Assembly: GCA_946056135.1 (NCBI GenBank)
Contig: CAMGIN010000005.1
Span: 1-52,841 of the forward strand
Length of the DNA: 52,841 nucleotides
Origin: an uncultured bacterium
GTDB lineage: Bacteria > Bacillota > Clostridia > Oscillospirales > Oscillospiraceae
Reading direction: 5' to 3'
Of the stretch, positions 1 to 52,841 are shown piece by piece. Numbering within the stretch: position 1 is the stretch's first letter; every line of letters starts with the position of its first letter. Position numbers and translations under genes: made by a program. The notes beneath the pieces were generated by a model that was not told the DNA's origin, did not search any database, and was given only the letters and a program-made list of their open reading frames with translations.

Positions 1-61
1 GCAGTACCGTCACAAGGGGCGTCAAGGATGCCGCCCCCTACGAACTGTAAACGATCATTTA
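1..61. repeat. Right half of a GTAGGGG palindromic element plus TAAACGATCATTTA terminal motif
   Basis: Bases 1-58 match 2181-2238 with only three differences. Bases 16-42 are the exact reverse complement of 2146-2172, the left arm of the palindrome further in. The unit ends with TAAACGATCATTTA at 48-61, and the outer motif CGACTGAAT follows at 80-88. The left half would lie outside the window. From 89 to 162 I see nothing else. Confidence 0.8.
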
Positions 62-162
62 TATGAGGAACTTAGGGTACGACTGAATAGTTACTAAACC
101 ACTTTATTTTCGATAGACACCGCCTATGGCGTTATCGTTTCCGTGATTTTCGGAATGGAAGA

Positions 163-393
163 TCAAAGGCTCTCCGTGTTTCCTGCGTTGAGGACATACA
201 CGTAAGACGCGATGCTCTGCGCGCAGCACTCCCGGAAAAAGCCCAGCTTCTCAAACAGGGCAATGCTGGCCCTATTTTCCCGTTCGATCAATGCCACAAT
301 GTCCAGCTCCGGAAGCGTCTCCCGGATGGCCCGGACCACCGCCTGCAAGATCTCAAAGCCATAGCCCCCCTTGGCACGGACGGAAACCATCAA
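163..393 (-). pseudogene. 5'-truncated GNAT N-acetyltransferase remnant
   Basis: The frame encodes only the C-terminal half of a GNAT fold. It begins at the acetyl-CoA-binding loop (RAKGGYGFE, the R/Q-x-x-G-x-G/A region) and continues through the helix and the typical end NRASIALFEKLGFF. A complete GNAT protein has about 140-180 residues; here about 76 remain. Upstream on the minus strand the frame meets a stop within six codons, no ribosome binding site is seen, and the terminator of the MATE gene lies just beyond. I infer a decayed gene whose 5' half was deleted, possibly when the flanking repeats recombined. It is unlikely to be active. Confidence 0.7.
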
Positions 394-460
394 ATACCGG
401 GGACAAAATTATCTTTGCGTGTACCGCTCCATATCCGCCCCACAATAAAATACCTGCCGC

Positions 461-496
461 AAAAATGGCCTACCCATGGGGTAAGCCATTTTTTAT
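461..496 (-). terminator. Intrinsic terminator of the MATE gene
   Basis: Hairpin with arms AAAAATGGC and GCCATTTTT and inner pairing of TACCC with GGGTA, followed on the minus strand by a run of T. It lies 16 bases after the MATE stop codon. Confidence 0.75.
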
Positions 497-511
497 ATGC
501 GCGCATGAGAA

Positions 512-1906
512 TCAGGCAGTACGCTTCATCTCTTCCTTCATGGTCTTTCTCACCTTGCTGAAGCGGTAGGCAATGACAGACATGACCATACCCATGACCC
601 AGGAAATCAGCAGAGAGATGGACAGGGAGAAGGGATGCCCGTGGGGGTATTCCGTGCTTCTGGTGAAGTAGGCCAGAACATACGCAATCGGCACCCGCAG
701 CAGCACGGTGGAGATGATAGAGATCCACATGGGGGTCACGGTGTCGCCCATGCCCCGCATGACGCCGCCCAGCACCTGGGTGATGGACACCGCCAGATAG
801 CCCGCTGCCATAATCCGCATCATCTTGCCCGCCAGAACGATGAGGGCCTCGGTCTCCGTAAAGATGGCAAACAGGTACTTGTTCAGGAACAGCAGTACTA
901 CAGTAATGACGGCGGAGAAGGCCAGCGCAATGGCCGCGCCCTGGCCCACACCCTTGTGGACCCGGTCATATTTGCACGCGCCCACATTCTGTCCGGAATA
1001 AACAGACATTGCCTGGCCGAAGGAGAAGTTGGGCATCATGGCGAAGCCGTCCACCCGCATGATGATGACATTGGCGGCAATGACCATCTCCCCCATGGAG
1101 TTTGTCAGGGACTGGACCACCATCATGGAACAAGCCATGATGGCCTGGGTAATACCAGAGGGAACGCCAATGGTAATAATCCGGCCGGCGATCCGCTTGT
1201 CCAGCCGGATGGTGGACTTGTTCAGATCGAACAGGTCGCCCATGCGCATCAGCTTGATGAAGCAGAAGACAGCGGAAATCCCCTGAGCAATGACCGTCGC
1301 CAGGGCCACGCCGGGAACGCCCATACCGAACTTGGCCACAAACAGCAGATCCAGCACCACGTTCAGAGCCGCCGCCAGCAGCAGGAATCCCAGAGCGGAC
1401 ACCGAGTCTCCCAGGCCCCGGAGCACGCCGGAGAGCATATTATAGAAGAAGAAGCCCGCTATACCGTAGAAGAAGATGTTCAGGTATTCCACGCACCACT
1501 CCAGAATGGAATCCGGTGTGTCCAGCAGGCTCAGCATGGGCCGGGTAATCAGCGGGCCAAAGAGCATAATGACAATACTGGCCACGACAGTCAGGGAGAT
1601 ACAGTTGCCCACATTCTTGGACAGGCCCTCCCGGTCCCGGGCGCCGAAGCTCTGGGAAATGACAATGCCCGCGCCGGTGGAGATACCCACAAACAGCGCC
1701 AGCAGCAGATTCAGGATCGGGCTGGCGCTGCCCACGGCTGCCAGGGCATTGTCGCCCACATAAAGACCTACAATGACGGAATCCGCCGTGTTATATAGCT
1801 GCTGTGCCACATTGCCCAGCAGCATGGGGATGGAGAATTCCAGGATGCGCTTCCATGGCGATCCAATGGTCATGTCCTTGGCCGAAAACAAACTTTTCAA
1901 GCTCAA
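512..1906 (-). CDS. MATE family efflux transporter
   Basis: A 464-residue polytopic membrane protein of the multidrug and toxic compound extrusion family, which exports cationic drugs or metabolites by Na+ or H+ antiport. The N-terminal SIPMLLGNVAQQLYNTADSVIVG segment is the typical first helix pair (short amphipathic lead, then P-x-x-x-x-x-x-x-Q-x-L-Y-N-x-x-D). About twelve hydrophobic segments in two bundles follow, and the length is normal. The start is TTG at 1906, preceded by AGGAGG at 1915-1920 with eight bases between. The gene stands alone, ends in its own terminator, and lies between two direct repeats (1-58 and 2181-2238), so it may form a recombination-prone unit. The substrate cannot be told from sequence. 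Confidence 0.92.
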   Translation of the reverse strand: MSLKSLFSAKDMTIGSPWKRILEFSIPMLLGNVAQQLYNTADSVIVGLYVGDNALAAVGSASPILNLLLALFVGISTGAGIVISQSFGARDREGLSKNVGNCISLTVVASIVIMLFGPLITRPMLSLLDTPDSILEWCVEYLNIFFYGIAGFFFYNMLSGVLRGLGDSVSALGFLLLAAALNVVLDLLFVAKFGMGVPGVALATVIAQGISAVFCFIKLMRMGDLFDLNKSTIRLDKRIAGRIITIGVPSGITQAIMACSMMVVQSLTNSMGEMVIAANVIIMRVDGFAMMPNFSFGQAMSVYSGQNVGACKYDRVHKGVGQGAAIALAFSAVITVVLLFLNKYLFAIFTETEALIVLAGKMMRIMAAGYLAVSITQVLGGVMRGMGDTVTPMWISIISTVLLRVPIAYVLAYFTRSTEYPHGHPFSLSISLLISWVMGMVMSVIAYRFSKVRKTMKEEMKRTA

Positions 1907-2145
1907 AACCGTTTCCTCCTATTTTGTTTTATCGGAAACATTGTATCTTATCTTTCGGCAAAATGCAACCGAATTCCAAAGAACAGGCGCTTTCTACAAA
2001 ACAACCACATCAGGACTGGACAAGGTGCCAATTGACACTGATATCCAGAAAATGGTAAAATGTCAAATACTTCTCTTTCTGATGCAAATAATCGTTCCCA
2101 CAGTATGCTCGATAGAAGGTTACACACAAAAAATGATGCTGTCAG

Positions 2146-2240
2146 CGTAGGGGGCGGCATCCTTGACGCCCCATTTGCACGCAGTACCGTCAAAAGGGGC
2201 GTCAGGGATGCCGCCCCCTACGGACTGTAAACGATCATAT
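2146..2240. repeat. GTAGGGG palindromic element with adjoining TAAACGATCAT motif
   Basis: Two 27-base arms, 2146-2172 and 2196-2222, are inverted copies with one mismatch. Each begins CGTAGGGGGCGGCATCC and ends GACGCCCC. The right side continues into TAAACGATCATAT at 2228-2240. The region 1907-2145 before it holds only the MATE ribosome binding site and no convincing gene. Confidence 0.85.
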
Positions 2241-2277
2241 ACGTCAAAAACCAAACTTCTGCAAAGGAGGACCATGC

Positions 2278-2727
2278 ATGGACAGACGAGAATCCATAGA
2301 ACTGACCATATTGTGTCTCCTCCACCGGGATGGAAAGCTGCTGCTGCAAAACCGGGTCAAGCCGGACTGGCAGGGCTACGCGCTCCCCGGCGGTCATGTG
2401 GAGCCGGGGGAATCCATCGTGGACGCGGTGGTCCGGGAAATGTGGGAGGAAACCGGGCTGACAGTGCTGCACCCGAAGCTGTGCGGCGTGAAGCAGTTCC
2501 CCATCGACGGCGGGCGGTATCTGGTGCTGCTGTTCGAGACGGAGGAATTTACGGGCACTCTGCGATCCTCCGAAGAAGGCAGCATGGAGTGGGTTTCCCG
2601 GGAAATGCTCTGCGAATACCCCACCGTGGAGGATCTGGCCCAGCTTCTGGACGTGATGCTGCGGCCTGACCTGACGGAATTCCAGTACCTGGTGGATGGT
2701 GACAACTGGCAGGTCCGGCTGAGGTAA
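2278..2727 (+). CDS. Nudix hydrolase, MutT-like
   Basis: A 149-residue Nudix protein, which hydrolyses nucleoside diphosphate derivatives using Mg2+; 8-oxo-dGTP clean-up is the usual guess for this size class. The Nudix box GX5EX7REUXEEXGU is intact at residues 39-61: G39, E45, R53-E54, E57-E58 and G60-L61. A strand and LPGG turn precede it as usual. The ATG at 2278 sits seven bases after AAGGAGG (2264-2270). A nearby ATG at 2274 is out of frame and closer, so 2278 is chosen. The radical SAM gene begins five bases after the stop, so the two are probably co-transcribed. Substrate is not determined. Confidence 0.9.
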   Translation: MDRRESIELTILCLLHRDGKLLLQNRVKPDWQGYALPGGHVEPGESIVDAVVREMWEETGLTVLHPKLCGVKQFPIDGGRYLVLLFETEEFTGTLRSSEEGSMEWVSREMLCEYPTVEDLAQLLDVMLRPDLTEFQYLVDGDNWQVRLR

Positions 2728-2732
2728 CGCTT

Positions 2733-3614
2733 ATGCACTATGTAAAAGCAAAAGGGATTCTCTCTGCGGATAACGGCATGAACCTGTACCGGGGATGCCT
2801 CCACGGGTGTATCTATTGTGACTCCCGGAGCCTTTGCTACCAGATGGACCACGTCTTTGAGGATATCGAAGTCAAGGAAAACGCCCTTGCGTTGCTGGAA
2901 CAAGCCCTAAAACGGAAGCGAAAACGCTGCATGATCGGCACCGGAGCCATGACGGATCCTTATCTCCCGCTGGAAGAAAAGCTGTGTCTGACCCGGGGCG
3001 CTCTGGAGCTGATCCGACGCTACGGCTTTGGGGCCGCCGTACTGACCAAATCCGACGCTATTTTGCGGGACCTGGACCTGCTGGCGGACATCAACTGTCA
3101 GGCAAAAGCGGTGGTGCAGATGACCCTGACCACCTATGATGACCGGCTGTGCCGCATTCTGGAGCCCGGAGTCTGCGTCACCTCCCAGCGCATTGCGGCG
3201 CTGAAGGCCTTCCGGGACGCGGGGGTACCCACCATTGTCTGGCTGGACCCCATTCTCCCCTTTCTCAACGACACCCGGGAGAACATCAACGGAATTCTGG
3301 ATGCTTGCATAGATGCCGGGGTCAAAGGCGTGCTGTGCTTCAATATGGGCCTGACCCTGCGCAGCGGCAACCGGGAGTATTTCTACGCCCAGCTGGACCG
3401 CCACTTTCCCGGTCTGAAGGAGCGCTACATCCGTACCTATGGGAATCAATATGAGATAAACAGCCCCCGAAACGCGGAACTGATGGCCCTGTTTCACCGG
3501 CGGTGCGAGCAAAGCGGCATGCTCCACGATGTGGGCGCCATTTTCCGGTATCTTCATGATTTCCCGGAAGAGGAACAATCCGGGCAGATCAGCTTCCTCC
3601 CGGGATCGATGTAA
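2733..3614 (+). CDS. SPL-like radical SAM protein (COG1533 type)
   Basis: A 293-residue radical SAM enzyme. C22, C26 and C29 form the CxxxCxxC cluster motif (RGCLHGCIYCDSR), which binds a 4Fe-4S cluster and SAM. The context NxYRGCxHxCxYC is typical of the spore photoproduct lyase-related/Rv2578c-like group, whose substrates are mostly unknown. The TIM-barrel core follows, with TGAMTDPYLPLE and VVQMTLTTYDD segments. True spore photoproduct lyases are longer and have another conserved Cys, so I do not call it SplB. It begins five bases after the Nudix gene, with GAGG upstream, and is followed by the promoter of the phosphomutase gene. No clear terminator is seen. Confidence 0.85.
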   Translation: MHYVKAKGILSADNGMNLYRGCLHGCIYCDSRSLCYQMDHVFEDIEVKENALALLEQALKRKRKRCMIGTGAMTDPYLPLEEKLCLTRGALELIRRYGFGAAVLTKSDAILRDLDLLADINCQAKAVVQMTLTTYDDRLCRILEPGVCVTSQRIAALKAFRDAGVPTIVWLDPILPFLNDTRENINGILDACIDAGVKGVLCFNMGLTLRSGNREYFYAQLDRHFPGLKERYIRTYGNQYEINSPRNAELMALFHRRCEQSGMLHDVGAIFRYLHDFPEEEQSGQISFLPGSM

Positions 3615-3632
3615 AGAATGTTTAATACAACA

Positions 3633-3661
3633 TTGACAATTCACTGAGAATCGATTATATT
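3633..3661 (+). promoter_or_regulatory. Sigma-A promoter of the phosphomutase gene
   Basis: TTGACA at 3633-3638, 17-base spacer, TATATT at 3656-3661. The region is AT-rich compared with its surroundings and lies about 55 bases before the start codon. Confidence 0.8.
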
Positions 3662-3715
3662 ATATTTGGTTGAATTGTGTAAAAACTCAAATTCTGATAA
3701 GGACAGGTGATTCAC

Positions 3716-5398
3716 ATGTACATGGATGATTATAAGCGCTGGCTGGAAGCCGAGCTGGAAGATCCCGCGCTGACCGAAGAGCTGCAGAAAATTCAGGGCC
3801 AGGATGAGGAAATCAAGGATCGCTTCGCGGTCGCGCTGAAGTTCGGCACCGCCGGTCTTCGCGGCGTGCTGGGCGCCGGCTCCAACCGGATGAACATTTA
3901 CGTCGTCCGTCAGGCCACCCAGGGTCTGGCCAACTGGGTCAAAACCCAGGGCGGCAAGCAGCTGGTCGCCATCTCCTATGACAGCCGTATCAACTCCGAC
4001 GTGTTCGCCAAGACGGCTGCCCAGGTTCTGGCTGCCAACGGCATCAAGGTCCGCATTTATGACGCGCTGATGCCCGTCCCCGCGCTGTCCTTCGCCACCC
4101 GTTACTACGGCGCCAACGCGGGCATCATGGTCACAGCCTCCCACAACCCCGCCAAGTACAACGGCTACAAGGCCTACGGTCCCGACGGCTGCCAGATGAC
4201 CGACGACGCCGCCGCCATCGTCTATGCGGAGATTCAGAAGACCGACATCCTCACCGGCGCCAAGCTGATTTCCTTCGAGGAAGGCATGGAAAAGGGTCTG
4301 ATCGAGTATGTGGGCGACGACTGCAAGGAAGCTCTGTACGATGCCATTAAGGCCCGCTCCGTCCGTCCCGGCCTGTGCAAGACTGCCGGTTTGAAGCTGG
4401 TTTACTCCCCCCTGAACGGCTCCGGCCTGGTGCCCGTCACCCGGGTTCTCCGCGACATCGGCATTGACGACATTACCATCGTTCCCGAGCAGCAGTACCC
4501 CGACGGCAACTTCCCCACCTGCCCCTACCCCAACCCCGAGATCTTCGAGGCTCTGCGGCTGGGTCTGGAGCTGGCCAAAAAGTCCGGCGCGGACCTGATG
4601 CTGGCCACTGACCCCGACGCGGACCGTGTGGGCATCGCCATCAAGTGCCCCGACGGCTCCTACGAGCTGGTCTCCGGCAACGAGGTTGGCGTTCTGCTGC
4701 TGGACTACATCTGTGAAGGCCGCATCGAGAAGGGCACCATGCCCAAGAACGCCGTGGCCGTCAAGTCCATCGTCTCCACCCCCCTGGCCGACGCCGTGGC
4801 CGCCAACTACGGTGTGGAAATGCGCAGCGTGCTCACCGGCTTCAAGTGGATCGGCGACCAGATCGCGGGTCTGGAGGCCAAGGGTGAAGTGGATCGCTTC
4901 ATCTTCGGCTTCGAAGAGAGCTACGGCTACCTGGCTGGCCCCTATGTCCGGGATAAGGACGCCATCATCGGCTCCATGTTGATCTGTGAGATGGCGGCTT
5001 ACTACCGCTCCATCGGCTCCTCCATCAAGGAGCGCCTGGAGGCCATCTACGCCAAGTACGGCCGCTACCTGAACAAGGTGGACTCCTTCGAGTTCCAGGG
5101 CCTTTCCGGCATGGACAAGATGACCGGCATCATGGAGTCCCTGCGGAAGGATCCTCCCAAGGAGATCGGCGGCTACAAGGTCGTGAAAGTCACCGATTAC
5201 AAGAAACCCGAGGAGACCGGTCTGCCCGCGGCCAACGTGCTGATCTACGCTCTGGAAGGCGGCGCCACCGTTGTTGTCCGTCCCTCCGGCACTGAGCCCA
5301 AGATCAAGACCTACTTCACCACCCTGGGCAAGGATCTGGCCGAGGCCCAGGCCCAGAAGGACAAGCTGGCTGAGGCCCTGAAGCCCATCCTGGCATAA
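3716..5398 (+). CDS. pgcA: Phospho-sugar mutase (phosphoglucomutase/phosphomannomutase)
   Basis: A 560-residue alpha-D-phosphohexomutase, interconverting hexose 1- and 6-phosphates, probably glucose-phosphates for glycolipid and wall sugar nucleotides as Bacillus PgcA does. The four family motifs are in order: active-site TASHNP at 140-145 (phospho-Ser142), Mg2+ loop DPDADR near 300, sugar-binding GFEESYG near 398, and phosphate-binding RPSGTEPKIK near 522. The length fits the PgcA class rather than GlmM (about 450). The ATG at 3716 is eight bases after AGGACAGG; an in-frame GTG at 3707 overlaps that site and is less likely. The gene has its own promoter and terminator and very regular codon use, suggesting high expression. 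Confidence 0.92.
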   Translation: MYMDDYKRWLEAELEDPALTEELQKIQGQDEEIKDRFAVALKFGTAGLRGVLGAGSNRMNIYVVRQATQGLANWVKTQGGKQLVAISYDSRINSDVFAKTAAQVLAANGIKVRIYDALMPVPALSFATRYYGANAGIMVTASHNPAKYNGYKAYGPDGCQMTDDAAAIVYAEIQKTDILTGAKLISFEEGMEKGLIEYVGDDCKEALYDAIKARSVRPGLCKTAGLKLVYSPLNGSGLVPVTRVLRDIGIDDITIVPEQQYPDGNFPTCPYPNPEIFEALRLGLELAKKSGADLMLATDPDADRVGIAIKCPDGSYELVSGNEVGVLLLDYICEGRIEKGTMPKNAVAVKSIVSTPLADAVAANYGVEMRSVLTGFKWIGDQIAGLEAKGEVDRFIFGFEESYGYLAGPYVRDKDAIIGSMLICEMAAYYRSIGSSIKERLEAIYAKYGRYLNKVDSFEFQGLSGMDKMTGIMESLRKDPPKEIGGYKVVKVTDYKKPEETGLPAANVLIYALEGGATVVVRPSGTEPKIKTYFTTLGKDLAEAQAQKDKLAEALKPILA

Positions 5399-5435
5399 TC
5401 TCCCCAGATTCTCCGCCTGATACCATAGCAATCCT

Positions 5436-5480
5436 GCCGTCTGCAAATGGTTTTCACGTTTGCAGACGGCATTTCGTTTG
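5436..5480 (+). terminator. Intrinsic terminator after the phosphomutase gene
   Basis: Twelve-base arms GCCGTCTGCAAA (5436-5447) and TTTGCAGACGGC (5459-5470), followed by ATTTCGTTT. Confidence 0.85.
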
Positions 5481-5513
5481 CGGCAGACAATGGTAACGCA
5501 GGCTGTTTTCCTG

Positions 5514-5542
5514 TTGCAATGCCTTTCTTTTTGTGATAGAAT
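5514..5542 (+). promoter_or_regulatory. Promoter of the XRE regulator gene
   Basis: TTGCAA at 5514-5519, 17-base spacer, TAGAAT at 5537-5542, about 29 bases before the start codon. Confidence 0.7.
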
Positions 5543-5570
5543 GTATGTAATTATATGCTGGAGGGAAACC

Positions 5571-6236
5571 ATGGACGACGAGAAGCTGAAATATCAGATC
5601 GGTATGAATATCGCCGCCTATCGGAAGAAGGCCGGACTGACCCAGGCTGGACTTGCCGAAAAGCTGAATTACTCCGATAAGGCTGTTTCCAAGTGGGAAC
5701 GGGGGGAGTCGATCCCCGATGTGCTGACTCTGATGCAGCTGGCAGAGCAGTTCGACATCACCGTGCAGGATCTGCTGGTGGATCCCAACGAGCTGCCCGG
5801 GAACCCGGGCTCCCTGGAGAAGGCCATGACCCAGGTCTCCGAAAAGGCGCTGAAGCGCAAAGCCAACAAAAATGTGATTCTGGGCCTGTCCTCCACCCTG
5901 GTCTGGTTCGTGGCACTGCTGATCTTTGTGATCTTTTCCTCCTTCGATGTGCTGGACCCCTACTGCTGGCTGGTTTTCTTCTATGCCATTCCCGCCAACG
6001 CCATTGTCCTGCTGAGTCTGCGCTCGGCCTGGCATGACTTCCGCTGGAATCAGGGGCTCATCACCATCATCGCCTGGGGCTGTGTGCTCAGCATTTACAT
6101 GACCATCCTGGTGATCTTCCACTACAATTTCTGGAAAATCTTCCTGCTGGGCATTCCGGGACAGATTGCCATTTTCCTGTGGTTCCGTATGTTCCGCCCA
6201 GCCAAAGCATCCACGGAGGGAAAAGAGAATGGATAA
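5571..6236 (+). CDS. XRE-family regulator with four membrane segments
   Basis: A 221-residue protein with an N-terminal Cro/C1-type helix-turn-helix at about 7-62 (MNIAAYRKKAGLTQAGLAE, then YSDKAVSKWERGESIPD, a typical recognition helix). A linker to about residue 100 is followed by four predicted membrane helices at roughly 101-123, 130-150, 162-184 and 190-207. Such membrane-tethered XRE proteins are common in Firmicutes; they are thought to sense the envelope, but the ligand is unknown. ATG 5571 follows GGAGGG (5560-5565) by five bases. The stop overlaps the next gene by eight bases, so translation of the two is probably coupled. It may regulate its own operon. Confidence 0.85.
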   Translation: MDDEKLKYQIGMNIAAYRKKAGLTQAGLAEKLNYSDKAVSKWERGESIPDVLTLMQLAEQFDITVQDLLVDPNELPGNPGSLEKAMTQVSEKALKRKANKNVILGLSSTLVWFVALLIFVIFSSFDVLDPYCWLVFFYAIPANAIVLLSLRSAWHDFRWNQGLITIIAWGCVLSIYMTILVIFHYNFWKIFLLGIPGQIAIFLWFRMFRPAKASTEGKENG

Positions 6237-6762
6237 AAAGGAGCTTCGCCGGACCATCCGGGAGAAAAAGCGGGCTATGACGGAAGACGAGATCGAAAAC
6301 CGCAGCGCGAAACTCGCTCAGCTGCTGTACGCTTCGGATGCCTATCGGAACGCAAAAACCATATACGGCTACCTGCCCTATAACCAGGAGGTCCGCACCG
6401 TGCCCATGCTGGAGCAGGCCCTCCGGGACGGCAAGCGGGTGGCTGTACCCAAGGTCTTCGGCGACGAGATGAAGTTTCTCTATCTGGAGGATCTGACCCA
6501 GGTGGCAAAAGGGTATGCCGGAATCCCGGAGCCCATTGCCGACGGGCCGGAGGCAGAAGACCGAACCGCCCTAGTACTGATGCCCGGACTGGCCTTCGAT
6601 CCCCAGGGCCACCGCATCGGCTACGGCGGAGGCTTCTATGACAAGTTCCTGGCTGCGGAGCCAAACCACCCCACCCTGGCCCTGTGCTATGACTTCCAGC
6701 TTCTGCCTGAACTGGAAACCGAGGAGCACGACATTCCCGTGGACACGGTGCTCTGGGCCTGA
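6229..6762 (+). CDS. fau: 5-formyltetrahydrofolate cyclo-ligase
   Basis: A 177-residue member of the 5-FTHF cyclo-ligase family (MTHFS), which uses ATP to turn 5-formyl-THF into 5,10-methenyl-THF in folate recycling. The family signature GYGGGFYDKFL lies at about 131-141, preceded by VLMPGLAFDPQGHRI, which together form the ATP/folate site. The basic N-terminal helix (KKELRRTIREKKRAM) is also typical. ATG 6229 follows GGAGGG (6215-6220) by eight bases and overlaps the end of the XRE gene. Length is normal. The following gene starts 69 bases later on the same strand. Confidence 0.93.
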   Translation: MDKKELRRTIREKKRAMTEDEIENRSAKLAQLLYASDAYRNAKTIYGYLPYNQEVRTVPMLEQALRDGKRVAVPKVFGDEMKFLYLEDLTQVAKGYAGIPEPIADGPEAEDRTALVLMPGLAFDPQGHRIGYGGGFYDKFLAAEPNHPTLALCYDFQLLPELETEEHDIPVDTVLWA

Positions 6763-6831
6763 CATGCTTCCACACAGACTGCTTTTTCGCAAAGCAATTC
6801 CAACCACACGCAAATTCCAAGGAGAGAAAAA

Positions 6832-7407
6832 ATGGAATTCATCGCAACTTTATTGATTGCCGCCGCTGTATTCGGTATTTGTTTTCTGGTGGACAAAGGG
6901 TTTGCCAAGGCATTCCGAAGCAAAGCCCAGCATCGCTCCGGCCTGGCTGTCCGGGCCAATAAGCGCTACGGCGTTTTCGGCGTAATCCTGACGGTATTGG
7001 GGATCATCGCCGTCTGCATGGGCATTTCTGGAGACAGAGTGCTGCTGATCGGCGGCATCTTTGTACTGGTGCTGGGGCTCTGCCTGGCAGTGTACTACTT
7101 AAGCTTTGGCATCTTCTACGACGGCGAGAGCTTCCTACAGTCCCGCTTCGGAAAGAAGGATGTCACCTACTATTTTGGGGACATCCTCGGCCAGAAGCTG
7201 TATCTGGTCCAGGGCGGCAATATCATTGTGGAGCTGCACATGGCGGACGGCTCTGTTGTGAGTCTGCAGTCCACCATGGACGGCGTCTATCCCTTCCTGG
7301 ACACTGCCTTCGCCGGATGGTGCCTGCAGACCGGCCGGGACCCCCAGACCTGTGACTTCCACGATCCGTCCCAGAGCCTGTGGTTCCCCACTGTGGAGGA
7401 CGCCTGA
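6832..7407 (+). CDS. Uncharacterised membrane protein with a PH-like C-terminal half
   Basis: I do not recognise a named family with certainty. The 191 residues begin with a hydrophobic helix (about 2-20), then a basic stretch, two further membrane helices (about 47-66 and 71-93) and a C-terminal half rich in beta strands (YYFGDILGQKLYLVQGGNIIVELHMADG...) ending in a hydrophilic tail. The pattern resembles small Clostridia membrane proteins with a PH/YcxB-like soluble domain. ATG 6832 follows AAGGAGAG (6819-6826). The DUF1643 gene starts one base after its stop, so the two are translationally linked. Confidence 0.7.
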   Translation: MEFIATLLIAAAVFGICFLVDKGFAKAFRSKAQHRSGLAVRANKRYGVFGVILTVLGIIAVCMGISGDRVLLIGGIFVLVLGLCLAVYYLSFGIFYDGESFLQSRFGKKDVTYYFGDILGQKLYLVQGGNIIVELHMADGSVVSLQSTMDGVYPFLDTAFAGWCLQTGRDPQTCDFHDPSQSLWFPTVEDA

Positions 7408-7408
7408 T

Positions 7409-8023
7409 ATGCCGCACATTCCCAAGGGTACCACTGCACAGATCGAGCTGGTGACTTTTCAGCAGGCCCTGGCTGCCGCCAACACGCCGTCGGAGGAATA
7501 TGACATTGCCAAATGGCTCTATGCCCCGAACTTCTACTCGGAATACCGTTATATTCTGGGTACCCGTGGCAAGAATCCACTGATCTGCATTGGCATCAAC
7601 CCCTCCACCGCCCGGCCCGACGCTTTGGACAACACCCTGAAGTCCGTGGAGCGCATCGCTCTGGGCAATGGATTTGACAGCTTTCTCATGTTCAACGTCT
7701 ACGCCCAGCGGGCCACCAGCCCGGATGACATGGAGAGAGAATGCAACCCCTTGCTCCACAAGGAAAATCTGGAAGCCTTCCGCTATGTGCTGTCCATTTC
7801 GGAAAATCCCTCTGTCTGGGCCGCCTGGGGAGCCATCATCGAAAAGCGGAAATATCTGCCCCAGTGCGTCCGGGATATGGTGCTGGCCGGGGAGGAATTC
7901 GGGGCCAACTGGTACTGCGCCGGAGCCATTACCAAGAAGGGGCATCCCCACCACCCGCTGTACTTAAGGAAGGACGAAACACTCAAGCCCTTTGATGTGA
8001 AAACATACCTGAACAATCTGTAG
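7409..8023 (+). CDS. DUF1643 domain-containing protein
   Basis: A 204-residue protein of the DUF1643 family, found across bacteria and phages, with no proven activity. Family marks are RYILGTRGKNPLICIGINPSTARPD near the middle, the DNTLKSVERIALGNGFDSFLMFNVYAQRAT block, and the end KKGHPHHPLYLRKDE. The conserved N-P-S-x-A and G-H-P-x-H-P-L-Y motifs look like a catalytic or ligand site. ATG 7409 lies one base after the preceding stop and eight after GGAGGA. The last conserved feature before the stop is intact, so the protein is full length. A 26-base perfect palindrome follows. Confidence 0.85.
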   Translation: MPHIPKGTTAQIELVTFQQALAAANTPSEEYDIAKWLYAPNFYSEYRYILGTRGKNPLICIGINPSTARPDALDNTLKSVERIALGNGFDSFLMFNVYAQRATSPDDMERECNPLLHKENLEAFRYVLSISENPSVWAAWGAIIEKRKYLPQCVRDMVLAGEEFGANWYCAGAITKKGHPHHPLYLRKDETLKPFDVKTYLNNL

Positions 8024-8029
8024 CATTTT

Positions 8030-8055
8030 CGCAGCGGGGGAATTCCCCCGCTGCG
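8030..8055 (+). terminator. Perfect 26-base palindromic hairpin between DUF1643 and yfcE
   Basis: Each arm reads CGCAGCGGGGGAA and the sequence is its own reverse complement. There is no T-tract; the yfcE ribosome binding site begins eight bases later. It may be a weak terminator or an mRNA stability element rather than a full stop. Confidence 0.5.
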
Positions 8056-8076
8056 TCCATATAAGGAGGATTCCTA

Positions 8077-8592
8077 ATGAAACTCGTTATTGCGTCCGAT
8101 ATTCACGGCAGCGCCTATTGGTGCAGTAAGCTGTGTCAACTGGTGGAAGCGGAAAAGCCGGACCGGCTGGTTCTGCTGGGAGATCTGCTGTACCACGGCC
8201 CCCGGAATGACCTGCCCCGGGACTACGCCCCCAAGCAGGTGATCCCCATGTTGTCGCAGTACAAGGACATCATCCTGGCTGTCCGGGGCAACTGCGAAGC
8301 CGAGGTGGACCAAATGGTGCTGCCCTTCCCCTGCATGGCAGACTTTTCCCAGCTGTACGCCGACGGCGTGACCCTGTACCTGACCCACGGCCATCACCAC
8401 AATCCCGGTAACCTGCCGCCCCTGCCCGAAGGCACCGTTTTCCTCTCCGGCCACACCCATGTGAAGATCGATGAAATCTGCAACGGCATCCGGTGCCTGA
8501 ACCCTGGCAGCGTGTCCATCCCCAAGGACGGCAGCCACAGCTGTCTGATTTTCGAGAATGGGAATTTTTCTTTCCGAATTTGGGAGGAATGA
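8077..8592 (+). CDS. yfcE: YfcE-type metallophosphodiesterase
   Basis: A 171-residue calcineurin-like phosphoesterase. The metal ligands are in order: SDIHG with D8 and H10, GDLLYHGPRN with D36, GNCE at about 72-75, THGH at about 104-107, and GHTH at about 125-128. YfcE-type enzymes hydrolyse phosphodiesters in vitro, but the physiological substrate is unknown. The usual GN[CH]D motif reads GNCE here; the Asp to Glu change is notable but the Asn ligand is kept. ATG 8077 follows AAGGAGG (8063-8069) by seven bases. The next gene begins two bases after its stop. Confidence 0.9.
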   Translation: MKLVIASDIHGSAYWCSKLCQLVEAEKPDRLVLLGDLLYHGPRNDLPRDYAPKQVIPMLSQYKDIILAVRGNCEAEVDQMVLPFPCMADFSQLYADGVTLYLTHGHHHNPGNLPPLPEGTVFLSGHTHVKIDEICNGIRCLNPGSVSIPKDGSHSCLIFENGNFSFRIWEE

Positions 8593-8594
8593 GC

Positions 8595-8771
8595 ATGGAT
8601 TCGACAGAATGCGAAAGCTGCTGGTATTATGATTATGACGAGGAATACGACGAGTACTACTGCATGATGGACCTGGATGAGGACGAAGTCTACCGCATTA
8701 TGACCTCCCGTTCCCAGCACTGCCCATACTACCGGCAGGGCGACGACTATACCCTTGCAAGGAGACAGTAA
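8595..8771 (+). CDS. Small acidic four-cysteine protein (DUF6472-like)
   Basis: A 58-residue protein recalling the DUF6472 family of Clostridia. Cysteines at 6, 9, 23 and 43 (CESC ... YYC ... HCPYY) could bind one zinc or iron ion; the middle is strongly acidic (YDYDEEYDEYY, DLDEDE). ATG 8595 lies six bases after GGGAGGA (8582-8588) and is preferred to ATG 8589, which abuts that site. It lies between yfcE and the lipoprotein gene, two bases from each, so the three are one transcript. Function is unknown; the fixed cysteine spacing suggests a small metal-binding adaptor. Confidence 0.8.
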   Translation: MDSTECESCWYYDYDEEYDEYYCMMDLDEDEVYRIMTSRSQHCPYYRQGDDYTLARRQ

Positions 8772-8773
8772 CC

Positions 8774-10636
8774 ATGAAGCATCTGCTTGCCCTGCTTGCG
8801 CTGTGCCTGCTGCTGTGCGGCTGCGCATCGGAAGCCCCCACCACAGAAACCACTCTGCCCTCAGCCCCAACCACCCCCACCGCGCCAGTGGGTCTCTACG
8901 ATCCTGGGAGCCATCTGGAAGATGCCACCCAGGGGGCTTTGCGGGTCTATCCCCTGAACCAGTCCGCCGTAACCGGGATGCGGGCCATGGGGAACAGCCT
9001 GCTGATTTTCTCCGGTGTGGAGGAAACCACCCTCACCCTGCTGACCGGGGAGGATCTGTACATTACCGCCAGTGTCACCCTGGATTTTTTCCTGGATTCC
9101 GAGGATCCCTCCCTGCGGATTGGAGATCGAGAGCTTTCTTATTATGACCCCATCCGCTGCCAGACGGTAGTTCTGGACGGGAAGCTCCGGGAAGTCAGTC
9201 ACATTGCCGCCCCGGGAGATCTGATAGGAAGCCCCATTCTCTCCGATGACCGCAACACGCTCTATTACTGCACCTCCAGCGCCGTCCGGGCCTGGGATCT
9301 GGAAACCGGAATTCGGCGGTGCGTCAAGGAGATGGCCTATTCCCAGCAAACCGTCACCGGGCTGCATGCCGGCGGCACAGTGCTGCAATGCCAGGTCGTT
9401 GACGGCGGGCAGCTGCGGACACTGCTGCTCTCCACGGAAAATGGCATGCAGCTTTCCGCAATGGATGGTGTCATGACGCTCTCCACAGAAGGCAGCCGCT
9501 ACTATGCTTCCTTCCCCACCGGCTCGGTTCAGGCCCTGGTTTTCGGAAGCGGAGACGCTTCTCCCCAGGCCCTGACCCCCGCTGACCTCACAGCGTCCTG
9601 TTTGTTTCTGGAAATTCCCAATGCTGCGATCACCTACTCCCATCCGGACAACGGCGACCTTCAGCTTGCGTACTATGATCTGAGCTCCGGCCAGCGCCGC
9701 TCTGCGCTGACAGTGGAAACCCAGCAATCCCCCACCGCCATCGCAGACACCATCGACGGCAAAATCTATCTTCTGATCTATGCGGATGACCTGGACTGCT
9801 ATACCATCCTGCGGTGGGATGTCCGCGACAATCTCCAGGACAACATCAACTACACCGGAACCTACTATACCGCCAGCGCTCCGGATTACAGCGGCCTGGC
9901 CCGTTGCAGGGACTATGCCGCCCAGATCGGCAGCCAATACGGCATTGAGATTCTGGTCTGGGAGGATGCCACGGCAGTACAGCCCTGGGACTACGACTTT
10001 GAGACCGAATACCTGGTGCCCGTGATCCAGCAGGAGCTGGAGCAGCTGGAGCAGCAGCTGTCCCAGTATCCCATCAGCGTTCTGGAGGACACCGCTTCCC
10101 ACTTCACCAGCCTGAAAATCTGCATCGTACGTCAGCTCACCGGCACGGCGGAATCCGGAAGTCTGGACACCGCCACAGGGCTGCAGTTCCTTGACGGCAC
10201 CGATGCCTATGTTGTTCTGGCAGCAGGCAAATACGCCGAACACGCATTGTATCACGAACTGTTTCACGTCATGGAGACTCATATCCTCAATGAGAGCATC
10301 GCCTTTGACCAGTGGAACGCCCTGAATCCCTCGGGATTTGAATACGACTACGACTACCAAGCCAACGCCCAGCGGGATGCCGGCGTGTACCTCCGGGGTG
10401 AAAACCAGGCCTTCATCGACACCTATTCCATGAGCTTCCCCAAAGAAGACCGGGCCAGAATCATGGAATATGCCATGCTGCCCGGGAATCAGGAGCTATT
10501 CCGATCCGAGGTCCTGCAAAAAAAACTTCTGACCCTCTGCCAGGGCATCCGGGAAGCTTACGGACTGAAAAAATCGGAAGAAGTCTACGTCTGGGAGCAA
10601 TACCTGGAAAAATCCCTGGCATATAATAGTAAATGA
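8774..10636 (+). CDS. Lipoprotein with beta-rich repeat region and HExxH metallopeptidase motif
   Basis: A 620-residue secreted lipoprotein. The signal peptide (MKHLLALLALCLLLCGC) has a lipobox-like L-C-G-C with C17 as lipid-bearing residue, then a Thr/Pro-rich linker. Residues of about 45-365 are beta-rich with repeated units (e.g. LYYCTSSAVRAWDLETGIRR, TYSHPDNGDLQLAYYDLSSG) resembling a propeller. The C-terminal part carries HELFH at 494-498, the zincin HExxH core, followed by a conserved-looking D-T-Y-S-x-S-F-P-K-E-D-R-A block. A surface zinc peptidase is inferred; I know no characterised match. The stop codon TGA lies inside the left end of a MITE-like repeat, so the last residues may have changed by insertion. 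RBS AAGGAG is at 8759-8764. Confidence 0.75.
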   Translation: MKHLLALLALCLLLCGCASEAPTTETTLPSAPTTPTAPVGLYDPGSHLEDATQGALRVYPLNQSAVTGMRAMGNSLLIFSGVEETTLTLLTGEDLYITASVTLDFFLDSEDPSLRIGDRELSYYDPIRCQTVVLDGKLREVSHIAAPGDLIGSPILSDDRNTLYYCTSSAVRAWDLETGIRRCVKEMAYSQQTVTGLHAGGTVLQCQVVDGGQLRTLLLSTENGMQLSAMDGVMTLSTEGSRYYASFPTGSVQALVFGSGDASPQALTPADLTASCLFLEIPNAAITYSHPDNGDLQLAYYDLSSGQRRSALTVETQQSPTAIADTIDGKIYLLIYADDLDCYTILRWDVRDNLQDNINYTGTYYTASAPDYSGLARCRDYAAQIGSQYGIEILVWEDATAVQPWDYDFETEYLVPVIQQELEQLEQQLSQYPISVLEDTASHFTSLKICIVRQLTGTAESGSLDTATGLQFLDGTDAYVVLAAGKYAEHALYHELFHVMETHILNESIAFDQWNALNPSGFEYDYDYQANAQRDAGVYLRGENQAFIDTYSMSFPKEDRARIMEYAMLPGNQELFRSEVLQKKLLTLCQGIREAYGLKKSEEVYVWEQYLEKSLAYNSK

Positions 10637-10788
10637 TCGTTTATCTGCGCAACCCAAGGCTCTCCCTTTGGGAGAGCTGGCACGCCGAAGGCGTGACTGA
10701 GAGGGGATACGAAGGCCCTCTCCGACCCGGCATTCGCCGGGCCACCTCTCCCATAGGGAGAGGCTTTGGTGCGATAAACGATCATTTA
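10630..10788 (+). mobile_element. 159-bp MITE-like element, copy 1
   Basis: Ends are TAAATGATCGTTTAT and its inverted copy ATAAACGATCATTTA. Inside are three nested hairpins: CTCTCCCTTTGGGAGAG, CACGCC-GAAGGCGTG and CCCGGC-ATTC-GCCGGG, and a further CCTCTCCCATAGGGAGAGG. The element is the exact reverse complement of 46279-46437. It has no transposase gene, so movement would need an enzyme from elsewhere. The upstream gene's stop codon lies within its first eight bases. Confidence 0.8.
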
Positions 10789-10818
10789 TCGCCAAAACTG
10801 CTGCTTTGCATAAGAATT

Positions 10819-10847
10819 CCCCCGCTTTTCAAGGAAAGCGGGGGTCT
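10819..10847. terminator. Hairpin between convergent genes
   Basis: Arms CCCCCGCTTT (10819-10828) and AAAGCGGGGG (10835-10844), followed by TCTTG. It separates the lipoprotein gene from the convergent CBS gene; the T-tract is poor. Confidence 0.6.
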
Positions 10848-10857
10848 TGCTATGTAA

Positions 10858-11271
10858 TTAGTCTTCAGGAAACAGCTGGTCGCAGCAGTACTGGATGATG
10901 GCTTTGCGGGTGATGAGTCCGATAAACGCTCCGTAGTCATCCACCACGGGAACGAAATTCTGATTGGAGGCCCGGGAGATCAGATCGTGCATGGATGCGG
11001 TGATCCGGACGGGGACATTGTCCTTTCGCCGGGAAATCTCCATGATCCGTCTGGCTTCCGCCTGACGCATATCCATATAACACATGTTTTTCATGGCCCA
11101 CAGCAGATCCCCTTCTGTCAGGGTCCCCCGGTATTCTCCCCGGTGATTCAGGATGGGAAGCGCCGCATACCCCGCGGCCTCCATCTTCTCCAGTGCCTGC
11201 CGGATGGTATAGTCATCGTAAAGGTACGCGCACATGGCCTTCGGTGTCAGGAAAAATAAGATACTGTTCAT
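10858..11271 (-). CDS. CBS-pair domain protein
   Basis: A 137-residue protein made almost wholly of two CBS motifs (about 8-65 and 80-132), which together bind an adenine nucleotide; several small Firmicute CBS proteins bind c-di-AMP. Hallmarks are YTIRQALEKMEAAGYAALPILNHRGEYRGTLTEGDLL and FVPVVDDYGAFIGLITRKAII. There is no fused enzyme or transporter domain, so it probably acts as a sensor or adaptor. ATG 11271 is preceded by AAGGAGA at 11278-11284. A TATAAT-like -10 lies near 11319-11324. The nearby gdpP gene, which degrades c-di-AMP, makes that ligand plausible but unproven. Confidence 0.85.
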   Translation of the reverse strand: MNSILFFLTPKAMCAYLYDDYTIRQALEKMEAAGYAALPILNHRGEYRGTLTEGDLLWAMKNMCYMDMRQAEARRIMEISRRKDNVPVRITASMHDLISRASNQNFVPVVDDYGAFIGLITRKAIIQYCCDQLFPED

Positions 11272-11417
11272 AGGTTCTCCTTTTCGGTGCGGAGCTTGCT
11301 TCTCTTTCCGCTATCATTATTATAGCACACTTCAAACGGAAAAGTATGAAATTTTATCGTTATTTTGTCCGTCATCTGCCAAATAATCGCCCGTATATTT
11401 TGTGCAATATGCCTAAT

Positions 11418-12686
11418 TCATTCTCCGAAAGTAAACTCTGTGCAGTCGAATGTGGCGAAGTAGTCCTTTGGCGTCTCCGCCCGGCGGATCAGCTGGAAGC
11501 TGCCATCCTCCTTTAGCAGTACCTCGGCGCTGCGCAGCTTACCATTGTAATTGTAGCCCATGGAGAATCCATGCGCGCCAGTATCATGGATGACCACAAT
11601 ATCCCCCACATCGATCTGGGGCAGGCTGCGCTGGACGGCAAACTTGTCGTTGTTCTCGCACAGGCCGCCGGTGACGTCATAAACATGGTCCAGGATGGCG
11701 TCCTCCTTTCCCAACACTGTAATGTAATGGTAAGCGCCGTACATGGCGGGCCGCATCAGGTTGGCCGCGCAGGCATCCAGACCCACATACTCCCGGTAGA
11801 TGTGCTTTTGATGGAGCACCGTAGAGACCAGATGGCCGTAGGGTGCCAGCATGTACCGGCCCAGCTCCGTGAAGATGGCAATGTCGTCCATCCCGGCAGG
11901 GGTCAGAATCTGCTCATACCGGGTCCGTACCCCTTCGCCGATGACCCGGATGTCGCACCGGGGCTGCTCCGGGCGGTAGTCCACGCCGATGCCGCCGGAG
12001 AGGTTGATGAACGAGATATGGGCTCCCGTGGCATTGTGCAGCCGCACTGCCAGATGGAACAGCTGGCTGGCAAGCTCCGGGTAATACTCATTGGTGGTGG
12101 TATTGGAGGCCAGGAAGGCATGGATGCCGAAGTGCTTGACCCCGAGCTGCTGCAGCCGGTTGATGGCCCCAGCCATCTGGTCCTCGGTCATACCATACTT
12201 GGCGTCCCGGGGCATGTCCATAATAGTATTGCCCAGGCAGAAGGAGCCGCCGGGATTGTAGCGCAGGCAGACGGTCTCCGGCATTCCCCGGTCCGCGATC
12301 TGCTCCAGGAACTCCACATAGGTGGCATCGTCCAGATTGATATACACCCCCATGTCATAGGCCTTGCGCATATCCAGCTCCGGGGTCACATTGGAGGAGA
12401 ACATGACGTCATGGCCGGTGATGCCCACAGCCTCGGACATCAGCAGCTCGGTATAGGAAGCGCAGTCGCAGCCGCAGCCCTCCTCCTTCAGAATCTTCAA
12501 GATATAGGGATTGGGCGTTGCCTTCACGGCGAAGTATTCCCGGTAGCCCTTATTCCAGGAAAAGGCCTCCTTCAGTTCCCGGGCGTTGGCACGGATTCCG
12601 GCTTCGTCATACACATGAAAGGGTGTGGGAATCTGGGCACTGATCTGCCTTGCCTGCTCCAGAGTAATAAAGGGTTTCTTTTTCAT
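11418..12686 (-). CDS. lysA: Diaminopimelate decarboxylase
   Basis: A 422-residue PLP-dependent fold type III decarboxylase, converting meso-diaminopimelate to L-lysine, the last step of lysine synthesis. PLP would bind K55 (YFAVKATPNP). The phosphate-binding glycine loop NLSGGIGVDY is near the middle, followed by E-x-G-R-x (TELGRYMLAPYG) and the C-terminal CENNDKFAVQRSLPQIDVGD and DTGAHGFSM-x-YN blocks, where the substrate Cys/Tyr residues lie. ATG 12686 gives MKKKPFITLEQ and has GAGGAAG upstream; a longer frame reaches into the riboswitch terminator and is rejected. The lysine riboswitch upstream supports both substrate and direction. Confidence 0.93.
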   Translation of the reverse strand: MKKKPFITLEQARQISAQIPTPFHVYDEAGIRANARELKEAFSWNKGYREYFAVKATPNPYILKILKEEGCGCDCASYTELLMSEAVGITGHDVMFSSNVTPELDMRKAYDMGVYINLDDATYVEFLEQIADRGMPETVCLRYNPGGSFCLGNTIMDMPRDAKYGMTEDQMAGAINRLQQLGVKHFGIHAFLASNTTTNEYYPELASQLFHLAVRLHNATGAHISFINLSGGIGVDYRPEQPRCDIRVIGEGVRTRYEQILTPAGMDDIAIFTELGRYMLAPYGHLVSTVLHQKHIYREYVGLDACAANLMRPAMYGAYHYITVLGKEDAILDHVYDVTGGLCENNDKFAVQRSLPQIDVGDIVVIHDTGAHGFSMGYNYNGKLRSAEVLLKEDGSFQLIRRAETPKDYFATFDCTEFTFGE

Positions 12687-12707
12687 AGTATTTTCTTCCT
12701 CTCTATC

Positions 12708-12738
12708 AAAAAATCCCTGCGCGCGCAGCACAGGGAGA
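12708..12738 (-). terminator. Riboswitch-controlled terminator ahead of lysA
   Basis: Arms TCCCTG and CAGGGA (12714-12719 and 12731-12736) with a GC-rich loop, followed on the minus strand by six T (12708-12713). It lies between the lysine aptamer and the lysA ribosome binding site. Confidence 0.85.
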
Positions 12739-12771
12739 AACAGAACGCTTCGTCCCGGCAGCACTCCATCC

Positions 12772-12920
12772 GTAGGATGACAGTTCCACGCATATTCTGC
12801 GTGACCCCAGGAAATGCCCGCTTGGCATCAGGCAAACCCTTCGGCGGAAGCTCCTTTCCTGTTCCCGGCAATTGCCGGTCCGGGGACGTACTGATAGCTT
12901 CCGCGACCTCAGCCGTTACT
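12772..12920 (-). promoter_or_regulatory. Lysine riboswitch (L-box) aptamer
   Basis: On the minus strand the leader shows the L-box landmarks in order: GGCTGAGGTCGCGGAAGC, ATCAGTA, GGAAAGGAGCTTCCGCCGAAG, GGGTTTGCC, CCTGGGGTCACGC and GGAACTGTCATCC. These match the Bacillus lysC leader element by element, including the CCGAAG and CTGTCA core. Lysine binding should favour the downstream terminator and so lower lysA expression. Confidence 0.88.
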
Positions 12921-12929
12921 TATGGTGTG

Positions 12930-12958
12930 ATTGTATTCCATCGCAGGCCATTTGTCAA
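12930..12958 (-). promoter_or_regulatory. Promoter of the lysA riboswitch transcript
   Basis: On the minus strand TTGACA (12953-12958), 17-base spacer, TACAAT (12930-12935). Transcription would begin just before the aptamer. Confidence 0.85.
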
Positions 12959-13029
12959 CACCGTTTCCTGTTCTCGCAGGGGTAGAAACGGTTTTCTCCG
13001 GAAAGGAGAGCATCCTCCCGGGAAGTGGT

Positions 13030-13057
13030 TTGCTTTTTTCAAGAAATGTGGTATACT
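13030..13057 (+). promoter_or_regulatory. Promoter of the hemolysin III gene
   Basis: TTGCTT (13030-13035), 16-base spacer, TATACT (13052-13057). It is divergent from the lysA promoter. Confidence 0.55.
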
Positions 13058-13099
13058 CTTTCCATCCCGAAATTCCATATCAGAAAGGTCCATCCCACT

Positions 13100-13771
13100 A
13101 TGAAACGAACCAAATTATCCGACCGTCAGCTGCCCGACTATACCAAGGGCGAGGAAATCATGAACATGGTCACCCACATTGTGGGCGGCGTTTTGGGCAT
13201 CGTGGCTCTGACGCTGTGCGTCATCCGGGCTGCCCTCCACGGCAACGTCTACGGTGTAGTCACCTCAGCCATCTACGGCACCACCATGATCACCATGTTC
13301 ACCATTTCCAGCGTCTACCACGGACTGAAACCCAACCTGGGCAAGAAGGTCATGCAGGTCATCGACCACTGCACCATCTATTTCCTTATTGCGGGAACCT
13401 ATACCGTGGTGGTGCTCTCCGCTATCCGTCCGGCATACCCCGCTTTGGGCTGGTCATTGTTCGGCTTTGAATGGGCCATGGCCGCCCTGGCCACCACCCT
13501 CACCGCCATTGACCTGAAGAAATACAGCGTGTTCTCCATGATCTGCTACATCGGCATGGGCTGGGCGGTCATCCCCTTCGCCAAGCAGACACTTCAGGTG
13601 CTGACCCTGCCCGGATTCCTGCTGCTTCTGGCCGGCGGCATTGCCTACACCGTCGGTTCCATTCTCTATGGTCTGGGCAAGAAACGCAAATGGATGCACT
13701 CTGTGTTCCACATCTTCGTGGATCTGGGAGCGCTGCTGCAGTTCTTCGCCGTCCTCTTTTATGCAATCTAA
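13100..13771 (+). CDS. Hemolysin III family (PAQR-type) membrane protein
   Basis: A 223-residue protein with seven predicted membrane helices, of the hemolysin III/YqfA family related to adiponectin receptors. The conserved putative metal-site residues are present: E19-x...-H27 in GEEIMNMVTHIVGG, S-x-x-x-H in SSVYHGL, and the C-terminal H-x-x-x-H (HSVFHIFVDLG). PAQR proteins may be zinc-dependent ceramidase-like hydrolases; in bacteria the role is membrane-lipid related but unclear. ATG 13100 follows AGAAAGG. It has its own promoter and a strong bidirectional terminator. Confidence 0.9.
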   Translation: MKRTKLSDRQLPDYTKGEEIMNMVTHIVGGVLGIVALTLCVIRAALHGNVYGVVTSAIYGTTMITMFTISSVYHGLKPNLGKKVMQVIDHCTIYFLIAGTYTVVVLSAIRPAYPALGWSLFGFEWAMAALATTLTAIDLKKYSVFSMICYIGMGWAVIPFAKQTLQVLTLPGFLLLLAGGIAYTVGSILYGLGKKRKWMHSVFHIFVDLGALLQFFAVLFYAI

Positions 13772-13778
13772 AAAACTT

Positions 13779-13813
13779 ACAGCGCCGCAGTCGAAACTGC
13801 GGCGCTGTTTTTA
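13779..13813. terminator. Bidirectional intrinsic terminator
   Basis: Thirteen-base arms ACAGCGCCGCAGT and ACTGCGGCGCTGT, T-tract on the plus side and an A-tract (T on the minus strand) on the other, between convergent genes. Confidence 0.9.
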
Positions 13814-13824
13814 TTGTGCGGATA

Positions 13825-14184
13825 TCAGGGCTTGCCCACCGGAATACTGGTGTTCTCCCGGAAGGCATCCAGCAGGGCATTCAGGTTCTCCTCATGGCTG
13901 AAGCGGTAAACCTTCTGCTTACCGTCGAAGCACACCACAAGGTAGCATAGCGTACCATAGATCTTTCCCTGCTCAAAGAAACCTTTGGTCACTCCCAGGC
14001 GTTTGTACACCCGTTCGATGGCAGAAAGCGGGATATATCCCACCCGGCTGAAACCGAACATACCCACATACAGTGCCTTGTCTCCCAGACCAAAGTCCTC
14101 GTAATGGGTGCAGCAAACTCTGTCAGGCCGGAGAATCTCGGGAGGAAGCGTTTTCACGGACAGGGCTTTCGGTGGAATGTACAT
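13825..14184 (-). CDS. Small uncharacterised protein downstream of cstA
   Basis: A 119-residue soluble protein I do not recognise. It is predicted to be mostly beta-strand (YVGMFGFSRVGYIPLSAIERVYKR, TLCYLVVCFDGKQKVYRF) ending with a helix (HEENLNALLDAFREN), a layout resembling a PH-like domain. The gene starts 25 bases after cstA and shares its transcript, so a link to that transporter is possible. ATG 14184 has AAAGGGG at 14193-14199. No transmembrane segment or signal peptide is present. Confidence 0.65.
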   Translation of the reverse strand: MYIPPKALSVKTLPPEILRPDRVCCTHYEDFGLGDKALYVGMFGFSRVGYIPLSAIERVYKRLGVTKGFFEQGKIYGTLCYLVVCFDGKQKVYRFSHEENLNALLDAFRENTSIPVGKP

Positions 14185-14209
14185 TGGGCTAACCCCTTTC
14201 TCTGGTAAA

Positions 14210-15658
14210 TTACTTTACGGCTTTCTCGCCCTTGGGGACCTTGACGATGAACAGAACCAGCAGAACCACAGCGATGCCAATGCCCAGGATCTTGGAAATC
14301 GGAGGCAGGAAGGGAATACCGCCCAGGTACAGCTTGCTGTTGAAGACGAAGGACACGGTGACAGCGGTCATGAAAGCGGCAGGCAGGGCGCAGACATAGG
14401 CGTTCTTGCCCTCGTGACGCAGGTACATGGCAGCGGTCCACAGGACGATGGCAGCCAAAATCTGGTTGGTGGAAGCAAAGTAGTTCCAGATGGAGGTGTA
14501 GTCCAGCTGAGAAACCAGAACGCCCAGAACCAGCAGCGGTACCGTCAGGAGCAGACGGTTCTTGTAGCTCTTCTGGTCCAGATGCAGGGCATCAGCGATG
14601 GTCAGACGAGCGGAACGGAACGCGGTGTCGCCGGAGGAGATGGGGCAGGCGATAACGCCCAGCATCGCCAGGATTGCACCGAAGCCGCCCATGGTGGTGG
14701 CGCAGATGTTATACACGCAGCCAGCCTGGCCAACAGCCATAGCTTCCTTCAGGCCGGTCATCAGACCGCCCTCGATGGGGAACAGTGCGCAGGAGGCAGC
14801 AGCCCAAACCAGAGCGATGATGCCTTCGCAGACCATGGCGCCGTAGAACACCATATGAGACATTTTCTCACTCTTGCAGCAGCGGGCCATAATGGGGGAC
14901 TGAGTGGAGTGGAAGCCGGAGCAGGCGCCGCAGGCCACGGAGATGAACATAGCCGGGAACATGGAGGTGCCGGCGGGATGCATATTGCGCAGGGGGAAGA
15001 TCTCGGGGATCTCATAGCCCTTAGCGATAGTACCGACGCCCACGCCGATAGCCATAACGATCAGGCAGATGCCGAACAGAGGATACAGCTTGCCGATGAT
15101 CTTGTCAACGGACAGGAAAGTCGCAATGAAGAAATAAATGAATACGACGGTCAGCCAGAAATACTTGTTGGTCAGGATGCTGGTAGAGCCGCCCTGGCCA
15201 CACAGATAGCTCAGGAGTCCCGCAGGGCCGACAGCGAAGACAACGCCCACCATGAACAGCAGCACGGTGGAGAAGACACGCATAACCTGCTTCATCACGT
15301 TGCCCATGTACATACCGGTCAGCTCCGGGACACTGAGACCCTGGTGACGCATGGACATAAAGCCGGAAGCGAAGTCATGGACACCACCTGCAAAAATAGT
15401 ACCGAAGGTGATCCACAGGAACACGCTGGGACCCCACATAGCGCCGCCCACAGCACCCCAGATGGGGCCCAGACCGGCAATATTCAGGAGCTGGATCAGG
15501 AAAATTCGCCATGTAGGCATGACCACATAGTCAACGCCGTCTTCCATGGTGACTGCGGGAGTTTCACGGTCATCGGGGCCGAAGGTCTTGGATACAAATC
15601 CGCCATAGATAAAGTATCCGCCAATGAGAAGCGCCAGACATACGAAGAAACTTATCAT
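14210..15658 (-). CDS. cstA: CstA-family carbon starvation transporter
   Basis: A 482-residue polytopic membrane protein of the CstA family, which imports peptides or pyruvate under carbon limitation. The family blocks are present: NIAGLGPIWGAVGGAMWGP, GGVHDFASGFMSMRHQG, ACGACSGFHSTQSPIMARC and ISSGDTAFRSARLTIAD. The length fits the shorter Firmicute form; Escherichia CstA is about 700 residues. ATG 15658 follows GGAGGG (15664-15669). It has a consensus promoter, but the leader holds an intrinsic terminator, so expression is probably controlled by read-through. A small unknown gene follows in the same transcript. Confidence 0.92.
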   Translation of the reverse strand: MISFFVCLALLIGGYFIYGGFVSKTFGPDDRETPAVTMEDGVDYVVMPTWRIFLIQLLNIAGLGPIWGAVGGAMWGPSVFLWITFGTIFAGGVHDFASGFMSMRHQGLSVPELTGMYMGNVMKQVMRVFSTVLLFMVGVVFAVGPAGLLSYLCGQGGSTSILTNKYFWLTVVFIYFFIATFLSVDKIIGKLYPLFGICLIVMAIGVGVGTIAKGYEIPEIFPLRNMHPAGTSMFPAMFISVACGACSGFHSTQSPIMARCCKSEKMSHMVFYGAMVCEGIIALVWAAASCALFPIEGGLMTGLKEAMAVGQAGCVYNICATTMGGFGAILAMLGVIACPISSGDTAFRSARLTIADALHLDQKSYKNRLLLTVPLLVLGVLVSQLDYTSIWNYFASTNQILAAIVLWTAAMYLRHEGKNAYVCALPAAFMTAVTVSFVFNSKLYLGGIPFLPPISKILGIGIAVVLLVLFIVKVPKGEKAVK

Positions 15659-15714
15659 AAATACCCTCCTAAAAAAATTTGTGGCGTCTCCGGTAGGTTC
15701 CGGGGAACATACCC

Positions 15715-15750
15715 AAAAAAGCAGCAAGGCTGTTGGCGGCACCCTTGCTG
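15715..15750 (-). terminator. Intrinsic terminator inside the cstA leader (attenuator)
   Basis: On the minus strand, arms CAGCAAGG and CCTTGCTG (15743-15750 and 15722-15729) enclose a 13-base loop and are followed by a run of T (15715-15720). It lies only a few bases after the expected transcription start. Confidence 0.75.
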
Positions 15751-15759
15751 TCATTTCGT

Positions 15760-15788
15760 ATTATAGCGCCATGTGCCGTGAATGTCAA
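15760..15788 (-). promoter_or_regulatory. Consensus promoter of cstA
   Basis: On the minus strand TTGACA (15783-15788), 17-base spacer, TATAAT (15760-15765): a perfect sigma-A match. Confidence 0.9.
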
Positions 15789-15869
15789 CAAAGAATTCCA
15801 AATTATTTCAAAGTTTTTTTACATTTATAATAATTATCCAAAGCCGCAGCCCAATGGAATCTTCTCAAA

Positions 15870-15908
15870 AACAGCATCCCCTCCCGGTTTCTGATCCGGG
15901 AGGGGATG
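15870..15908 (-). terminator. Intrinsic terminator of the gdpP-ftsH gene run
   Basis: Thirteen-base arms CATCCCCTCCCGG and CCGGGAGGGGATG (15875-15887 and 15896-15908), followed on the minus strand by CTGTTTTT. Confidence 0.9.
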
Positions 15909-15914
15909 TAGATA

Positions 15915-17810
15915 TTATTCGGAATCGTCAGTACTTTCCGCGCTCTCCTGGAAGCGGTCAAACAGGGCGGTAGCGGAGGCTTCCGTCACTTCCTCGCCCT
16001 TCATCATCTCCTCGAACTGCTCGCCGGTCATGGATTCCTTGTCCAGCAGGAACTGCACCACCTGATGTAGTTTCTCCGCGTTATCCGTCAGGATCTGCCT
16101 GCAGTGGTCATATGCCTTGTCGATGAGGGCCTTGACCTCGTCGTCGATGGTTCCGGCCACCTTCTCGGAATAGCTCTTGGTGGTCTGGTAGTCCCGGCCA
16201 ATGAAGACCTCGCCGCCGTCCAGATAGGACACCGTGCCCAGCTTCTCGCACATGCCGTAGCGGGCCACCATATCCCGTGCCAGCTTGGTAGCGCGGTCAA
16301 TGTCATTGGAAGCACCCACGGAGATATCTCCCAGGAACAGAGCCTCCGCCACACGACCGCCCAGCAGGGCCACAATCTGCTCGTACATCTGGTTCCGGGT
16401 CAGGTTGGCGCTGTCATCCTGGGGCAGATACCAGGTAGCCCCCAGAGACTGGCCCCGGGGAATGATGGAGATGTGCCGCACCGGGTCATGGGTGGGCAGG
16501 CAGTACATGGCAATGGCATGGCCTGCCTCGTGGATGGCAGTCTCCTTCAGATCCTTGCGGGTCTGGACCCGGCTCTTTTTCGCCGGGCCTGCGGTGATTT
16601 TCATCAGGGCCTCGTTCAGATCCTCCATGGTCAGCACCGGGCGGTTCTCCCGGGCAGCCGTGATGGCAGCTTCGTTTAAGAGGTTACTCAAGTCCGCACC
16701 GGTAAAGCCCGCCGTGGAACGGGCCACGGTCTTCAGGCTGACGGAGGCGTCCAGCTTCTTATCCCTGGCGTGAACCTTCAGGATCTCCTCCCGGCCCTTC
16801 ACGTCGGGACGGCCCACCTGAATCTGGCGGTCAAACCGACCGGGCCGCAGCAGGGCAGGATCCAGAATGTCGGGGCGGTTGGTGGCTGCCAGGACAATGA
16901 CGCCCTCGGTACGGGAGAAACCGTCCATCTCCACCAGCATCTGGTTCAGGGTCTGCTCCTTCTCGTCATGGCCGCCGCCCAGACCGGAGCCGCGCTTCCG
17001 GCCTACAGCGTCGATCTCGTCAATGAAGATAATGGCAGGGGCAATCTTCTTGGCCTGCTCAAACAGGTCACGGACACGGCTGGCACCGACGCCCACATAC
17101 ATCTCCACAAAGTCAGAGCCGGAAATGGACAGGAATTGGACCCCTGCCTCTCCTGCTACCGCTCTGGCCAGCAGCGTCTTGCCGGTGCCGGGAGGGCCCA
17201 CCAGCAAAATGCCGTGGGGAATCCGGGCGCCGATCTCGGTGAATTTCTCGGGATTTTTCAGGAAGTCCACAACCTCCTGAAGCTCCTCCTTCTCCTCGTC
17301 CGCACCGGCCACATCGTCAAAGGTGACCTTTTTTCCGTCCGGCACCCCCAGCACCGTTCGTGCCTTGCCGAAGTTGTTCAGGGGATTTCCGCTGTTGGCA
17401 CGGTTCATAAGCATGGTCCAGGCAAACAACAGCACCAAGCCCACCACCAGCAGGGGCAGAATCAGATCGTAGGGGGAGTAGCTCTTTTCCGGCACGAAGT
17501 GATAGCTCTCCAGCACACCGGATTCCTTCTGTGCCTGGAGCAGGTCGTTCATCTCCAGGCGGAAAATCTCAGGATCCGCCAGGGATGTGGTGACAGTGGT
17601 CTCCCCATTGTAGGGAGCGCGGAGGTACAGCGTAATGGCTTGATCCTTCACCACAAACTTGCGAACCTGCTCCTGACGGAACAGCTCCGTAACCTGAGAG
17701 TAGGGGATCTGGTTCTGATCCCCCCCGAACAGGTTGTTCGCCCAGGAGAAGATCACCACCAGCAGCACCAGGTAAATAATCAGAGGTATGAATCGATTAC
17801 GGTTTTTCAA
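15915..17810 (-). CDS. ftsH: ATP-dependent zinc metalloprotease FtsH
   Basis: A 631-residue membrane AAA+ protease that degrades misfolded membrane proteins and unstable regulators. The layout is two membrane helices (about 7-25 and 114-135) around an external domain, the AAA module with Walker A GPPGTGKT at 205-212, Walker [10 protein letters not shown] and the second region of homology ([19 protein letters not shown]), then the zinc site HEAGH at 427-431 with the third ligand further on. The C-terminal tail is acidic. The start is TTG at 17810, with TAAGGAGAA (17816-17824) upstream. It follows hpt by 11 bases; tilS-hpt-ftsH is the conserved Firmicute order. Confidence 0.97.
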
Positions 17811-17821
17811 TTGGGTTCTCC

Positions 17822-18364
17822 TTATTTTTCATATACTTCCGGCTTCAGAACCCCGATATAAGGCAGATTCCGGTATTTTTCGTTGTAATCCAGGCCATAG
17901 CCCACCACGAAGGCATTGGGAATGGTAAAGCCCACATAGTCCGCCTGCAGCGTGATACCGGGCTTGCGGCGTTCGGGCTTGTCCAGCAGGGTGCAGATTT
18001 TCAGGGAAGCGGGTTCCTTTTCCTTCAGGTGCTTTACCGTAAAGTCCAGGGAATTACCCGTGTCATAGATGTCCTCAAGGATCAGCACATGGCGGCCCCT
18101 GATATTGGCGGTCACATCCTGCCGCACAAGCATATTTCCAGTGGAATTGGCACCCGCATAAGAGGACAGCCACATGAAGTCCATCTGGCAGGAGACTTTG
18201 ATTTGCCGGATCATGTCTGCGTAAAACACCACCACGCCCTTCAGGACGCCCACGATGACGGGGTTTTTGTCCGCGTACTCGGCGGTGAGCACTTCGCCCA
18301 GCTCCCGGATCCGGTTCTGGATCTGTGCTTCGGTCAGGAGGATCTGCTGAATGTCATTTTCCAT
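17822..18364 (-). CDS. hpt: Hypoxanthine phosphoribosyltransferase
   Basis: A 180-residue type I phosphoribosyltransferase, joining hypoxanthine or guanine to PRPP in purine salvage. The PRPP loop VLILEDIYDTGNSL has E97-D98; the flexible loop region (SSYAGANSTGN, about 68-77) and the base-binding end (DYVGFTIPNAFVVGYGLDYNEKYRNLPYIG) are typical. The length is standard. ATG 18364 lies between tilS and ftsH; in Bacillus Hpt and TilS also form a regulatory complex acting on ftsH, and the same neighbourhood is seen here. Confidence 0.96.
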   Translation of the reverse strand: MENDIQQILLTEAQIQNRIRELGEVLTAEYADKNPVIVGVLKGVVVFYADMIRQIKVSCQMDFMWLSSYAGANSTGNMLVRQDVTANIRGRHVLILEDIYDTGNSLDFTVKHLKEKEPASLKICTLLDKPERRKPGITLQADYVGFTIPNAFVVGYGLDYNEKYRNLPYIGVLKPEVYEK

Positions 18365-18414
18365 TATCGTCTACTCTCCCTTTTTTGTTTCGCAGCAATT
18401 GAACTGCTGGATCA

Positions 18415-19680
18415 TTACTCTGTTCTTTCAAAATGGACTTGCACCGCGGGCAGCGCATCCGCAGCCCGGTCCACACTGACGCCGATACCATACGCCCCCA
18501 GAATTCCTGCTTCGTCGCAAAGCACCGGGATCCGAAGCCGCTCCGCCGCCGGAATTTTCCTGTCGATGAAGAGCTTCTTCAGGCTCTTGCTGCCGCCGGA
18601 CAGCCGGATCACATCGCCGCTCTGCCGGGAACGGAGGGTCATTTCGCCCTTTGGGACTACCGTGAAGGTGTCATTGGTATTGCAAATTTCCGCAGCCGGG
18701 ACGCAGGTGATCCGCAATCCCGGAAGGATGACCTCCCCGGGACAGGTCAGGGTCACAGCTTCCAGAGGGCCGCTCTCCCGCAGCGCCTCCAGCGTGTCAT
18801 AGTTCCGGGCGATGGTCACACCGCCGGGGAAGCTGGCCCGGGCGGAGGGTTTATCCGAATATAGCAGCGCTTCCGCCAGAGCAATGTGGATGTCCTCCGG
18901 TTCCTTGACGCCGCTTTGTTTCAAAAAACACTCCAGCACCCGGCTTCGCAGGGCACTGGGCATGGATTTCAAGGTCTCTACTGTGGGAAGAATTTCAAAA
19001 TTCGCCTGGGAGGAGAGACATTCCTCGTCTTTCCTCAGCCGCAGGGCCATCTGGGATAGGTTTTCCGCCAGCCGGGGATTCTCCGCTGTCAGCAATGGCA
19101 TCACATGGTGGCGGATCCGGTTTCGCAGGAAAGCATCCGTTTCATTGGAACTGTCCTCCACATGGCTCAAGCACCAACTGTCCAGGAACATTTCCGCCTC
19201 CTGCCGGGTGACGGTGAGCATGGGGCGGATCAGCTTTCCCCGGACCGGAGCAATGCCGCCGAGGCCCTTCAGCCCGGTGCCCCGGACCAAATGCATCAGC
19301 ACCGTTTCCGCGTTGTCATCAGCGGTGTGGGCCGTGGCGATCTTCCCTTCCAGCCCCAGCAGGAAGCCGTACCGGGAATCCCTCGCGGCAGCCTCCAGTC
19401 CCTTTTCCCCGGGAATCACCTTGCCGGAGCCCACATGCAGCGGAATTTCAAAACGCTGACACAGGGAACGGACAAAGGCCTCGTCCCGGTCCGATTCTTC
19501 CCCTCGGAGCCGGTGATTAAAATGGGCGGCCTCCAAATGGAAGCTCCCCTTTTCTTTCAGAAGGTACAGGGCAAACAACAGCGCCACGGAGTCCGTCCCG
19601 CCGGAAACGGCACAGACGACGGTGTCCCCAGGGGAGATCAGCCCCTGCTGCCGGATGAAGTCCCAAAGCTTATTCAGCAT
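18415..19680 (-). CDS. tilS: tRNA(Ile) lysidine synthetase
   Basis: A 421-residue N-type ATP pyrophosphatase that converts C34 of tRNA-Ile(CAU) to lysidine, so that AUA is read as isoleucine. The PP-loop SGGTDS is at 26-31, followed by HFNHRLRGEESDRDEAFV and the AHTADDNAETVLMHLVRGTGLKGL block, then the C-terminal TilS domains (SGDVIRLSGGSKSLKKLFIDRKIPAAERLRIPVLCDEAG). ATG 19680 overlaps the end of dnaB by 11 bases, suggesting coupled translation; the longer frame to 19701 has no better site and adds non-conserved residues. Confidence 0.95.
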   Translation of the reverse strand: MLNKLWDFIRQQGLISPGDTVVCAVSGGTDSVALLFALYLLKEKGSFHLEAAHFNHRLRGEESDRDEAFVRSLCQRFEIPLHVGSGKVIPGEKGLEAAARDSRYGFLLGLEGKIATAHTADDNAETVLMHLVRGTGLKGLGGIAPVRGKLIRPMLTVTRQEAEMFLDSWCLSHVEDSSNETDAFLRNRIRHHVMPLLTAENPRLAENLSQMALRLRKDEECLSSQANFEILPTVETLKSMPSALRSRVLECFLKQSGVKEPEDIHIALAEALLYSDKPSARASFPGGVTIARNYDTLEALRESGPLEAVTLTCPGEVILPGLRITCVPAAEICNTNDTFTVVPKGEMTLRSRQSGDVIRLSGGSKSLKKLFIDRKIPAAERLRIPVLCDEAGILGAYGIGVSVDRAADALPAVQVHFERTE

Positions 19681-21007
19681 GCTTCCACTCCCGGTCGGCA
19701 AAGGTCTGGTACTGGCCGATCCATTGCAGCTTCACCGCGCCGGTCTCGCCGTGGCGGTTCTTGGCAACAATGCACTCGGCCACGCCCTTGTCCTCGGTGT
19801 TTTCGTTGTAGTATTCGTCCCGGTACAGGAACATAACGGAGTCCGCGTCCTGCTCGATGGCGCCGGATTCCCGAAGGTCCGACAGAATCGGCCGCTTGTC
19901 GGTACGGCTCTCCACCGCACGGGACAACTGGCTCAGGCAGATGACAGGGACGTTCAGCTCCTTGGCCATGATCTTCAAAGACCGGGATATCTCGCCCACC
20001 ACCACCACGCGGTTTTCGTTGTTCTTTCCGTAACCGGAGCCCTGCATCAGCTGCAGATAGTCGATGATTACCAGGCCAAGATTGTCCAGGCGGCGGCACT
20101 TGGCGTTGATGTCCGCCACAGTGACGGAGGGGTTGTCATCAATCCGGATGTCCGTCTGGCTTAAAGCGGCGGAGGCCATGCACAGCTTGGTCCACTCCTC
20201 CTCGCTGAGCTTGCCGGTAGCCAATTTCTGCAGCTCGATAAAGCTTTCATTGGCCAGCAGACGCATGGCCAGCTGCTCCCGGGACATTTCCAGGTTGAAG
20301 ATCGCTACGGTCTTCTTGTATTTTTTGGCAACATTGACACCGATATTCAACGCGAAGGCGGATTTGCCCATAGCGGGACGGGCAGCAATCAGCAAAAGGT
20401 CAGACTTGTTCAGACCGTTGATCCTGGTGTCCAGGTCCCGCAGGCCCGTGGACAAACCGGGAATCATGGAATCGGACTGGGCCAGCTCCGTCAGGTGGTC
20501 GAAGACCCGGTGCAGCGTGGTGCCGATATGCTCCAGGCTGTCCCCCCGCTCGCCCTTGCGCAGGGCGTAAATCTTCTTCTCGGCGGACTCCAGCATTTCT
20601 GCCGGGGTGCCCACCTCTTCGTAGACCATTTCGGTAATCTCCGTGGCCGCCTGGTTCAGGCCCCGGAGCATGGCTTTTTCTCGGACAATGTTGGCATAGC
20701 GCACCACATTGGCAGCGGTAGGGGTAATCTCCATAAGCTGCAGGATGTAGTCCCGGGAATTGTCGTGGTAATAGCCCAGCTCCTTCAGCTTGTCCAGCAC
20801 CGTCACCGGGTCTATCGTCTGGGAGAAATTGAACATGGTATAGATGGCTTCATAAATCTCCCGATTCTGGGTCAGGAAAAAGTCCTCGGGCTTTACGATG
20901 CCAACCACATCAGTGATACAGCGGCTGTCTATGAGAATCGCGCCCAAAACAGACTGCTCCGCCTCCAGAGACTGGGGCGGCTGCCGCTGCAGCAGTTCTT
21001 CATCCAT
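19670..21007 (-). CDS. dnaB: Replicative DNA helicase
   Basis: A 445-residue DnaB-family hexameric helicase that unwinds the fork and recruits primase. It has the N-terminal primase-binding domain ([16 protein letters not shown]...), a linker helix and the RecA-like motor with Walker [10 protein letters not shown] at about 209-217, Walker B [10 protein letters not shown] and the [24 protein letters not shown]-like C-terminal block. The gene order rplI-dnaB is common in Firmicutes (Bacillus dnaC). ATG 21007 follows AAAGGAGAA. No intein is present. Confidence 0.96.
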   Translation of the reverse strand: [445 protein letters not shown]

Positions 21008-21044
21008 GTTGTCTTCTCCTTTCTTTAATAATCAGGTATATACT

Positions 21045-21136
21045 CCGCAGGGGCCGATGTGCCTCAACTGGCCCCTACGGAACAGCCATTAGTTGACGAC
21101 ATTGGGACGCACGGGAGGGTCAGTGACCCTCCCCTA
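21045..21136. repeat. Two GTAGGGG-type palindromes between rplI and dnaB
   Basis: The first (21045-21080) has arms CCGCAGGGGCC and GGCCCCTACGG. The second (21113-21136) is the near-perfect palindrome GGGAGGGTCA-G-TGACCCTCCC followed by CTACA. Both carry the GTAGGGG edge on the minus strand. They may also act as mRNA processing or stalling hairpins within the operon. Confidence 0.7.
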
Positions 21137-21156
21137 CAGTGGACGTAATGTAGGAG

Positions 21157-21600
21157 TTACGCCTCGACGATCTTCACTGTCAGGGGCGCGGAAATCTCGT
21201 AGCCCAGCTTGCAGGTGACAGTGTAGGTGCCCACATTCTTGATGGGCTCCGCAATGACGATCTTCCGCTTATCCAGCTTGATGCCGGTCTTGGCCAAAGC
21301 GTCGGCGATCTCCTGGTTGGTGACGGAGCCGAACAGCCTCCCCGCGCCGCCGCCCTTGGCAGTGACGGTGACGGTCATTTCCCGCAGCTGCTTGGAAATC
21401 GCCATAGCCTCCGCCTTCTCCCGGGCGATGCGCTCCTGGGTGGCCTTGTCATTCATCTTCATGGTATTGATGGCATCCGGGGTAGCCTCAATGGCCAGCT
21501 TCCTGGGCAGCATGAAGTTCCGCGCGTAGCCGTCGGAAACCTCCAGCATCTGTCCTTTCTTGCCCTTGCCCTTCACATCCTGCAATAAAATAACTTTCAT
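21157..21600 (-). CDS. rplI: 50S ribosomal protein L9
   Basis: A 147-residue L9, the elongated two-domain protein bound at the base of the L1 stalk, which helps hold the reading frame. The N-terminal domain has [32 protein letters not shown], the family signature, followed by a long helix (about 45-75) and the C-terminal domain with [23 protein letters not shown] 21600 has AAGGAGAAAATCACG before it; the frame extends upstream through a repeat but without conserved sequence. It lies between gdpP and dnaB in the minus-strand operon. Confidence 0.97.
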
Positions 21601-21623
21601 CGTGATTTTCTCCTTAGTATTAT

Positions 21624-21691
21624 AGATATAAGATATGAGATTCGAGATATAAGATATTGTGGAGAATAGGATATCTTGTATCTTACATCTC
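21624..21691. repeat. Seven-base phased repeat with opposed arm (AGATATA type)
   Basis: Five consecutive heptamers AGATATA, AGATATG, AGATTCG, AGATATA, AGATATT occupy 21624-21658. Opposed units ATATCTT, GTATCTT, ACATCTC occupy 21671-21691. The two arms can pair around a short loop. The array lies between gdpP and rplI. Confidence 0.75.
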
Positions 21692-21701
21692 AAAAAGGTA
21701 T

Positions 21702-23678
21702 TTACTCCTCGTAGAACTTATCGATGGACGCAACCAGCTTATCCAGAGCGTCCTTGACGTTGGTGTCCTTCATCTGGGCGCCTGCGGTAGCCGTGTTGCC
21801 CCCGCCGCCCAAAGGCTCCAGGATCATCTGCACATTGGCAGAGCCGATACTCCGTGCGGAAATAATAACCTGATCTCCATCCGGGTACATGACAAAAGAG
21901 GCGGTAATGCCGGAAATATTCAGCAGCTCATCCGCCGCCTGGGCCGCCAGGACCCGGGTAGTGGTGGTGTTCAGCGCCGCAATGGCAATCTCCTGGCGGT
22001 AGAGCCGGGAGGACTTGATGATCTGATACTTTGCCATGGTGTCCTGGAAGTCGTTCTGCAGCAGCTTCTTGACCTCCGTGGGGTCCGCGCCCATTCTCCG
22101 CAAAGCGGCGGCCGCCTCAAAAGTGCGTTCCCCGGTGCGGACGTTGAAGAACTTGGTGTCCAGACAGATACCTGCCAGCAGGCACTTGGCCTCGATGGGC
22201 AGCATGTCCTGCTTCTCTACCGCATAGGACAGGAGCTCTGTCACCAGCTCGGCAGCGGAGGAGGCGTAGGTCTCATGGAGATTGACTACCACAGGGCTGA
22301 TATAGTCCGCCGCCCGGCGGTGATGGTCAATGACGCAGACCTTGGAAATTGCCTCCAGCAGCGGCTGGCACTCCACCTGATCCGGCCGGTTGGTATCCAC
22401 CACGATCAGAATGCTGCGGTTATCCGCCATCAGCAAGGCATCCTGTCCGGAGATGAAAACATCCTTATATTGGGGCTCCGCCTGGATCTCCTCAATGAGC
22501 TTCCCGGCAGCGTTTTTCTCCAGGTCGATGACAATGTTGCACTTTTTGCCTTTTTTCCGGCACAGGCAGCACACGCCGATAGCCGCGCCCACGGCGTCCA
22601 GGTCGGCGTTTTTGTGGCCCATGATGAACACATGGCCGCTCTGACCGATCAGCTCCATCAGGGAGTTAGCGGTGACGCGGGAGCGAACCTTGCTGCGGTA
22701 ATCCGCCTCGGTGCTGCGGCCGCCGTAGAAGGTGAAGTTCAGCCGGTCCTTAATGACCGCCTGGTCGCCGCCCCGGCTCAGGGCCATTTCAATGCCCAGG
22801 GCCGCAAAGTCATAGCTCTCCTCAAAATCCGCGCCGTCCACGCCCAGGCCAATGGAGATGGAAGCAGGCAGTCCGGTGGGGCTGACCACCTCATGGATCT
22901 TCTCCAGCAGAGAGAACTTATCCTCGGTGGCCCGCTGCAGATCCCGCTTCTCAAAGATGAACAGGAACCGGTTGCGCTCAAGCTTGCGCAGCAGTCCGTT
23001 GTAACCGTCAGTCCACTCGGTGATGGTGTCGCCCAGCTTGGCGTTCAGAGCGGAGATGGCGTTTTCCGTCAGGTTCTTGGTCAGCTCCTCATAGTTGTCA
23101 ATGAGGATGATGGAAACCACAGGGCGGGAGCGGATATATTCGTCCCGAACCTGGTACAGCTCCGTCAGATCGCTGAAATACAGGACCCCCAGCATGGTGC
23201 CCTTGCTGTCCTCGGCCCGGATGGTGGTGCCGTAGACCCGATAGCGGCGGGAGCCCAGCGTCACATCCTGGGGGCACTCGGTTTTGCCGGAAGCCAGCCA
23301 GTCCGTGCTGAAGCCGGGAAGAATCTCGTCCAAATCCTGCTCCATCATGGTATCCGCATACCCAGTCAGCTGGCTGAAGCGGTGGTTGGCCCAGATAATG
23401 CCGCCGTCTCCCAGCCGGGCCAGTACCGCAGGCAGCGGGCTTTCCCCTTGGCTGGTGGCCTCCATGGTGTTGGAAGCATCCTGAATATACTTCTGAATTT
23501 GACGGTTTCGCCGGCTGCGGTTCATGATATAAGCCATGAACACCAACAGTGTCACACCAGTCTCCCCGGCGGCCAGCCAATACTGTCCCGTCAGCAGCGC
23601 TGCCGCGCAGAACGCCGCCATGACCAAAAAATACAACCCCATTCCGGGCCGTAACAGTCTTCCCAGTTTTCGTCTCAC
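21702..23678 (-). CDS. gdpP: Cyclic-di-AMP phosphodiesterase (DHH/DHHA1), GdpP
   Basis: A 658-residue membrane phosphodiesterase that hydrolyses c-di-AMP to pApA and so sets osmotic and wall homeostasis. Two membrane helices (about 14-52) are followed by a PAS domain (about 85-185), a degenerate GGDEF domain (about 185-310, no GGDEF sequence) and a DHH-DHHA1 phosphoesterase with [24 protein letters not shown] and VIDHHRRA as metal motifs; a glycine-rich [12 protein letters not shown] lies near the end. The start is GTG at 23678, ten bases after AAGGAGG. It heads the minus-strand operon and has its own promoter. Confidence 0.95.
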
Positions 23679-23760
23679 TTGCTTCCCGCCTCCTTATGGC
23701 AACGGTATGGCGAATCCCCAATGCCGAGCGCTGCTGCGTTTAGCGCATACTATACCCGCT

Positions 23761-23789
23761 ATTATAGCAAATCCAACCAAATCCTGCAA
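23761..23789 (-). promoter_or_regulatory. Promoter of gdpP
   Basis: On the minus strand TTGCAG (23784-23789), 17-base spacer, TATAAT (23761-23766). Confidence 0.8.
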
Positions 23790-23831
23790 CAGGTTTTCCC
23801 GGATTTCCGTAAAAAACCATTCAAAAATAAT

Positions 23832-23862
23832 GGTATACTTTTTCATGATTTTGTGTTATACT
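23832..23862 (+). promoter_or_regulatory. Two possible extended -10 promoters ahead of RNase J
   Basis: TGGTATACT (23832-23839 region) and TGTTATACT (23854-23862) fit extended -10 elements; neither has a good -35. The leader to the start codon would be about 180 bases, with one GC hairpin (CCGGG...CCCGG, about 23878-23898). I see no other gene in 23679-24050. Confidence 0.45.
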
Positions 23863-24050
23863 ATGTGTCGATGGCGCCGGGATGGGCTGGACCCGGGCAT
23901 TTCAAATTCAGCGGCTGACGATGCCGCGTAAAACGCATTTTTGCAGGCATTTTCCCAAAAAAGGCGATTCAGGGCCGGATTTTGGGCATATGGCTGCCTG
24001 TTTGTTATGCCTGTCTACCAAAGACAGCAAAAATCGAAAGGAGTATTTTT

Positions 24051-25706
24051 TTGGCAGAAAAACTGAAAATTATCCCTCTGGGCGGTCTGGATGAGATCGG
24101 CAAGAACATCACCGTCCTGGAGTACGGCAAGGACATGATCGTGGTGGACTGCGGCGTGGGCTTCCCCGAGGAGGACATGTACGGCGTGGATCTGGTGATC
24201 CCGGACTTCTCCTACCTGGTGGAGAACCAGAAAAAGCTGCGGGGCTTCTTCATCACCCACGGCCACGAGGACCATATCGGTTCCATTCCCTACGCCATGC
24301 GGGAAATAAACTGTCCCATCCATGGCACCGCTATGACCAACGGCCTGATTAAGCTGAAGCTGGAGGAACACCGGCTGGCAGACAAGGTCAAGCTCATCAC
24401 CCACAAGCCCGGCGACGTGGTGAAGGCCGGATGTTTCAGCGTGGAATTCATCCATGTGAATCACTCCATCGCCGACGCGGTGGCGTTTGCCATCCGCACC
24501 CCTGTGGGCACCGTGGTCTTTACCGGCGACTTCAAGATCGATCCCACCGCCAAGGACGGCATGATGGATCTGGCCCGGCTGGGCGAGCTGGGCAACCAGG
24601 GTGTCCTGGCGCTGCTGGCGGACTCCACCAATGTAGAGCGCAGCGGCTACACCCCCAGCGAAAACCTGGTGGCGGAGAGCCTGGACCGGCAGTTCAAGAA
24701 CTGCGACCAGCGAATCATCGTCACCACCTTTGCCTCCAACATGCACCGCATTCAGTCCATCCTGAACACCGCCCAGCGCTACGGCCGGAAGGTGGCCGTC
24801 ACCGGGCGCAGCATGGAGAATATGCTGAAGGTGGCCCAGGAGCTGGGGTATCTGAAGGTGAAGCAGGGCACCATTGTGGACCTGGCTTCCATCAAGAGCA
24901 TCCCCAAGAACAAGCTGGTCATCGTCTCCACCGGCTCCCAGGGCGAGAACATGTCCGCCCTGTACCGCATGGCCTTCGACACCCACAAGCAGGTGGAAGT
25001 CACCGCCGGGGACCGGATCATCATCTCCGCCTCCGCCATTCCCGGCAACGAGAAGGCCATCTCCAAGATCATCAACGAGCTGTACCGCAAGGGCGCCGAT
25101 GTGGTCTACGAAAAGAGCGAGGGCCTCCACGTCTCCGGACATGCCTGCCAGGAGGAGCTGAAGATCGTCCACGCCCTTGTCAAGCCCAAATTCTTCCTGC
25201 CCGTCCACGGCGAGCAGCGTCACCTGCAGATTCACTCCAAGCTTGCCCAGCAGATGGGCATGAACCCCCGGAACATCCACATTGGGGAGCTGGGCACCGT
25301 GTTCGAGCTCACCGCCAAGACCTGCAAAGCAAACGGCACCGTTACCGCAGGCAAGGTCTTCGTGGACGGCATCGGTGTAGGCGATGTGGGCAGTGTGGTT
25401 CTGCGGGATCGCAAGCACCTGGCTGAGGACGGCATGATCGTGGTGTGCGTGAACCTCAGCGCCGAGGATGGCAGCGTGGTCACCGGCCCGGACATCATCA
25501 CCCGGGGCTTCATCTACGTGAAGGAGTCCGAGGAACTGATGGATGCGCTGCAGAATGTGGCTATGGAGGCCATCGAACGCTGCCAGCGAAAGCACGTCCG
25601 GGAGTGGTCCACCATCAAGTCCGCCATCAAGAACGACCTGAGCGGCTACCTGTACAAGGCCACCAAGCGCAATCCCATGATTTTGCCGGTGATTTCGGAA
25701 GTATAA
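24051..25706 (+). CDS. rnjA: Ribonuclease J
   Basis: A 551-residue metallo-beta-lactamase/beta-CASP ribonuclease with 5'-3' exonuclease and endonuclease action in mRNA decay and rRNA maturation. The metal motif is THGHEDHIG (H70, H72, D74, H75); D-S-T-N-V-E, the beta-CASP blocks (TTFASNMHRIQ, STGSQGE, SASAIPGNEKAI) and HVSGHACQEE-LKIVHALVKPKFFLPVHGE follow. The start is TTG at 24051, seven bases after AAAGGAG (24037-24043), giving MAEKLKIIPLGGLDEIGKN; the frame upstream is not conserved. J1 and J2 cannot be told apart with certainty here. A heptamer array follows. Confidence 0.95.
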   Translation: MAEKLKIIPLGGLDEIGKNITVLEYGKDMIVVDCGVGFPEEDMYGVDLVIPDFSYLVENQKKLRGFFITHGHEDHIGSIPYAMREINCPIHGTAMTNGLIKLKLEEHRLADKVKLITHKPGDVVKAGCFSVEFIHVNHSIADAVAFAIRTPVGTVVFTGDFKIDPTAKDGMMDLARLGELGNQGVLALLADSTNVERSGYTPSENLVAESLDRQFKNCDQRIIVTTFASNMHRIQSILNTAQRYGRKVAVTGRSMENMLKVAQELGYLKVKQGTIVDLASIKSIPKNKLVIVSTGSQGENMSALYRMAFDTHKQVEVTAGDRIIISASAIPGNEKAISKIINELYRKGADVVYEKSEGLHVSGHACQEELKIVHALVKPKFFLPVHGEQRHLQIHSKLAQQMGMNPRNIHIGELGTVFELTAKTCKANGTVTAGKVFVDGIGVGDVGSVVLRDRKHLAEDGMIVVCVNLSAEDGSVVTGPDIITRGFIYVKESEELMDALQNVAMEAIERCQRKHVREWSTIKSAIKNDLSGYLYKATKRNPMILPVISEV

Positions 25707-25715
25707 ACAGAAAGC

Positions 25716-25854
25716 AAATGCTGAATGCAGAATGCTGAATGCAGAATGCAGAATGCTGAATGCTGAATGATTGTATCCCTTCGGGATAGATTGAAATTCA
25801 TCCCCTGAGGGGATACTTTCATTCAGCATTCAGCATTTAGCATTCAGCATTTCG
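25716..25854. repeat. Seven-base phased repeat with opposed arms (GAATGCT/GAATGCA type)
   Basis: Eight units run from 25716 to 25771 (AAATGCT, GAATGCA, GAATGCT, GAATGCA and so on to GAATGAT). Opposed units ATTCAGC, ATTCAGC, ATTTAGC, ATTCAGC begin at 25821. Between them are two small hairpins, TATCCC-TTC-GGGATA and ATCCCC-TGA-GGGGAT. The array ends next to the ribosome binding site of the Dus gene. Confidence 0.85.
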
Positions 25855-25867
25855 TTGGAGTATTTTT

Positions 25868-26812
25868 ATGCACTACTACTTCGCTCCCATGGAGGGGCTG
25901 ACGGACAGCGTGTTCCGGCGTCTCCACCACCAGTATTTCCCTGGCGTGGACCGGTATTATATGCCCTTCCTCTCCCCCACCGTTCACCGGAGCCTGAGCC
26001 ACAAGGAGGAACGGGAACTGCCCAGGGCGGACAGCGTGGATTTCAGGGCGGTTCCCCAGATTCTGACCAAAAGCCCGGAAGATTTCCTCTGGGCGGCCCA
26101 GATCTGCCGGGATCGAGGTTATGATGAGATCAACCTGAATGTAGGCTGTCCCTCCGGCACCGTAGTGGCCAAGGGCAAGGGCAGCGGTATGCTCCGGGAC
26201 CTGGATTCGCTGGACGCCTTTCTGGAGGAAGTGTTCCGGAAGACGCCTCTGCCCGTCTCCGTCAAGACCCGGCTGGGATTGGAAAGCCCGGAGGAATTTC
26301 CTGCCATTCTGGAAATCTACAACCGATACCCCATCCGGGAGCTGATTGTGCACCCCAGAGTGCGCAAACAGTTCTACAACGGGGACGTAGACATGGAAAT
26401 GTTTGCCTACGCCGTAACGCACAGCAACAATCCCCTGTGCTACAACGGAAATCTCTTTTCCCTGGCCCAAATACATTCGCTTCAGACACGCTTTCCCCAA
26501 CCGCTATCCGTCATGATCGGGCGGGGACTCATCGCGGATCCCGGAATGCTCTCCGGCGGTACCAATATCGCTTTGCTGGAGCGCTTCATGAACGAGCTGC
26601 TGGAAACCTACGAAGCGGACTTCGGCGGCAGCCGCAACGCCATGTTCCGGCTGAAGGAGCATTGGAGCTATCTGCACACCCGCTTTATTGGCTGCGAAAG
26701 GCTGTGGAAGCGGCTGCGGAAAACCACAGACGTTTCCGAGTTCAGAGCCATCACCGCCGAGATCTTCCATACCCTTCCCCTGATTGAACCCAAAAAAGTC
26801 CCCGCTGAATGA
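25868..26812 (+). CDS. tRNA-dihydrouridine synthase family protein
   Basis: A 314-residue FMN-dependent tRNA-dihydrouridine synthase, reducing uridines in the D-loop with NADPH. FMN-site APMEGLTD is at 6-13; INLNVGCPSGTVVAKGKGSGML follows with catalytic C94; VSVKTRLGL, LIVHPRVRKQFYNG and VMIGRGLIADPGML complete the barrel. The length matches the Firmicute short form. ATG 25868 follows TTGGAG (25855-25860), which adjoins the repeat. Its stop codon lies within the terminator hairpin. Which D-loop position it modifies cannot be told. Confidence 0.93.
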   Translation: MHYYFAPMEGLTDSVFRRLHHQYFPGVDRYYMPFLSPTVHRSLSHKEERELPRADSVDFRAVPQILTKSPEDFLWAAQICRDRGYDEINLNVGCPSGTVVAKGKGSGMLRDLDSLDAFLEEVFRKTPLPVSVKTRLGLESPEEFPAILEIYNRYPIRELIVHPRVRKQFYNGDVDMEMFAYAVTHSNNPLCYNGNLFSLAQIHSLQTRFPQPLSVMIGRGLIADPGMLSGGTNIALLERFMNELLETYEADFGGSRNAMFRLKEHWSYLHTRFIGCERLWKRLRKTTDVSEFRAITAEIFHTLPLIEPKKVPAE

Positions 26813-26830
26813 TCCAGCGGGGACTTTTGG
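26791..26830. terminator. Bidirectional terminator between dus and the parvulin gene
   Basis: Arms AAAAGTCCCCGCTG (26794-26807) and CAGCGGGGACTTTT (26815-26828), with a T-run on either side depending on strand. The dus stop codon (26810-26812) lies in the loop. Confidence 0.9.
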
Positions 26831-26845
26831 GTTCCGTAAGGGAGA

Positions 26846-28411
26846 TTAGCCGAGAGCCACATACCCCAGGGTGATCTTACTGTAATCCACTTCCATGGGA
26901 TAGGTCTCATTCAGGTCGATAAGCATCTGATTGATCTGTTCCTTTTTCCAGTCGCTTTCGGCGTAGTACTTCCACTGAGGGCTGCTGCCGCCGAAGTACA
27001 TGACGTGGTAGCCAAACTGGGTCTTCACCAGACCGTAATCGCCGACCTGTCGGCTTTCATCGAAGCACCAGTCGTTGAATTCCTGCACCATCTGGCCCTC
27101 GTAGACATTCTCATACAGGCCGCCATTGGTGTTGGAGCCGCCGTCCTGGGATTTTTCGTTTGCCAGAGCGGCAAAGCTTTCCTCGGTCTTCTCTCCTTCC
27201 AGCCAGGCATCCAGTACCGCCTGGGCTTCTTCCTCGCAGGCTGCCCATTCCTCATCGGAATAGGTGGTGGTGCCGTCTTCACCGGTGGTGCCGCCCTCTG
27301 GGCCGATCAGAATGTGGCGCACATTCACGAACATGCCATCCTTCGTGATGCCGTTTTCGCTGTACTCCGCTTCATGGGCAGCGAAGAACGCCTCCAGCTC
27401 CTGCTCTGTGGGAATCATTTTGTCAGTGGTATCGGCATAGTAGGGCGCGCCCCGGTAATAGCCCTCCTGATAGGCCGCAAAGTCGTCAAAACCCGCGCCG
27501 GGACCGATGTTATGCAGCAGCAGCTCATCCAGGGTCATGCCATAATACGCGGCGTCTTCCTCCAGAGAAGCACGCAGATTGTCCAGGTTTTCCCGATCCT
27601 CCGGGTCCATTTCCAGGCCGTTTTCCTGGGCCATGGCCGCCATGCCCTGGATCTGCTGCCAGTTATTCAGGGCGCACTGCAGGAAATACTGCTGCCAAGT
27701 CATATTGTCGCCCTCCAGGGACAGCTGGGTGTCCAGGGGCTGGGTATAATCCAGGCCGAAATAAGGGGCGTAGGCGCCGTAGGTGTTCAGGAATCCCTGA
27801 ACCTCCATCCAGTAGTAGACCTGGAGCTGGCTGTTGGTCAGCTCCAGATCCCCAATGGTGGCCACGACAACATCCTTGTTGGCAGCGGCCTCCTCGTCGG
27901 AGACGGTATAGCTGCCCTTGCAGGTGACGTCATCGGGGTTGCCGTCGGCGGGAATGGTGGCCGGGGCTTCGGTGGCTTCGGTCTCCATCTGGGCTTCCCC
28001 TGTGGTTTCCGCAACCGCATCCGTCTTCTTTCCGCTCATACCTGCCACAATCAACGCGATCAGCACTGCCAGCACCACTACCACTGCTGTGACAGCCAGC
28101 GCGATCTTGCCGGGAGTCGCCTTGAGACCCTCCTTAATCTCAGAGGAAGGGCTTTCCTCTGCGGATGCAGTCTCCTCAGCAGAAGCGGCTTCCTCAACGG
28201 GAGCAGTCTCCTCAACGGGGGCAGTCTCCTCAGCGGGAGCGGTCTCCTCAACGGGGGCAGCCTCCTCAACTGGAGCGGTCTCCTCAACGGGAGCGGTCTC
28301 CTCAGTGGGAATGATCTGTTCATTCCCTTCTTCAGCAAATTTTTGTCCGCACTTCGGGCAGAAGACTCCGTCATCCGGAATTTCTCCCTGGCAATATTTG
28401 CAAACTTTCAT
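26846..28411 (-). CDS. Zinc-ribbon, membrane-anchored peptidyl-prolyl isomerase (PpiC/SurA type)
   Basis: A 521-residue protein with an unusual layout. An N-terminal zinc ribbon (C4, C7, C18, C21: CKYC...CPKC) is followed by a repeat of E-E-T-A-P-V-type hexapeptides (about 36-87), a membrane helix at about 103-125, a SurA-like helical region and a parvulin domain (about 340-480; VRHILIGPEGG..., EKSQDGGSNTNGGLYENV, FGYHVMYFGG). The parvulin part would lie outside and assist folding of secreted proteins, like PrsA, but here there is a membrane anchor instead of a lipobox and a cytoplasmic zinc ribbon. ATG 28411 follows GAGG. It has its own promoter. Confidence 0.85.
   Translation of the reverse strand: MKVCKYCQGEIPDDGVFCPKCGQKFAEEGNEQIIPTEETAPVEETAPVEEAAPVEETAPAEETAPVEETAPVEEAASAEETASAEESPSSEIKEGLKATPGKIALAVTAVVVVLAVLIALIVAGMSGKKTDAVAETTGEAQMETEATEAPATIPADGNPDDVTCKGSYTVSDEEAAANKDVVVATIGDLELTNSQLQVYYWMEVQGFLNTYGAYAPYFGLDYTQPLDTQLSLEGDNMTWQQYFLQCALNNWQQIQGMAAMAQENGLEMDPEDRENLDNLRASLEEDAAYYGMTLDELLLHNIGPGAGFDDFAAYQEGYYRGAPYYADTTDKMIPTEQELEAFFAAHEAEYSENGITKDGMFVNVRHILIGPEGGTTGEDGTTTYSDEEWAACEEEAQAVLDAWLEGEKTEESFAALANEKSQDGGSNTNGGLYENVYEGQMVQEFNDWCFDESRQVGDYGLVKTQFGYHVMYFGGSSPQWKYYAESDWKKEQINQMLIDLNETYPMEVDYSKITLGYVALG
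28151..28306 (-). repeat. In-gene 18-base tandem repeat coding E-E-[TA]-A-[PS]-[VA]
   Basis: About eight in-frame copies within the parvulin gene encode an acidic, Pro/Ala-rich, probably disordered linker of about 52 residues between zinc ribbon and membrane helix. The number of copies is likely to vary between strains. Confidence 0.85.
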
Positions 28412-28455
28412 GAAACAACCTCATTTCTCCGTAATTCGGGTAGTCATTCCCGCAC

Positions 28456-28484
28456 AGTTTACCACGAAACAGCCATAAATGCAA
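28456..28484 (-). promoter_or_regulatory. Promoter of the parvulin gene
   Basis: On the minus strand TTGCAT (28479-28484), 17-base spacer, TAAACT (28456-28461). Confidence 0.7.
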
Positions 28485-28576
28485 GGCAGATAACAGATAA
28501 TTTACAAAATCTCTTTTTCGTCTCTTTTCCCTGGAATGGGGCTTCTGCCGTACCCCGTTTTTCCTGATATCCATAC

Positions 28577-28605
28577 TTGCAAATACCCCGTAAAAATGGT
28601 AATAT
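28577..28605 (+). promoter_or_regulatory. Promoter of miaB
   Basis: TTGCAA (28577-28582), 17-base spacer, TAATAT (28600-28605), about 35 bases before the start codon. Confidence 0.7.
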
Positions 28606-28639
28606 AAATGATTGATAACGTTTCTTCGGAGGATTCCCC

Positions 28640-30052
28640 ATGAATACCAAAACCACTGTCATTTCCCAGGCCCAGCTGGATGCCCAGTTTGCCTATTGTG
28701 ATAAAATCGCCGCCTATTGGCAGAGCCAAGGCATCGTCCCCACCGCTTATGTGGAGACCTACGGCTGCCAGCAGAATGAGGCGGATTCCGAAAAGCTCCG
28801 GGGGTATCTGGCCCAGAGCGGCTATCGCATGGGTTCCGACCCCGAAGGAGCCGATGTGGTAGTCATGAATACCTGTGCCATCCGGGAGCACGCGGAGCAG
28901 CGGGTCTTCGGCAACCTGGGGGCTTTGACCCACACCAAGCGCCGCCACCCTGGGCAGAAGATCTTCCTGTGCGGCTGCATGGCAGGCGAATCCAAGGTAT
29001 CTGACCGGATCCGGCAGAGCTATCCCCATGTGGACGGTGTCTTTTCCACCCACCACCTGTGGCAGTTCCCGGAGATTCTGTGGAATGTCCTCAGCGGAAA
29101 GAAGCGGCAGTTTTTTGTGGCCGACGAGCCCGGCTCCATCGCCGAGGGCATCCCTCAGGTGCGGGACTCCCAGCTGAAGGCCTGGGTGTCCATCATGTAC
29201 GGCTGCAACAACTTCTGCACCTACTGCATCGTCCCCTATGTCCGGGGCCGGGAGCGCAGCCGCCAGCCGGAGGACATCCTTCGAGAGTGCCGGGAGCTGG
29301 TGGAAAGCGGTGTCAAGGACATCACCCTGCTGGGCCAGAACGTCAACTCCTACGGCAAGGACCTTGGCGGCAGCATGGACTTTGCAGACCTGCTGGCGGC
29401 CATTGCCCAGATTCCTGGGGACTTCCTGATCCGCTTTATGACCAGCCACCCCAGAGACGCCTCCCAAAAGCTCTTTGACACCATGGCGCGCTACCCCAAG
29501 ATCGCCAAGCAGCTGCACCTGCCCTTCCAATCCGGCTCCACCCGGGTACTGAAAGCCATGAACCGTCACTATGACCGGGAGACTTACCTGGAAAAGGTAT
29601 TGTATGCCAAACAGATCATGCCAGAGCTGGTACTGACCTCCGACGTCATTGTGGGCTTCCCCGGGGAGACCGAGGAAGAATTTGAGGAAACCCTCTCTCT
29701 CATACAGCAGGTTCACTACGACAGCCTGTTCACCTTCATCTTCTCCCCCCGCCCTGGCACCCCGGCAGCCTCCATGGAGGACGCCACGCCCAAGGAGGAG
29801 AAAAACCGCCGCTTTGACAAGCTCTGTGCAGTGCAGAACGCCATCTCCGAGGAGATTCATAACAGCTATATCGGCAAGACCATGCGATGCCTGGTGGACG
29901 GCAGGGACAAAGATCAGCTCACTGCCCGAACCGAGGGCGGACGGCTGGTACGCTTTGCCGGCTGCGACGAGCTCATCGGCACCTTCCAAGAAATCACCAT
30001 CACTGGCGCAACAACCTGGAGCCTGACAGGGGAAATGCAAAATGCCAAATGA
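28640..30052 (+). CDS. miaB: tRNA-2-methylthio-N6-dimethylallyladenosine synthase
   Basis: A 470-residue radical SAM methylthiotransferase, adding a methylthio group to i6A37 of tRNAs that read UNN codons. The N-terminal UPF0004 domain binds the second 4Fe-4S cluster (C43 in ETYGCQQNEAD, C78 in NTCAIREHA, C112 in LCGCMA). The radical SAM CxxxCxxC is C189, C193, C196 (YGCNNFCTYCIVPY), and a TRAM domain ends the protein. ATG 28640 follows CGGAGGA. It shares the pathway with miaA further on, which makes its substrate. A repeat cluster separates it from mutS. Confidence 0.95.
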   Translation: MNTKTTVISQAQLDAQFAYCDKIAAYWQSQGIVPTAYVETYGCQQNEADSEKLRGYLAQSGYRMGSDPEGADVVVMNTCAIREHAEQRVFGNLGALTHTKRRHPGQKIFLCGCMAGESKVSDRIRQSYPHVDGVFSTHHLWQFPEILWNVLSGKKRQFFVADEPGSIAEGIPQVRDSQLKAWVSIMYGCNNFCTYCIVPYVRGRERSRQPEDILRECRELVESGVKDITLLGQNVNSYGKDLGGSMDFADLLAAIAQIPGDFLIRFMTSHPRDASQKLFDTMARYPKIAKQLHLPFQSGSTRVLKAMNRHYDRETYLEKVLYAKQIMPELVLTSDVIVGFPGETEEEFEETLSLIQQVHYDSLFTFIFSPRPGTPAASMEDATPKEEKNRRFDKLCAVQNAISEEIHNSYIGKTMRCLVDGRDKDQLTARTEGGRLVRFAGCDELIGTFQEITITGATTWSLTGEMQNAK

Positions 30053-30089
30053 ATTCTTGTTTTCTCTCCTTTTTGACAAATTCTGTACT

Positions 30090-30370
30090 ATTCAGTCGGG
30101 GTAGAGCGTTTTGCGTAAATGATCGTTTATCGCACCAAGGTACGTCTACCACTGTCATTGCGAGGAGCGCAGCGACGTGGCAATCCGTTTCCCTAAATGT
30201 CAATATTTTTGAGCATTTCGGTAAAATCAGCCTGTGCAAAGGGGAAACGGATTGCCACACCAGCGTGCGCGCTGGTTCGCAATGACAGCGGTAGTCGGTA
30301 CCCTGGCAGAACCATCGCACGTTAGTGTTATAAACGATCAATTATATGAGGAATCAAGACACGACTGAAT
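30090..30370. mobile_element. Composite MITE-like element with outer and inner inverted ends
   Basis: The outer motif ATTCAGTCG (30090-30098) is inverted at 30362-30370 (CGACTGAAT). Inside, TAAATGATCGTTTAT (30116-30130) faces ATAAACGATCAATTAT (30330-30345). Within these lies a further long inverted repeat whose arms begin TGTCATTGCGA and reach GGCAATCCGTTTCCC. No coding sequence is present. It occupies most of the 30053-30468 gap between miaB and mutS. Confidence 0.75.
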
Positions 30371-30418
30371 CGTTGCCAAATTCTAATTTGTTTTTTCATC
30401 CGCAGAGCGGATACCATC

Positions 30419-30453
30419 ATTTTGCATTCTGCATTCAGCATTCTGCATTTTAA
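30419..30453. repeat. Single-arm heptamer array (ATTCTGC/ATTCAGC type)
   Basis: Units ATTTTGC, ATTCTGC, ATTCAGC, ATTCTGC, ATTTTAA run in perfect seven-base phase and end at the mutS ribosome binding site. They are the reverse complement of the units at 25716. Confidence 0.8.
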
Positions 30454-30468
30454 AGAAGGATGGTGCTT

Positions 30469-33072
30469 ATGGCCACCAACGAAAAAGAGCTTACGCCCAT
30501 GCGTCGGCAGTATTATGAGATGAAGGAGCGCCACCGGGACTGCATCCTGTTCTTCCGCCTGGGGGACTTCTATGAGATGTTCGACGAGGACGCCAAGCTG
30601 GCGGCCCGGGAGTTGGACCTGACCCTGACCACCCGGGACCGGGGCAAACCCAAAGAGGAACAGACCCCCATGTGCGGGGTGCCCTACCACAGCGTGGATT
30701 CCTATATCGCAAGGCTTGTCCAGAAGGGCTACAAGGTGGCCATCTGCGAGCAGATGGAAGACCCGGCCACTGCCAAAGGCTTGGTAGAGCGGGACATCAC
30801 CCGCATCGTCACCCCCGGCACCGTCACCGAAAGCTGCATGCTGGACGAGAATAAGAATAACTACTTAGGCTGCATCTACAGCGAAAGCGGCCGGTTCGGT
30901 CTGGCCTTCTGCGACGTGTCCACCGGCGCGTTTTTCGCCACCGTTTGCTCCGATCCCCAGAACGTGGCCTCGGAGCTGGGTCGATTTGCTCCCAGCGAGG
31001 TCATCCGCTACGGTTCCAATGTGGACTGCGAGCCCATCGAGGACGCCATCTTCCGCCGGTTAAACTGCTGCGTGGACGAGGGAAAATCGGAACTGTTCCA
31101 GCTGGAAGCCGCCGAAGCGCTGCTGGAACAGCATTTTGGCAAAGACCTTTCCCAGCTGGGCCTTGCCGGGATGCCCGCCGCAGTCATTGCCAGCGGCGCG
31201 CTGCTGCAGACCCTTTTAACCCTGCAAAAAAATGACCTGGCTCACATCCGGGAGCTGCAATACTACACCGCAGGCCGCTTTATGGAGCTGGACATGGACG
31301 CCCGGCGGAACCTGGAGCTCACCGAGACCATGCGCTCCAAGGAAAAGAAGGGTACCCTGCTGTGGGTGCTGGACAAGACCCACACCGCCATGGGCGGGCG
31401 GATGCTCCGATCCTGGCTGGAAAAACCCCTTCTGGACCCGGTGGAGATCACCCGCCGCCACAGCGCCGTGGAGGAGCTGGTGGATTCCGTCATGGTCCGG
31501 GGGGAACTGGAGGAAGCCCTGCGGGAGGTCACGGACTTAGAACGCGTCATGACCCGGATCGTCACCGGCACCGTCAACTGCCGGGATCTGCTGGGTCTGG
31601 CAAGAGGCTTCCGGGCACTGCCGGAGGTGAAGGCCCAGCTGCAAAAATGCGACGCACCCCTGCTGAGGAAGCTGGAGCAGGCCATCGACCCCCTGACGGA
31701 CTGCGCGGATCGGATCGAAAACACCATCGTGGACGATCCTCCCCTGACCATCCGGGAGGGCGGCATCATCCGCAAGGGGGCCAATGAAGAAGCGGACCGG
31801 CTCCGGGACATCATGGAGGGCGGCAGCGGCACCATCGCCGCCATCGAAGCCTCCGAGCGGGAGAAAACCGGCATCCGCACCTTAAAAGTGGGCTTCAACC
31901 GGGTGTTCGGCTATTATATTGAAGTTTCCAAATCCTTTATGGACCAGGTTCCGGCGAACTATGTCCGCAAGCAGACCCTGGCCAACTGCGAGCGCTACAT
32001 CACCCAGGAGCTGAAGGAGCTGGAAAACCAGGTCCTCACCGCCAAGGACCGGCTGACTGCCCTGGAATACCAGATCTTCACCCAGCTGCGGGAATTCCTG
32101 GCCCAGCAGGCCGCCCGGGTGCAGCAGACCGCTGCCGCCGTGGCTGCGGCGGATACCCTGTGCAGTCTCGCCGCCGTGGCAGTCCAGCGGGGCTACTGCC
32201 GTCCCGAGATCACCCTGGGCCGGGAGATTGCCATCACCGACGGCCGCCATCCTGTTGTGGAGGCCATGCTGAAGGATTCCCTGTTCGTGCCCAACGACAC
32301 CCATTTAGGGTCCGACGACAACACCGTATGCATCATCACCGGCCCCAACATGGCCGGTAAATCCACCTACATGCGCCAGGTGGCCCTGATTGTGCTGATG
32401 GCCCAGATGGGCTCCTTCGTCCCCGCAAGGTCCGCCAAAATCGGCCTGGTGGACCGGGTCTTTACAAGAATTGGCGCCAGCGACGACCTTGCTTCCGGTC
32501 AGTCCACCTTCATGGTGGAGATGGCGGAGGTGGCCACCATCCTGAAATACGCCACCTCCCGGAGCCTGCTGATCCTGGACGAGATTGGCCGGGGCACCTC
32601 CACCTACGACGGCATGGCCATTGCCCAGGCGGTGCTGGAATACGCCGCCAACCCCAAGCGTCTGGGGGCCAAGACCCTCTTCGCCACCCACTACCACGAA
32701 CTGTCCACCATTGAGGACAAACTGCCCAATGTGAAAAACTACAACATTGCCGTGAAGAAGCGGGGCGAGCAGATGATCTTCCTGCGCAAAATCGTCCCCG
32801 GCGCCACTGACGACAGCTACGGCATCGAAGTGGCGAAATTGGCGGGCATCCCAAATCCCGTTATCAACCGGGCCAGGGATATCCTGAAGGACCTGGAGAC
32901 GGAAGGTTCCGTCTCCGCTCCCCCGGCCATTAAGGAACCAGAGGATCAGGTCAGTATGCTGGATCTGACAGGACAGCGGATCATCTCCGCCCTGTCCGCC
33001 ATCTCGGTGGAGACTCTGACTCCCATCGAAGCCATGAACGAACTGTACAAGCTTAAGAAAATGTTGGATTGA
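30469..33072 (+). CDS. mutS: DNA mismatch repair protein MutS
   Basis: An 867-residue mismatch-recognition ATPase that starts mismatch repair with MutL. The mismatch-contacting F-x-E is F34-Y35-E36 (FFRLGDFYEMF); the connector, lever and clamp domains follow, then the ABC-type ATPase with Walker A GPNMAGKST at about 625-633, the STFMVEM block and Walker B LLILDEIGRGTS. ATG 30469 is eight bases after AAGAAGGA; an in-frame ATG at 30460 overlaps that site and is rejected. A CPBP protease gene starts three bases after the stop. Confidence 0.97.
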   Translation: MATNEKELTPMRRQYYEMKERHRDCILFFRLGDFYEMFDEDAKLAARELDLTLTTRDRGKPKEEQTPMCGVPYHSVDSYIARLVQKGYKVAICEQMEDPATAKGLVERDITRIVTPGTVTESCMLDENKNNYLGCIYSESGRFGLAFCDVSTGAFFATVCSDPQNVASELGRFAPSEVIRYGSNVDCEPIEDAIFRRLNCCVDEGKSELFQLEAAEALLEQHFGKDLSQLGLAGMPAAVIASGALLQTLLTLQKNDLAHIRELQYYTAGRFMELDMDARRNLELTETMRSKEKKGTLLWVLDKTHTAMGGRMLRSWLEKPLLDPVEITRRHSAVEELVDSVMVRGELEEALREVTDLERVMTRIVTGTVNCRDLLGLARGFRALPEVKAQLQKCDAPLLRKLEQAIDPLTDCADRIENTIVDDPPLTIREGGIIRKGANEEADRLRDIMEGGSGTIAAIEASEREKTGIRTLKVGFNRVFGYYIEVSKSFMDQVPANYVRKQTLANCERYITQELKELENQVLTAKDRLTALEYQIFTQLREFLAQQAARVQQTAAAVAAADTLCSLAAVAVQRGYCRPEITLGREIAITDGRHPVVEAMLKDSLFVPNDTHLGSDDNTVCIITGPNMAGKSTYMRQVALIVLMAQMGSFVPARSAKIGLVDRVFTRIGASDDLASGQSTFMVEMAEVATILKYATSRSLLILDEIGRGTSTYDGMAIAQAVLEYAANPKRLGAKTLFATHYHELSTIEDKLPNVKNYNIAVKKRGEQMIFLRKIVPGATDDSYGIEVAKLAGIPNPVINRARDILKDLETEGSVSAPPAIKEPEDQVSMLDLTGQRIISALSAISVETLTPIEAMNELYKLKKMLD

Positions 33073-33075
33073 CCT

Positions 33076-33774
33076 ATGAGCAAAAACCGCAATCTCAGCG
33101 CCCAGCCCTCCCAGAAGGAAACCCTATCCGGCTTTGGCTATCTGGCCTTTCAGCTTCTGCTGCTGCCCAGCCTGCTTACCTGGGGCAACAGGCAGTTAAC
33201 CCATCCCTTAACGGACGCGGAGCTGAATTTTACCTTCTTCCTTCTCAATTTCCTGGCAGTTTTATTGGTCTTCCACAGCTTCCTGGGCCGCTCTGCCGCT
33301 GCCCTGGGGCAGCACCCCGCCTACTTTCTCCAGGCGGTGGTGCTGGGTCTGGCCGCCTATTATGCCTGCAGTGAGACCGTCACCTGGATTATCCGACAGC
33401 TGGTACCCAGCTTTTTCAATTACAACGATGCCTCCATCGCCGCCATGAGTCAGAGTAGCTACTATCTGATGGTGGTGGGCACGGTGATCCTGGTGCCGCC
33501 GGTGGAGGAATGCCTGTACCGGGGGCTGATTTTCCGGAACCTATACGGCAGGTCCCGGTGGGCAGCTTACATTGTATCTATCCTGGCCTTTGCCCTGATC
33601 CATATCTTGGGCTATGTGGGCCAGTATTCCCCTTTGGAGCTGCTGATGGCAGTACTCCAGTATCTCCCTGCTGGGCTGTGTCTGGCCTGGGCCTACACCA
33701 AAGCTGACACCATTTTCGCCCCCATCGTCATTCACGCCGCCATCAACTATATCAGCATCCACGGTCTGAGGTGA
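33076..33774 (+). CDS. CPBP family intramembrane metalloprotease
   Basis: A 232-residue polytopic membrane protein of the CAAX protease/bacteriocin-processing (Abi/CPBP) family. The catalytic motifs are E144-E145-x-x-Y-R-G (EECLYRGLIFRN), F-A-x-x-H (FALIHI) and the C-terminal H-A-A-I-N. Bacterial CPBP proteins act in bacteriocin self-immunity, sigma-factor release or unknown processing; nothing here tells which. It is wedged between mutS (3 bases before) and mutL (4 bases after), so it must be co-expressed with mismatch repair, though a functional link is not evident. ATG 33076 is adjacent to the mutS stop. Confidence 0.9.
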   Translation: MSKNRNLSAQPSQKETLSGFGYLAFQLLLLPSLLTWGNRQLTHPLTDAELNFTFFLLNFLAVLLVFHSFLGRSAAALGQHPAYFLQAVVLGLAAYYACSETVTWIIRQLVPSFFNYNDASIAAMSQSSYYLMVVGTVILVPPVEECLYRGLIFRNLYGRSRWAAYIVSILAFALIHILGYVGQYSPLELLMAVLQYLPAGLCLAWAYTKADTIFAPIVIHAAINYISIHGLR

Positions 33775-33778
33775 CTCT

Positions 33779-35812
33779 ATGCCAAAAATCATTCAATTAT
33801 CCCCCCATATTGCCAACCTGATTGCCGCCGGGGAAGTGGTAGAGCGCCCTGCCTCCGTCGTGAAGGAGCTGCTGGAAAACGCGGTAGATGCCGGGGCCTC
33901 CAAAGTCACCATTGAGATCCGGGACGGCGGCATGACCTTCCTGCGGGTTACGGACAACGGCTGCGGCATGGCGTCGGAGGATGCCCGGACAGCGTTCCTG
34001 CGTCACGCCACCTCCAAGCTGCGCACCGCCGAGGACCTGGCTGCCATCGGAACCATGGGCTTCCGCGGGGAAGCGCTGGCCGCCATTGCCTCCGTCAGCC
34101 GGGTGGACCTGCTGACCAAAACCGCGGGAGCCATCTCCGGAACCAGCCTGCACCTGGAGGCGGGAAACATCACCGAAGAGTCCGAAGCCGGATGCCCGGA
34201 AGGCACCACCATCATCATCCGTGACCTGTTCTTCAACACCCCGGCCCGGATGAAATTCATGAAATCCGACACCGTAGAGGGGGGCCGGGTGGCTGCCGCC
34301 GTGCAGCTGCAAGCCCTGGCCCATCCGGAAGTGGCCTTCCAGTTCCTACGGGACGGCAAGCCCGTTCTGTCCACCCCCGGCACCGGGGGACTGCAGGCGG
34401 CGGTATACTGCGTCTATGGCCGGGAGTGCGCCCAGATGGTGCCGGTGGACAGCCGGTGGGAAAATTACTCCCTGACGGGTTACGTCTCCAAGCCCACCGA
34501 CGCCCGGCCCAGCCGGAGCCTGCAAACCTTCTTCGTCAATAACCGGCCTGTCAAGTCCAAGCTGCTGGTCGCCGCTCTGGAGGAGGCCTACCGCAACCAG
34601 ATCATGGTGGGCAAGTTCCCCGCCTGTGTGCTGCATTTGACCCTCCCCGCCAGCGCCGTGGATGTGAATGTCCACCCGGCAAAAACGGAGGTCAAGTTTC
34701 TGTCGGAAAAGGCGGTATTCGACTGCGTCCACTACGGGGTTCTCGGCGCTCTGAACAAGCAGCCGGACCGGCCCGAGGTGCAATTCAAAAAGTCCACTCC
34801 CTCCGTAGGGGGCGATGCCCACATCGCCCCTCCTGCCGCGCCTATCACGCCTGCCGCTGGCCCCAACGCCCACACCGGCCCCGCCGCACCCAAAAAGGAT
34901 TCCTTCTTCCGCACCATGACGCCGGAGGAATACAAAACCTTCTCCACCGCCCTGAAGGACGCACCCCAGCCCCGGAAGGAGGCTGCCATTGCCACCGTTG
35001 GAAAGATTGAGCGCACCGCCAACATGCCTCTGCGGGAGTTCGTCACGCTGCCCCAGATGCGGGCAGAAGCATCCGCAGTGCACGCTGCCCCGTCCTCCTC
35101 TCCCGCAGGGGGCAATGCCCACATTGTACCAACTCCCGTAAAGGATGGGCCCCCTTCCAAGCCAATGAAGGCTTCGCTCCCTACGCAAACAACGCCTCCT
35201 GCATCTGAGGAAATAGAGCAGACCGCCCTGGACATGCCGCAGCAGCCGGATTGGCGGCTGGTGGGGGAGCTATACAACACCTACATTCTCGTCGAACAAG
35301 GCGAGGACGCCTTCCTTATCGACAAGCACGCCGCCCACGAGCGGATCCTCTTCGAAAAGCTGAAGACCAACCAGGAAAAGATCAACGCCCAGGCCCTGCT
35401 GACCCCCCTTCCCGTCCGCCTGAGTCCCTCCGCCGCGTCGGAGCTGCTGGCAAACAAGGACATGCTGGATGAGCTGGGCTTTGAAATTGACGAATTTGGG
35501 GAAAACACCCTGCTTTTGCGGCAGATCCCCATGGACTTAAGCCCCGAGACGGCAGCCGACGCCCTGGAATCCCTGGCCGCCGATCTGCTGAACGGACGCC
35601 GGGAGAGCAAAGATACCGTTCGGGACGAGCTGCTGCACACCGTGGCCTGCAAAGCCGCCATCAAGGCAGGCTGGGTCAACGACGAAAAGGAACTGCTGGC
35701 GGTGGCCCAGGAGGTCATGTCCCGGGAGGAACTGAAATACTGCCCCCACGGCAGGCCGATTTGTGTCAGCTTAAGCAAAAAGCAGCTGGAGAAGCAGTTT
35801 AAGCGAACCTAA
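33779..35812 (+). CDS. mutL: DNA mismatch repair protein MutL
   Basis: A 677-residue GHKL ATPase that couples MutS to strand removal. N-terminal motifs are AAGEVVERPASVVKELLENAVDAGA, DNGCGM and TMGFRGEAL. The C-terminal endonuclease site reads DKHAAHERILFE (about 515-526), where most have D-Q-H-A; CKAAIKAG and CPHGRP (about 655) are intact, so nicking activity is likely. The linker (about 335-490) is low in complexity and holds three copies of a G-[GP]-x-A-H-[IT]-x-P peptide, two of them encoded by GTAGGGG-type palindromes (34805, 35105). GAGGTGA precedes ATG 33779. The C-terminal end adjoins a heptamer array. Confidence 0.96.
   Translation: MPKIIQLSPHIANLIAAGEVVERPASVVKELLENAVDAGASKVTIEIRDGGMTFLRVTDNGCGMASEDARTAFLRHATSKLRTAEDLAAIGTMGFRGEALAAIASVSRVDLLTKTAGAISGTSLHLEAGNITEESEAGCPEGTTIIIRDLFFNTPARMKFMKSDTVEGGRVAAAVQLQALAHPEVAFQFLRDGKPVLSTPGTGGLQAAVYCVYGRECAQMVPVDSRWENYSLTGYVSKPTDARPSRSLQTFFVNNRPVKSKLLVAALEEAYRNQIMVGKFPACVLHLTLPASAVDVNVHPAKTEVKFLSEKAVFDCVHYGVLGALNKQPDRPEVQFKKSTPSVGGDAHIAPPAAPITPAAGPNAHTGPAAPKKDSFFRTMTPEEYKTFSTALKDAPQPRKEAAIATVGKIERTANMPLREFVTLPQMRAEASAVHAAPSSSPAGGNAHIVPTPVKDGPPSKPMKASLPTQTTPPASEEIEQTALDMPQQPDWRLVGELYNTYILVEQGEDAFLIDKHAAHERILFEKLKTNQEKINAQALLTPLPVRLSPSAASELLANKDMLDELGFEIDEFGENTLLLRQIPMDLSPETAADALESLAADLLNGRRESKDTVRDELLHTVACKAAIKAGWVNDEKELLAVAQEVMSREELKYCPHGRPICVSLSKKQLEKQFKRT
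34805..34830 (+). repeat. GTAGGGG palindrome inside mutL, copy a
   Basis: GTAGG followed by a hairpin with nine-base arms GGGGCGATG and CATCGCCCC. It is read in frame as V-G-G-D-A-H-I-A-P (MutL residues from about 343). Confidence 0.8.
35105..35184 (+). repeat. GTAGGGG palindrome inside mutL, copy b with opposed end
   Basis: The first 26 bases match copy a, 300 bases downstream and in the same frame (A-G-G-N-A-H-I-V-P, from about 443), with five changes. An opposed edge, GTAGGGAGCGAAGCC on the minus strand, ends at 35184, so this copy is nearly a full two-arm element of about 80 bases. Confidence 0.7.
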
Positions 35813-35818
35813 TTTACA

Positions 35819-35846
35819 GTGTGGAGTGTGGAATGTGGAGTGTGGA
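35819..35846. repeat. Heptamer array (GTGTGGA type) at the start of the GNAT gene
   Basis: Units GTGTGGA, GTGTGGA, ATGTGGA, GTGTGGA are in perfect seven-base phase. The array begins six bases after the mutL stop and includes the start region of the next gene. Confidence 0.8.
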
Positions 35847-36383
35847 GTTTTCCAAAACGGCGGCTATACGCTGAGGTTGGCCCAGGCGGAGGATGCGGAA
35901 GAATACTTCCGGCAGAATTTTGATCCTCTCGATCCGGAGGTAGCCCGGCTGACCGGGTGCAAGCCCTGCTTTTCCCACGAGGAAGTGGTGGACTTCTTTC
36001 TCAAATGTGTGGCCGATGAGGATCGGTACGACTTCCTGCTCATCGCTCCGGACGGGCGGATCGTCGGGGAAAGCGTCATCAATGAGATTGATTGGGCGCT
36101 TCGCCGCGGCAATTTCCGGGTGGCCATCTTTCAGCCGGAGCACTGGGGCAAGGGTCTCGGAACCTGGGCAGTGGAGACCGTCCGGGACTTCGCGTTTGAA
36201 CGGCTGAAGCTGCACAGGCTGGAGCTGGATGTCTTCTCCTTCAATCCCCAGGCGGAAAGGACCTATCTCAGAGCAGGTTTTCGTCGGGAAGGGGTCCTGC
36301 GGGACGCGGTTTGGGACGGAGAACGGTATGCCGACGATATATTGATGGCGATTTTGGAGGACGAATGGAGGGCTTGTCGTTGA
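35835..36383 (+). CDS. GNAT family N-acetyltransferase, RimJ/RimL type
   Basis: A GNAT protein of about 182 residues, transferring acetyl from acetyl-CoA to an unknown amine. The fold is recognised by YTLRLAQAEDAEEYF, the acetyl-CoA loop (QPEHWGKGLGTWAVETV, Q-x-x-G-x-G type) and LHRLELDVFSFNPQAERTYLRAGFRREG, as in RimJ/RimL and SpeG-like enzymes. The 5' end lies in a heptamer array; I choose GTG 35835, eight bases after GGAG within that array; GTG 35826 is the alternative, and the ATG at 35833 is out of frame. The first residues are thus repeat-encoded. The stop overlaps the miaA start (TTGA). Confidence 0.85.
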   Translation: MECGVFQNGGYTLRLAQAEDAEEYFRQNFDPLDPEVARLTGCKPCFSHEEVVDFFLKCVADEDRYDFLLIAPDGRIVGESVINEIDWALRRGNFRVAIFQPEHWGKGLGTWAVETVRDFAFERLKLHRLELDVFSFNPQAERTYLRAGFRREGVLRDAVWDGERYADDILMAILEDEWRACR

Positions 36384-37315
36384 ATTATTTGATCTGCATC
36401 GCAGGGCCCACCGCTTCCGGAAAGACGGCTCTGGCGGTAGAATTGGCTAAGGAATTCCATGGTGAGGTGGTATCCTGTGACTCCATGCAGGTATACAGGC
36501 GCATGGACATCGGCACCGCCAAGCCCACTTTGGCGGAAATGCAGGGCATTCCCCACCACATGATCGACGTGGCGGAGCCTGACGAAGACTTCTCCGTCAG
36601 CCGCTACTGCGAAATGGCCGCCCCCATTGTGGACGGCATCCTGGCCCGGGGAAAGACCGCCGTCATTGCGGGAGGCACCGGGCTGTACATGGACTCCCTG
36701 ATCCGGGGAAACGCCTTTGCCCCCTTCCCCTCCACCGGCGTCCGGGAACAGCTGGAAGCCCAGGCGGATCAGGAAGGGATGGAAGTCATGCTGTCCCGCC
36801 TGCGCTCTGTCGATCCGGAGGCTGCCGCACGGCTGCACCTGTCGGACCGCAAGCGGATTATCCGTGCTCTGGAGGTATACCTGGAGACCGGGGAAACCAT
36901 CACGGAGCACAACCGCCGAACCCAGACCATCCCCCCAAGGTATACTCCCCTGTGGCTGGGAGTGGACTTCGCGGACCGGGCCCAGCTGTACCGCCGGATC
37001 GATACGCGGGTAGGGCTGATGCTGGAAATGGGGCTGGTGGAGGAAATCCGGAACCTGCTCGCCAGCGGCATCCCGGCGAAATGTACCGCCATGCAGGCCA
37101 TCGGCTACAAGGAATTCGCAGCCGCCCTGAACGGAGAAGGCACCATAGCCGAAGCCGCCGACCAGGTCCGACAGTCTTCCCGCCGCTATGCCAAGCGGCA
37201 GCTGACCTGGTTCCGTCGGAACAAAAGCATCCACTGGCTCACTCGCGGCAGCGCAGAGGGCGACGAAGAAATAATTGCCCGGTCCCGACAGCTTCTTCGG
37301 GAATTCGACAACTGA
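36380..37315 (+). CDS. miaA: tRNA dimethylallyltransferase
   Basis: A 311-residue enzyme that adds dimethylallyl from DMAPP to A37 of tRNAs reading UNN codons; MiaB then adds the methylthio group. The P-loop GPTASGKT is at 9-16, with CDSMQVYRRMDIGTAKP, the DMAPP site AGGTGLYMDSLIRG and the C-terminal QAIGYKEF and RRYAKRQLTWFRRN. I choose TTG 36380, seven bases after GGAGGG and overlapping the GNAT stop by four bases; ATG 36365 in frame is possible and would add five residues. Between mutL and hfq, as in many Firmicutes. Confidence 0.95.
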   Translation: MNYLICIAGPTASGKTALAVELAKEFHGEVVSCDSMQVYRRMDIGTAKPTLAEMQGIPHHMIDVAEPDEDFSVSRYCEMAAPIVDGILARGKTAVIAGGTGLYMDSLIRGNAFAPFPSTGVREQLEAQADQEGMEVMLSRLRSVDPEAAARLHLSDRKRIIRALEVYLETGETITEHNRRTQTIPPRYTPLWLGVDFADRAQLYRRIDTRVGLMLEMGLVEEIRNLLASGIPAKCTAMQAIGYKEFAAALNGEGTIAEAADQVRQSSRRYAKRQLTWFRRNKSIHWLTRGSAEGDEEIIARSRQLLREFDN

Positions 37316-37360
37316 AAAATGCTAGCATATGTTCATCCTAAAAGAAAGAAGGTTCTACAT

Positions 37361-37591
37361 ATGCCTGAAGCAATCAATTTACAGGAGGCCATTTTGAAGG
37401 AGGTGCGCCGGGACAAGGTCCCCGTGACCCTGTTCCTGATGAATGGCTTCCAGCTCCGGGGGATCATCACGGGCTTTGACAGCTTCGTGGTGGTACTGGT
37501 GACGGATGGAAAGCAGCAGATGATCTACAAGCATGCTATTTCCACCCTGGCCCCCATGAAGCCGCTGAAAGCCGCAGCAACCACTGCGTAA
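37361..37591 (+). CDS. hfq: RNA chaperone Hfq
   Basis: A 76-residue Hfq, forming a hexamer that binds U-rich and A-rich RNA. The Sm1 motif ([41 protein letters not shown]) and the Sm2 motif [10 protein letters not shown] are complete; the C-terminal tail is short, as in Gram-positives. ATG 37361 follows AAAGAAGG by eight bases; upstream codons are not conserved. It is transcribed after miaA and followed by a stable hairpin. Confidence 0.96.
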
Positions 37592-37634
37592 CGCAAAAGG
37601 GCAACGGAGCATTTTTTCCGTTGCCCTTTTGCGT
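37591..37634 (+). terminator. Hairpin after hfq
   Basis: Arms ACGCAAAAGGGCAACGG and CCGTTGCCCTTTTGCGT around AGCATTTTTT. The T-run lies in the loop, not after the stem, so it may also act as an RNA processing or Hfq-binding structure. Confidence 0.65.
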
Positions 37635-37678
37635 TGCAAGTTGAAAATGATACAATATCAGAAAGAAGGCACCAACCT

Positions 37679-38389
37679 ATGAGTATTGCCGAAAACGTGG
37701 CCCAAATCCGGGCGCAAATGGAGGCCGCTGCCCTTTCCTGCGGCCGGGATCCCAAGGAAATCAAGCTTTGCGCCGCCACCAAGATGAACGACGCCGACGC
37801 CGTTCGGCAGGCCATTGCCGCAGGGGTGGACTGCTGCGGCGAAAACCGGGTCCAGGAGCTGACTGCAAAACTGGCTCAGAACGCCTACGAAGGCGCTCCC
37901 GTCCATTTTATCGGCCATCTGCAGACCAACAAAGTCAAACAGGTGGTGGGCAAGGTGGACCTGATCCAGAGCGTGGACAGTGAGCATCTGCTCCGGGCCA
38001 TCGATAAAGAAGCCGCCAAACAGGGAATCGTACAGGACATTTTACTGGAAGTCAATATCGGGCAAGAGCTCAGCAAGTCCGGTTTTCGGGCGGAAGATAT
38101 CCTGCCGATTGTGGAAAAAGCAGCGGAATTTCCAAACATATGTATTAAAGGGCTCATGGCTATCCCTCCAATTTCGCATAATTCGGGAGAAAATCTCAAT
38201 TTTTTTCAAAAAATGTTCCATTTAACTGTTGACATACGGAAAAAAATAGACGATAATGTCAAGGTGGACTGTTTATCCATGGGCATGTCGGGAGATTTCC
38301 CGGATGCGATCATCAGTGGCAGCACAATGATTCGTGTCGGCACCGCAATCTTCGGTGCCAGAAACTATGCCAAGGATTCATCAAAATGA
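37679..38389 (+). CDS. ylmE: YggS/YlmE family PLP-binding protein
   Basis: A 236-residue PLP homeostasis protein of the YggS/PLPBP family; it binds PLP without known catalysis and influences amino-acid pools. PLP would be bound by K35 (LCAATKMNDADAV, in place of the usual AVSKT). GENRVQE, HFIGHLQTNKVK, SMGMSGDFPDAI and STMIRVGTAIFG are all family blocks. ATG 37679 follows AGAAGG. It precedes sepF and divIVA, as ylmE does in Bacillus, where the cluster acts in division. Confidence 0.94.
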   Translation: MSIAENVAQIRAQMEAAALSCGRDPKEIKLCAATKMNDADAVRQAIAAGVDCCGENRVQELTAKLAQNAYEGAPVHFIGHLQTNKVKQVVGKVDLIQSVDSEHLLRAIDKEAAKQGIVQDILLEVNIGQELSKSGFRAEDILPIVEKAAEFPNICIKGLMAIPPISHNSGENLNFFQKMFHLTVDIRKKIDDNVKVDCLSMGMSGDFPDAIISGSTMIRVGTAIFGARNYAKDSSK

Positions 38390-38418
38390 TGTGAACATAT
38401 ACTAGGAGGAAATATAGA

Positions 38419-38970
38419 ATGAGCTTTTGGGATAATGTAAAAAAATTTGCCCAACCTTATGCTGATGATGAATACGACGATTACGACGAAGACGACGACT
38501 ACGCCGATGATTATGAGGAACCTGCGGAAGCATCTGCCCGCCGCAGCCCCCGCCGCGCGCCTGCTCCCGCTGCCGCCCCTGCGCCGGAAGAGGAAGAGGA
38601 TGACTTTGGATTTGCTCCTATGAGCGCCGCCCCTTCCGCTGCCCCTTCCACCGGTTTCAACGGTCAGGTTCTGAACATGAACACCTCCTCTGCCAACAAA
38701 CAGGAAGTCGTTCTGTTCCGGCCCGGCAGCTTCAACGATACCTCCAAGGCCGCTGACGATCTGCGCAGCCACAGAGCTGTCATCGTCAATATGGAAAATG
38801 TGGACAAGGCCATGGCCCGCCGGGTGGTGGATTTCCTGTCCGGTTGTGTCTACGCCCTGGACGGCGATGTTAAGAAGATCGCCCAGTCCGCATACCTGTT
38901 CTGCCCCCATAATATGGACATCGTCGGCGACCTGGAGACACTGCAGGCGGAAGTCGAAAGCTACATCTGA
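38419..38970 (+). CDS. sepF: Cell division protein SepF
   Basis: A 183-residue SepF, the FtsZ-bundling partner that anchors the Z ring to the membrane. The N-terminal amphipathic helix (MSFWDNVKKFAQPY) binds membrane. A long acidic then Pro/Ala-rich linker (about 15-80) is followed by the SepF domain (QEVVLFRPGSFNDTSKAADDLRSHRAVIVNMENVDKAMARRVVDFLSGCVYALDG). AGGAGGA precedes ATG 38419. Position between ylmE and divIVA agrees. Confidence 0.95.
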   Translation: MSFWDNVKKFAQPYADDEYDDYDEDDDYADDYEEPAEASARRSPRRAPAPAAAPAPEEEEDDFGFAPMSAAPSAAPSTGFNGQVLNMNTSSANKQEVVLFRPGSFNDTSKAADDLRSHRAVIVNMENVDKAMARRVVDFLSGCVYALDGDVKKIAQSAYLFCPHNMDIVGDLETLQAEVESYI

Positions 38971-39066
38971 CTTTTCGCAGTCTGAATGCCTCCGTGTCCC
39001 GTCCCTTGTTTGGCGGCGGCGCGATGGCAGGGACTGCTATAACCATAGATAGGAAGGAGAACACTT

Positions 39067-39750
39067 ATGTTTACACCGCAGCAAATCGATCAGATTTCCT
39101 TCGGCAGATCCACCTTTGGTGGCTACGATATGCAGCAGGTCGACGAGTTCCTGGAGCCTTTGACCGAGGACTACGTCACACTCTACAAGGAAAACGCACT
39201 GCTTAAGAGCAAGATGCGTGTCCTGGTGGGCAAGCTGGAGGAATACCGTAAGAACGAGGCTTCCATGAAGGAAGCTGTGGTCAACGCTCAGAAGACCTGC
39301 GACAAGATGGTCATGGAGGCCGAAGCCAAGTGTAACCGGATGCTGGCCAACGCCAGCGCCACCGTTGCCGCTTCCGGCAGCCAGAACAATGACGCTCTGG
39401 TGGCTGCTGAAAACGCTCGGGTTGAAGAGGCCCGCAGAACTGCCGCTGCCAAAATCAACGAGTTGGAGGATCAGCTCCGCTCCTGCATCCAGGCCCTGGA
39501 GCGCATCAAGAACGCCAATGCTCCCGCTGCACCTGCCGCTCCCGTGGCTCCTGCCGCTCCCGCTGTCAAACCCAGCAGCGACGATGTGGCTGACGAAATC
39601 GCCCAGAACGTGGAAGCCATTGTCGGCACCACTGTGGACCGTGCCCCCAAGGCAGCTCCCAAGCACCCCACCGCCAATGAGTCCACCACCAGCAAGTTTG
39701 CCAGCCTGAACCTCCAGTTCGGCCGCAACTACGATCCCAAAAACAAGTAA
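39067..39750 (+). CDS. divIVA: Cell division protein DivIVA
   Basis: A 227-residue DivIVA/GpsB-type coiled-coil protein that marks curved membrane at poles and septa. The N-terminal lipid-binding domain reads MFTPQQIDQISFGRSTFGGYDMQQVDEFLEPLTEDY (with a F-x-R/S-F-x-G-Y motif), followed by a coiled coil (about 35-150), an Ala/Pro-rich linker (about 153-170) and a C-terminal tail. ATG 39067 follows AGGAAGGAG. The S4-domain protein YlmH and YlmG, usually between sepF and divIVA, are missing. It leads to the T-box of ileS. Confidence 0.93.
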   Translation: MFTPQQIDQISFGRSTFGGYDMQQVDEFLEPLTEDYVTLYKENALLKSKMRVLVGKLEEYRKNEASMKEAVVNAQKTCDKMVMEAEAKCNRMLANASATVAASGSQNNDALVAAENARVEEARRTAAAKINELEDQLRSCIQALERIKNANAPAAPAAPVAPAAPAVKPSSDDVADEIAQNVEAIVGTTVDRAPKAAPKHPTANESTTSKFASLNLQFGRNYDPKNK

Positions 39751-39777
39751 GTTCGGAATCGGTTTTGAATATCCTAA

Positions 39778-40022
39778 TGCTTTGACGAGGACACGAGCGT
39801 GTGCGCACCGTTTCCAGAGAGCTGCCGGTTGGTGCAAGGCAGCAAACAGGAGCACAATTCTTATCACCTCCGAGCAGCGCACCGAACCAAAGTAGGCTGC
39901 GCCGGGAAGCGCCCGATATCGCGCCCTTTGAGTGCCGGCCCAAACGCCGGAACAAGAGTGGTACCGCAGAGGTTTACGCGCCTTTGTCTCTTACGCATAG
40001 AGACAAAGGCGCTTTCCTTTTG
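39778..40022 (+). promoter_or_regulatory. T-box riboswitch ahead of ileS, AUC (Ile) specifier
   Basis: Features in order: stem I start (about 39778), the AG-bulge/distal region AGAGAGCTGCCGG...GGCAGC, a candidate specifier codon ATC at 39863-39865 followed by the usual purine, and the conserved antiterminator TGGTACCGC at 39959-39967. Uncharged tRNA-Ile should pair with ATC and the T-box and prevent termination, inducing ileS when isoleucine is low. Confidence 0.92.
39978..40020 (+). terminator. T-box-controlled terminator
   Basis: Fourteen-base arms GCGCCTTTGTCTCT and AGAGACAAAGGCGC (39978-39991 and 39999-40012), followed by TTTCCTTTT. Confidence 0.92.
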
Positions 40023-40066
40023 CCCGGCCAGATTTCATTGATTTTTCAAATGGAGGTAACATTCCA

Positions 40067-42859
40067 ATGGATTACAAAAACACCATCATCACCCCCAAGA
40101 CCAGTTTTCCTATGAAGGCCGGTCTGCCCGCCCGGGAGCCCGGGATGCTGAAGCAGTGGGAGGAGCAGAACCTGTACGAAAGCCTGCTGGAGAAAAACAA
40201 GGACCTGCCCCGTTTCGTGCTGCATGACGGCCCTCCCTTCTCCAACGGCGATATCCACATGGGGCATGCCCTGAACAAGACCCTGAAGGACTTCATCGTC
40301 CGCAGCCACGCCATGCTGGGCTACTACACCCCCTACGTCCCCGGCTGGGACAACCACGGCCTGCCCATCGAGACCGCCATTATCAAGAAGAGCAAGCTCA
40401 ACCACAAGGCCATGCCCATCCCCGAGTTCCGTGCCGCCTGTGAGGAGTTCGCTGAGACCTATATCCAGCGCCAGATGACCGGCTTCAAGCGTCTGGGCGT
40501 GGTGGGCGACTGGAAGCATCCCTACCGCACCATGGACAAGCACTTCGAGGCCCAGGAGGTCAAGGTCTTCGGCCGGATGTTTGACAAGGGCTATGTCTAC
40601 AAGGGACTGAAGCCTGTGTACTGGTGCCCCGTCTGCGCTACCGCTGTGGCCGAGGCCGAGATCGAGTACCATGACGATCCCTGTACCTCTGTCTACGTCA
40701 AGTTCCCCGTGAAGGACGACCTGGGCAGGCTCGCCGGGTTCGACCTGAGCAAGGCCTACTTCGTCATCTGGACCACCACCATCTGGACCCTGCCCGGCAA
40801 CATGGCCATCTGCCTGCATCCCCGGGACACCTATGTGCTGGTGAAGGCCGACAACGGGGAGACCTATATTATGGCGGAAGCTCTGATGGACAAAGTCATG
40901 GCCATCGGCGGCTTTGAACACTACGAGGTTCTGGCCTCCTACCCCGGAGCCTTCTTCGAGAACATGCTGGCCCAGCATCCCTTCCTGGACAAGACCTCCC
41001 GTCTGGTGCTGGCGGAGTACGTCACCATGGATTCCGGTACCGGCTGCGTCCACACCGCTCCTGGCTTCGGCGCCGACGACTACCAGACCTGCATGCGCTA
41101 CGGCATGGACCTGGTGGTGCCCGTGGACGACAACGGCCGCCACACCGACTACGCCGGCAAGTACGCCGGCATGAAGACCGATGAAAGCAACCCTGTCATT
41201 CTGGCGGATATGAAGGAAAGCGGCATGCTCTTCGCCTCCGAGGAGATCGTCCACTCCTATCCCCACCACGACCGCTGCAAGAAGCCCATCATTTTCCGGG
41301 CCACGCCCCAGTGGTTCTGCTCCGTGGACGCCTTCAAGGACGAGGCCGTGGCCGCTGTGGAGAACGTCAAGTGGTTCCCCAGCTGGGGCGGCGAGCGGAT
41401 GATCAGCATGATCCGGGAGCGGGCCGACTGGTGCATCTCCCGTCAGCGCCGCTGGGGCCTGCCCATCCCCGTGTTCTACTGCAAAGACTGCGGAAAGCCC
41501 GTCTGCACCCCCGAAACCATCGCCCACATTTCCGACCTGTTTGACGAGTTTGGCTCCAACGTCTGGTTCGAGAAAGAGGCTTCTGACCTGATCCCCGAAG
41601 GCCTGACCTGCCCCCACTGCGGCAGCGCCAAGGGCTTTGACAAGGAGACCGACACCCTGGACGGCTGGTTCGACTCCGGCTCCACCCACTACGCTTCCCT
41701 GATGCACGACACCCCGGAGCTGTGGCCCGCCGACGTGTATCTGGAGGGCGCTGACCAGTATCGTGGCTGGTTCCAGTCCTCCCTGCTGACCTCCGTAGGC
41801 GCTCTGGGTAACGGCGCGCCCTTTAAGGAAGTCCTGACCCACGGCTGGACCGTAGACGGCCAGGGCCGGGCCATGCACAAGTCCCTGGGCAACGGCGTAG
41901 ATCCTGCAGACCTGATCAAGGAATTCGGCGCGGACATCGTAAGACTCTGGGCTGGTTCCTCCGACTACCATGCGGATGTCCGCTGCTCCAAGGAGATCTT
42001 CAAGCAGCTGAGCCAGAACTATCTGAAATTCCGCAACACCGCCCGGTACTGCCTGGGCAACCTGAACGAGTTTGACCCCAACAACCTGGTTCCCGCGGTC
42101 GAAATGGAGGAACTGGACCGCTGGGCCCTGGCCAAGCTGGACGAGCTGGTTTCCGTCTGCCGGAAGGCCTATCTGGAATATGAGTTCCACACTGTTTCCC
42201 ACGCCATCAACGACTTCTGCGTGGTGGAGCTGTCCTCCTTCTATCTGGACATCCTCAAGGACCGGCTGTACTGCGAGGAGAAAAATGGCCTGCGCCGCCG
42301 CTCTGCCCAGACGGCCCTGTTCCTGATCCTGGACGCCATGACGAAGCTCTTCGCCCCCATCCTGGCCTTCACCTGTGACGAGATCTGGCAGGCCATGCCC
42401 CACCGGGAGGGTGACGATGCCCGCAACGTGCTGCTGAACCAGATGCCCGAGAGCTTCGCTGCCTACGCGCTGGACCCGGCCGCCATGGACCGCTGGAGCA
42501 CCGTTATGAAGCTGCGTCAGGATGTCAACGGCGTGCTGGAGAAGGCCAGAGCCGACAAGCGCATCGGCAAGGCTCTGGAGGCTCATGTGACACTCCAGAC
42601 CGAGGACGGTGCTCTGAAGGCTGCCTGCGAGGGCGTAAACCTGGCAGAGGTCTGCATCGTTTCCACCTGCACCTGGGATGCACCCGAGGAAGGCGCTGAG
42701 GTAGCCCAGGGCGACAACTTCCCTGCCCTGACCATCGGCGTCAGCGAAGCCAAGGGAACCAAGTGCCCCCGCTGCTGGATGCACAGCGAGAACGCCAACG
42801 CGGAGGGTCTGTGCCCCCGCTGCGCCGCTGTTGTCGCCAAGATGGACGTGGAGTTCTGA
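40067..42859 (+). CDS. ileS: Isoleucyl-tRNA synthetase
   Basis: A 930-residue class I synthetase that charges tRNA-Ile and edits valine. The HIGH motif is H64-M-G-H67 (GDIHMGHALNK). The KMSKS loop reads A602-M-H-K-S (GRAMHKSLGNG), a variant in which K and S of the consensus are A and H. The editing domain (CP1) is present with TTIWTLPGN and GTGCVHTAPGFGADD. A C-terminal zinc ribbon CPRC...CPRC (C900, C903, about 917, 920) shows a bacterial type I enzyme. ATG 40067 follows GGAGG. Control is by the T-box upstream. Confidence 0.97.
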   Translation: MDYKNTIITPKTSFPMKAGLPAREPGMLKQWEEQNLYESLLEKNKDLPRFVLHDGPPFSNGDIHMGHALNKTLKDFIVRSHAMLGYYTPYVPGWDNHGLPIETAIIKKSKLNHKAMPIPEFRAACEEFAETYIQRQMTGFKRLGVVGDWKHPYRTMDKHFEAQEVKVFGRMFDKGYVYKGLKPVYWCPVCATAVAEAEIEYHDDPCTSVYVKFPVKDDLGRLAGFDLSKAYFVIWTTTIWTLPGNMAICLHPRDTYVLVKADNGETYIMAEALMDKVMAIGGFEHYEVLASYPGAFFENMLAQHPFLDKTSRLVLAEYVTMDSGTGCVHTAPGFGADDYQTCMRYGMDLVVPVDDNGRHTDYAGKYAGMKTDESNPVILADMKESGMLFASEEIVHSYPHHDRCKKPIIFRATPQWFCSVDAFKDEAVAAVENVKWFPSWGGERMISMIRERADWCISRQRRWGLPIPVFYCKDCGKPVCTPETIAHISDLFDEFGSNVWFEKEASDLIPEGLTCPHCGSAKGFDKETDTLDGWFDSGSTHYASLMHDTPELWPADVYLEGADQYRGWFQSSLLTSVGALGNGAPFKEVLTHGWTVDGQGRAMHKSLGNGVDPADLIKEFGADIVRLWAGSSDYHADVRCSKEIFKQLSQNYLKFRNTARYCLGNLNEFDPNNLVPAVEMEELDRWALAKLDELVSVCRKAYLEYEFHTVSHAINDFCVVELSSFYLDILKDRLYCEEKNGLRRRSAQTALFLILDAMTKLFAPILAFTCDEIWQAMPHREGDDARNVLLNQMPESFAAYALDPAAMDRWSTVMKLRQDVNGVLEKARADKRIGKALEAHVTLQTEDGALKAACEGVNLAEVCIVSTCTWDAPEEGAEVAQGDNFPALTIGVSEAKGTKCPRCWMHSENANAEGLCPRCAAVVAKMDVEF

Positions 42860-42923
42860 TAAAAAAGTTGCAAAAACAGCTGCTTCTGTAGGTTCTCCTA
42901 TGTGTTTTGAAAGTCAAAAATGG

Positions 42924-42959
42924 ATATCAGGGGCGGTTAAACCGCTCCTGATATTTTTT
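42924..42959 (+). terminator. Intrinsic terminator of ileS
   Basis: Arms ATATCAGGGGCGGTT and AACCGCTCCTGATAT (one mismatch), followed by TTTTTT. Confidence 0.9.
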
Positions 42960-42980
42960 GAAAAATTGGTCAAAAAAAGC

Positions 42981-43008
42981 TTGACAAATTGGGTTTCCGT
43001 GTTATAAT
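42981..43008 (+). promoter_or_regulatory. Promoter of the tRNA-Thr/tRNA-Tyr transcript
   Basis: TTGACA (42981-42986), 16-base spacer, TATAAT (43003-43008), about 20 bases before tRNA-Thr. Confidence 0.85.
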
Positions 43009-43028
43009 AAGCGTGTTCTGTTTGAGCC

Positions 43029-43104
43029 GCCGGTATAGCTCAGTTGGTAGAGCAACTGATTTGTAATCAGTAGGTCGGGGGTTCGAGTCCGTCTACCGGC
43101 TCCA
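43029..43104 (+). tRNA. tRNA-Thr (anticodon TGT)
   Basis: A complete cloverleaf: acceptor GCCGGTA/TACCGGC, D arm GCTC...GAGC, anticodon stem ACTGA/TCAGT around TTTGTAA with anticodon TGT at 43062-43064, and TTCGAGT T-loop. The 3' end TCCA is encoded, with discriminator T. The T-stem has a G-G mismatch (43079 with 43091). Confidence 0.93.
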
Positions 43105-43133
43105 GACAGGCTCGTGAACAGGCAACTGAATAT

Positions 43134-43218
43134 GGGGGAGTTCCCGAGTGGCCAAAGGGGACAGACTGTAAATCTGCTGCGTTTCGCTTCGATGGTTCGA
43201 ATCCGTCCTCCCCCACCA
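43134..43218 (+). tRNA. tRNA-Tyr (anticodon GTA)
   Basis: A class II tRNA of 85 bases: acceptor GGGGGAG/CTCCCCC, long variable arm (TGCGTTTCGCTTCG region) and anticodon loop CTGTAAA with anticodon GTA. The 3' ACCA is encoded. The first anticodon-stem pair is an A-C mismatch. Confidence 0.93.
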
Positions 43219-43256
43219 AAAATCGCCGATCTTCGACAGAAGATTGGCGATTTTTA
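43217..43256 (+). terminator. Terminator of the tRNA transcript
   Basis: Arms AAAATCGCCGATCTT and AAGATTGGCGATTTT (one G-T pair) followed by T-run, immediately after the tRNA-Tyr 3' end. Confidence 0.88.
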
Positions 43257-43333
43257 CTTCTTCACTATTACCTATTCACTCTTCACCGAATCATACAGGC
43301 GATTTTTGAAAGTAATAGGTAATAGTGAATAAG
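43254..43333. repeat. Seven-base phased repeat with opposed arms (TTCACTA/TTACCTA type)
   Basis: Units TTACTTC, TTCACTA, TTACCTA, TTCACTC, TTCACCG run from 43254 to 43288. Opposed units TAATAGG, TAATAGT, GAATAAG are at 43313-43333. CACTATTACCTATT in one arm is exactly complementary to the other. Confidence 0.8.
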
Positions 43334-43337
43334 TTTA

Positions 43338-43366
43338 TTGCAAAACCAGCATTTCGCCTTTATAAT
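43338..43366 (+). promoter_or_regulatory. Promoter of a short leader-like transcript
   Basis: TTGCAA (43338-43343), 17-base spacer, TATAAT (43361-43366). No protein gene of normal size follows on the plus strand before the terminator at 43457. Confidence 0.8.
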
Positions 43367-43396
43367 GAGGATATATGAGTTATAGAGGTGTTCATT

Positions 43397-43408
43397 ATGC
43401 GACTCTAA
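43397..43408 (+). other. Minimal reading frame Met-Arg-Leu-stop in a short transcript
   Basis: AGAGGTG (43384-43390), a six-base spacer, then ATG CGA CTC TAA. Promoter and terminator enclose it in a transcript of about 130 bases. The rare three-codon frame with a good ribosome site resembles leader peptides used in ribosome-sensing attenuation, but no target gene is seen downstream on this strand. It may be a relic or a small RNA. Confidence 0.5.
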
Positions 43409-43456
43409 GACTTTTGATGTTTTGTATATCATAAAATATAGATTTAGTTCAATAAC

Positions 43457-43506
43457 ACCACAAAAAACCGCCGAAACATTTTGTTTTGGCGGTTTTTTGT
43501 GGCGTT
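43457..43506. terminator. Strong bidirectional terminator
   Basis: Arms ACCACAAAAAACCGCC and GGCGGTTTTTTGTGG with further pairing inside; T-rich on either strand. It ends the leader-like transcript and could also end the radical SAM gene on the minus strand. Confidence 0.85.
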
Positions 43507-43576
43507 TTGATTACTCTATCGCCATGTTCCTTTTCATCCTGAATCCTCCATGGATTATAAGCACTCTTTTTTACAT

Positions 43577-44182
43577 TCAGCTTTCGTAGGGGCGGACCCG
43601 AAGCGTAGCGCCGATGGAATCACAGATCTCCCGGCAGTGGGCCTGCTCCTGGGGGGTGGTGACCACATCCACTACGGTCATGACCACATGGGGAACATAT
43701 TGGACGCATTCCTTCGTGAAGGCCAGCATGGCATCGTAGGAGCCGATACCAAATTTGGGATGGACTATTTGGAAATAGTCCTCTTTATTGGTGGCGTTGA
43801 GGCTGACGGACACCGTGTCAATGAGCCCCTGGAGCTTTGGGGCGGTATGTTCCTGCCAGATCAGATCCGCGAGACCGTTGGTATTGATGCGGATGGGAAT
43901 GCTGCACTTGGATTTGATATAGGCCGCAACCTCCAGAAGGTCGTACAGCCGCTCCGTAGGCTCGCCATAGCCGCAGAATACAACCTCACTGTATTTGGTC
44001 AGATCCCACGCATCCAGACTTTCGCAGACCTCGGCCACCGTGGGTTCCCGCTCCAGCCACAGCGAGTCCGACCCGTAGACACCGTCCGCATTCTTCCGCA
44101 GACAGAAGCTGCAGGCGCAGGGGCAGCGGTTGGTCATGTTGATATAAATTCCGTTTTTCACGGGATAGGTAACGGTCATCAT
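43577..44182 (-). CDS. Radical SAM protein, TatD-associated type (TIGR04038-like)
   Basis: A 201-residue compact radical SAM protein. C20, C24 and C27 (NRCPCACSFCLR) bind the cluster; FCGYGEPTER, RINTNGLAD and VSVSLNATNKEDYFQIVHP are barrel segments. It resembles the small radical SAM family usually beside, or fused to, TatD nuclease genes; no TatD gene is in this window. The substrate is unknown. ATG 44182 has AGGAGG at 44191-44196. The final residues (LRVRPYES) are encoded by a GTAGGGG-type repeat edge at 43586-43617, so the native C-terminus may have been replaced. Confidence 0.82.
   Translation of the reverse strand: MMTVTYPVKNGIYINMTNRCPCACSFCLRKNADGVYGSDSLWLEREPTVAEVCESLDAWDLTKYSEVVFCGYGEPTERLYDLLEVAAYIKSKCSIPIRINTNGLADLIWQEHTAPKLQGLIDTVSVSLNATNKEDYFQIVHPKFGIGSYDAMLAFTKECVQYVPHVVMTVVDVVTTPQEQAHCREICDSIGATLRVRPYES
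43586..43617 (-). repeat. GTAGGGG-type repeat edge forming the 3' end of the radical SAM gene
   Basis: CGTAGGGGCGGACCCGAAGC and the following bases match the edge and core style of the palindromes at 2146 and 21045. It includes the last codons of the gene. Confidence 0.6.
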
Positions 44183-44215
44183 GTTCTTTTCCTCCTGGAA
44201 TGCAATCTATCGTCG

Positions 44216-44244
44216 ATTATATTGCGTTTCCCGGAAAATTACAA
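44216..44244 (-). promoter_or_regulatory. Promoter of the radical SAM gene
   Basis: On the minus strand TTGTAA (44239-44244), 17-base spacer, TATAAT (44216-44221). Confidence 0.8.
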
Positions 44245-44264
44245 GATGGTTTTCCGGTATATTA

Positions 44265-44293
44265 TTGACATCAGCGCTTGGACGTGGTATTCT
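44265..44293 (+). promoter_or_regulatory. Promoter of the first degV gene
   Basis: TTGACA (44265-44270), 17-base spacer, TATTCT (44288-44293); divergent from the radical SAM promoter. Confidence 0.75.
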
Positions 44294-44363
44294 TGGTTAT
44301 AGCTGATAACTTTTTCGGCACTGCTGCGCAGGATCGGAAAAAACCAGAAAGGAATAATTGATT

Positions 44364-45227
44364 ATGTCCAAAATCAGAATTGCAACGGACTCCACGGCAG
44401 ATATCCCTAAGTCCTTTCGCGAAGAATTGAATATTGCGGTGCTGCCCCTGACCATCCTGGCTGGGGACAAGGAGTACCGGGACGGCGTGGATATTCAGCC
44501 CTCCGAGTTCTATAAAATCATCGATGCCTCCACGAAGCTTCCTGCCTCTTCCCAGGTGTCCACAACGCTGTACACCCAGCTGTTTGAGGAAACCTGGAAG
44601 GAAGGCTATACTGATCTGATCCATGTAACCATCAATTCCAAAGGCTCCGGCACCTATCAGGCGGCGGTTATGTCCCGGGATATGTTCTACGAGGATCACC
44701 CCGAGGCCAGGGAAACCCTGCAGATCCACATCCTGGATTCCATGACCTACAGCATGTCCTACGGCATCCCGGTTATCGAGGCTGCCCGGATGATTCGGGA
44801 CGGCGCATCTCTGGAGGCAGTTCTGACTTTCCTGGAGGAGTGGCTCCCCCACGCCCGGCCCATGTTCGTGCCCCTGAACCTGAAATGCGTCAAGAAATCC
44901 GGCCGAATCTCTCCCGCCGCTGCTTTCGTGGGCGACGCCATCGGCCTGAAGCCGCTGATTACCTTCGAGGACGGCGAAGCCAAAATTCTCTCCAAGGCAA
45001 GAGGCGAGAACGCCGCTATCACAGCCCTGGTACAGACCTGCCTGAAAGAGCGCAAGCCCGGCACCAGCTACGCCATTGTCCATGGCTACAATATGGAAGC
45101 CCTGGACAAGCTGCGCAAGGCCTGCGCAGAGGTCATGGACCAGCCGCCTCTGACGGAGTATGAGGTAGGCTGTGTCATCGGCATCAACACCGGCCCCGAT
45201 ATGGTGGGCATCATCTACAGAACCTAA
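44364..45227 (+). CDS. DegV family fatty-acid-binding protein (first copy)
   Basis: A 287-residue DegV protein, which carries fatty acids to the FakA kinase in the fatty acid kinase (Fak) system. The N-terminal signature IRIATDSTADIP, the STLYTQLFEE/SSQVST segment, HVTINSKGSGTYQAAVM (S-x-x-S-G-T-Y substrate loop) and KKSGRISPAAAFVGDAIGLKPLI are intact. ATG 44364 is chosen; TTG 44358 in frame is nearer to AAAGGA and possible. No fakA gene is nearby. A second, divergent DegV is at 49196, so the two may prefer different fatty acids. Confidence 0.92.
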   Translation: MSKIRIATDSTADIPKSFREELNIAVLPLTILAGDKEYRDGVDIQPSEFYKIIDASTKLPASSQVSTTLYTQLFEETWKEGYTDLIHVTINSKGSGTYQAAVMSRDMFYEDHPEARETLQIHILDSMTYSMSYGIPVIEAARMIRDGASLEAVLTFLEEWLPHARPMFVPLNLKCVKKSGRISPAAAFVGDAIGLKPLITFEDGEAKILSKARGENAAITALVQTCLKERKPGTSYAIVHGYNMEALDKLRKACAEVMDQPPLTEYEVGCVIGINTGPDMVGIIYRT

Positions 45228-45237
45228 TAACCAACCT

Positions 45238-45270
45238 GCGGCAGCGCTTCCGGGCCTGCCGCGGATTTTT
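45238..45270 (+). terminator. Intrinsic terminator of degV
   Basis: Arms GCGGCAG and CTGCCGC around an 11-base loop, followed by GGATTTTT. Confidence 0.8.
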
Positions 45271-45356
45271 CCGTATATCGCTTTACCAAAATAAAGCGTT
45301 AAAGCAGACTGCCAACCGTGCAATTTGCCGAAATATAAAAAAATAGAAAATAATAC

Positions 45357-45385
45357 TTTACAACTTTAGCGAATTAAAGTATAAT
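45357..45385 (+). promoter_or_regulatory. Promoter of the ABC transporter operon
   Basis: TTTACA (45357-45362), 17-base spacer, TATAAT (45380-45385), in a markedly AT-rich stretch. Confidence 0.85.
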
Positions 45386-45428
45386 GCCAAGGAAATCAAA
45401 AAACGCTTTGCGCGAAAGGAAGATTGTT

Positions 45429-46214
45429 ATGAAGAGATTTACTGTACTGCTGCTGGCTGCGCTGCTGGCTCTGGGCTGCTTTGCCGGTTGTGGGTCCTCT
45501 GAGAAGACCGACCTGGAATACATCCAGGACAAAGGCACCATGATCGTGGGCATCACCGACTACGCCCCCATGGACTACAAGGACGAGAACGGCAACTGGA
45601 CCGGCTTTGACGCGGAGTTTGCTCAGCTGGTCTGTGACGAACTGGGTGTCAAGTGCGAGTTCTTTGTTCTGGCGGACTGGGGCAAGAAGTTCTACGAGCT
45701 GGAGACCAAGAACATCGACGCCATCTGGAACGGCATGACCATCACAGAAGAGGTCAACCTGAACACCAATTGCTCCGATCCCTACGTGATCAACGCCCAG
45801 GTGCTGGTCATGAAGGCCGACGTGGTGGCGGACTACGACGCCATAGAGCTGCTGTCCACCCTGACCTTCGCCGTGGAGAACGGCTCCGCCGGTCAGGACG
45901 CGGTGGTGGAGCTGGGCATCCCGGACAGCCAGATCGTCCCTGTTCAGGATCAGGCGGCGGCGCTGATGGAAGTGGCTGCCGGCACCTCTGACGCCTGCGT
46001 CATCGACATCACCATGGCCAACGCTATGACCGGCGAGGGCACCAGCTATGCCGACCTGGCCCCTGGCATCAGCCTGACCAGCGAGGAATACGGCATTGGC
46101 TTCCGGAAGGATTCCGACGTCACTGCCAAGGTCAACGAGATCATGGATAAGCTGATTGCAGACGGCACCCTCCAGGCCCTGGCGGACAAGTACGGCCTGA
46201 CTCTGGCGGGCTGA
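45429..46214 (+). CDS. Amino-acid ABC transporter substrate-binding lipoprotein
   Basis: A 261-residue family 3 solute-binding protein. The signal peptide ends in a lipobox (LGCFAGC, lipid-bearing C21), followed by the typical YIQDKGTMIVGITDYAPMDYKDENGNWTGFDAEFAQLVC start, the WGKKFYELETKNIDAIWNGMTITEE hinge part and the Asp-containing ligand region. It captures polar amino acids such as glutamine, arginine or cystine; which one cannot be told. AAGGA precedes ATG 45429 by eight bases. The permease and ATPase follow after a terminator-like hairpin and a MITE copy. Confidence 0.93.
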   Translation: MKRFTVLLLAALLALGCFAGCGSSEKTDLEYIQDKGTMIVGITDYAPMDYKDENGNWTGFDAEFAQLVCDELGVKCEFFVLADWGKKFYELETKNIDAIWNGMTITEEVNLNTNCSDPYVINAQVLVMKADVVADYDAIELLSTLTFAVENGSAGQDAVVELGIPDSQIVPVQDQAAALMEVAAGTSDACVIDITMANAMTGEGTSYADLAPGISLTSEEYGIGFRKDSDVTAKVNEIMDKLIADGTLQALADKYGLTLAG

Positions 46215-46229
46215 GCTTCGTAATGTTTC

Positions 46230-46267
46230 ATGGGAGCCGATCACAGAAAATCGGCTCCCATTGATTT
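46230..46267 (+). terminator. Hairpin between binding protein and permease
   Basis: Arms ATGGGAGCCGAT and ATCGGCTCCCAT (46230-46241, 46250-46261) followed by TGATTT. It should lower permease/ATPase expression relative to the binding protein. Confidence 0.75.
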
Positions 46268-46278
46268 ATCAAATCCGG

Positions 46279-46437
46279 TAAATGATCGTTTATCGCACCA
46301 AAGCCTCTCCCTATGGGAGAGGTGGCCCGGCGAATGCCGGGTCGGAGAGGGCCTTCGTATCCCCTCTCAGTCACGCCTTCGGCGTGCCAGCTCTCCCAAA
46401 GGGAGAGCCTTGGGTTGCGCAGATAAACGATCATTTA
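46279..46437 (-). mobile_element. 159-bp MITE-like element, copy 2
   Basis: The exact reverse complement of 10630-10788 over all 159 bases, with the same TAAATGATCGTTTAT ends. It lies inside an ABC transporter operon between the binding-protein hairpin and the permease ribosome binding site. The perfect identity suggests recent copying or gene conversion. Confidence 0.85.
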
Positions 46438-46497
46438 CAGCACAGTCTGCATTTCCGTTTGGATTTAGGAAAAATACAGTTTGAGTGAGGTGCCCCT

Positions 46498-47139
46498 ATG
46501 TTCCTTCCGGTAACGCTGCAGCTATTGTCTGGCTTTGCAGAGACAGTGAAGATCTTTGCCTTGACATTGATCTTTGCCCTGCCTCTGGGCCTGGTGGTTG
46601 CCTTTGGCTCCATGAGCAGGTTTACCCCGCTGAGAGCTCTGACCCGTGGCTTTGTCTGGGTCATCCGCGGAACGCCGCTGATGCTGCAGCTGATGATTAT
46701 TTTCTATGGTCCTGGCCTGCTGTTTGGTCTGCCCTCCATGGCCCGGAGCACTGCCACCGTGGTGGCGTTCACCATCAATTACGCCTGCTATTTCTCTGAG
46801 ATCTACCGGGGCGGCATCGAGAGCATCCCCAAGGGGCAGTACGAGGCTGGGCAGGTACTGGGCATGACCAAGCCGCAGATCTTCTTTAAAGTGGTACTGC
46901 TGCAGGTGGTCAAGCGTATTATGGCGCCCATGAGCAATGAGGTCATCACCCTGGTCAAGGATACCTCTCTTGCCCGGATCATCGGCGTCTATGAAATTAT
47001 CTGGTCAGGCGAGTCCTTCATTAAAAAGGGTTTGCTGTGGCCCCTGTTCTACACAGGCGCGTTCTACCTGATCTTTAACGGTGTGCTGACCATTTTGTTC
47101 GGATATTTGGAAAAGAAACTGGATTATTTCAGAGGTTGA
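46498..47139 (+). CDS. Amino-acid ABC transporter permease
   Basis: A 213-residue membrane subunit of the HisM/GlnP type with about five helices. The ATPase-contact (EAA) loop is EIYRGGIESIPKGQYEAGQVLGM at about 100-122, with E-A-G-x-x-L-G-M as core; the upstream VIRGTPLMLQLMIIFYG block is the family signature. One permease gene suggests a homodimer. ATG 46498 follows GAGGTG by six bases. The ATPase gene begins three bases after its stop. Confidence 0.93.
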   Translation: MFLPVTLQLLSGFAETVKIFALTLIFALPLGLVVAFGSMSRFTPLRALTRGFVWVIRGTPLMLQLMIIFYGPGLLFGLPSMARSTATVVAFTINYACYFSEIYRGGIESIPKGQYEAGQVLGMTKPQIFFKVVLLQVVKRIMAPMSNEVITLVKDTSLARIIGVYEIIWSGESFIKKGLLWPLFYTGAFYLIFNGVLTILFGYLEKKLDYFRG

Positions 47140-47142
47140 GCC

Positions 47143-47889
47143 ATGGCATTATTGGAAGTAAAAAATCTGAAAAAAGGCTTCGCGGATACTGACGTTCTGA
47201 AGGGCGTCAGCTTCTCGCTGGAGAAAGGACAGGTGCTGGCCATTATCGGCTCCTCCGGCAGCGGAAAAACCACGCTGCTGCGGTGCCTGAATTTCCTGGA
47301 AACCCCGGACGAGGGGCAGGTATTCGTGGACGGCAAGTACCTGACCGGAACCAATCTCTCGGATGAAGAGATTCGGCTGAACCGGCTGAAATTCGGCCTG
47401 GTGTTCCAGAACTTCAACCTGTTCCCCCAGTATACCGTGCTGGAGAACATCACATTGGCTCCCACCCTTCTCAAACAGGGCAACCCTCAGGACATCCAGG
47501 CTACAGCCCTGCGGCTGCTGGAACAGGTGGGCCTGACCCAGAAGAAGGACGCCTATCCCCACCAGCTCTCCGGCGGGCAGCAGCAGCGGGTAGCCATTGC
47601 CAGGGCCCTGGCGTTGAGTCCCCAGGTTCTGTGCTTTGATGAGCCCACCAGCGCCCTGGACCCGGAACTGACCGGCGAGGTACTGCGGGTAATCCGGGGT
47701 CTGAAGGACCGGGACAACACCATGATCGTGGTGACCCACGAAATGGAGTTTGCCAAAAGTGTGGCAGACGTGGTAATCTACATGGCCGACGGCGTCATCG
47801 AAGAAATGGGAACGCCGGAGCAGCTCTTCGAACATCCCCGAAGCGAGAAAACCCGCAGCTTCATCCGGGGCGCCCAGCAGGCATTTTAA
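47143..47889 (+). CDS. Amino-acid ABC transporter ATP-binding protein
   Basis: A 248-residue ABC ATPase of the GlnQ/HisP group, driving import by the preceding permease. Walker A GSSGSGKT is at 36-43, the Q-loop FQNFNLFPQ, the signature LSGGQQQR at about 141-148, Walker [13 protein letters not shown] and the H-loop VVTHEM follow in order. GGTTGAGCC precedes ATG 47143, so translation is coupled to the permease. The YerC-type gene lies eleven bases on. Confidence 0.95.
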
Positions 47890-47900
47890 CGGAGGAATTC

Positions 47901-48194
47901 ATGGAACGAAGCGATGACCATCATAAGATCACAGACCTTTGCTGTCTTCTGGCCCAGATCCGGGATCCCGGGGATATCCAAGCCCTGTTGGAGGATTTGT
48001 GCACCGCCAAGGAGCTGGAGAATATGGCCGAACGCTGCTACGCCGCCAAGCTGCTGCTGGATGGGAAAACCTACAATCAGGTCATGGCCCAGGCCAACAT
48101 TTCCTCCGCTACCCTAAGCCGGGTCTCCCGCTGTGTGCAGTACGGCAGCGGCTATTCCCGCTTGCTGAAGCCTTCCGATGCGAAAGAAGAATAG
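47901..48194 (+). CDS. yerC: TrpR-like protein YerC/YecD
   Basis: A 97-residue protein of the TrpR-like YerC/YecD family. LLAQIRDPGDIQALLEDLCTAKELENMAERCYAAKLLLDGKTYNQVMAQANISSATLSRVSRCV contains the helix-turn-helix (about 57-77). It probably binds DNA as a dimer; an amino-acid effector is possible by analogy with TrpR. CGGAGGA precedes ATG 47901. Position as last gene of an amino-acid transporter operon suggests it controls uptake, but its operator is not identified. Confidence 0.9.
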   Translation: MERSDDHHKITDLCCLLAQIRDPGDIQALLEDLCTAKELENMAERCYAAKLLLDGKTYNQVMAQANISSATLSRVSRCVQYGSGYSRLLKPSDAKEE

Positions 48195-48223
48195 ATTTGC
48201 CAAAGGACCTTCTCCGAAAAGAT

Positions 48224-48265
48224 AGAAGCATCCTCCCGATTCAAAACGGAGGATGCTTCTTTTTA
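48224..48265. terminator. Intrinsic terminator after yerC
   Basis: Arms AGAAGCATCCTCC and GGAGGATGCTTCT (48224-48236, 48248-48260) followed by TTTTA; lies between convergent genes. Confidence 0.9.
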
Positions 48266-48268
48266 TCG

Positions 48269-49030
48269 TTATGCGAATTTGCAAAGCAGCTCCGCCAGGG
48301 CTGCCCAGTCACTTCCCTCGTATTCGAAGTGGCGGCAGTCCGGCTGGCCGGGCAGCTTCCCGGGATCGGCGGGCAGCTGGTCTGATGGGGTCAGGTTGGT
48401 GTGCAGGTACAGCGTGGCCATGCCTGCGGCTTTGGCTCCGGCGATGTCCGTCTCCCGGTCATTGCCGATCATGAGGCAGTTAGCGGGGTCCAGGTTTTCC
48501 GTTTCCAGCAGTGCCCGGTAAAACCGCAGGTCCGGTTTACGGCAGCCATAGTCGGAGGACAGGTAGATGCCGTCCAGCTGCTTCCCCAGCCCCAGATACC
48601 GAAGTTCATAGGCAGTGAAGACGTGCTGGGCATTGCTCAGCAGCCACAGGCGGCAGCCCTGTTCCCGGAGCCGTGCCAGAGCCTCCAGAACGTTGGGATA
48701 GAGCCGGATATAATCCATGGAGAGAATCCGGAAGAACTGGGCCGCGTTGACACCCAGAGTCTGGCTATCCCGGGTCACACCCTTTGCCCGGAACAGCTGG
48801 GCCATAACCTGCTCAAAGGGGATGTCCGGGAAGCACTCGTAGGACTGCCCCGCCGCCGCTTCCCGCTGCTGCATGGCGTCCTGAAAGGCCTGCTTCAGCT
48901 CCGGCCCGGTATAGTGGGCGCCGTAGAAGCCAAAGTAGATGGCGGTCTTCTCCCAGACAGTGTCATCCTCCTCTGTGTGGATGTCCACCAGAGTGCCGTA
49001 CAGGTCGAAAATCAAATCGGTATAGGTCAT
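48269..49030 (-). CDS. HAD family hydrolase
   Basis: A 253-residue haloacid dehalogenase-type phosphatase. Motif I is D9-L-Y-G-T-L-V-D (nucleophile D9), motif II LLSNA, motif III K in GCRKPDLRFY, motif IV IGNDRETDIAGAKAAGM. The second Asp of motif I is Tyr, as in some YjjG-type nucleotidases. The insertion between motifs I and II suggests a cap of the C1 type. AAAGGA is before ATG 49030. The substrate is unknown. The promoter is TTGATT-18-TATACT at 49066-49095. Confidence 0.9.
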   Translation of the reverse strand: MTYTDLIFDLYGTLVDIHTEEDDTVWEKTAIYFGFYGAHYTGPELKQAFQDAMQQREAAAGQSYECFPDIPFEQVMAQLFRAKGVTRDSQTLGVNAAQFFRILSMDYIRLYPNVLEALARLREQGCRLWLLSNAQHVFTAYELRYLGLGKQLDGIYLSSDYGCRKPDLRFYRALLETENLDPANCLMIGNDRETDIAGAKAAGMATLYLHTNLTPSDQLPADPGKLPGQPDCRHFEYEGSDWAALAELLCKFA

Positions 49031-49065
49031 GCGAATCCTTCTTTCCCTCTTATTTCTTTCCCGAA

Positions 49066-49095
49066 AGTATAGCACAGATGCTCCCCAAAAATCAA
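49066..49095 (-). promoter_or_regulatory. Promoter of the HAD gene
   Basis: On the minus strand TTGATT (49090-49095), 18-base spacer, TATACT (49066-49071). Confidence 0.6.
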
Positions 49096-49141
49096 TCCGT
49101 TTCTCCGCAAACGGATTAATTTTCAGCTCCATTTTGCATTC

Positions 49142-49180
49142 AAAAAAACGCCGGAAAACAGGCTTTGTCTTCTGGCGTTC
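49142..49180 (-). terminator. Intrinsic terminator of the second degV gene
   Basis: On the minus strand GAACGCC (about 49173-49180) and GGCGTTT (about 49146-49152) pair, followed by a T-run (49142-49148). Confidence 0.75.
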
Positions 49181-49195
49181 TTTGGTTTTTCCTTA

Positions 49196-50065
49196 TCAGA
49201 CCACAGACTTTTTGATGATACCGGAACCAATGGCGTTGATCCCCACGTGGCTGGCAATGCTGCAAGGGAGCTGAACATAGGAAACGGGGATGTTGGGGAA
49301 TTCCTGCTGAACCCGCTGACGCCATTTCTCCGCCATTTCCTCGTCCGCCAGAGTACCCGCTGTTTCCACCTGGAGCTGGTCGTCCGGCACATCCGCAAAG
49401 CGGGTGGTCCGGTCTGCCTTCAGGGCTTCCAGCATCTTCTCCTCCGCCTGCTTCATACCTCTGGCCTTAGCGAAGGTGTCCAGCTTGTCACCCTGGATCG
49501 TCAGCACTGGCTTCAGGTTGAGGACTGTGGCAAAAGCGGCGACAGCAGGGGTAATCCGCCCGCCCTTCTTCAGGTATTCCATGGAGTCCACACTGATGTA
49601 GATGCTGGCGTCATAGGCCCGCGCTTCCAGATAGTCCTTGATTTGCTTGGCGTTCATGCCTGTCTGGGCCAGCTTCAGGGCACTGTAGACGGACTCCCGC
49701 TGGGTCACGGAGATCCGGTGGTTGTCCACCACCTGGACCTTGCCGTCGTAATCCGCGGCGAACAGAGCGGCATTCTGGCAGGACCCGCTGAGTCCGCTGG
49801 ACATGGGGATGTACACGATCTCGTCGAAGCCATCCTGGAGGATGCTGTCCCAAAGCTCCATGACCTGGCCGGGGGAGGGCTGGGAGGTGGAAATGGCCTG
49901 ATGCTGCTCCATCGCTTCGTAAAGCTGGCCGCTGTGAATCTGGATGCCCTCCAGATACATCTGTTCCTCGATCAGGACTGGCATTGGCAGGAGGTAGATC
50001 CCGGCGCTCTTCGCTTCTTCCTGGGTGATGCCGCTGTTGGTGTCGGTTGAAATTGCAATTTTCAT
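49196..50065 (-). CDS. DegV family fatty-acid-binding protein (second copy)
   Basis: A 289-residue DegV/FakB-type protein. The signature IAISTDTNSGIT, TSQPSPGQVMELWDSIL, YIPMSSGLSGSCQNAALFA (S-S-G-L-S-G-S substrate loop), EYLKKGGRITPAVAAFATVLNLKPVL and a C-terminal HVGINAIGSGIIKK show the full fold. It is clearly different from the copy at 44364. AAAGGCAG lies upstream of ATG 50065. It is divergent from the TetR gene, whose putative operator lies between the two, so it could be under the same control. Confidence 0.93.
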   Translation of the reverse strand: MKIAISTDTNSGITQEEAKSAGIYLLPMPVLIEEQMYLEGIQIHSGQLYEAMEQHQAISTSQPSPGQVMELWDSILQDGFDEIVYIPMSSGLSGSCQNAALFAADYDGKVQVVDNHRISVTQRESVYSALKLAQTGMNAKQIKDYLEARAYDASIYISVDSMEYLKKGGRITPAVAAFATVLNLKPVLTIQGDKLDTFAKARGMKQAEEKMLEALKADRTTRFADVPDDQLQVETAGTLADEEMAEKWRQRVQQEFPNIPVSYVQLPCSIASHVGINAIGSGIIKKSVV

Positions 50066-50112
50066 TGTCGCGTAACTGCCTTTCTATCGATAGCCCTCAC
50101 AGGGGCACCGCG

Positions 50113-50141
50113 TTGACTTTTTTGTAAAAAACTGATACAAT
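50113..50141 (+). promoter_or_regulatory. Promoter of the tetR-like gene
   Basis: TTGACT (50113-50118), 17-base spacer, TACAAT (50136-50141). The -10 region overlaps an inverted repeat. Confidence 0.8.
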
Positions 50142-50158
50142 GCGAGACAAGTGTATCA
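50133..50158. promoter_or_regulatory. Inverted repeat, possible TetR-family operator
   Basis: TGATACA (50133-50139) faces TGTATCA (50152-50158), overlapping the promoter -10. The half site recurs at 50209-50216 (TGTATCAG), each preceded by GAGACAA. It fits autorepression by the TetR-like protein. Confidence 0.6.
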
Positions 50159-50232
50159 CGTTTTCTCTGGTTCAGCAACCATCATTTGTGAGACAAAAAT
50201 GCCGAAAATGTATCAGATCGGGAGAGACGGCT

Positions 50233-50775
50233 ATGGATAAACGGAAAGAGGAAAATCTGCGGGTAAAGAAGAGCATTACCGCCGCACTGTTTTCCCTGGT
50301 ACAGGAAAAACAGCTGGCGGATATCCACATCACAGAGATCATCCGCAAGGCCGGAGTAGCCCGGGCCTCTTTTTACCGGAACTACAGCTCCAAAGAGGAC
50401 ATTGTGGTCACTCTGATCCGGGATATCCTCCAGGCGTACCGGGAACAGATCCGCTATGAGGACGGAAACTTCTATACCTATCACAATCTCCTGCTGAGCT
50501 TTCAGTTTTTCCAAAAATACCGGGACTACATACTGAATCTGTGCCGCTCCGGGTTTTCCACTGCCCTTCTGGAGGAGCTGAACCTGTTTCATGAGAGCAT
50601 CGAGGGCACCATGCCGGCGTCCTCCATACAAAAGTACGAGCTGTATGTCTACATCGGGGCTCTGTTCAACACAGCGCTGGTGTGGCTGGTTGATGAGCAA
50701 AGGATCAGCGCCGAGGAGATTACCGCTTTTTTTCAGGAGAAGGTCTGCCGCATGACGAACAGCGGAAAGGAATGA
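50233..50775 (+). CDS. TetR/AcrR family transcriptional regulator
   Basis: A 180-residue regulator with the TetR helix-turn-helix at the N-terminus (KKSITAALFSLVQEKQLADIHITEIIRKAGVARASFYRNYSSKEDIV; helix-turn-helix about 30-53). The all-helical C-terminal part is the ligand pocket, with no recognised effector. GGGAGAG precedes ATG 50233. It lies upstream of a MATE exporter on the same strand and divergent from degV, so either or both may be targets; an inverted repeat overlaps its promoter. Confidence 0.9.
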   Translation: MDKRKEENLRVKKSITAALFSLVQEKQLADIHITEIIRKAGVARASFYRNYSSKEDIVVTLIRDILQAYREQIRYEDGNFYTYHNLLLSFQFFQKYRDYILNLCRSGFSTALLEELNLFHESIEGTMPASSIQKYELYVYIGALFNTALVWLVDEQRISAEEITAFFQEKVCRMTNSGKE

Positions 50776-50838
50776 ATTGATAACTGCACAACAAAGCGAT
50801 CATTTACGCTGGGAAGGTCAGATTTCCAGGCCCGCCTA

Positions 50839-50867
50839 TTGAAATTGCTCATAAAATACGCTATACT
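50839..50867 (+). promoter_or_regulatory. Promoter of the second MATE gene
   Basis: TTGAAA (50839-50844), 17-base spacer, TATACT (50862-50867). The half-motif GCGATCATTTACGC (from about 50797) upstream resembles the MITE end. Confidence 0.8.
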
Positions 50868-50952
50868 ATATCCATATTTTCGGTATTTTGCCGATTTCGG
50901 ATGGAAAGAAGATTCCCAAAGAACCGGTCAAAAGCAAGAACAGGAGAAATTT

Positions 50953-52332
50953 ATGGCACAGGAAAACGCAAAAGCCTATTTGTTCGAGGAAATGCCCATC
51001 CCCAAGGCGGTGATGCAGCTGTCCATCCCCATCGTGGTCAGTTCTCTGGTCACGATCATCTACAATCTGGCGGACACCTTCTTCGTGGGCATGCTGAACG
51101 ATCCCATCCAGAACGCGGCGGTGACTCTGGTATATCCCGTGATGCTGGCCTTCAACGCGGTAAACAATCTGTTCGGCGTGGGCACTTCCAGCATGATGAG
51201 CCGTAGTCTGGGCAGCGGCGACTATGAGAAAGTGCGAAAAAGCTCCGCTTTTGGCTTCTACGGCGCGTTGTTCAGCGGTCTGCTGTTCTCCCTGCTGTGT
51301 ACGGTCTTCCGGATGCCGCTGCTGCATCTGCTGGGTGCGGACGAGACCACCCTGGAAACCACCTACAACTATATGTTCTGGACCGTCTGCTGCGGCGCTA
51401 TGCCCGCAATTCTAAACGTGGTTCAGGCCTATATGGTCCGCAGCGAGGGGGCCTCCCTCCATGCCAGCATCGGCACCATGAGCGGCTGCATTCTGAACAT
51501 TCTGCTGGACCCCATCTTCATTCTGCCCTGGGGCCTGAACATGGGCGCTGCCGGCGCTGGCCTGGCAACCTTCGTGTCCAACTGCCTGGCCTGTGTGTAT
51601 TTCCTGACGCTGTCCCGGGTGAAGAAGGGCAAGACCTTCGTCTGCATGGACATCCGTAAGCTCAAATATCTGAGCAAGGACATTGTGCTGGGAATCTTCG
51701 GCGTGGGCATTCCCGCCTCCATCCAAAATCTGCTGAACGTGGTAGGCTCTACCATCCTGAATAACTTCACCGCCGCCTACGGAGCCTCTGCCGTGGCCGC
51801 CATGGGCGTGGCCCTGAAGCTGAACATGATCCCCATGCAGATGGGCATGGGCTTCTCCCAGGGCATCATGCCCCTGGTCAGCTACAACTATGCCAGCGGA
51901 AACCGGAAGCGAATGAAGAAGTCCATCCTGTTTGCCGCCGGCATTGTGGTCCCCTTTATGCTGGTGGTGACGGCAGGGTATTTCCTTGGTGCGCCCACAC
52001 TGATCCGTCTGTTCATGAAGAACCAGGAGATCGTGGACTATGGTTCCCACTTCCTACGGATCATGTGCCTGGCCTCCACCTTCCTGTGCATTGACTTCCT
52101 GGCAGTGGGTGTGTTCCAGGCCCTGGGTATGGGCAAGAACGCGCTGATCTTCGCCATCCTGCGTAAAGTGGTACTGGAGATTCCTCTGCTTTTCATCATG
52201 AACGCTGTATATCCCCTATACGGCCTGCCCTATGCCCAGGTGATCACAGAGACGATCCTGGCCGCCGCGGCGATTGTAATGCTGCGCCGAATCTTTAAGC
52301 AGGAAGGGCCTGGAATCACAAAGCAAGTGTAA
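50953..52332 (+). CDS. MATE family efflux transporter (second copy)
   Basis: A 459-residue MATE exporter with about twelve membrane helices. MPIPKAVMQLSIPIVVSSLVTIIYNLADTFFVG is the family start; GVGTSSMMSRSLGSGDYEKVRK and MGFSQGIMPLVSYNYASGNRKRMKKS are the two conserved linker motifs. It differs from the copy at 512-1906 and is of the DinF/NorM-like branch found in Firmicutes (Mep type). ATG 50953 follows AGGAGA by six bases; upstream in-frame sequence overlaps the promoter and is rejected. A TetR regulator precedes it and likely controls it. Substrate unknown. Confidence 0.93.
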   Translation: MAQENAKAYLFEEMPIPKAVMQLSIPIVVSSLVTIIYNLADTFFVGMLNDPIQNAAVTLVYPVMLAFNAVNNLFGVGTSSMMSRSLGSGDYEKVRKSSAFGFYGALFSGLLFSLLCTVFRMPLLHLLGADETTLETTYNYMFWTVCCGAMPAILNVVQAYMVRSEGASLHASIGTMSGCILNILLDPIFILPWGLNMGAAGAGLATFVSNCLACVYFLTLSRVKKGKTFVCMDIRKLKYLSKDIVLGIFGVGIPASIQNLLNVVGSTILNNFTAAYGASAVAAMGVALKLNMIPMQMGMGFSQGIMPLVSYNYASGNRKRMKKSILFAAGIVVPFMLVVTAGYFLGAPTLIRLFMKNQEIVDYGSHFLRIMCLASTFLCIDFLAVGVFQALGMGKNALIFAILRKVVLEIPLLFIMNAVYPLYGLPYAQVITETILAAAAIVMLRRIFKQEGPGITKQV

Positions 52333-52387
52333 TAAAAACGCCCCGAAAGAGTGAGAAAAAACCTGCCTCCTACAGAAACGACGTGAA

Positions 52388-52414
52388 ATGGGAGCCGTCA
52401 AAAACGGCTCCCAT
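52388..52414 (+). terminator. Hairpin after the second MATE gene
   Basis: Arms ATGGGAGCCGT and ACGGCTCCCAT; similar in sequence to the hairpin at 46230 but without a following T-tract. Confidence 0.6.
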
Positions 52415-52535
52415 TAACACCTCAACATATCTAGTGTACTATATTCTAATCCACAAGTCAATAAAATTTTTTAATTTATCAGCATTTCTCCCTTTTGTAC
52501 AGGATATATCAAACTTTTTTATGGACCATCCCATC

Positions 52536-52564
52536 TTGTAAATCAACCATTCCGGTGTTATCAT
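52536..52564 (+). promoter_or_regulatory. Promoter of a leader-like transcript near the window end
   Basis: TTGTAA (52536-52541), 17-base spacer, TATCAT (52559-52564). The stretch 52415-52535 before it is AT-rich and shows no gene. Confidence 0.7.
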
Positions 52565-52590
52565 AAAGATACAAAAAAGGAGTGAGTCCA

Positions 52591-52599
52591 ATGTACTAA
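52591..52599 (+). other. Minimal reading frame Met-Tyr-stop with strong ribosome binding site
   Basis: AAGGAG (52577-52582), eight-base spacer, ATG TAC TAA. Immediately after it, TAATCTC could pair with GAGAGGTTA, hiding the ribosome site of the next small frame. The arrangement resembles translation-attenuation leaders. Confidence 0.5.
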
Positions 52600-52637
52600 G
52601 TAATCTCCGAATCTATAGAAAGAGAGGTTAACCACAG

Positions 52638-52664
52638 ATGGAACCCACCTATGAAAAGGAATAA
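52638..52664 (+). CDS. Eight-residue leader-like peptide MEPTYEKE
   Basis: ATG GAA CCC ACC TAT GAA AAG GAA TAA follows GAGAGG (52622-52627) by ten bases. Its stop lies in the left arm of the terminator at 52663, so translation to the end would disturb the hairpin: a direct way for ribosome position to affect termination. There is no further proof that it is made. A function as leader for a gene beyond the window is possible. Confidence 0.4.
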   Translation: MEPTYEKE

Positions 52665-52712
52665 CCCTTGATCCGCGAAGTGATGAGTTGATGGATCAAG
52701 GGTTATTTCTTT
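52663..52712 (+). terminator. Intrinsic terminator (possible attenuator)
   Basis: Arms AACCCTTGATCC (52663-52674) and GGATCAAGGGTT (52693-52704), followed by ATTTCTTT. Confidence 0.85.
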
Positions 52713-52755
52713 GCCGACAGGCGCTCCAAAGGTGTTTTTTGCTTCTCCTGTAACG

Positions 52756-52804
52756 ATTCAGTCGCAGCCATGTCCCATATCCCGCACTGTAAATGATCGT
52801 TTAT
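52756..52804 (+). repeat. MITE-family left end (outer ATTCAGTCG, inner TAAATGATCGTTTAT)
   Basis: ATTCAGTCG at 52756-52764 and TAAATGATCGTTTAT at 52790-52804 repeat the end structure at 30090-30130. The rest would lie beyond the window. Confidence 0.75.
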
Positions 52805-52808
52805 CTTC

Positions 52809-52841
52809 GAATGCAAAATGCTGAATGCAGAATGCAAAATG
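52809..52841 (+). repeat. Heptamer array (GAATGCA/AAATGCT type), cut by window end
   Basis: Units GAATGCA, AAATGCT, GAATGCA, GAATGCA, AAATG... in seven-base phase, the same units as at 25716. It directly follows a MITE-family end. Confidence 0.8.

Follow-up and report, generated by a model that had tools for sequence, protein, structure and literature searches.

Seven-base repeat arrays in an Oscillospiraceae genome as probable terminal repeats of a small IVP-encoding element

What keeps short tandem arrays at a seven-base period when their unit differs from place to place? The question is raised by a 52,841-nucleotide stretch of DNA from an uncultured member of the Oscillospiraceae, which is an entire contig (C5; hereafter the window). 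The original prediction, made from the letters alone, had named six such sites. All six carry period-7 runs (Table 1), and we think it probable that a small selfish element, kin to the 23S rRNA intervening sequences (IVS), and its non-autonomous copies have these arrays as their terminal inverted repeats.

Heptamer arrays in the window and across the genome

Table 1. Heptamer arms and lone arrays of the window, with the period-7 runs detected at each site
Feature	Position	Strand	Situation	Period-7 run
Left (purine) arm, unit AGATATA	21624..21657	+		21624-21657
Right arm of the 21624 hairpin, TATCTTGTATCTTACATCTC	21671..21692	-		
Left arm, unit GAATGCT/A	25717..25769	+	Starts 10 bases downstream of an RNase J-like gene	25708-25769
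Loop/spacer between the 25717 and 25820 arms	25770..25819	.	Small nested hairpins; without an IVP gene	
Right arm, AGCATTC units	25820..25851	-	16 bases upstream of a dihydrouridine-synthase-like gene	25820-25851
Weak left arm (AAATGCA), partner of 30418-30449	30033..30051	+	Overlaps the miaB stop codon	
Right arm, other-strand unit GAATGCA	30418..30449	-	Immediately before mutS	30418-30449
Lone array, unit GTGTGGA	35818..35848	+	Gap between mutL and an acetyltransferase-like ORF	35818-35848
First arm (TTCACTA/TTACCTA) of tRNA-linked hairpin	43256..43276	-	Hairpin located after the tRNA-Tyr terminator	43261-43286
Second arm (TAGTGAA) of tRNA-linked hairpin	43314..43334	+		
Left arm, 181-bp dispersed element	52809..52841	+	Cut at the contig end	52809-52841

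Opposed arms had been reported at 21624, 25716 and 43254, and at these sites they pair when folded as RNA (z -3.2, -11.0 and -9.2, respectively). Pairing between the 30418 array and its partner is weak (local inverted match score 14), and an inverted-partner search with the 35818 array found none. The latter starts 5 bases past the mutL stop and extends into the next predicted ORF, so the intergenic position that the prediction gave to all six sites is doubtful here. The window copies have protein or tRNA genes as neighbours and contain no PF05635/TIGR02436 ORF. The 52809 element, truncated by the contig end, has complete copies at two other loci (L174 and L179).

Enrichment was evaluated in 76 stretches of the same genome (1,391,099 bases). 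The array score was at least 12 here, in the IVP-free relatives and in solo-array matching, at least 11 in the comparison of 111 IVP loci with mutS loci and in the wider sample, and at least 14 in some other scans. Period 7 gave 91 tandem arrays in this 1.39 Mb, against 0, 0, 1, 1, 1, 1 and 0 for periods 2, 4, 5, 8, 10, 11 and 13, and 4, 8, 4 and 11 for the coding-type periods 3, 6, 9 and 12; periods 14 and 21, with 50 and 25 arrays, are both multiples of 7. Dinucleotide shuffles, with no array at period 7 and at most one at any period, rule out a chance origin. Coding repeats are ruled out as well: seven is not divisible by three, and arrays with coding-type periods are much less frequent. 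Period 7 is thus strongly and specifically enriched over other periods and over shuffled sequence, the test that the prediction had set, and its argument against coding was right.

Fifty of the 91 arrays lie outside ORFs of at least 150 aa, compared with 11.7% of random 32-base places; by the crude six-frame calling used for this count, 31 are inside some ORF and 10 partly so. Mostly intergenic tandem arrays of heptamers are what characterizes heptamer SSRs of the STRR type, STRR being the name of the cyanobacterial ones. Where arms are opposed in this genome, the purine arm leads in 19/19 pairs. Dispersed copies can be near-identical (97.8% over 225 bp), and some spacers contain other, nested repeats.

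IVP genes between the arms

One spacer between opposed arms elsewhere in the genome encodes a 23S_rRNA_IVP protein. Four PF05635 genes were found above the Pfam cut-off in this draft genome, and all four adjoin period-7 arms; arrays without a gene are far more numerous. The TAGTGAA-class arm of 43314 also occurs before the IVP genes of L191 and L192.

We assembled 111 IVP loci from several phyla in four samples, taking the best-scoring matches that yielded a locus, a subset of all matches listed; one genome (G673) is probably the same as another (G255), with identical coordinates, and its IVP locus was counted once. A period-7 array lies at most 400 bp away in 74/111, and none was found within that distance in the other 37; mutS control loci (60 of 80, those judged to have sufficient flank) have an array in 4/60 cases and arrays on both sides in 0/60. 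Arrays flank IVP on both sides in 46 of the 111 loci, where they are inverted in 41, direct in four and tied in one. Among 18 named-plasmid loci, hand-picked from 46 match rows, 18 have arrays at a score of at least 10 and 17 at a score of at least 11. Cyanobacterial plasmid IVP genes bear inverted heptamer arms of the identical type, so there is no need to set the arrays apart from STRR heptamers, as the prediction had done.

An inverted match score of at least 15 was reached at 62/81 loci, against 4/81 for the best of five shuffles; 19/81 fell below it. At L265 the arms fold into a single long stem enclosing the IVP gene (z -9.2). A PF05635/TIGR02436 ORF and complementary terminal arms forming a long stem are both hallmarks of the IVP/IVS class. 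Location inside an rRNA gene, a further hallmark, was not seen, Rfam giving no rRNA match at any of the 40 loci tested of the 111. An rRNA siting was also considered for the 37 array-free loci and rejected for the 22 that were tested, L245 and L249 included. In one batch of array-free loci tested, a tRNA lies near 7/20.

Period seven is usual at IVP loci, not absolute: periods of 8 (L229) and 11 (L249) occur, and units of about 20 bases were read by eye at L202, L204 and L220. The prediction that length and pairing are kept while the unit changes stands, though the period is not inviolable.

Period-7 arrays were absent from 355 kb of four IVP-free genomes of the family and from 141 kb sampled in three IVP-carrying genomes. 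IVP genes are present in 6/8 genomes with arrays at the mutS locus and in 9/16 genomes, of our own choosing, with none at that locus; this difference is weak as a presence-only association. Two array-bearing drafts (G657 and G660) gave no PF05635 match, and in the wider sample period-7 arrays are common beyond 400 bp from IVP too, with 16 in 65 kb.

The conserved neighbour that the prediction had expected is thus present, as a four-helix-bundle protein and not as a reverse transcriptase, polymerase or recombinase. In an NCBIfam scan of three IVP proteins, TIGR02436 scored above cut-off in all three and no catalytic family matched. S23p and PF05635 are described as one family, related to Avd, the accessory protein of diversity-generating retroelements (PMC10053308). 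Two of the three proteins matched DivGenRetAVD at 24.5 and 39.5 bits, below the curated cut-off of 80, and the third did not match. Across 55 proteins the domain has a median net charge of +1, which makes it only slightly basic. Purifying selection acts on IVP, with dN/dS of 0.05-0.23 in the seven computable of 13 pairs tried; these pairs overlap and several dS values are close to saturation. The window's genome has one RVT_1 match (contig C179). No reverse transcriptase is annotated in the 18 plasmid stretches, and no transposase between the arms at these loci.

The arm unit follows the IVP lineage. The 74 array-bearing loci hold 60 distinct units, and unit similarity tracks IVP identity (Mantel r 0.32, 0/2000 permutations; 72 of the 74 loci, with 8/111 dropped for an unclear motif or a stop in the protein). 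Solo arrays tend toward the unit of the resident IVP gene: in the seven genomes used, each with solo arrays as well as an IVP locus with arms, the match is 6.13 of 7, where permutation gives a mean of 4.69; the observed value is reached by 2/5040 permutations, the true assignment included. This test left out G657 and G660, which have arrays and no IVP found, and G658, whose IVP is without arms. In the window's genome 61/89 solo arrays match a resident unit at 6 or more of 7 positions and 28/89 fit poorly; the AGATATA unit of 21624 is absent from all four resident IVP copies. The solo arrays of G061 match their own unit at 4.43 and most other genomes' units at 4.57-4.71, with one of its six IVP copies used.

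Filled and empty sites

Four comparisons of plasmid loci place the breaks in homology 2-19 bp from the outer array ends. The breaks fall at 1428/1851 in L265 against L342 (array ends 1424/1849), 1410/1905 in L262 against L344 (1413/1903), 1395/1982 in L252 against L343 (1399/1975) and 1132/1982 in L269 against L348 (1151/1977); in L253 against L343 one side is off by 83 bp. Seven empty gaps have no period-7 run of score 8 or more inside or within 60 bp. The unit gained is a discrete insertion with the arrays as its approximate boundaries, and in the four comparisons it ends in terminal inverted repeats, as a transposon or MITE does. Filled sites lack 13-273 bp held by the empty ones, so the insertion is not simple, and inspection of the filled/empty comparisons by eye showed no target-site duplication.

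Among relatives of the window's genome, the gap orthologous to 21624 is 13-19 bp in all five that could be aligned (41 searched), against 104 bp here. The miaB-mutS stretch spans 1159 bp here. In 25 of the 35 relatives that could be aligned across it, the length is 739-800 bp; the shortfall of about 360-420 bp is close to the length of the 30033-30449 element, and none of the 25 has a period-7 array there. At 25717 the gap ranges from 46 to 1168 bp in six relatives. Orthologous gaps, to which the prediction had looked, thus offer an empty site at 21624 and in the miaB-mutS stretch, but no clean one at 25717. For 35818 and 43254 no alignable flank pair was present among the relatives searched.

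These comparisons bear on two explanations that leave the arrays immobile. The arrays could be host regulatory hairpins that selection repeatedly created or maintained between genes, serving as terminators or mRNA stabilisers, in translational control or in phase variation, as their position at gene borders, their strong folding and the translational role proposed for TAACTGA repeats in the account of PMC4679880 would suggest. We regard this as very unlikely, given that the 21624 site is empty in every alignable relative, that the miaB-mutS element is missing from most relatives, that the unit varies freely and that the IVP link is left unexplained. Equally remote is a scheme in which the arrays are older and serve as landing pads, IVP genes and other elements preferring to insert into existing heptamer hairpins. 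Gene-less arrays do far outnumber the four IVP copies, and other repeats are nested in some spacers; against this, the empty sites of the four comparisons are without arrays and the unit tracks the IVP lineage.

The arrays might instead bound MITEs of the ordinary kind, for which a conventional transposase acts in trans and IVP is a mere passenger. Terminal inverted repeats, near-identical dispersed copies and the excess of gene-less over gene-bearing copies all fit. We nevertheless think this unlikely, because the terminal sequence is not shared, target-site duplications were not seen, IVP is under purifying selection and none of the 18 plasmid loci has an annotated transposase enclosed by the arms.

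Proposed element and known repeat systems

The element that we favour would in its full-length form lie in intergenic gaps and consist of a heptamer array, a PF05635/TIGR02436 'four helix bundle' IVP gene and a reverse-complement heptamer array; the four compared cases measure about 430-830 bp. Most copies in the genome, including those of the window, would have lost the gene or never had it, leaving two arms and a short variable spacer in the manner of a MITE. We infer that IVP is a mobility factor: it may bind the hairpin of the arms, in RNA or in single-stranded DNA, and assist a polymerase or reverse transcriptase, whether the host's or a resident one, in copying the hairpin into new sites. 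Recognition of the ends would depend on the register and pairing of their repeats and not on sequence, so point changes could spread, within an arm by slippage and between arms by copying through the hairpin, with the seven-base register still passed on. Weighing against this element are the IVP loci and IVP-carrying genomes without arrays, the arrays far from IVP, the solo arrays that fit no resident unit well, the target sequence missing from filled sites, and an IVP domain with little basic charge and, in the three proteins scanned, no catalytic match. The prediction had invoked selection or a copying mechanism acting on length and pairing. Length and pairing are indeed kept, but the period itself calls for no selection: a register passed down a lineage of elements would account for it.

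The closest known system is the 23S rRNA IVS, described for Coxiella burnetii as a 428-nt selfish element with an S23p ORF within a stem of terminal complementarity, rRNA IVSs being excised from the RNA by RNase III (PMC4990558). The heptamer elements resemble it in protein family and in the ORF inside a long stem. They differ in their location, which is between protein-coding genes or downstream of tRNA genes, in having arms of tandem heptamers with a locus-specific unit, and in their many gene-less copies. MITEs and REP/BIME-type palindromes are small, dispersed, hairpin-forming, mostly intergenic and non-autonomous, and the heptamer elements share these properties; their ends, however, have no fixed sequence, only repeat register and complementarity, and the gene-bearing form carries IVP in place of a known transposase. 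Diversity-generating retroelements have in Avd a member of a related family, but the IVP proteins score below its curated cut-off and the 18 plasmid stretches have no annotated reverse transcriptase.

Heptamer SSRs are described with the units GGGGA(C/T)T in Nostoc and GGGAATC in Xanthomonas (PMC4692102) and TAACTGA in Beggiatoaceae (PMC4679880), and share with the present arrays the period, mixed units and a mostly intergenic position. Xanthomonas has closely spaced convergent pairs, 70 in Xcc and 75 in Xac, and these SSRs are said to be generally without mobile-element association (PMC4692102). The available text of the two papers mentions no IVP link, whereas the arrays here are tied to an inserted unit; nor did we notice such a link in a literature search that excluded bioRxiv and most subscription papers.

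More tentatively, and at somewhat less than even chances, heptamer-armed IVP elements may form a widespread mobile class with ends marked by register and pairing, from which the heptanucleotide repeats of bacteria in general derive, those of cyanobacteria (STRR), Xanthomonas and Beggiatoaceae included, with the 23S rRNA IVS as a branch that settled in rRNA. If so, an abundant repeat class would gain a cause, as the ends of IVP elements, and the orphan family PF05635, whose names refer to an rRNA location or just to a 'four helix bundle protein', a likely role. Sequence-free marking of element ends would be directly testable, and IVP genes in CRISPR, DISARM and restriction operons would appear to be insertions and not parts of the defence.

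In the accounts of PMC4692102 and PMC4679880, bacterial heptanucleotide repeats are SSRs of unexplained origin, for which polymerase slippage is the main idea. Under this hypothesis, relayed there from an earlier survey, the polymerase slips by about seven bases and arrays arise alone in gaps; heptanucleotides are over-represented, or the commonest repeats of 5-11 nt, in many bacterial genomes (same sources). As the origin of the present arrays we find it improbable, for it predicts neither opposed arms of fixed polarity, nor the link to IVP (74/111 against 4/60), nor insertion boundaries at array ends, nor the absence of arrays from the 355 kb sampled in relatives that have no IVP, and a polymerase constant is hard to reconcile with the periods of 8 and 11 found elsewhere among IVP loci. 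The unit-by-unit variation within arrays does resemble slippage, which very likely acts inside them whatever their origin.

Heptamer arrays and their arms

The window, all 52,841 bp of contig C5, belongs to a draft genome of 2.46 Mb (231 contigs, completeness 83%) whose nearest named relatives by MutS comparison are Oscillospiraceae, Clostridia and Eubacteriales assemblies, among others, with animal guts a frequent source. All six tandem heptamer arrays of the original prediction are present. When 1.39 Mb of this genome were scanned for tandem periods (score at least 12), period 7 yielded 91 arrays, and periods 2, 4, 5, 8, 10, 11 and 13 yielded at most one apiece; shuffled sequence of the same genome gave no period-7 arrays. 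At a higher threshold (score at least 14), 80 related mutS loci totalling 1.38 Mb held 11 period-7 arrays, located in 8 of the loci, with units other than those of our genome, and no arrays of periods 2, 4, 5, 8, 10 or 11. Given this excess in both sets and its absence from the shuffles, the alternative that other periods are as common, or arrays as frequent after shuffling, does not hold.

The units are local. Apart from this genome itself, three copies of GAATGCD occurred in 1 of 149 others in the family, and three copies of AGTGTGG (one mismatch allowed) in 7 of 60 others in the genus, where the reversed pattern gave no match. Manual grouping of the arrays yielded the unit families GAGTGTG/GAGAGTG/GAGTTTG/GAGTTAG (40 arrays), GAATGCW/AAATGCW (38), GAAAGTT/GAAAATT (8), GAATAGA (2), GATATAA/GAGATAT (2) and other (1). 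Neighbouring arrays separated by less than 500 bp form 21 pairs, 19 opposed and two parallel; the purine-rich arm leads in every opposed pair (opposite order, 0), and between opposed arms lie spacers of about 10 to 450 bp that are not alike. A complete element is near-identical in the stretches L174 and L179 (97.8% identity across 225 bp), and the array at the window end is the left arm of the repeat present in both. Another inverted repeat, TAAATGATCGTTTATC...GATAAACGATCATTTA, is also dispersed and surrounds or adjoins heptamer elements.

IVP genes beside the arrays

The ORF in one spacer (see table) encodes a recognisable IVP, a four-helix-bundle protein of Pfam family PF05635. A Pfam search found four such genes in this genome, and heptamer arms adjoin all four. 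Two have arms on both flanks, with units GAATGCT and GAGTGTG; the other two have a TTCACTA/TAGTGAA hairpin upstream, itself 3′ of a tRNA gene. Window array 43254, which follows tRNA-Tyr without an IVP gene, is of this last class. Five of the six window arrays thus share a unit with the flank of a resident IVP gene, 21624 being the exception. In NCBIfam the proteins are TIGR02436, ‘four helix bundle protein’; the solved structures closest to them in sequence are 2rld and, with a weak match (E 0.09), 2gsc (XCC0516).

We examined 111 IVP loci, the best-scoring matches, in four samples: the same family (33, four own copies included), a wider sample labelled same phylum (30), named plasmids of Cyanobacteriota, Bacteroidota, Spirochaetota, Chloroflexota and Bacillota (18), and genomes reached via mutS relatives (30). 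At one threshold (score at least 11), a period-7 array lay within 400 bp of IVP at 21/33, 20/30, 17/18 and 16/30 loci, respectively, and arrays lay on both sides at 10/33, 10/30, 16/18 and 10/30; at mutS control loci the counts were 4/60 and 0/60. Other periods from 4 to 13 gave six locus-period cases at IVP loci. The 46 two-sided loci had complementary units in 41 cases, direct in four and a tie in one; polarity was purine-first in 35, flat in four and reversed in seven, six of the latter being plasmid loci. Nearly every locus has its own unit (60 distinct units across 74 loci). IVP genes are a concentration of period-7 arrays and not their exclusive location, since arrays were also counted more than 400 bp away: 2 in 63 kb at family loci, 16 in 65 kb in the wider sample and 11 in 40 kb at plasmid loci (threshold 10).

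Arrays beside IVP genes in L236, L258 and L269 are exceptionally long (about 260–385 bp), which suggests expansion in place. Locus L229 (genome G559, contig C150) has four same-strand PF05635 matches in about 5 kb, the one examined being flanked by period-8 repeats. In genomes G492 and G271 the matches lie within open frames of 1753–1775 aa, which may be fusions or just long by chance.

A second arrangement runs from tRNA through terminator and repeat-armed hairpin to the IVP gene (see table). Between tRNA terminator and IVP, three of these loci (L202, L204, L220) show by eye ATGATG motifs alternating with small hairpins, and opposed arms with repeat units near 20 bases. Both flanks of L229 have period 8, and both flanks of L249 period 11, in direct order as printed, not inverted. 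With these periods at other IVP loci, repeat period looks like a heritable trait of the element lineage.

Features of the window and of IVP loci
Feature	Location	Strand	Detail
Lysine riboswitch	window 12751-12920	minus	Rfam RF00168, 91 bits
18-base tandem repeat	window 28139-28304		about 7.5 copies, within ORFs
TAAATGATCGTTTATC...GATAAACGATCATTTA repeat	window 30116-30344		further palindrome inside, GTCATTGCGAGGAGCGCAGCGACG... type
TAAATGATCGTTTATC...GATAAACGATCATTTA repeat	window 52790-52808; L174, L179, L137, L151
IVP ORF	L034:13411-13831		in spacer
tRNA-linked IVP loci	L191, L192, L213, L322, L326, L202, L204, L220
tRNA-linked IVP loci	L200, L203, L205, L208		assigned by nearby tRNA alone
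IVP gene sites	L252, L253, L260, L262, L263, L269		cas2/cas1, drmD/MmeI, ribonucleotide reductase subunits, hsdS/hsdR, cas6/cas4

Filled and empty sites

Plasmid IVP genes with their arms occupy sites that include two cas gene pairs, two ribonucleotide reductase genes and restriction operons. The available portion of PMC10053308 links PF05635 to defence loci; since IVP genes lie between cas, drmD/MmeI and hsdS/hsdR genes, among others, that link may reflect insertion. Against related IVP-free plasmids, homology at L265, L262, L252 and L269 ends 2–19 bp from the outer array ends; at L253, set against the empty site used for L252, one of the two breaks is 83 bp away. All seven empty gaps examined lack a period-7 run of score at least 8. 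Empty sites hold 13–273 bp missing at filled sites, so either target DNA was lost on insertion or the empty sites too have altered.

In the window, the 21624 gap, beside the L9 gene, is 104 bp vs 13–19 bp in all five alignable relatives. From a point within miaB to mutS the window has 1159 bp; 25 of the 35 relatives that could be aligned have 739–800 bp there and no period-7 array. The extra length is about that of the 30033–30449 element. Two of the 10 relatives with a longer stretch have an array. The 25717 gap ranges from 46 to 1168 bp among six relatives, without a clear empty or filled pattern.

Descent and a possible role for IVP

IVP proteins are under purifying selection, with dN/dS of 0.05–0.23 in the seven computable of 13 pairs (there is overlap among the pairs, and dS is high in some). 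Across 72 loci, higher IVP identity goes with more similar arm units; of 17 pairs at least 80% identical, 76% have at least 6/7 unit bases in common. In seven genomes, solo arrays (those away from IVP genes) matched own-genome IVP units at 6.13 on average vs 4.69 for other genomes’ units, a match that 2 of the 5040 permutations reach, counting the true one. The exception is G061, only one of whose six IVP copies was compared. In our genome, 61 of 89 solo arrays agree with a resident IVP unit at 6/7 or better.

Within the family, 355 kb from four genomes without IVP contained no arrays. Four genomes with IVP gave 7 arrays in 82 kb of one and 0 in 141 kb of the other three. Two of the eight drafts that carry an array close to mutS, however, gave no PF05635 match, so the gene is at most usual and its necessity unproven. 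In these two the gene may have been lost or the draft be incomplete, or the arrays may be A+T-rich runs that arose by chance.

In the portions of the sources available, heptamers are over-represented with mixed units, convergent pairs number 70 and 75 in two Xanthomonas genomes, and mobile-element association is generally absent (PMC4692102); TAACTGA arrays are reported and slippage mentioned (PMC4679880). Those portions, and the ones available of PMC10053308, PMC11270868, PMC4990558, PMC4853749, PMC8700078 and PMC10910872, make no IVP-heptamer array connection, and in our literature search we noticed no publication tying the two.

The element is a discrete insertion with complementary tandem-repeat arms and a conserved protein, and has gene-less copies with common arms. 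IVP may recognise the hairpin arms by their seven-base register and would help the element to be copied. Among its relatives, as described in the available parts of these papers, Avd acts with reverse transcriptase in DGRs (PMC10053308, where PF05635 is the commonest Pfam among aggregated DGR-neighbour data) and S23p is encoded by the 23S rRNA IVS (PMC4990558); rRNA insertions of CPR bacteria contain IVP ORFs (PMC11270868). PMC4990558 describes the 23S rRNA IVS as selfish elements closed by a terminal stem of 28 bp that RNase III cuts. Both arms of the folded L265 element pair as a single long stem enclosing the ORF, a layout like that of the IVS, with its terminal stem round an ORF.
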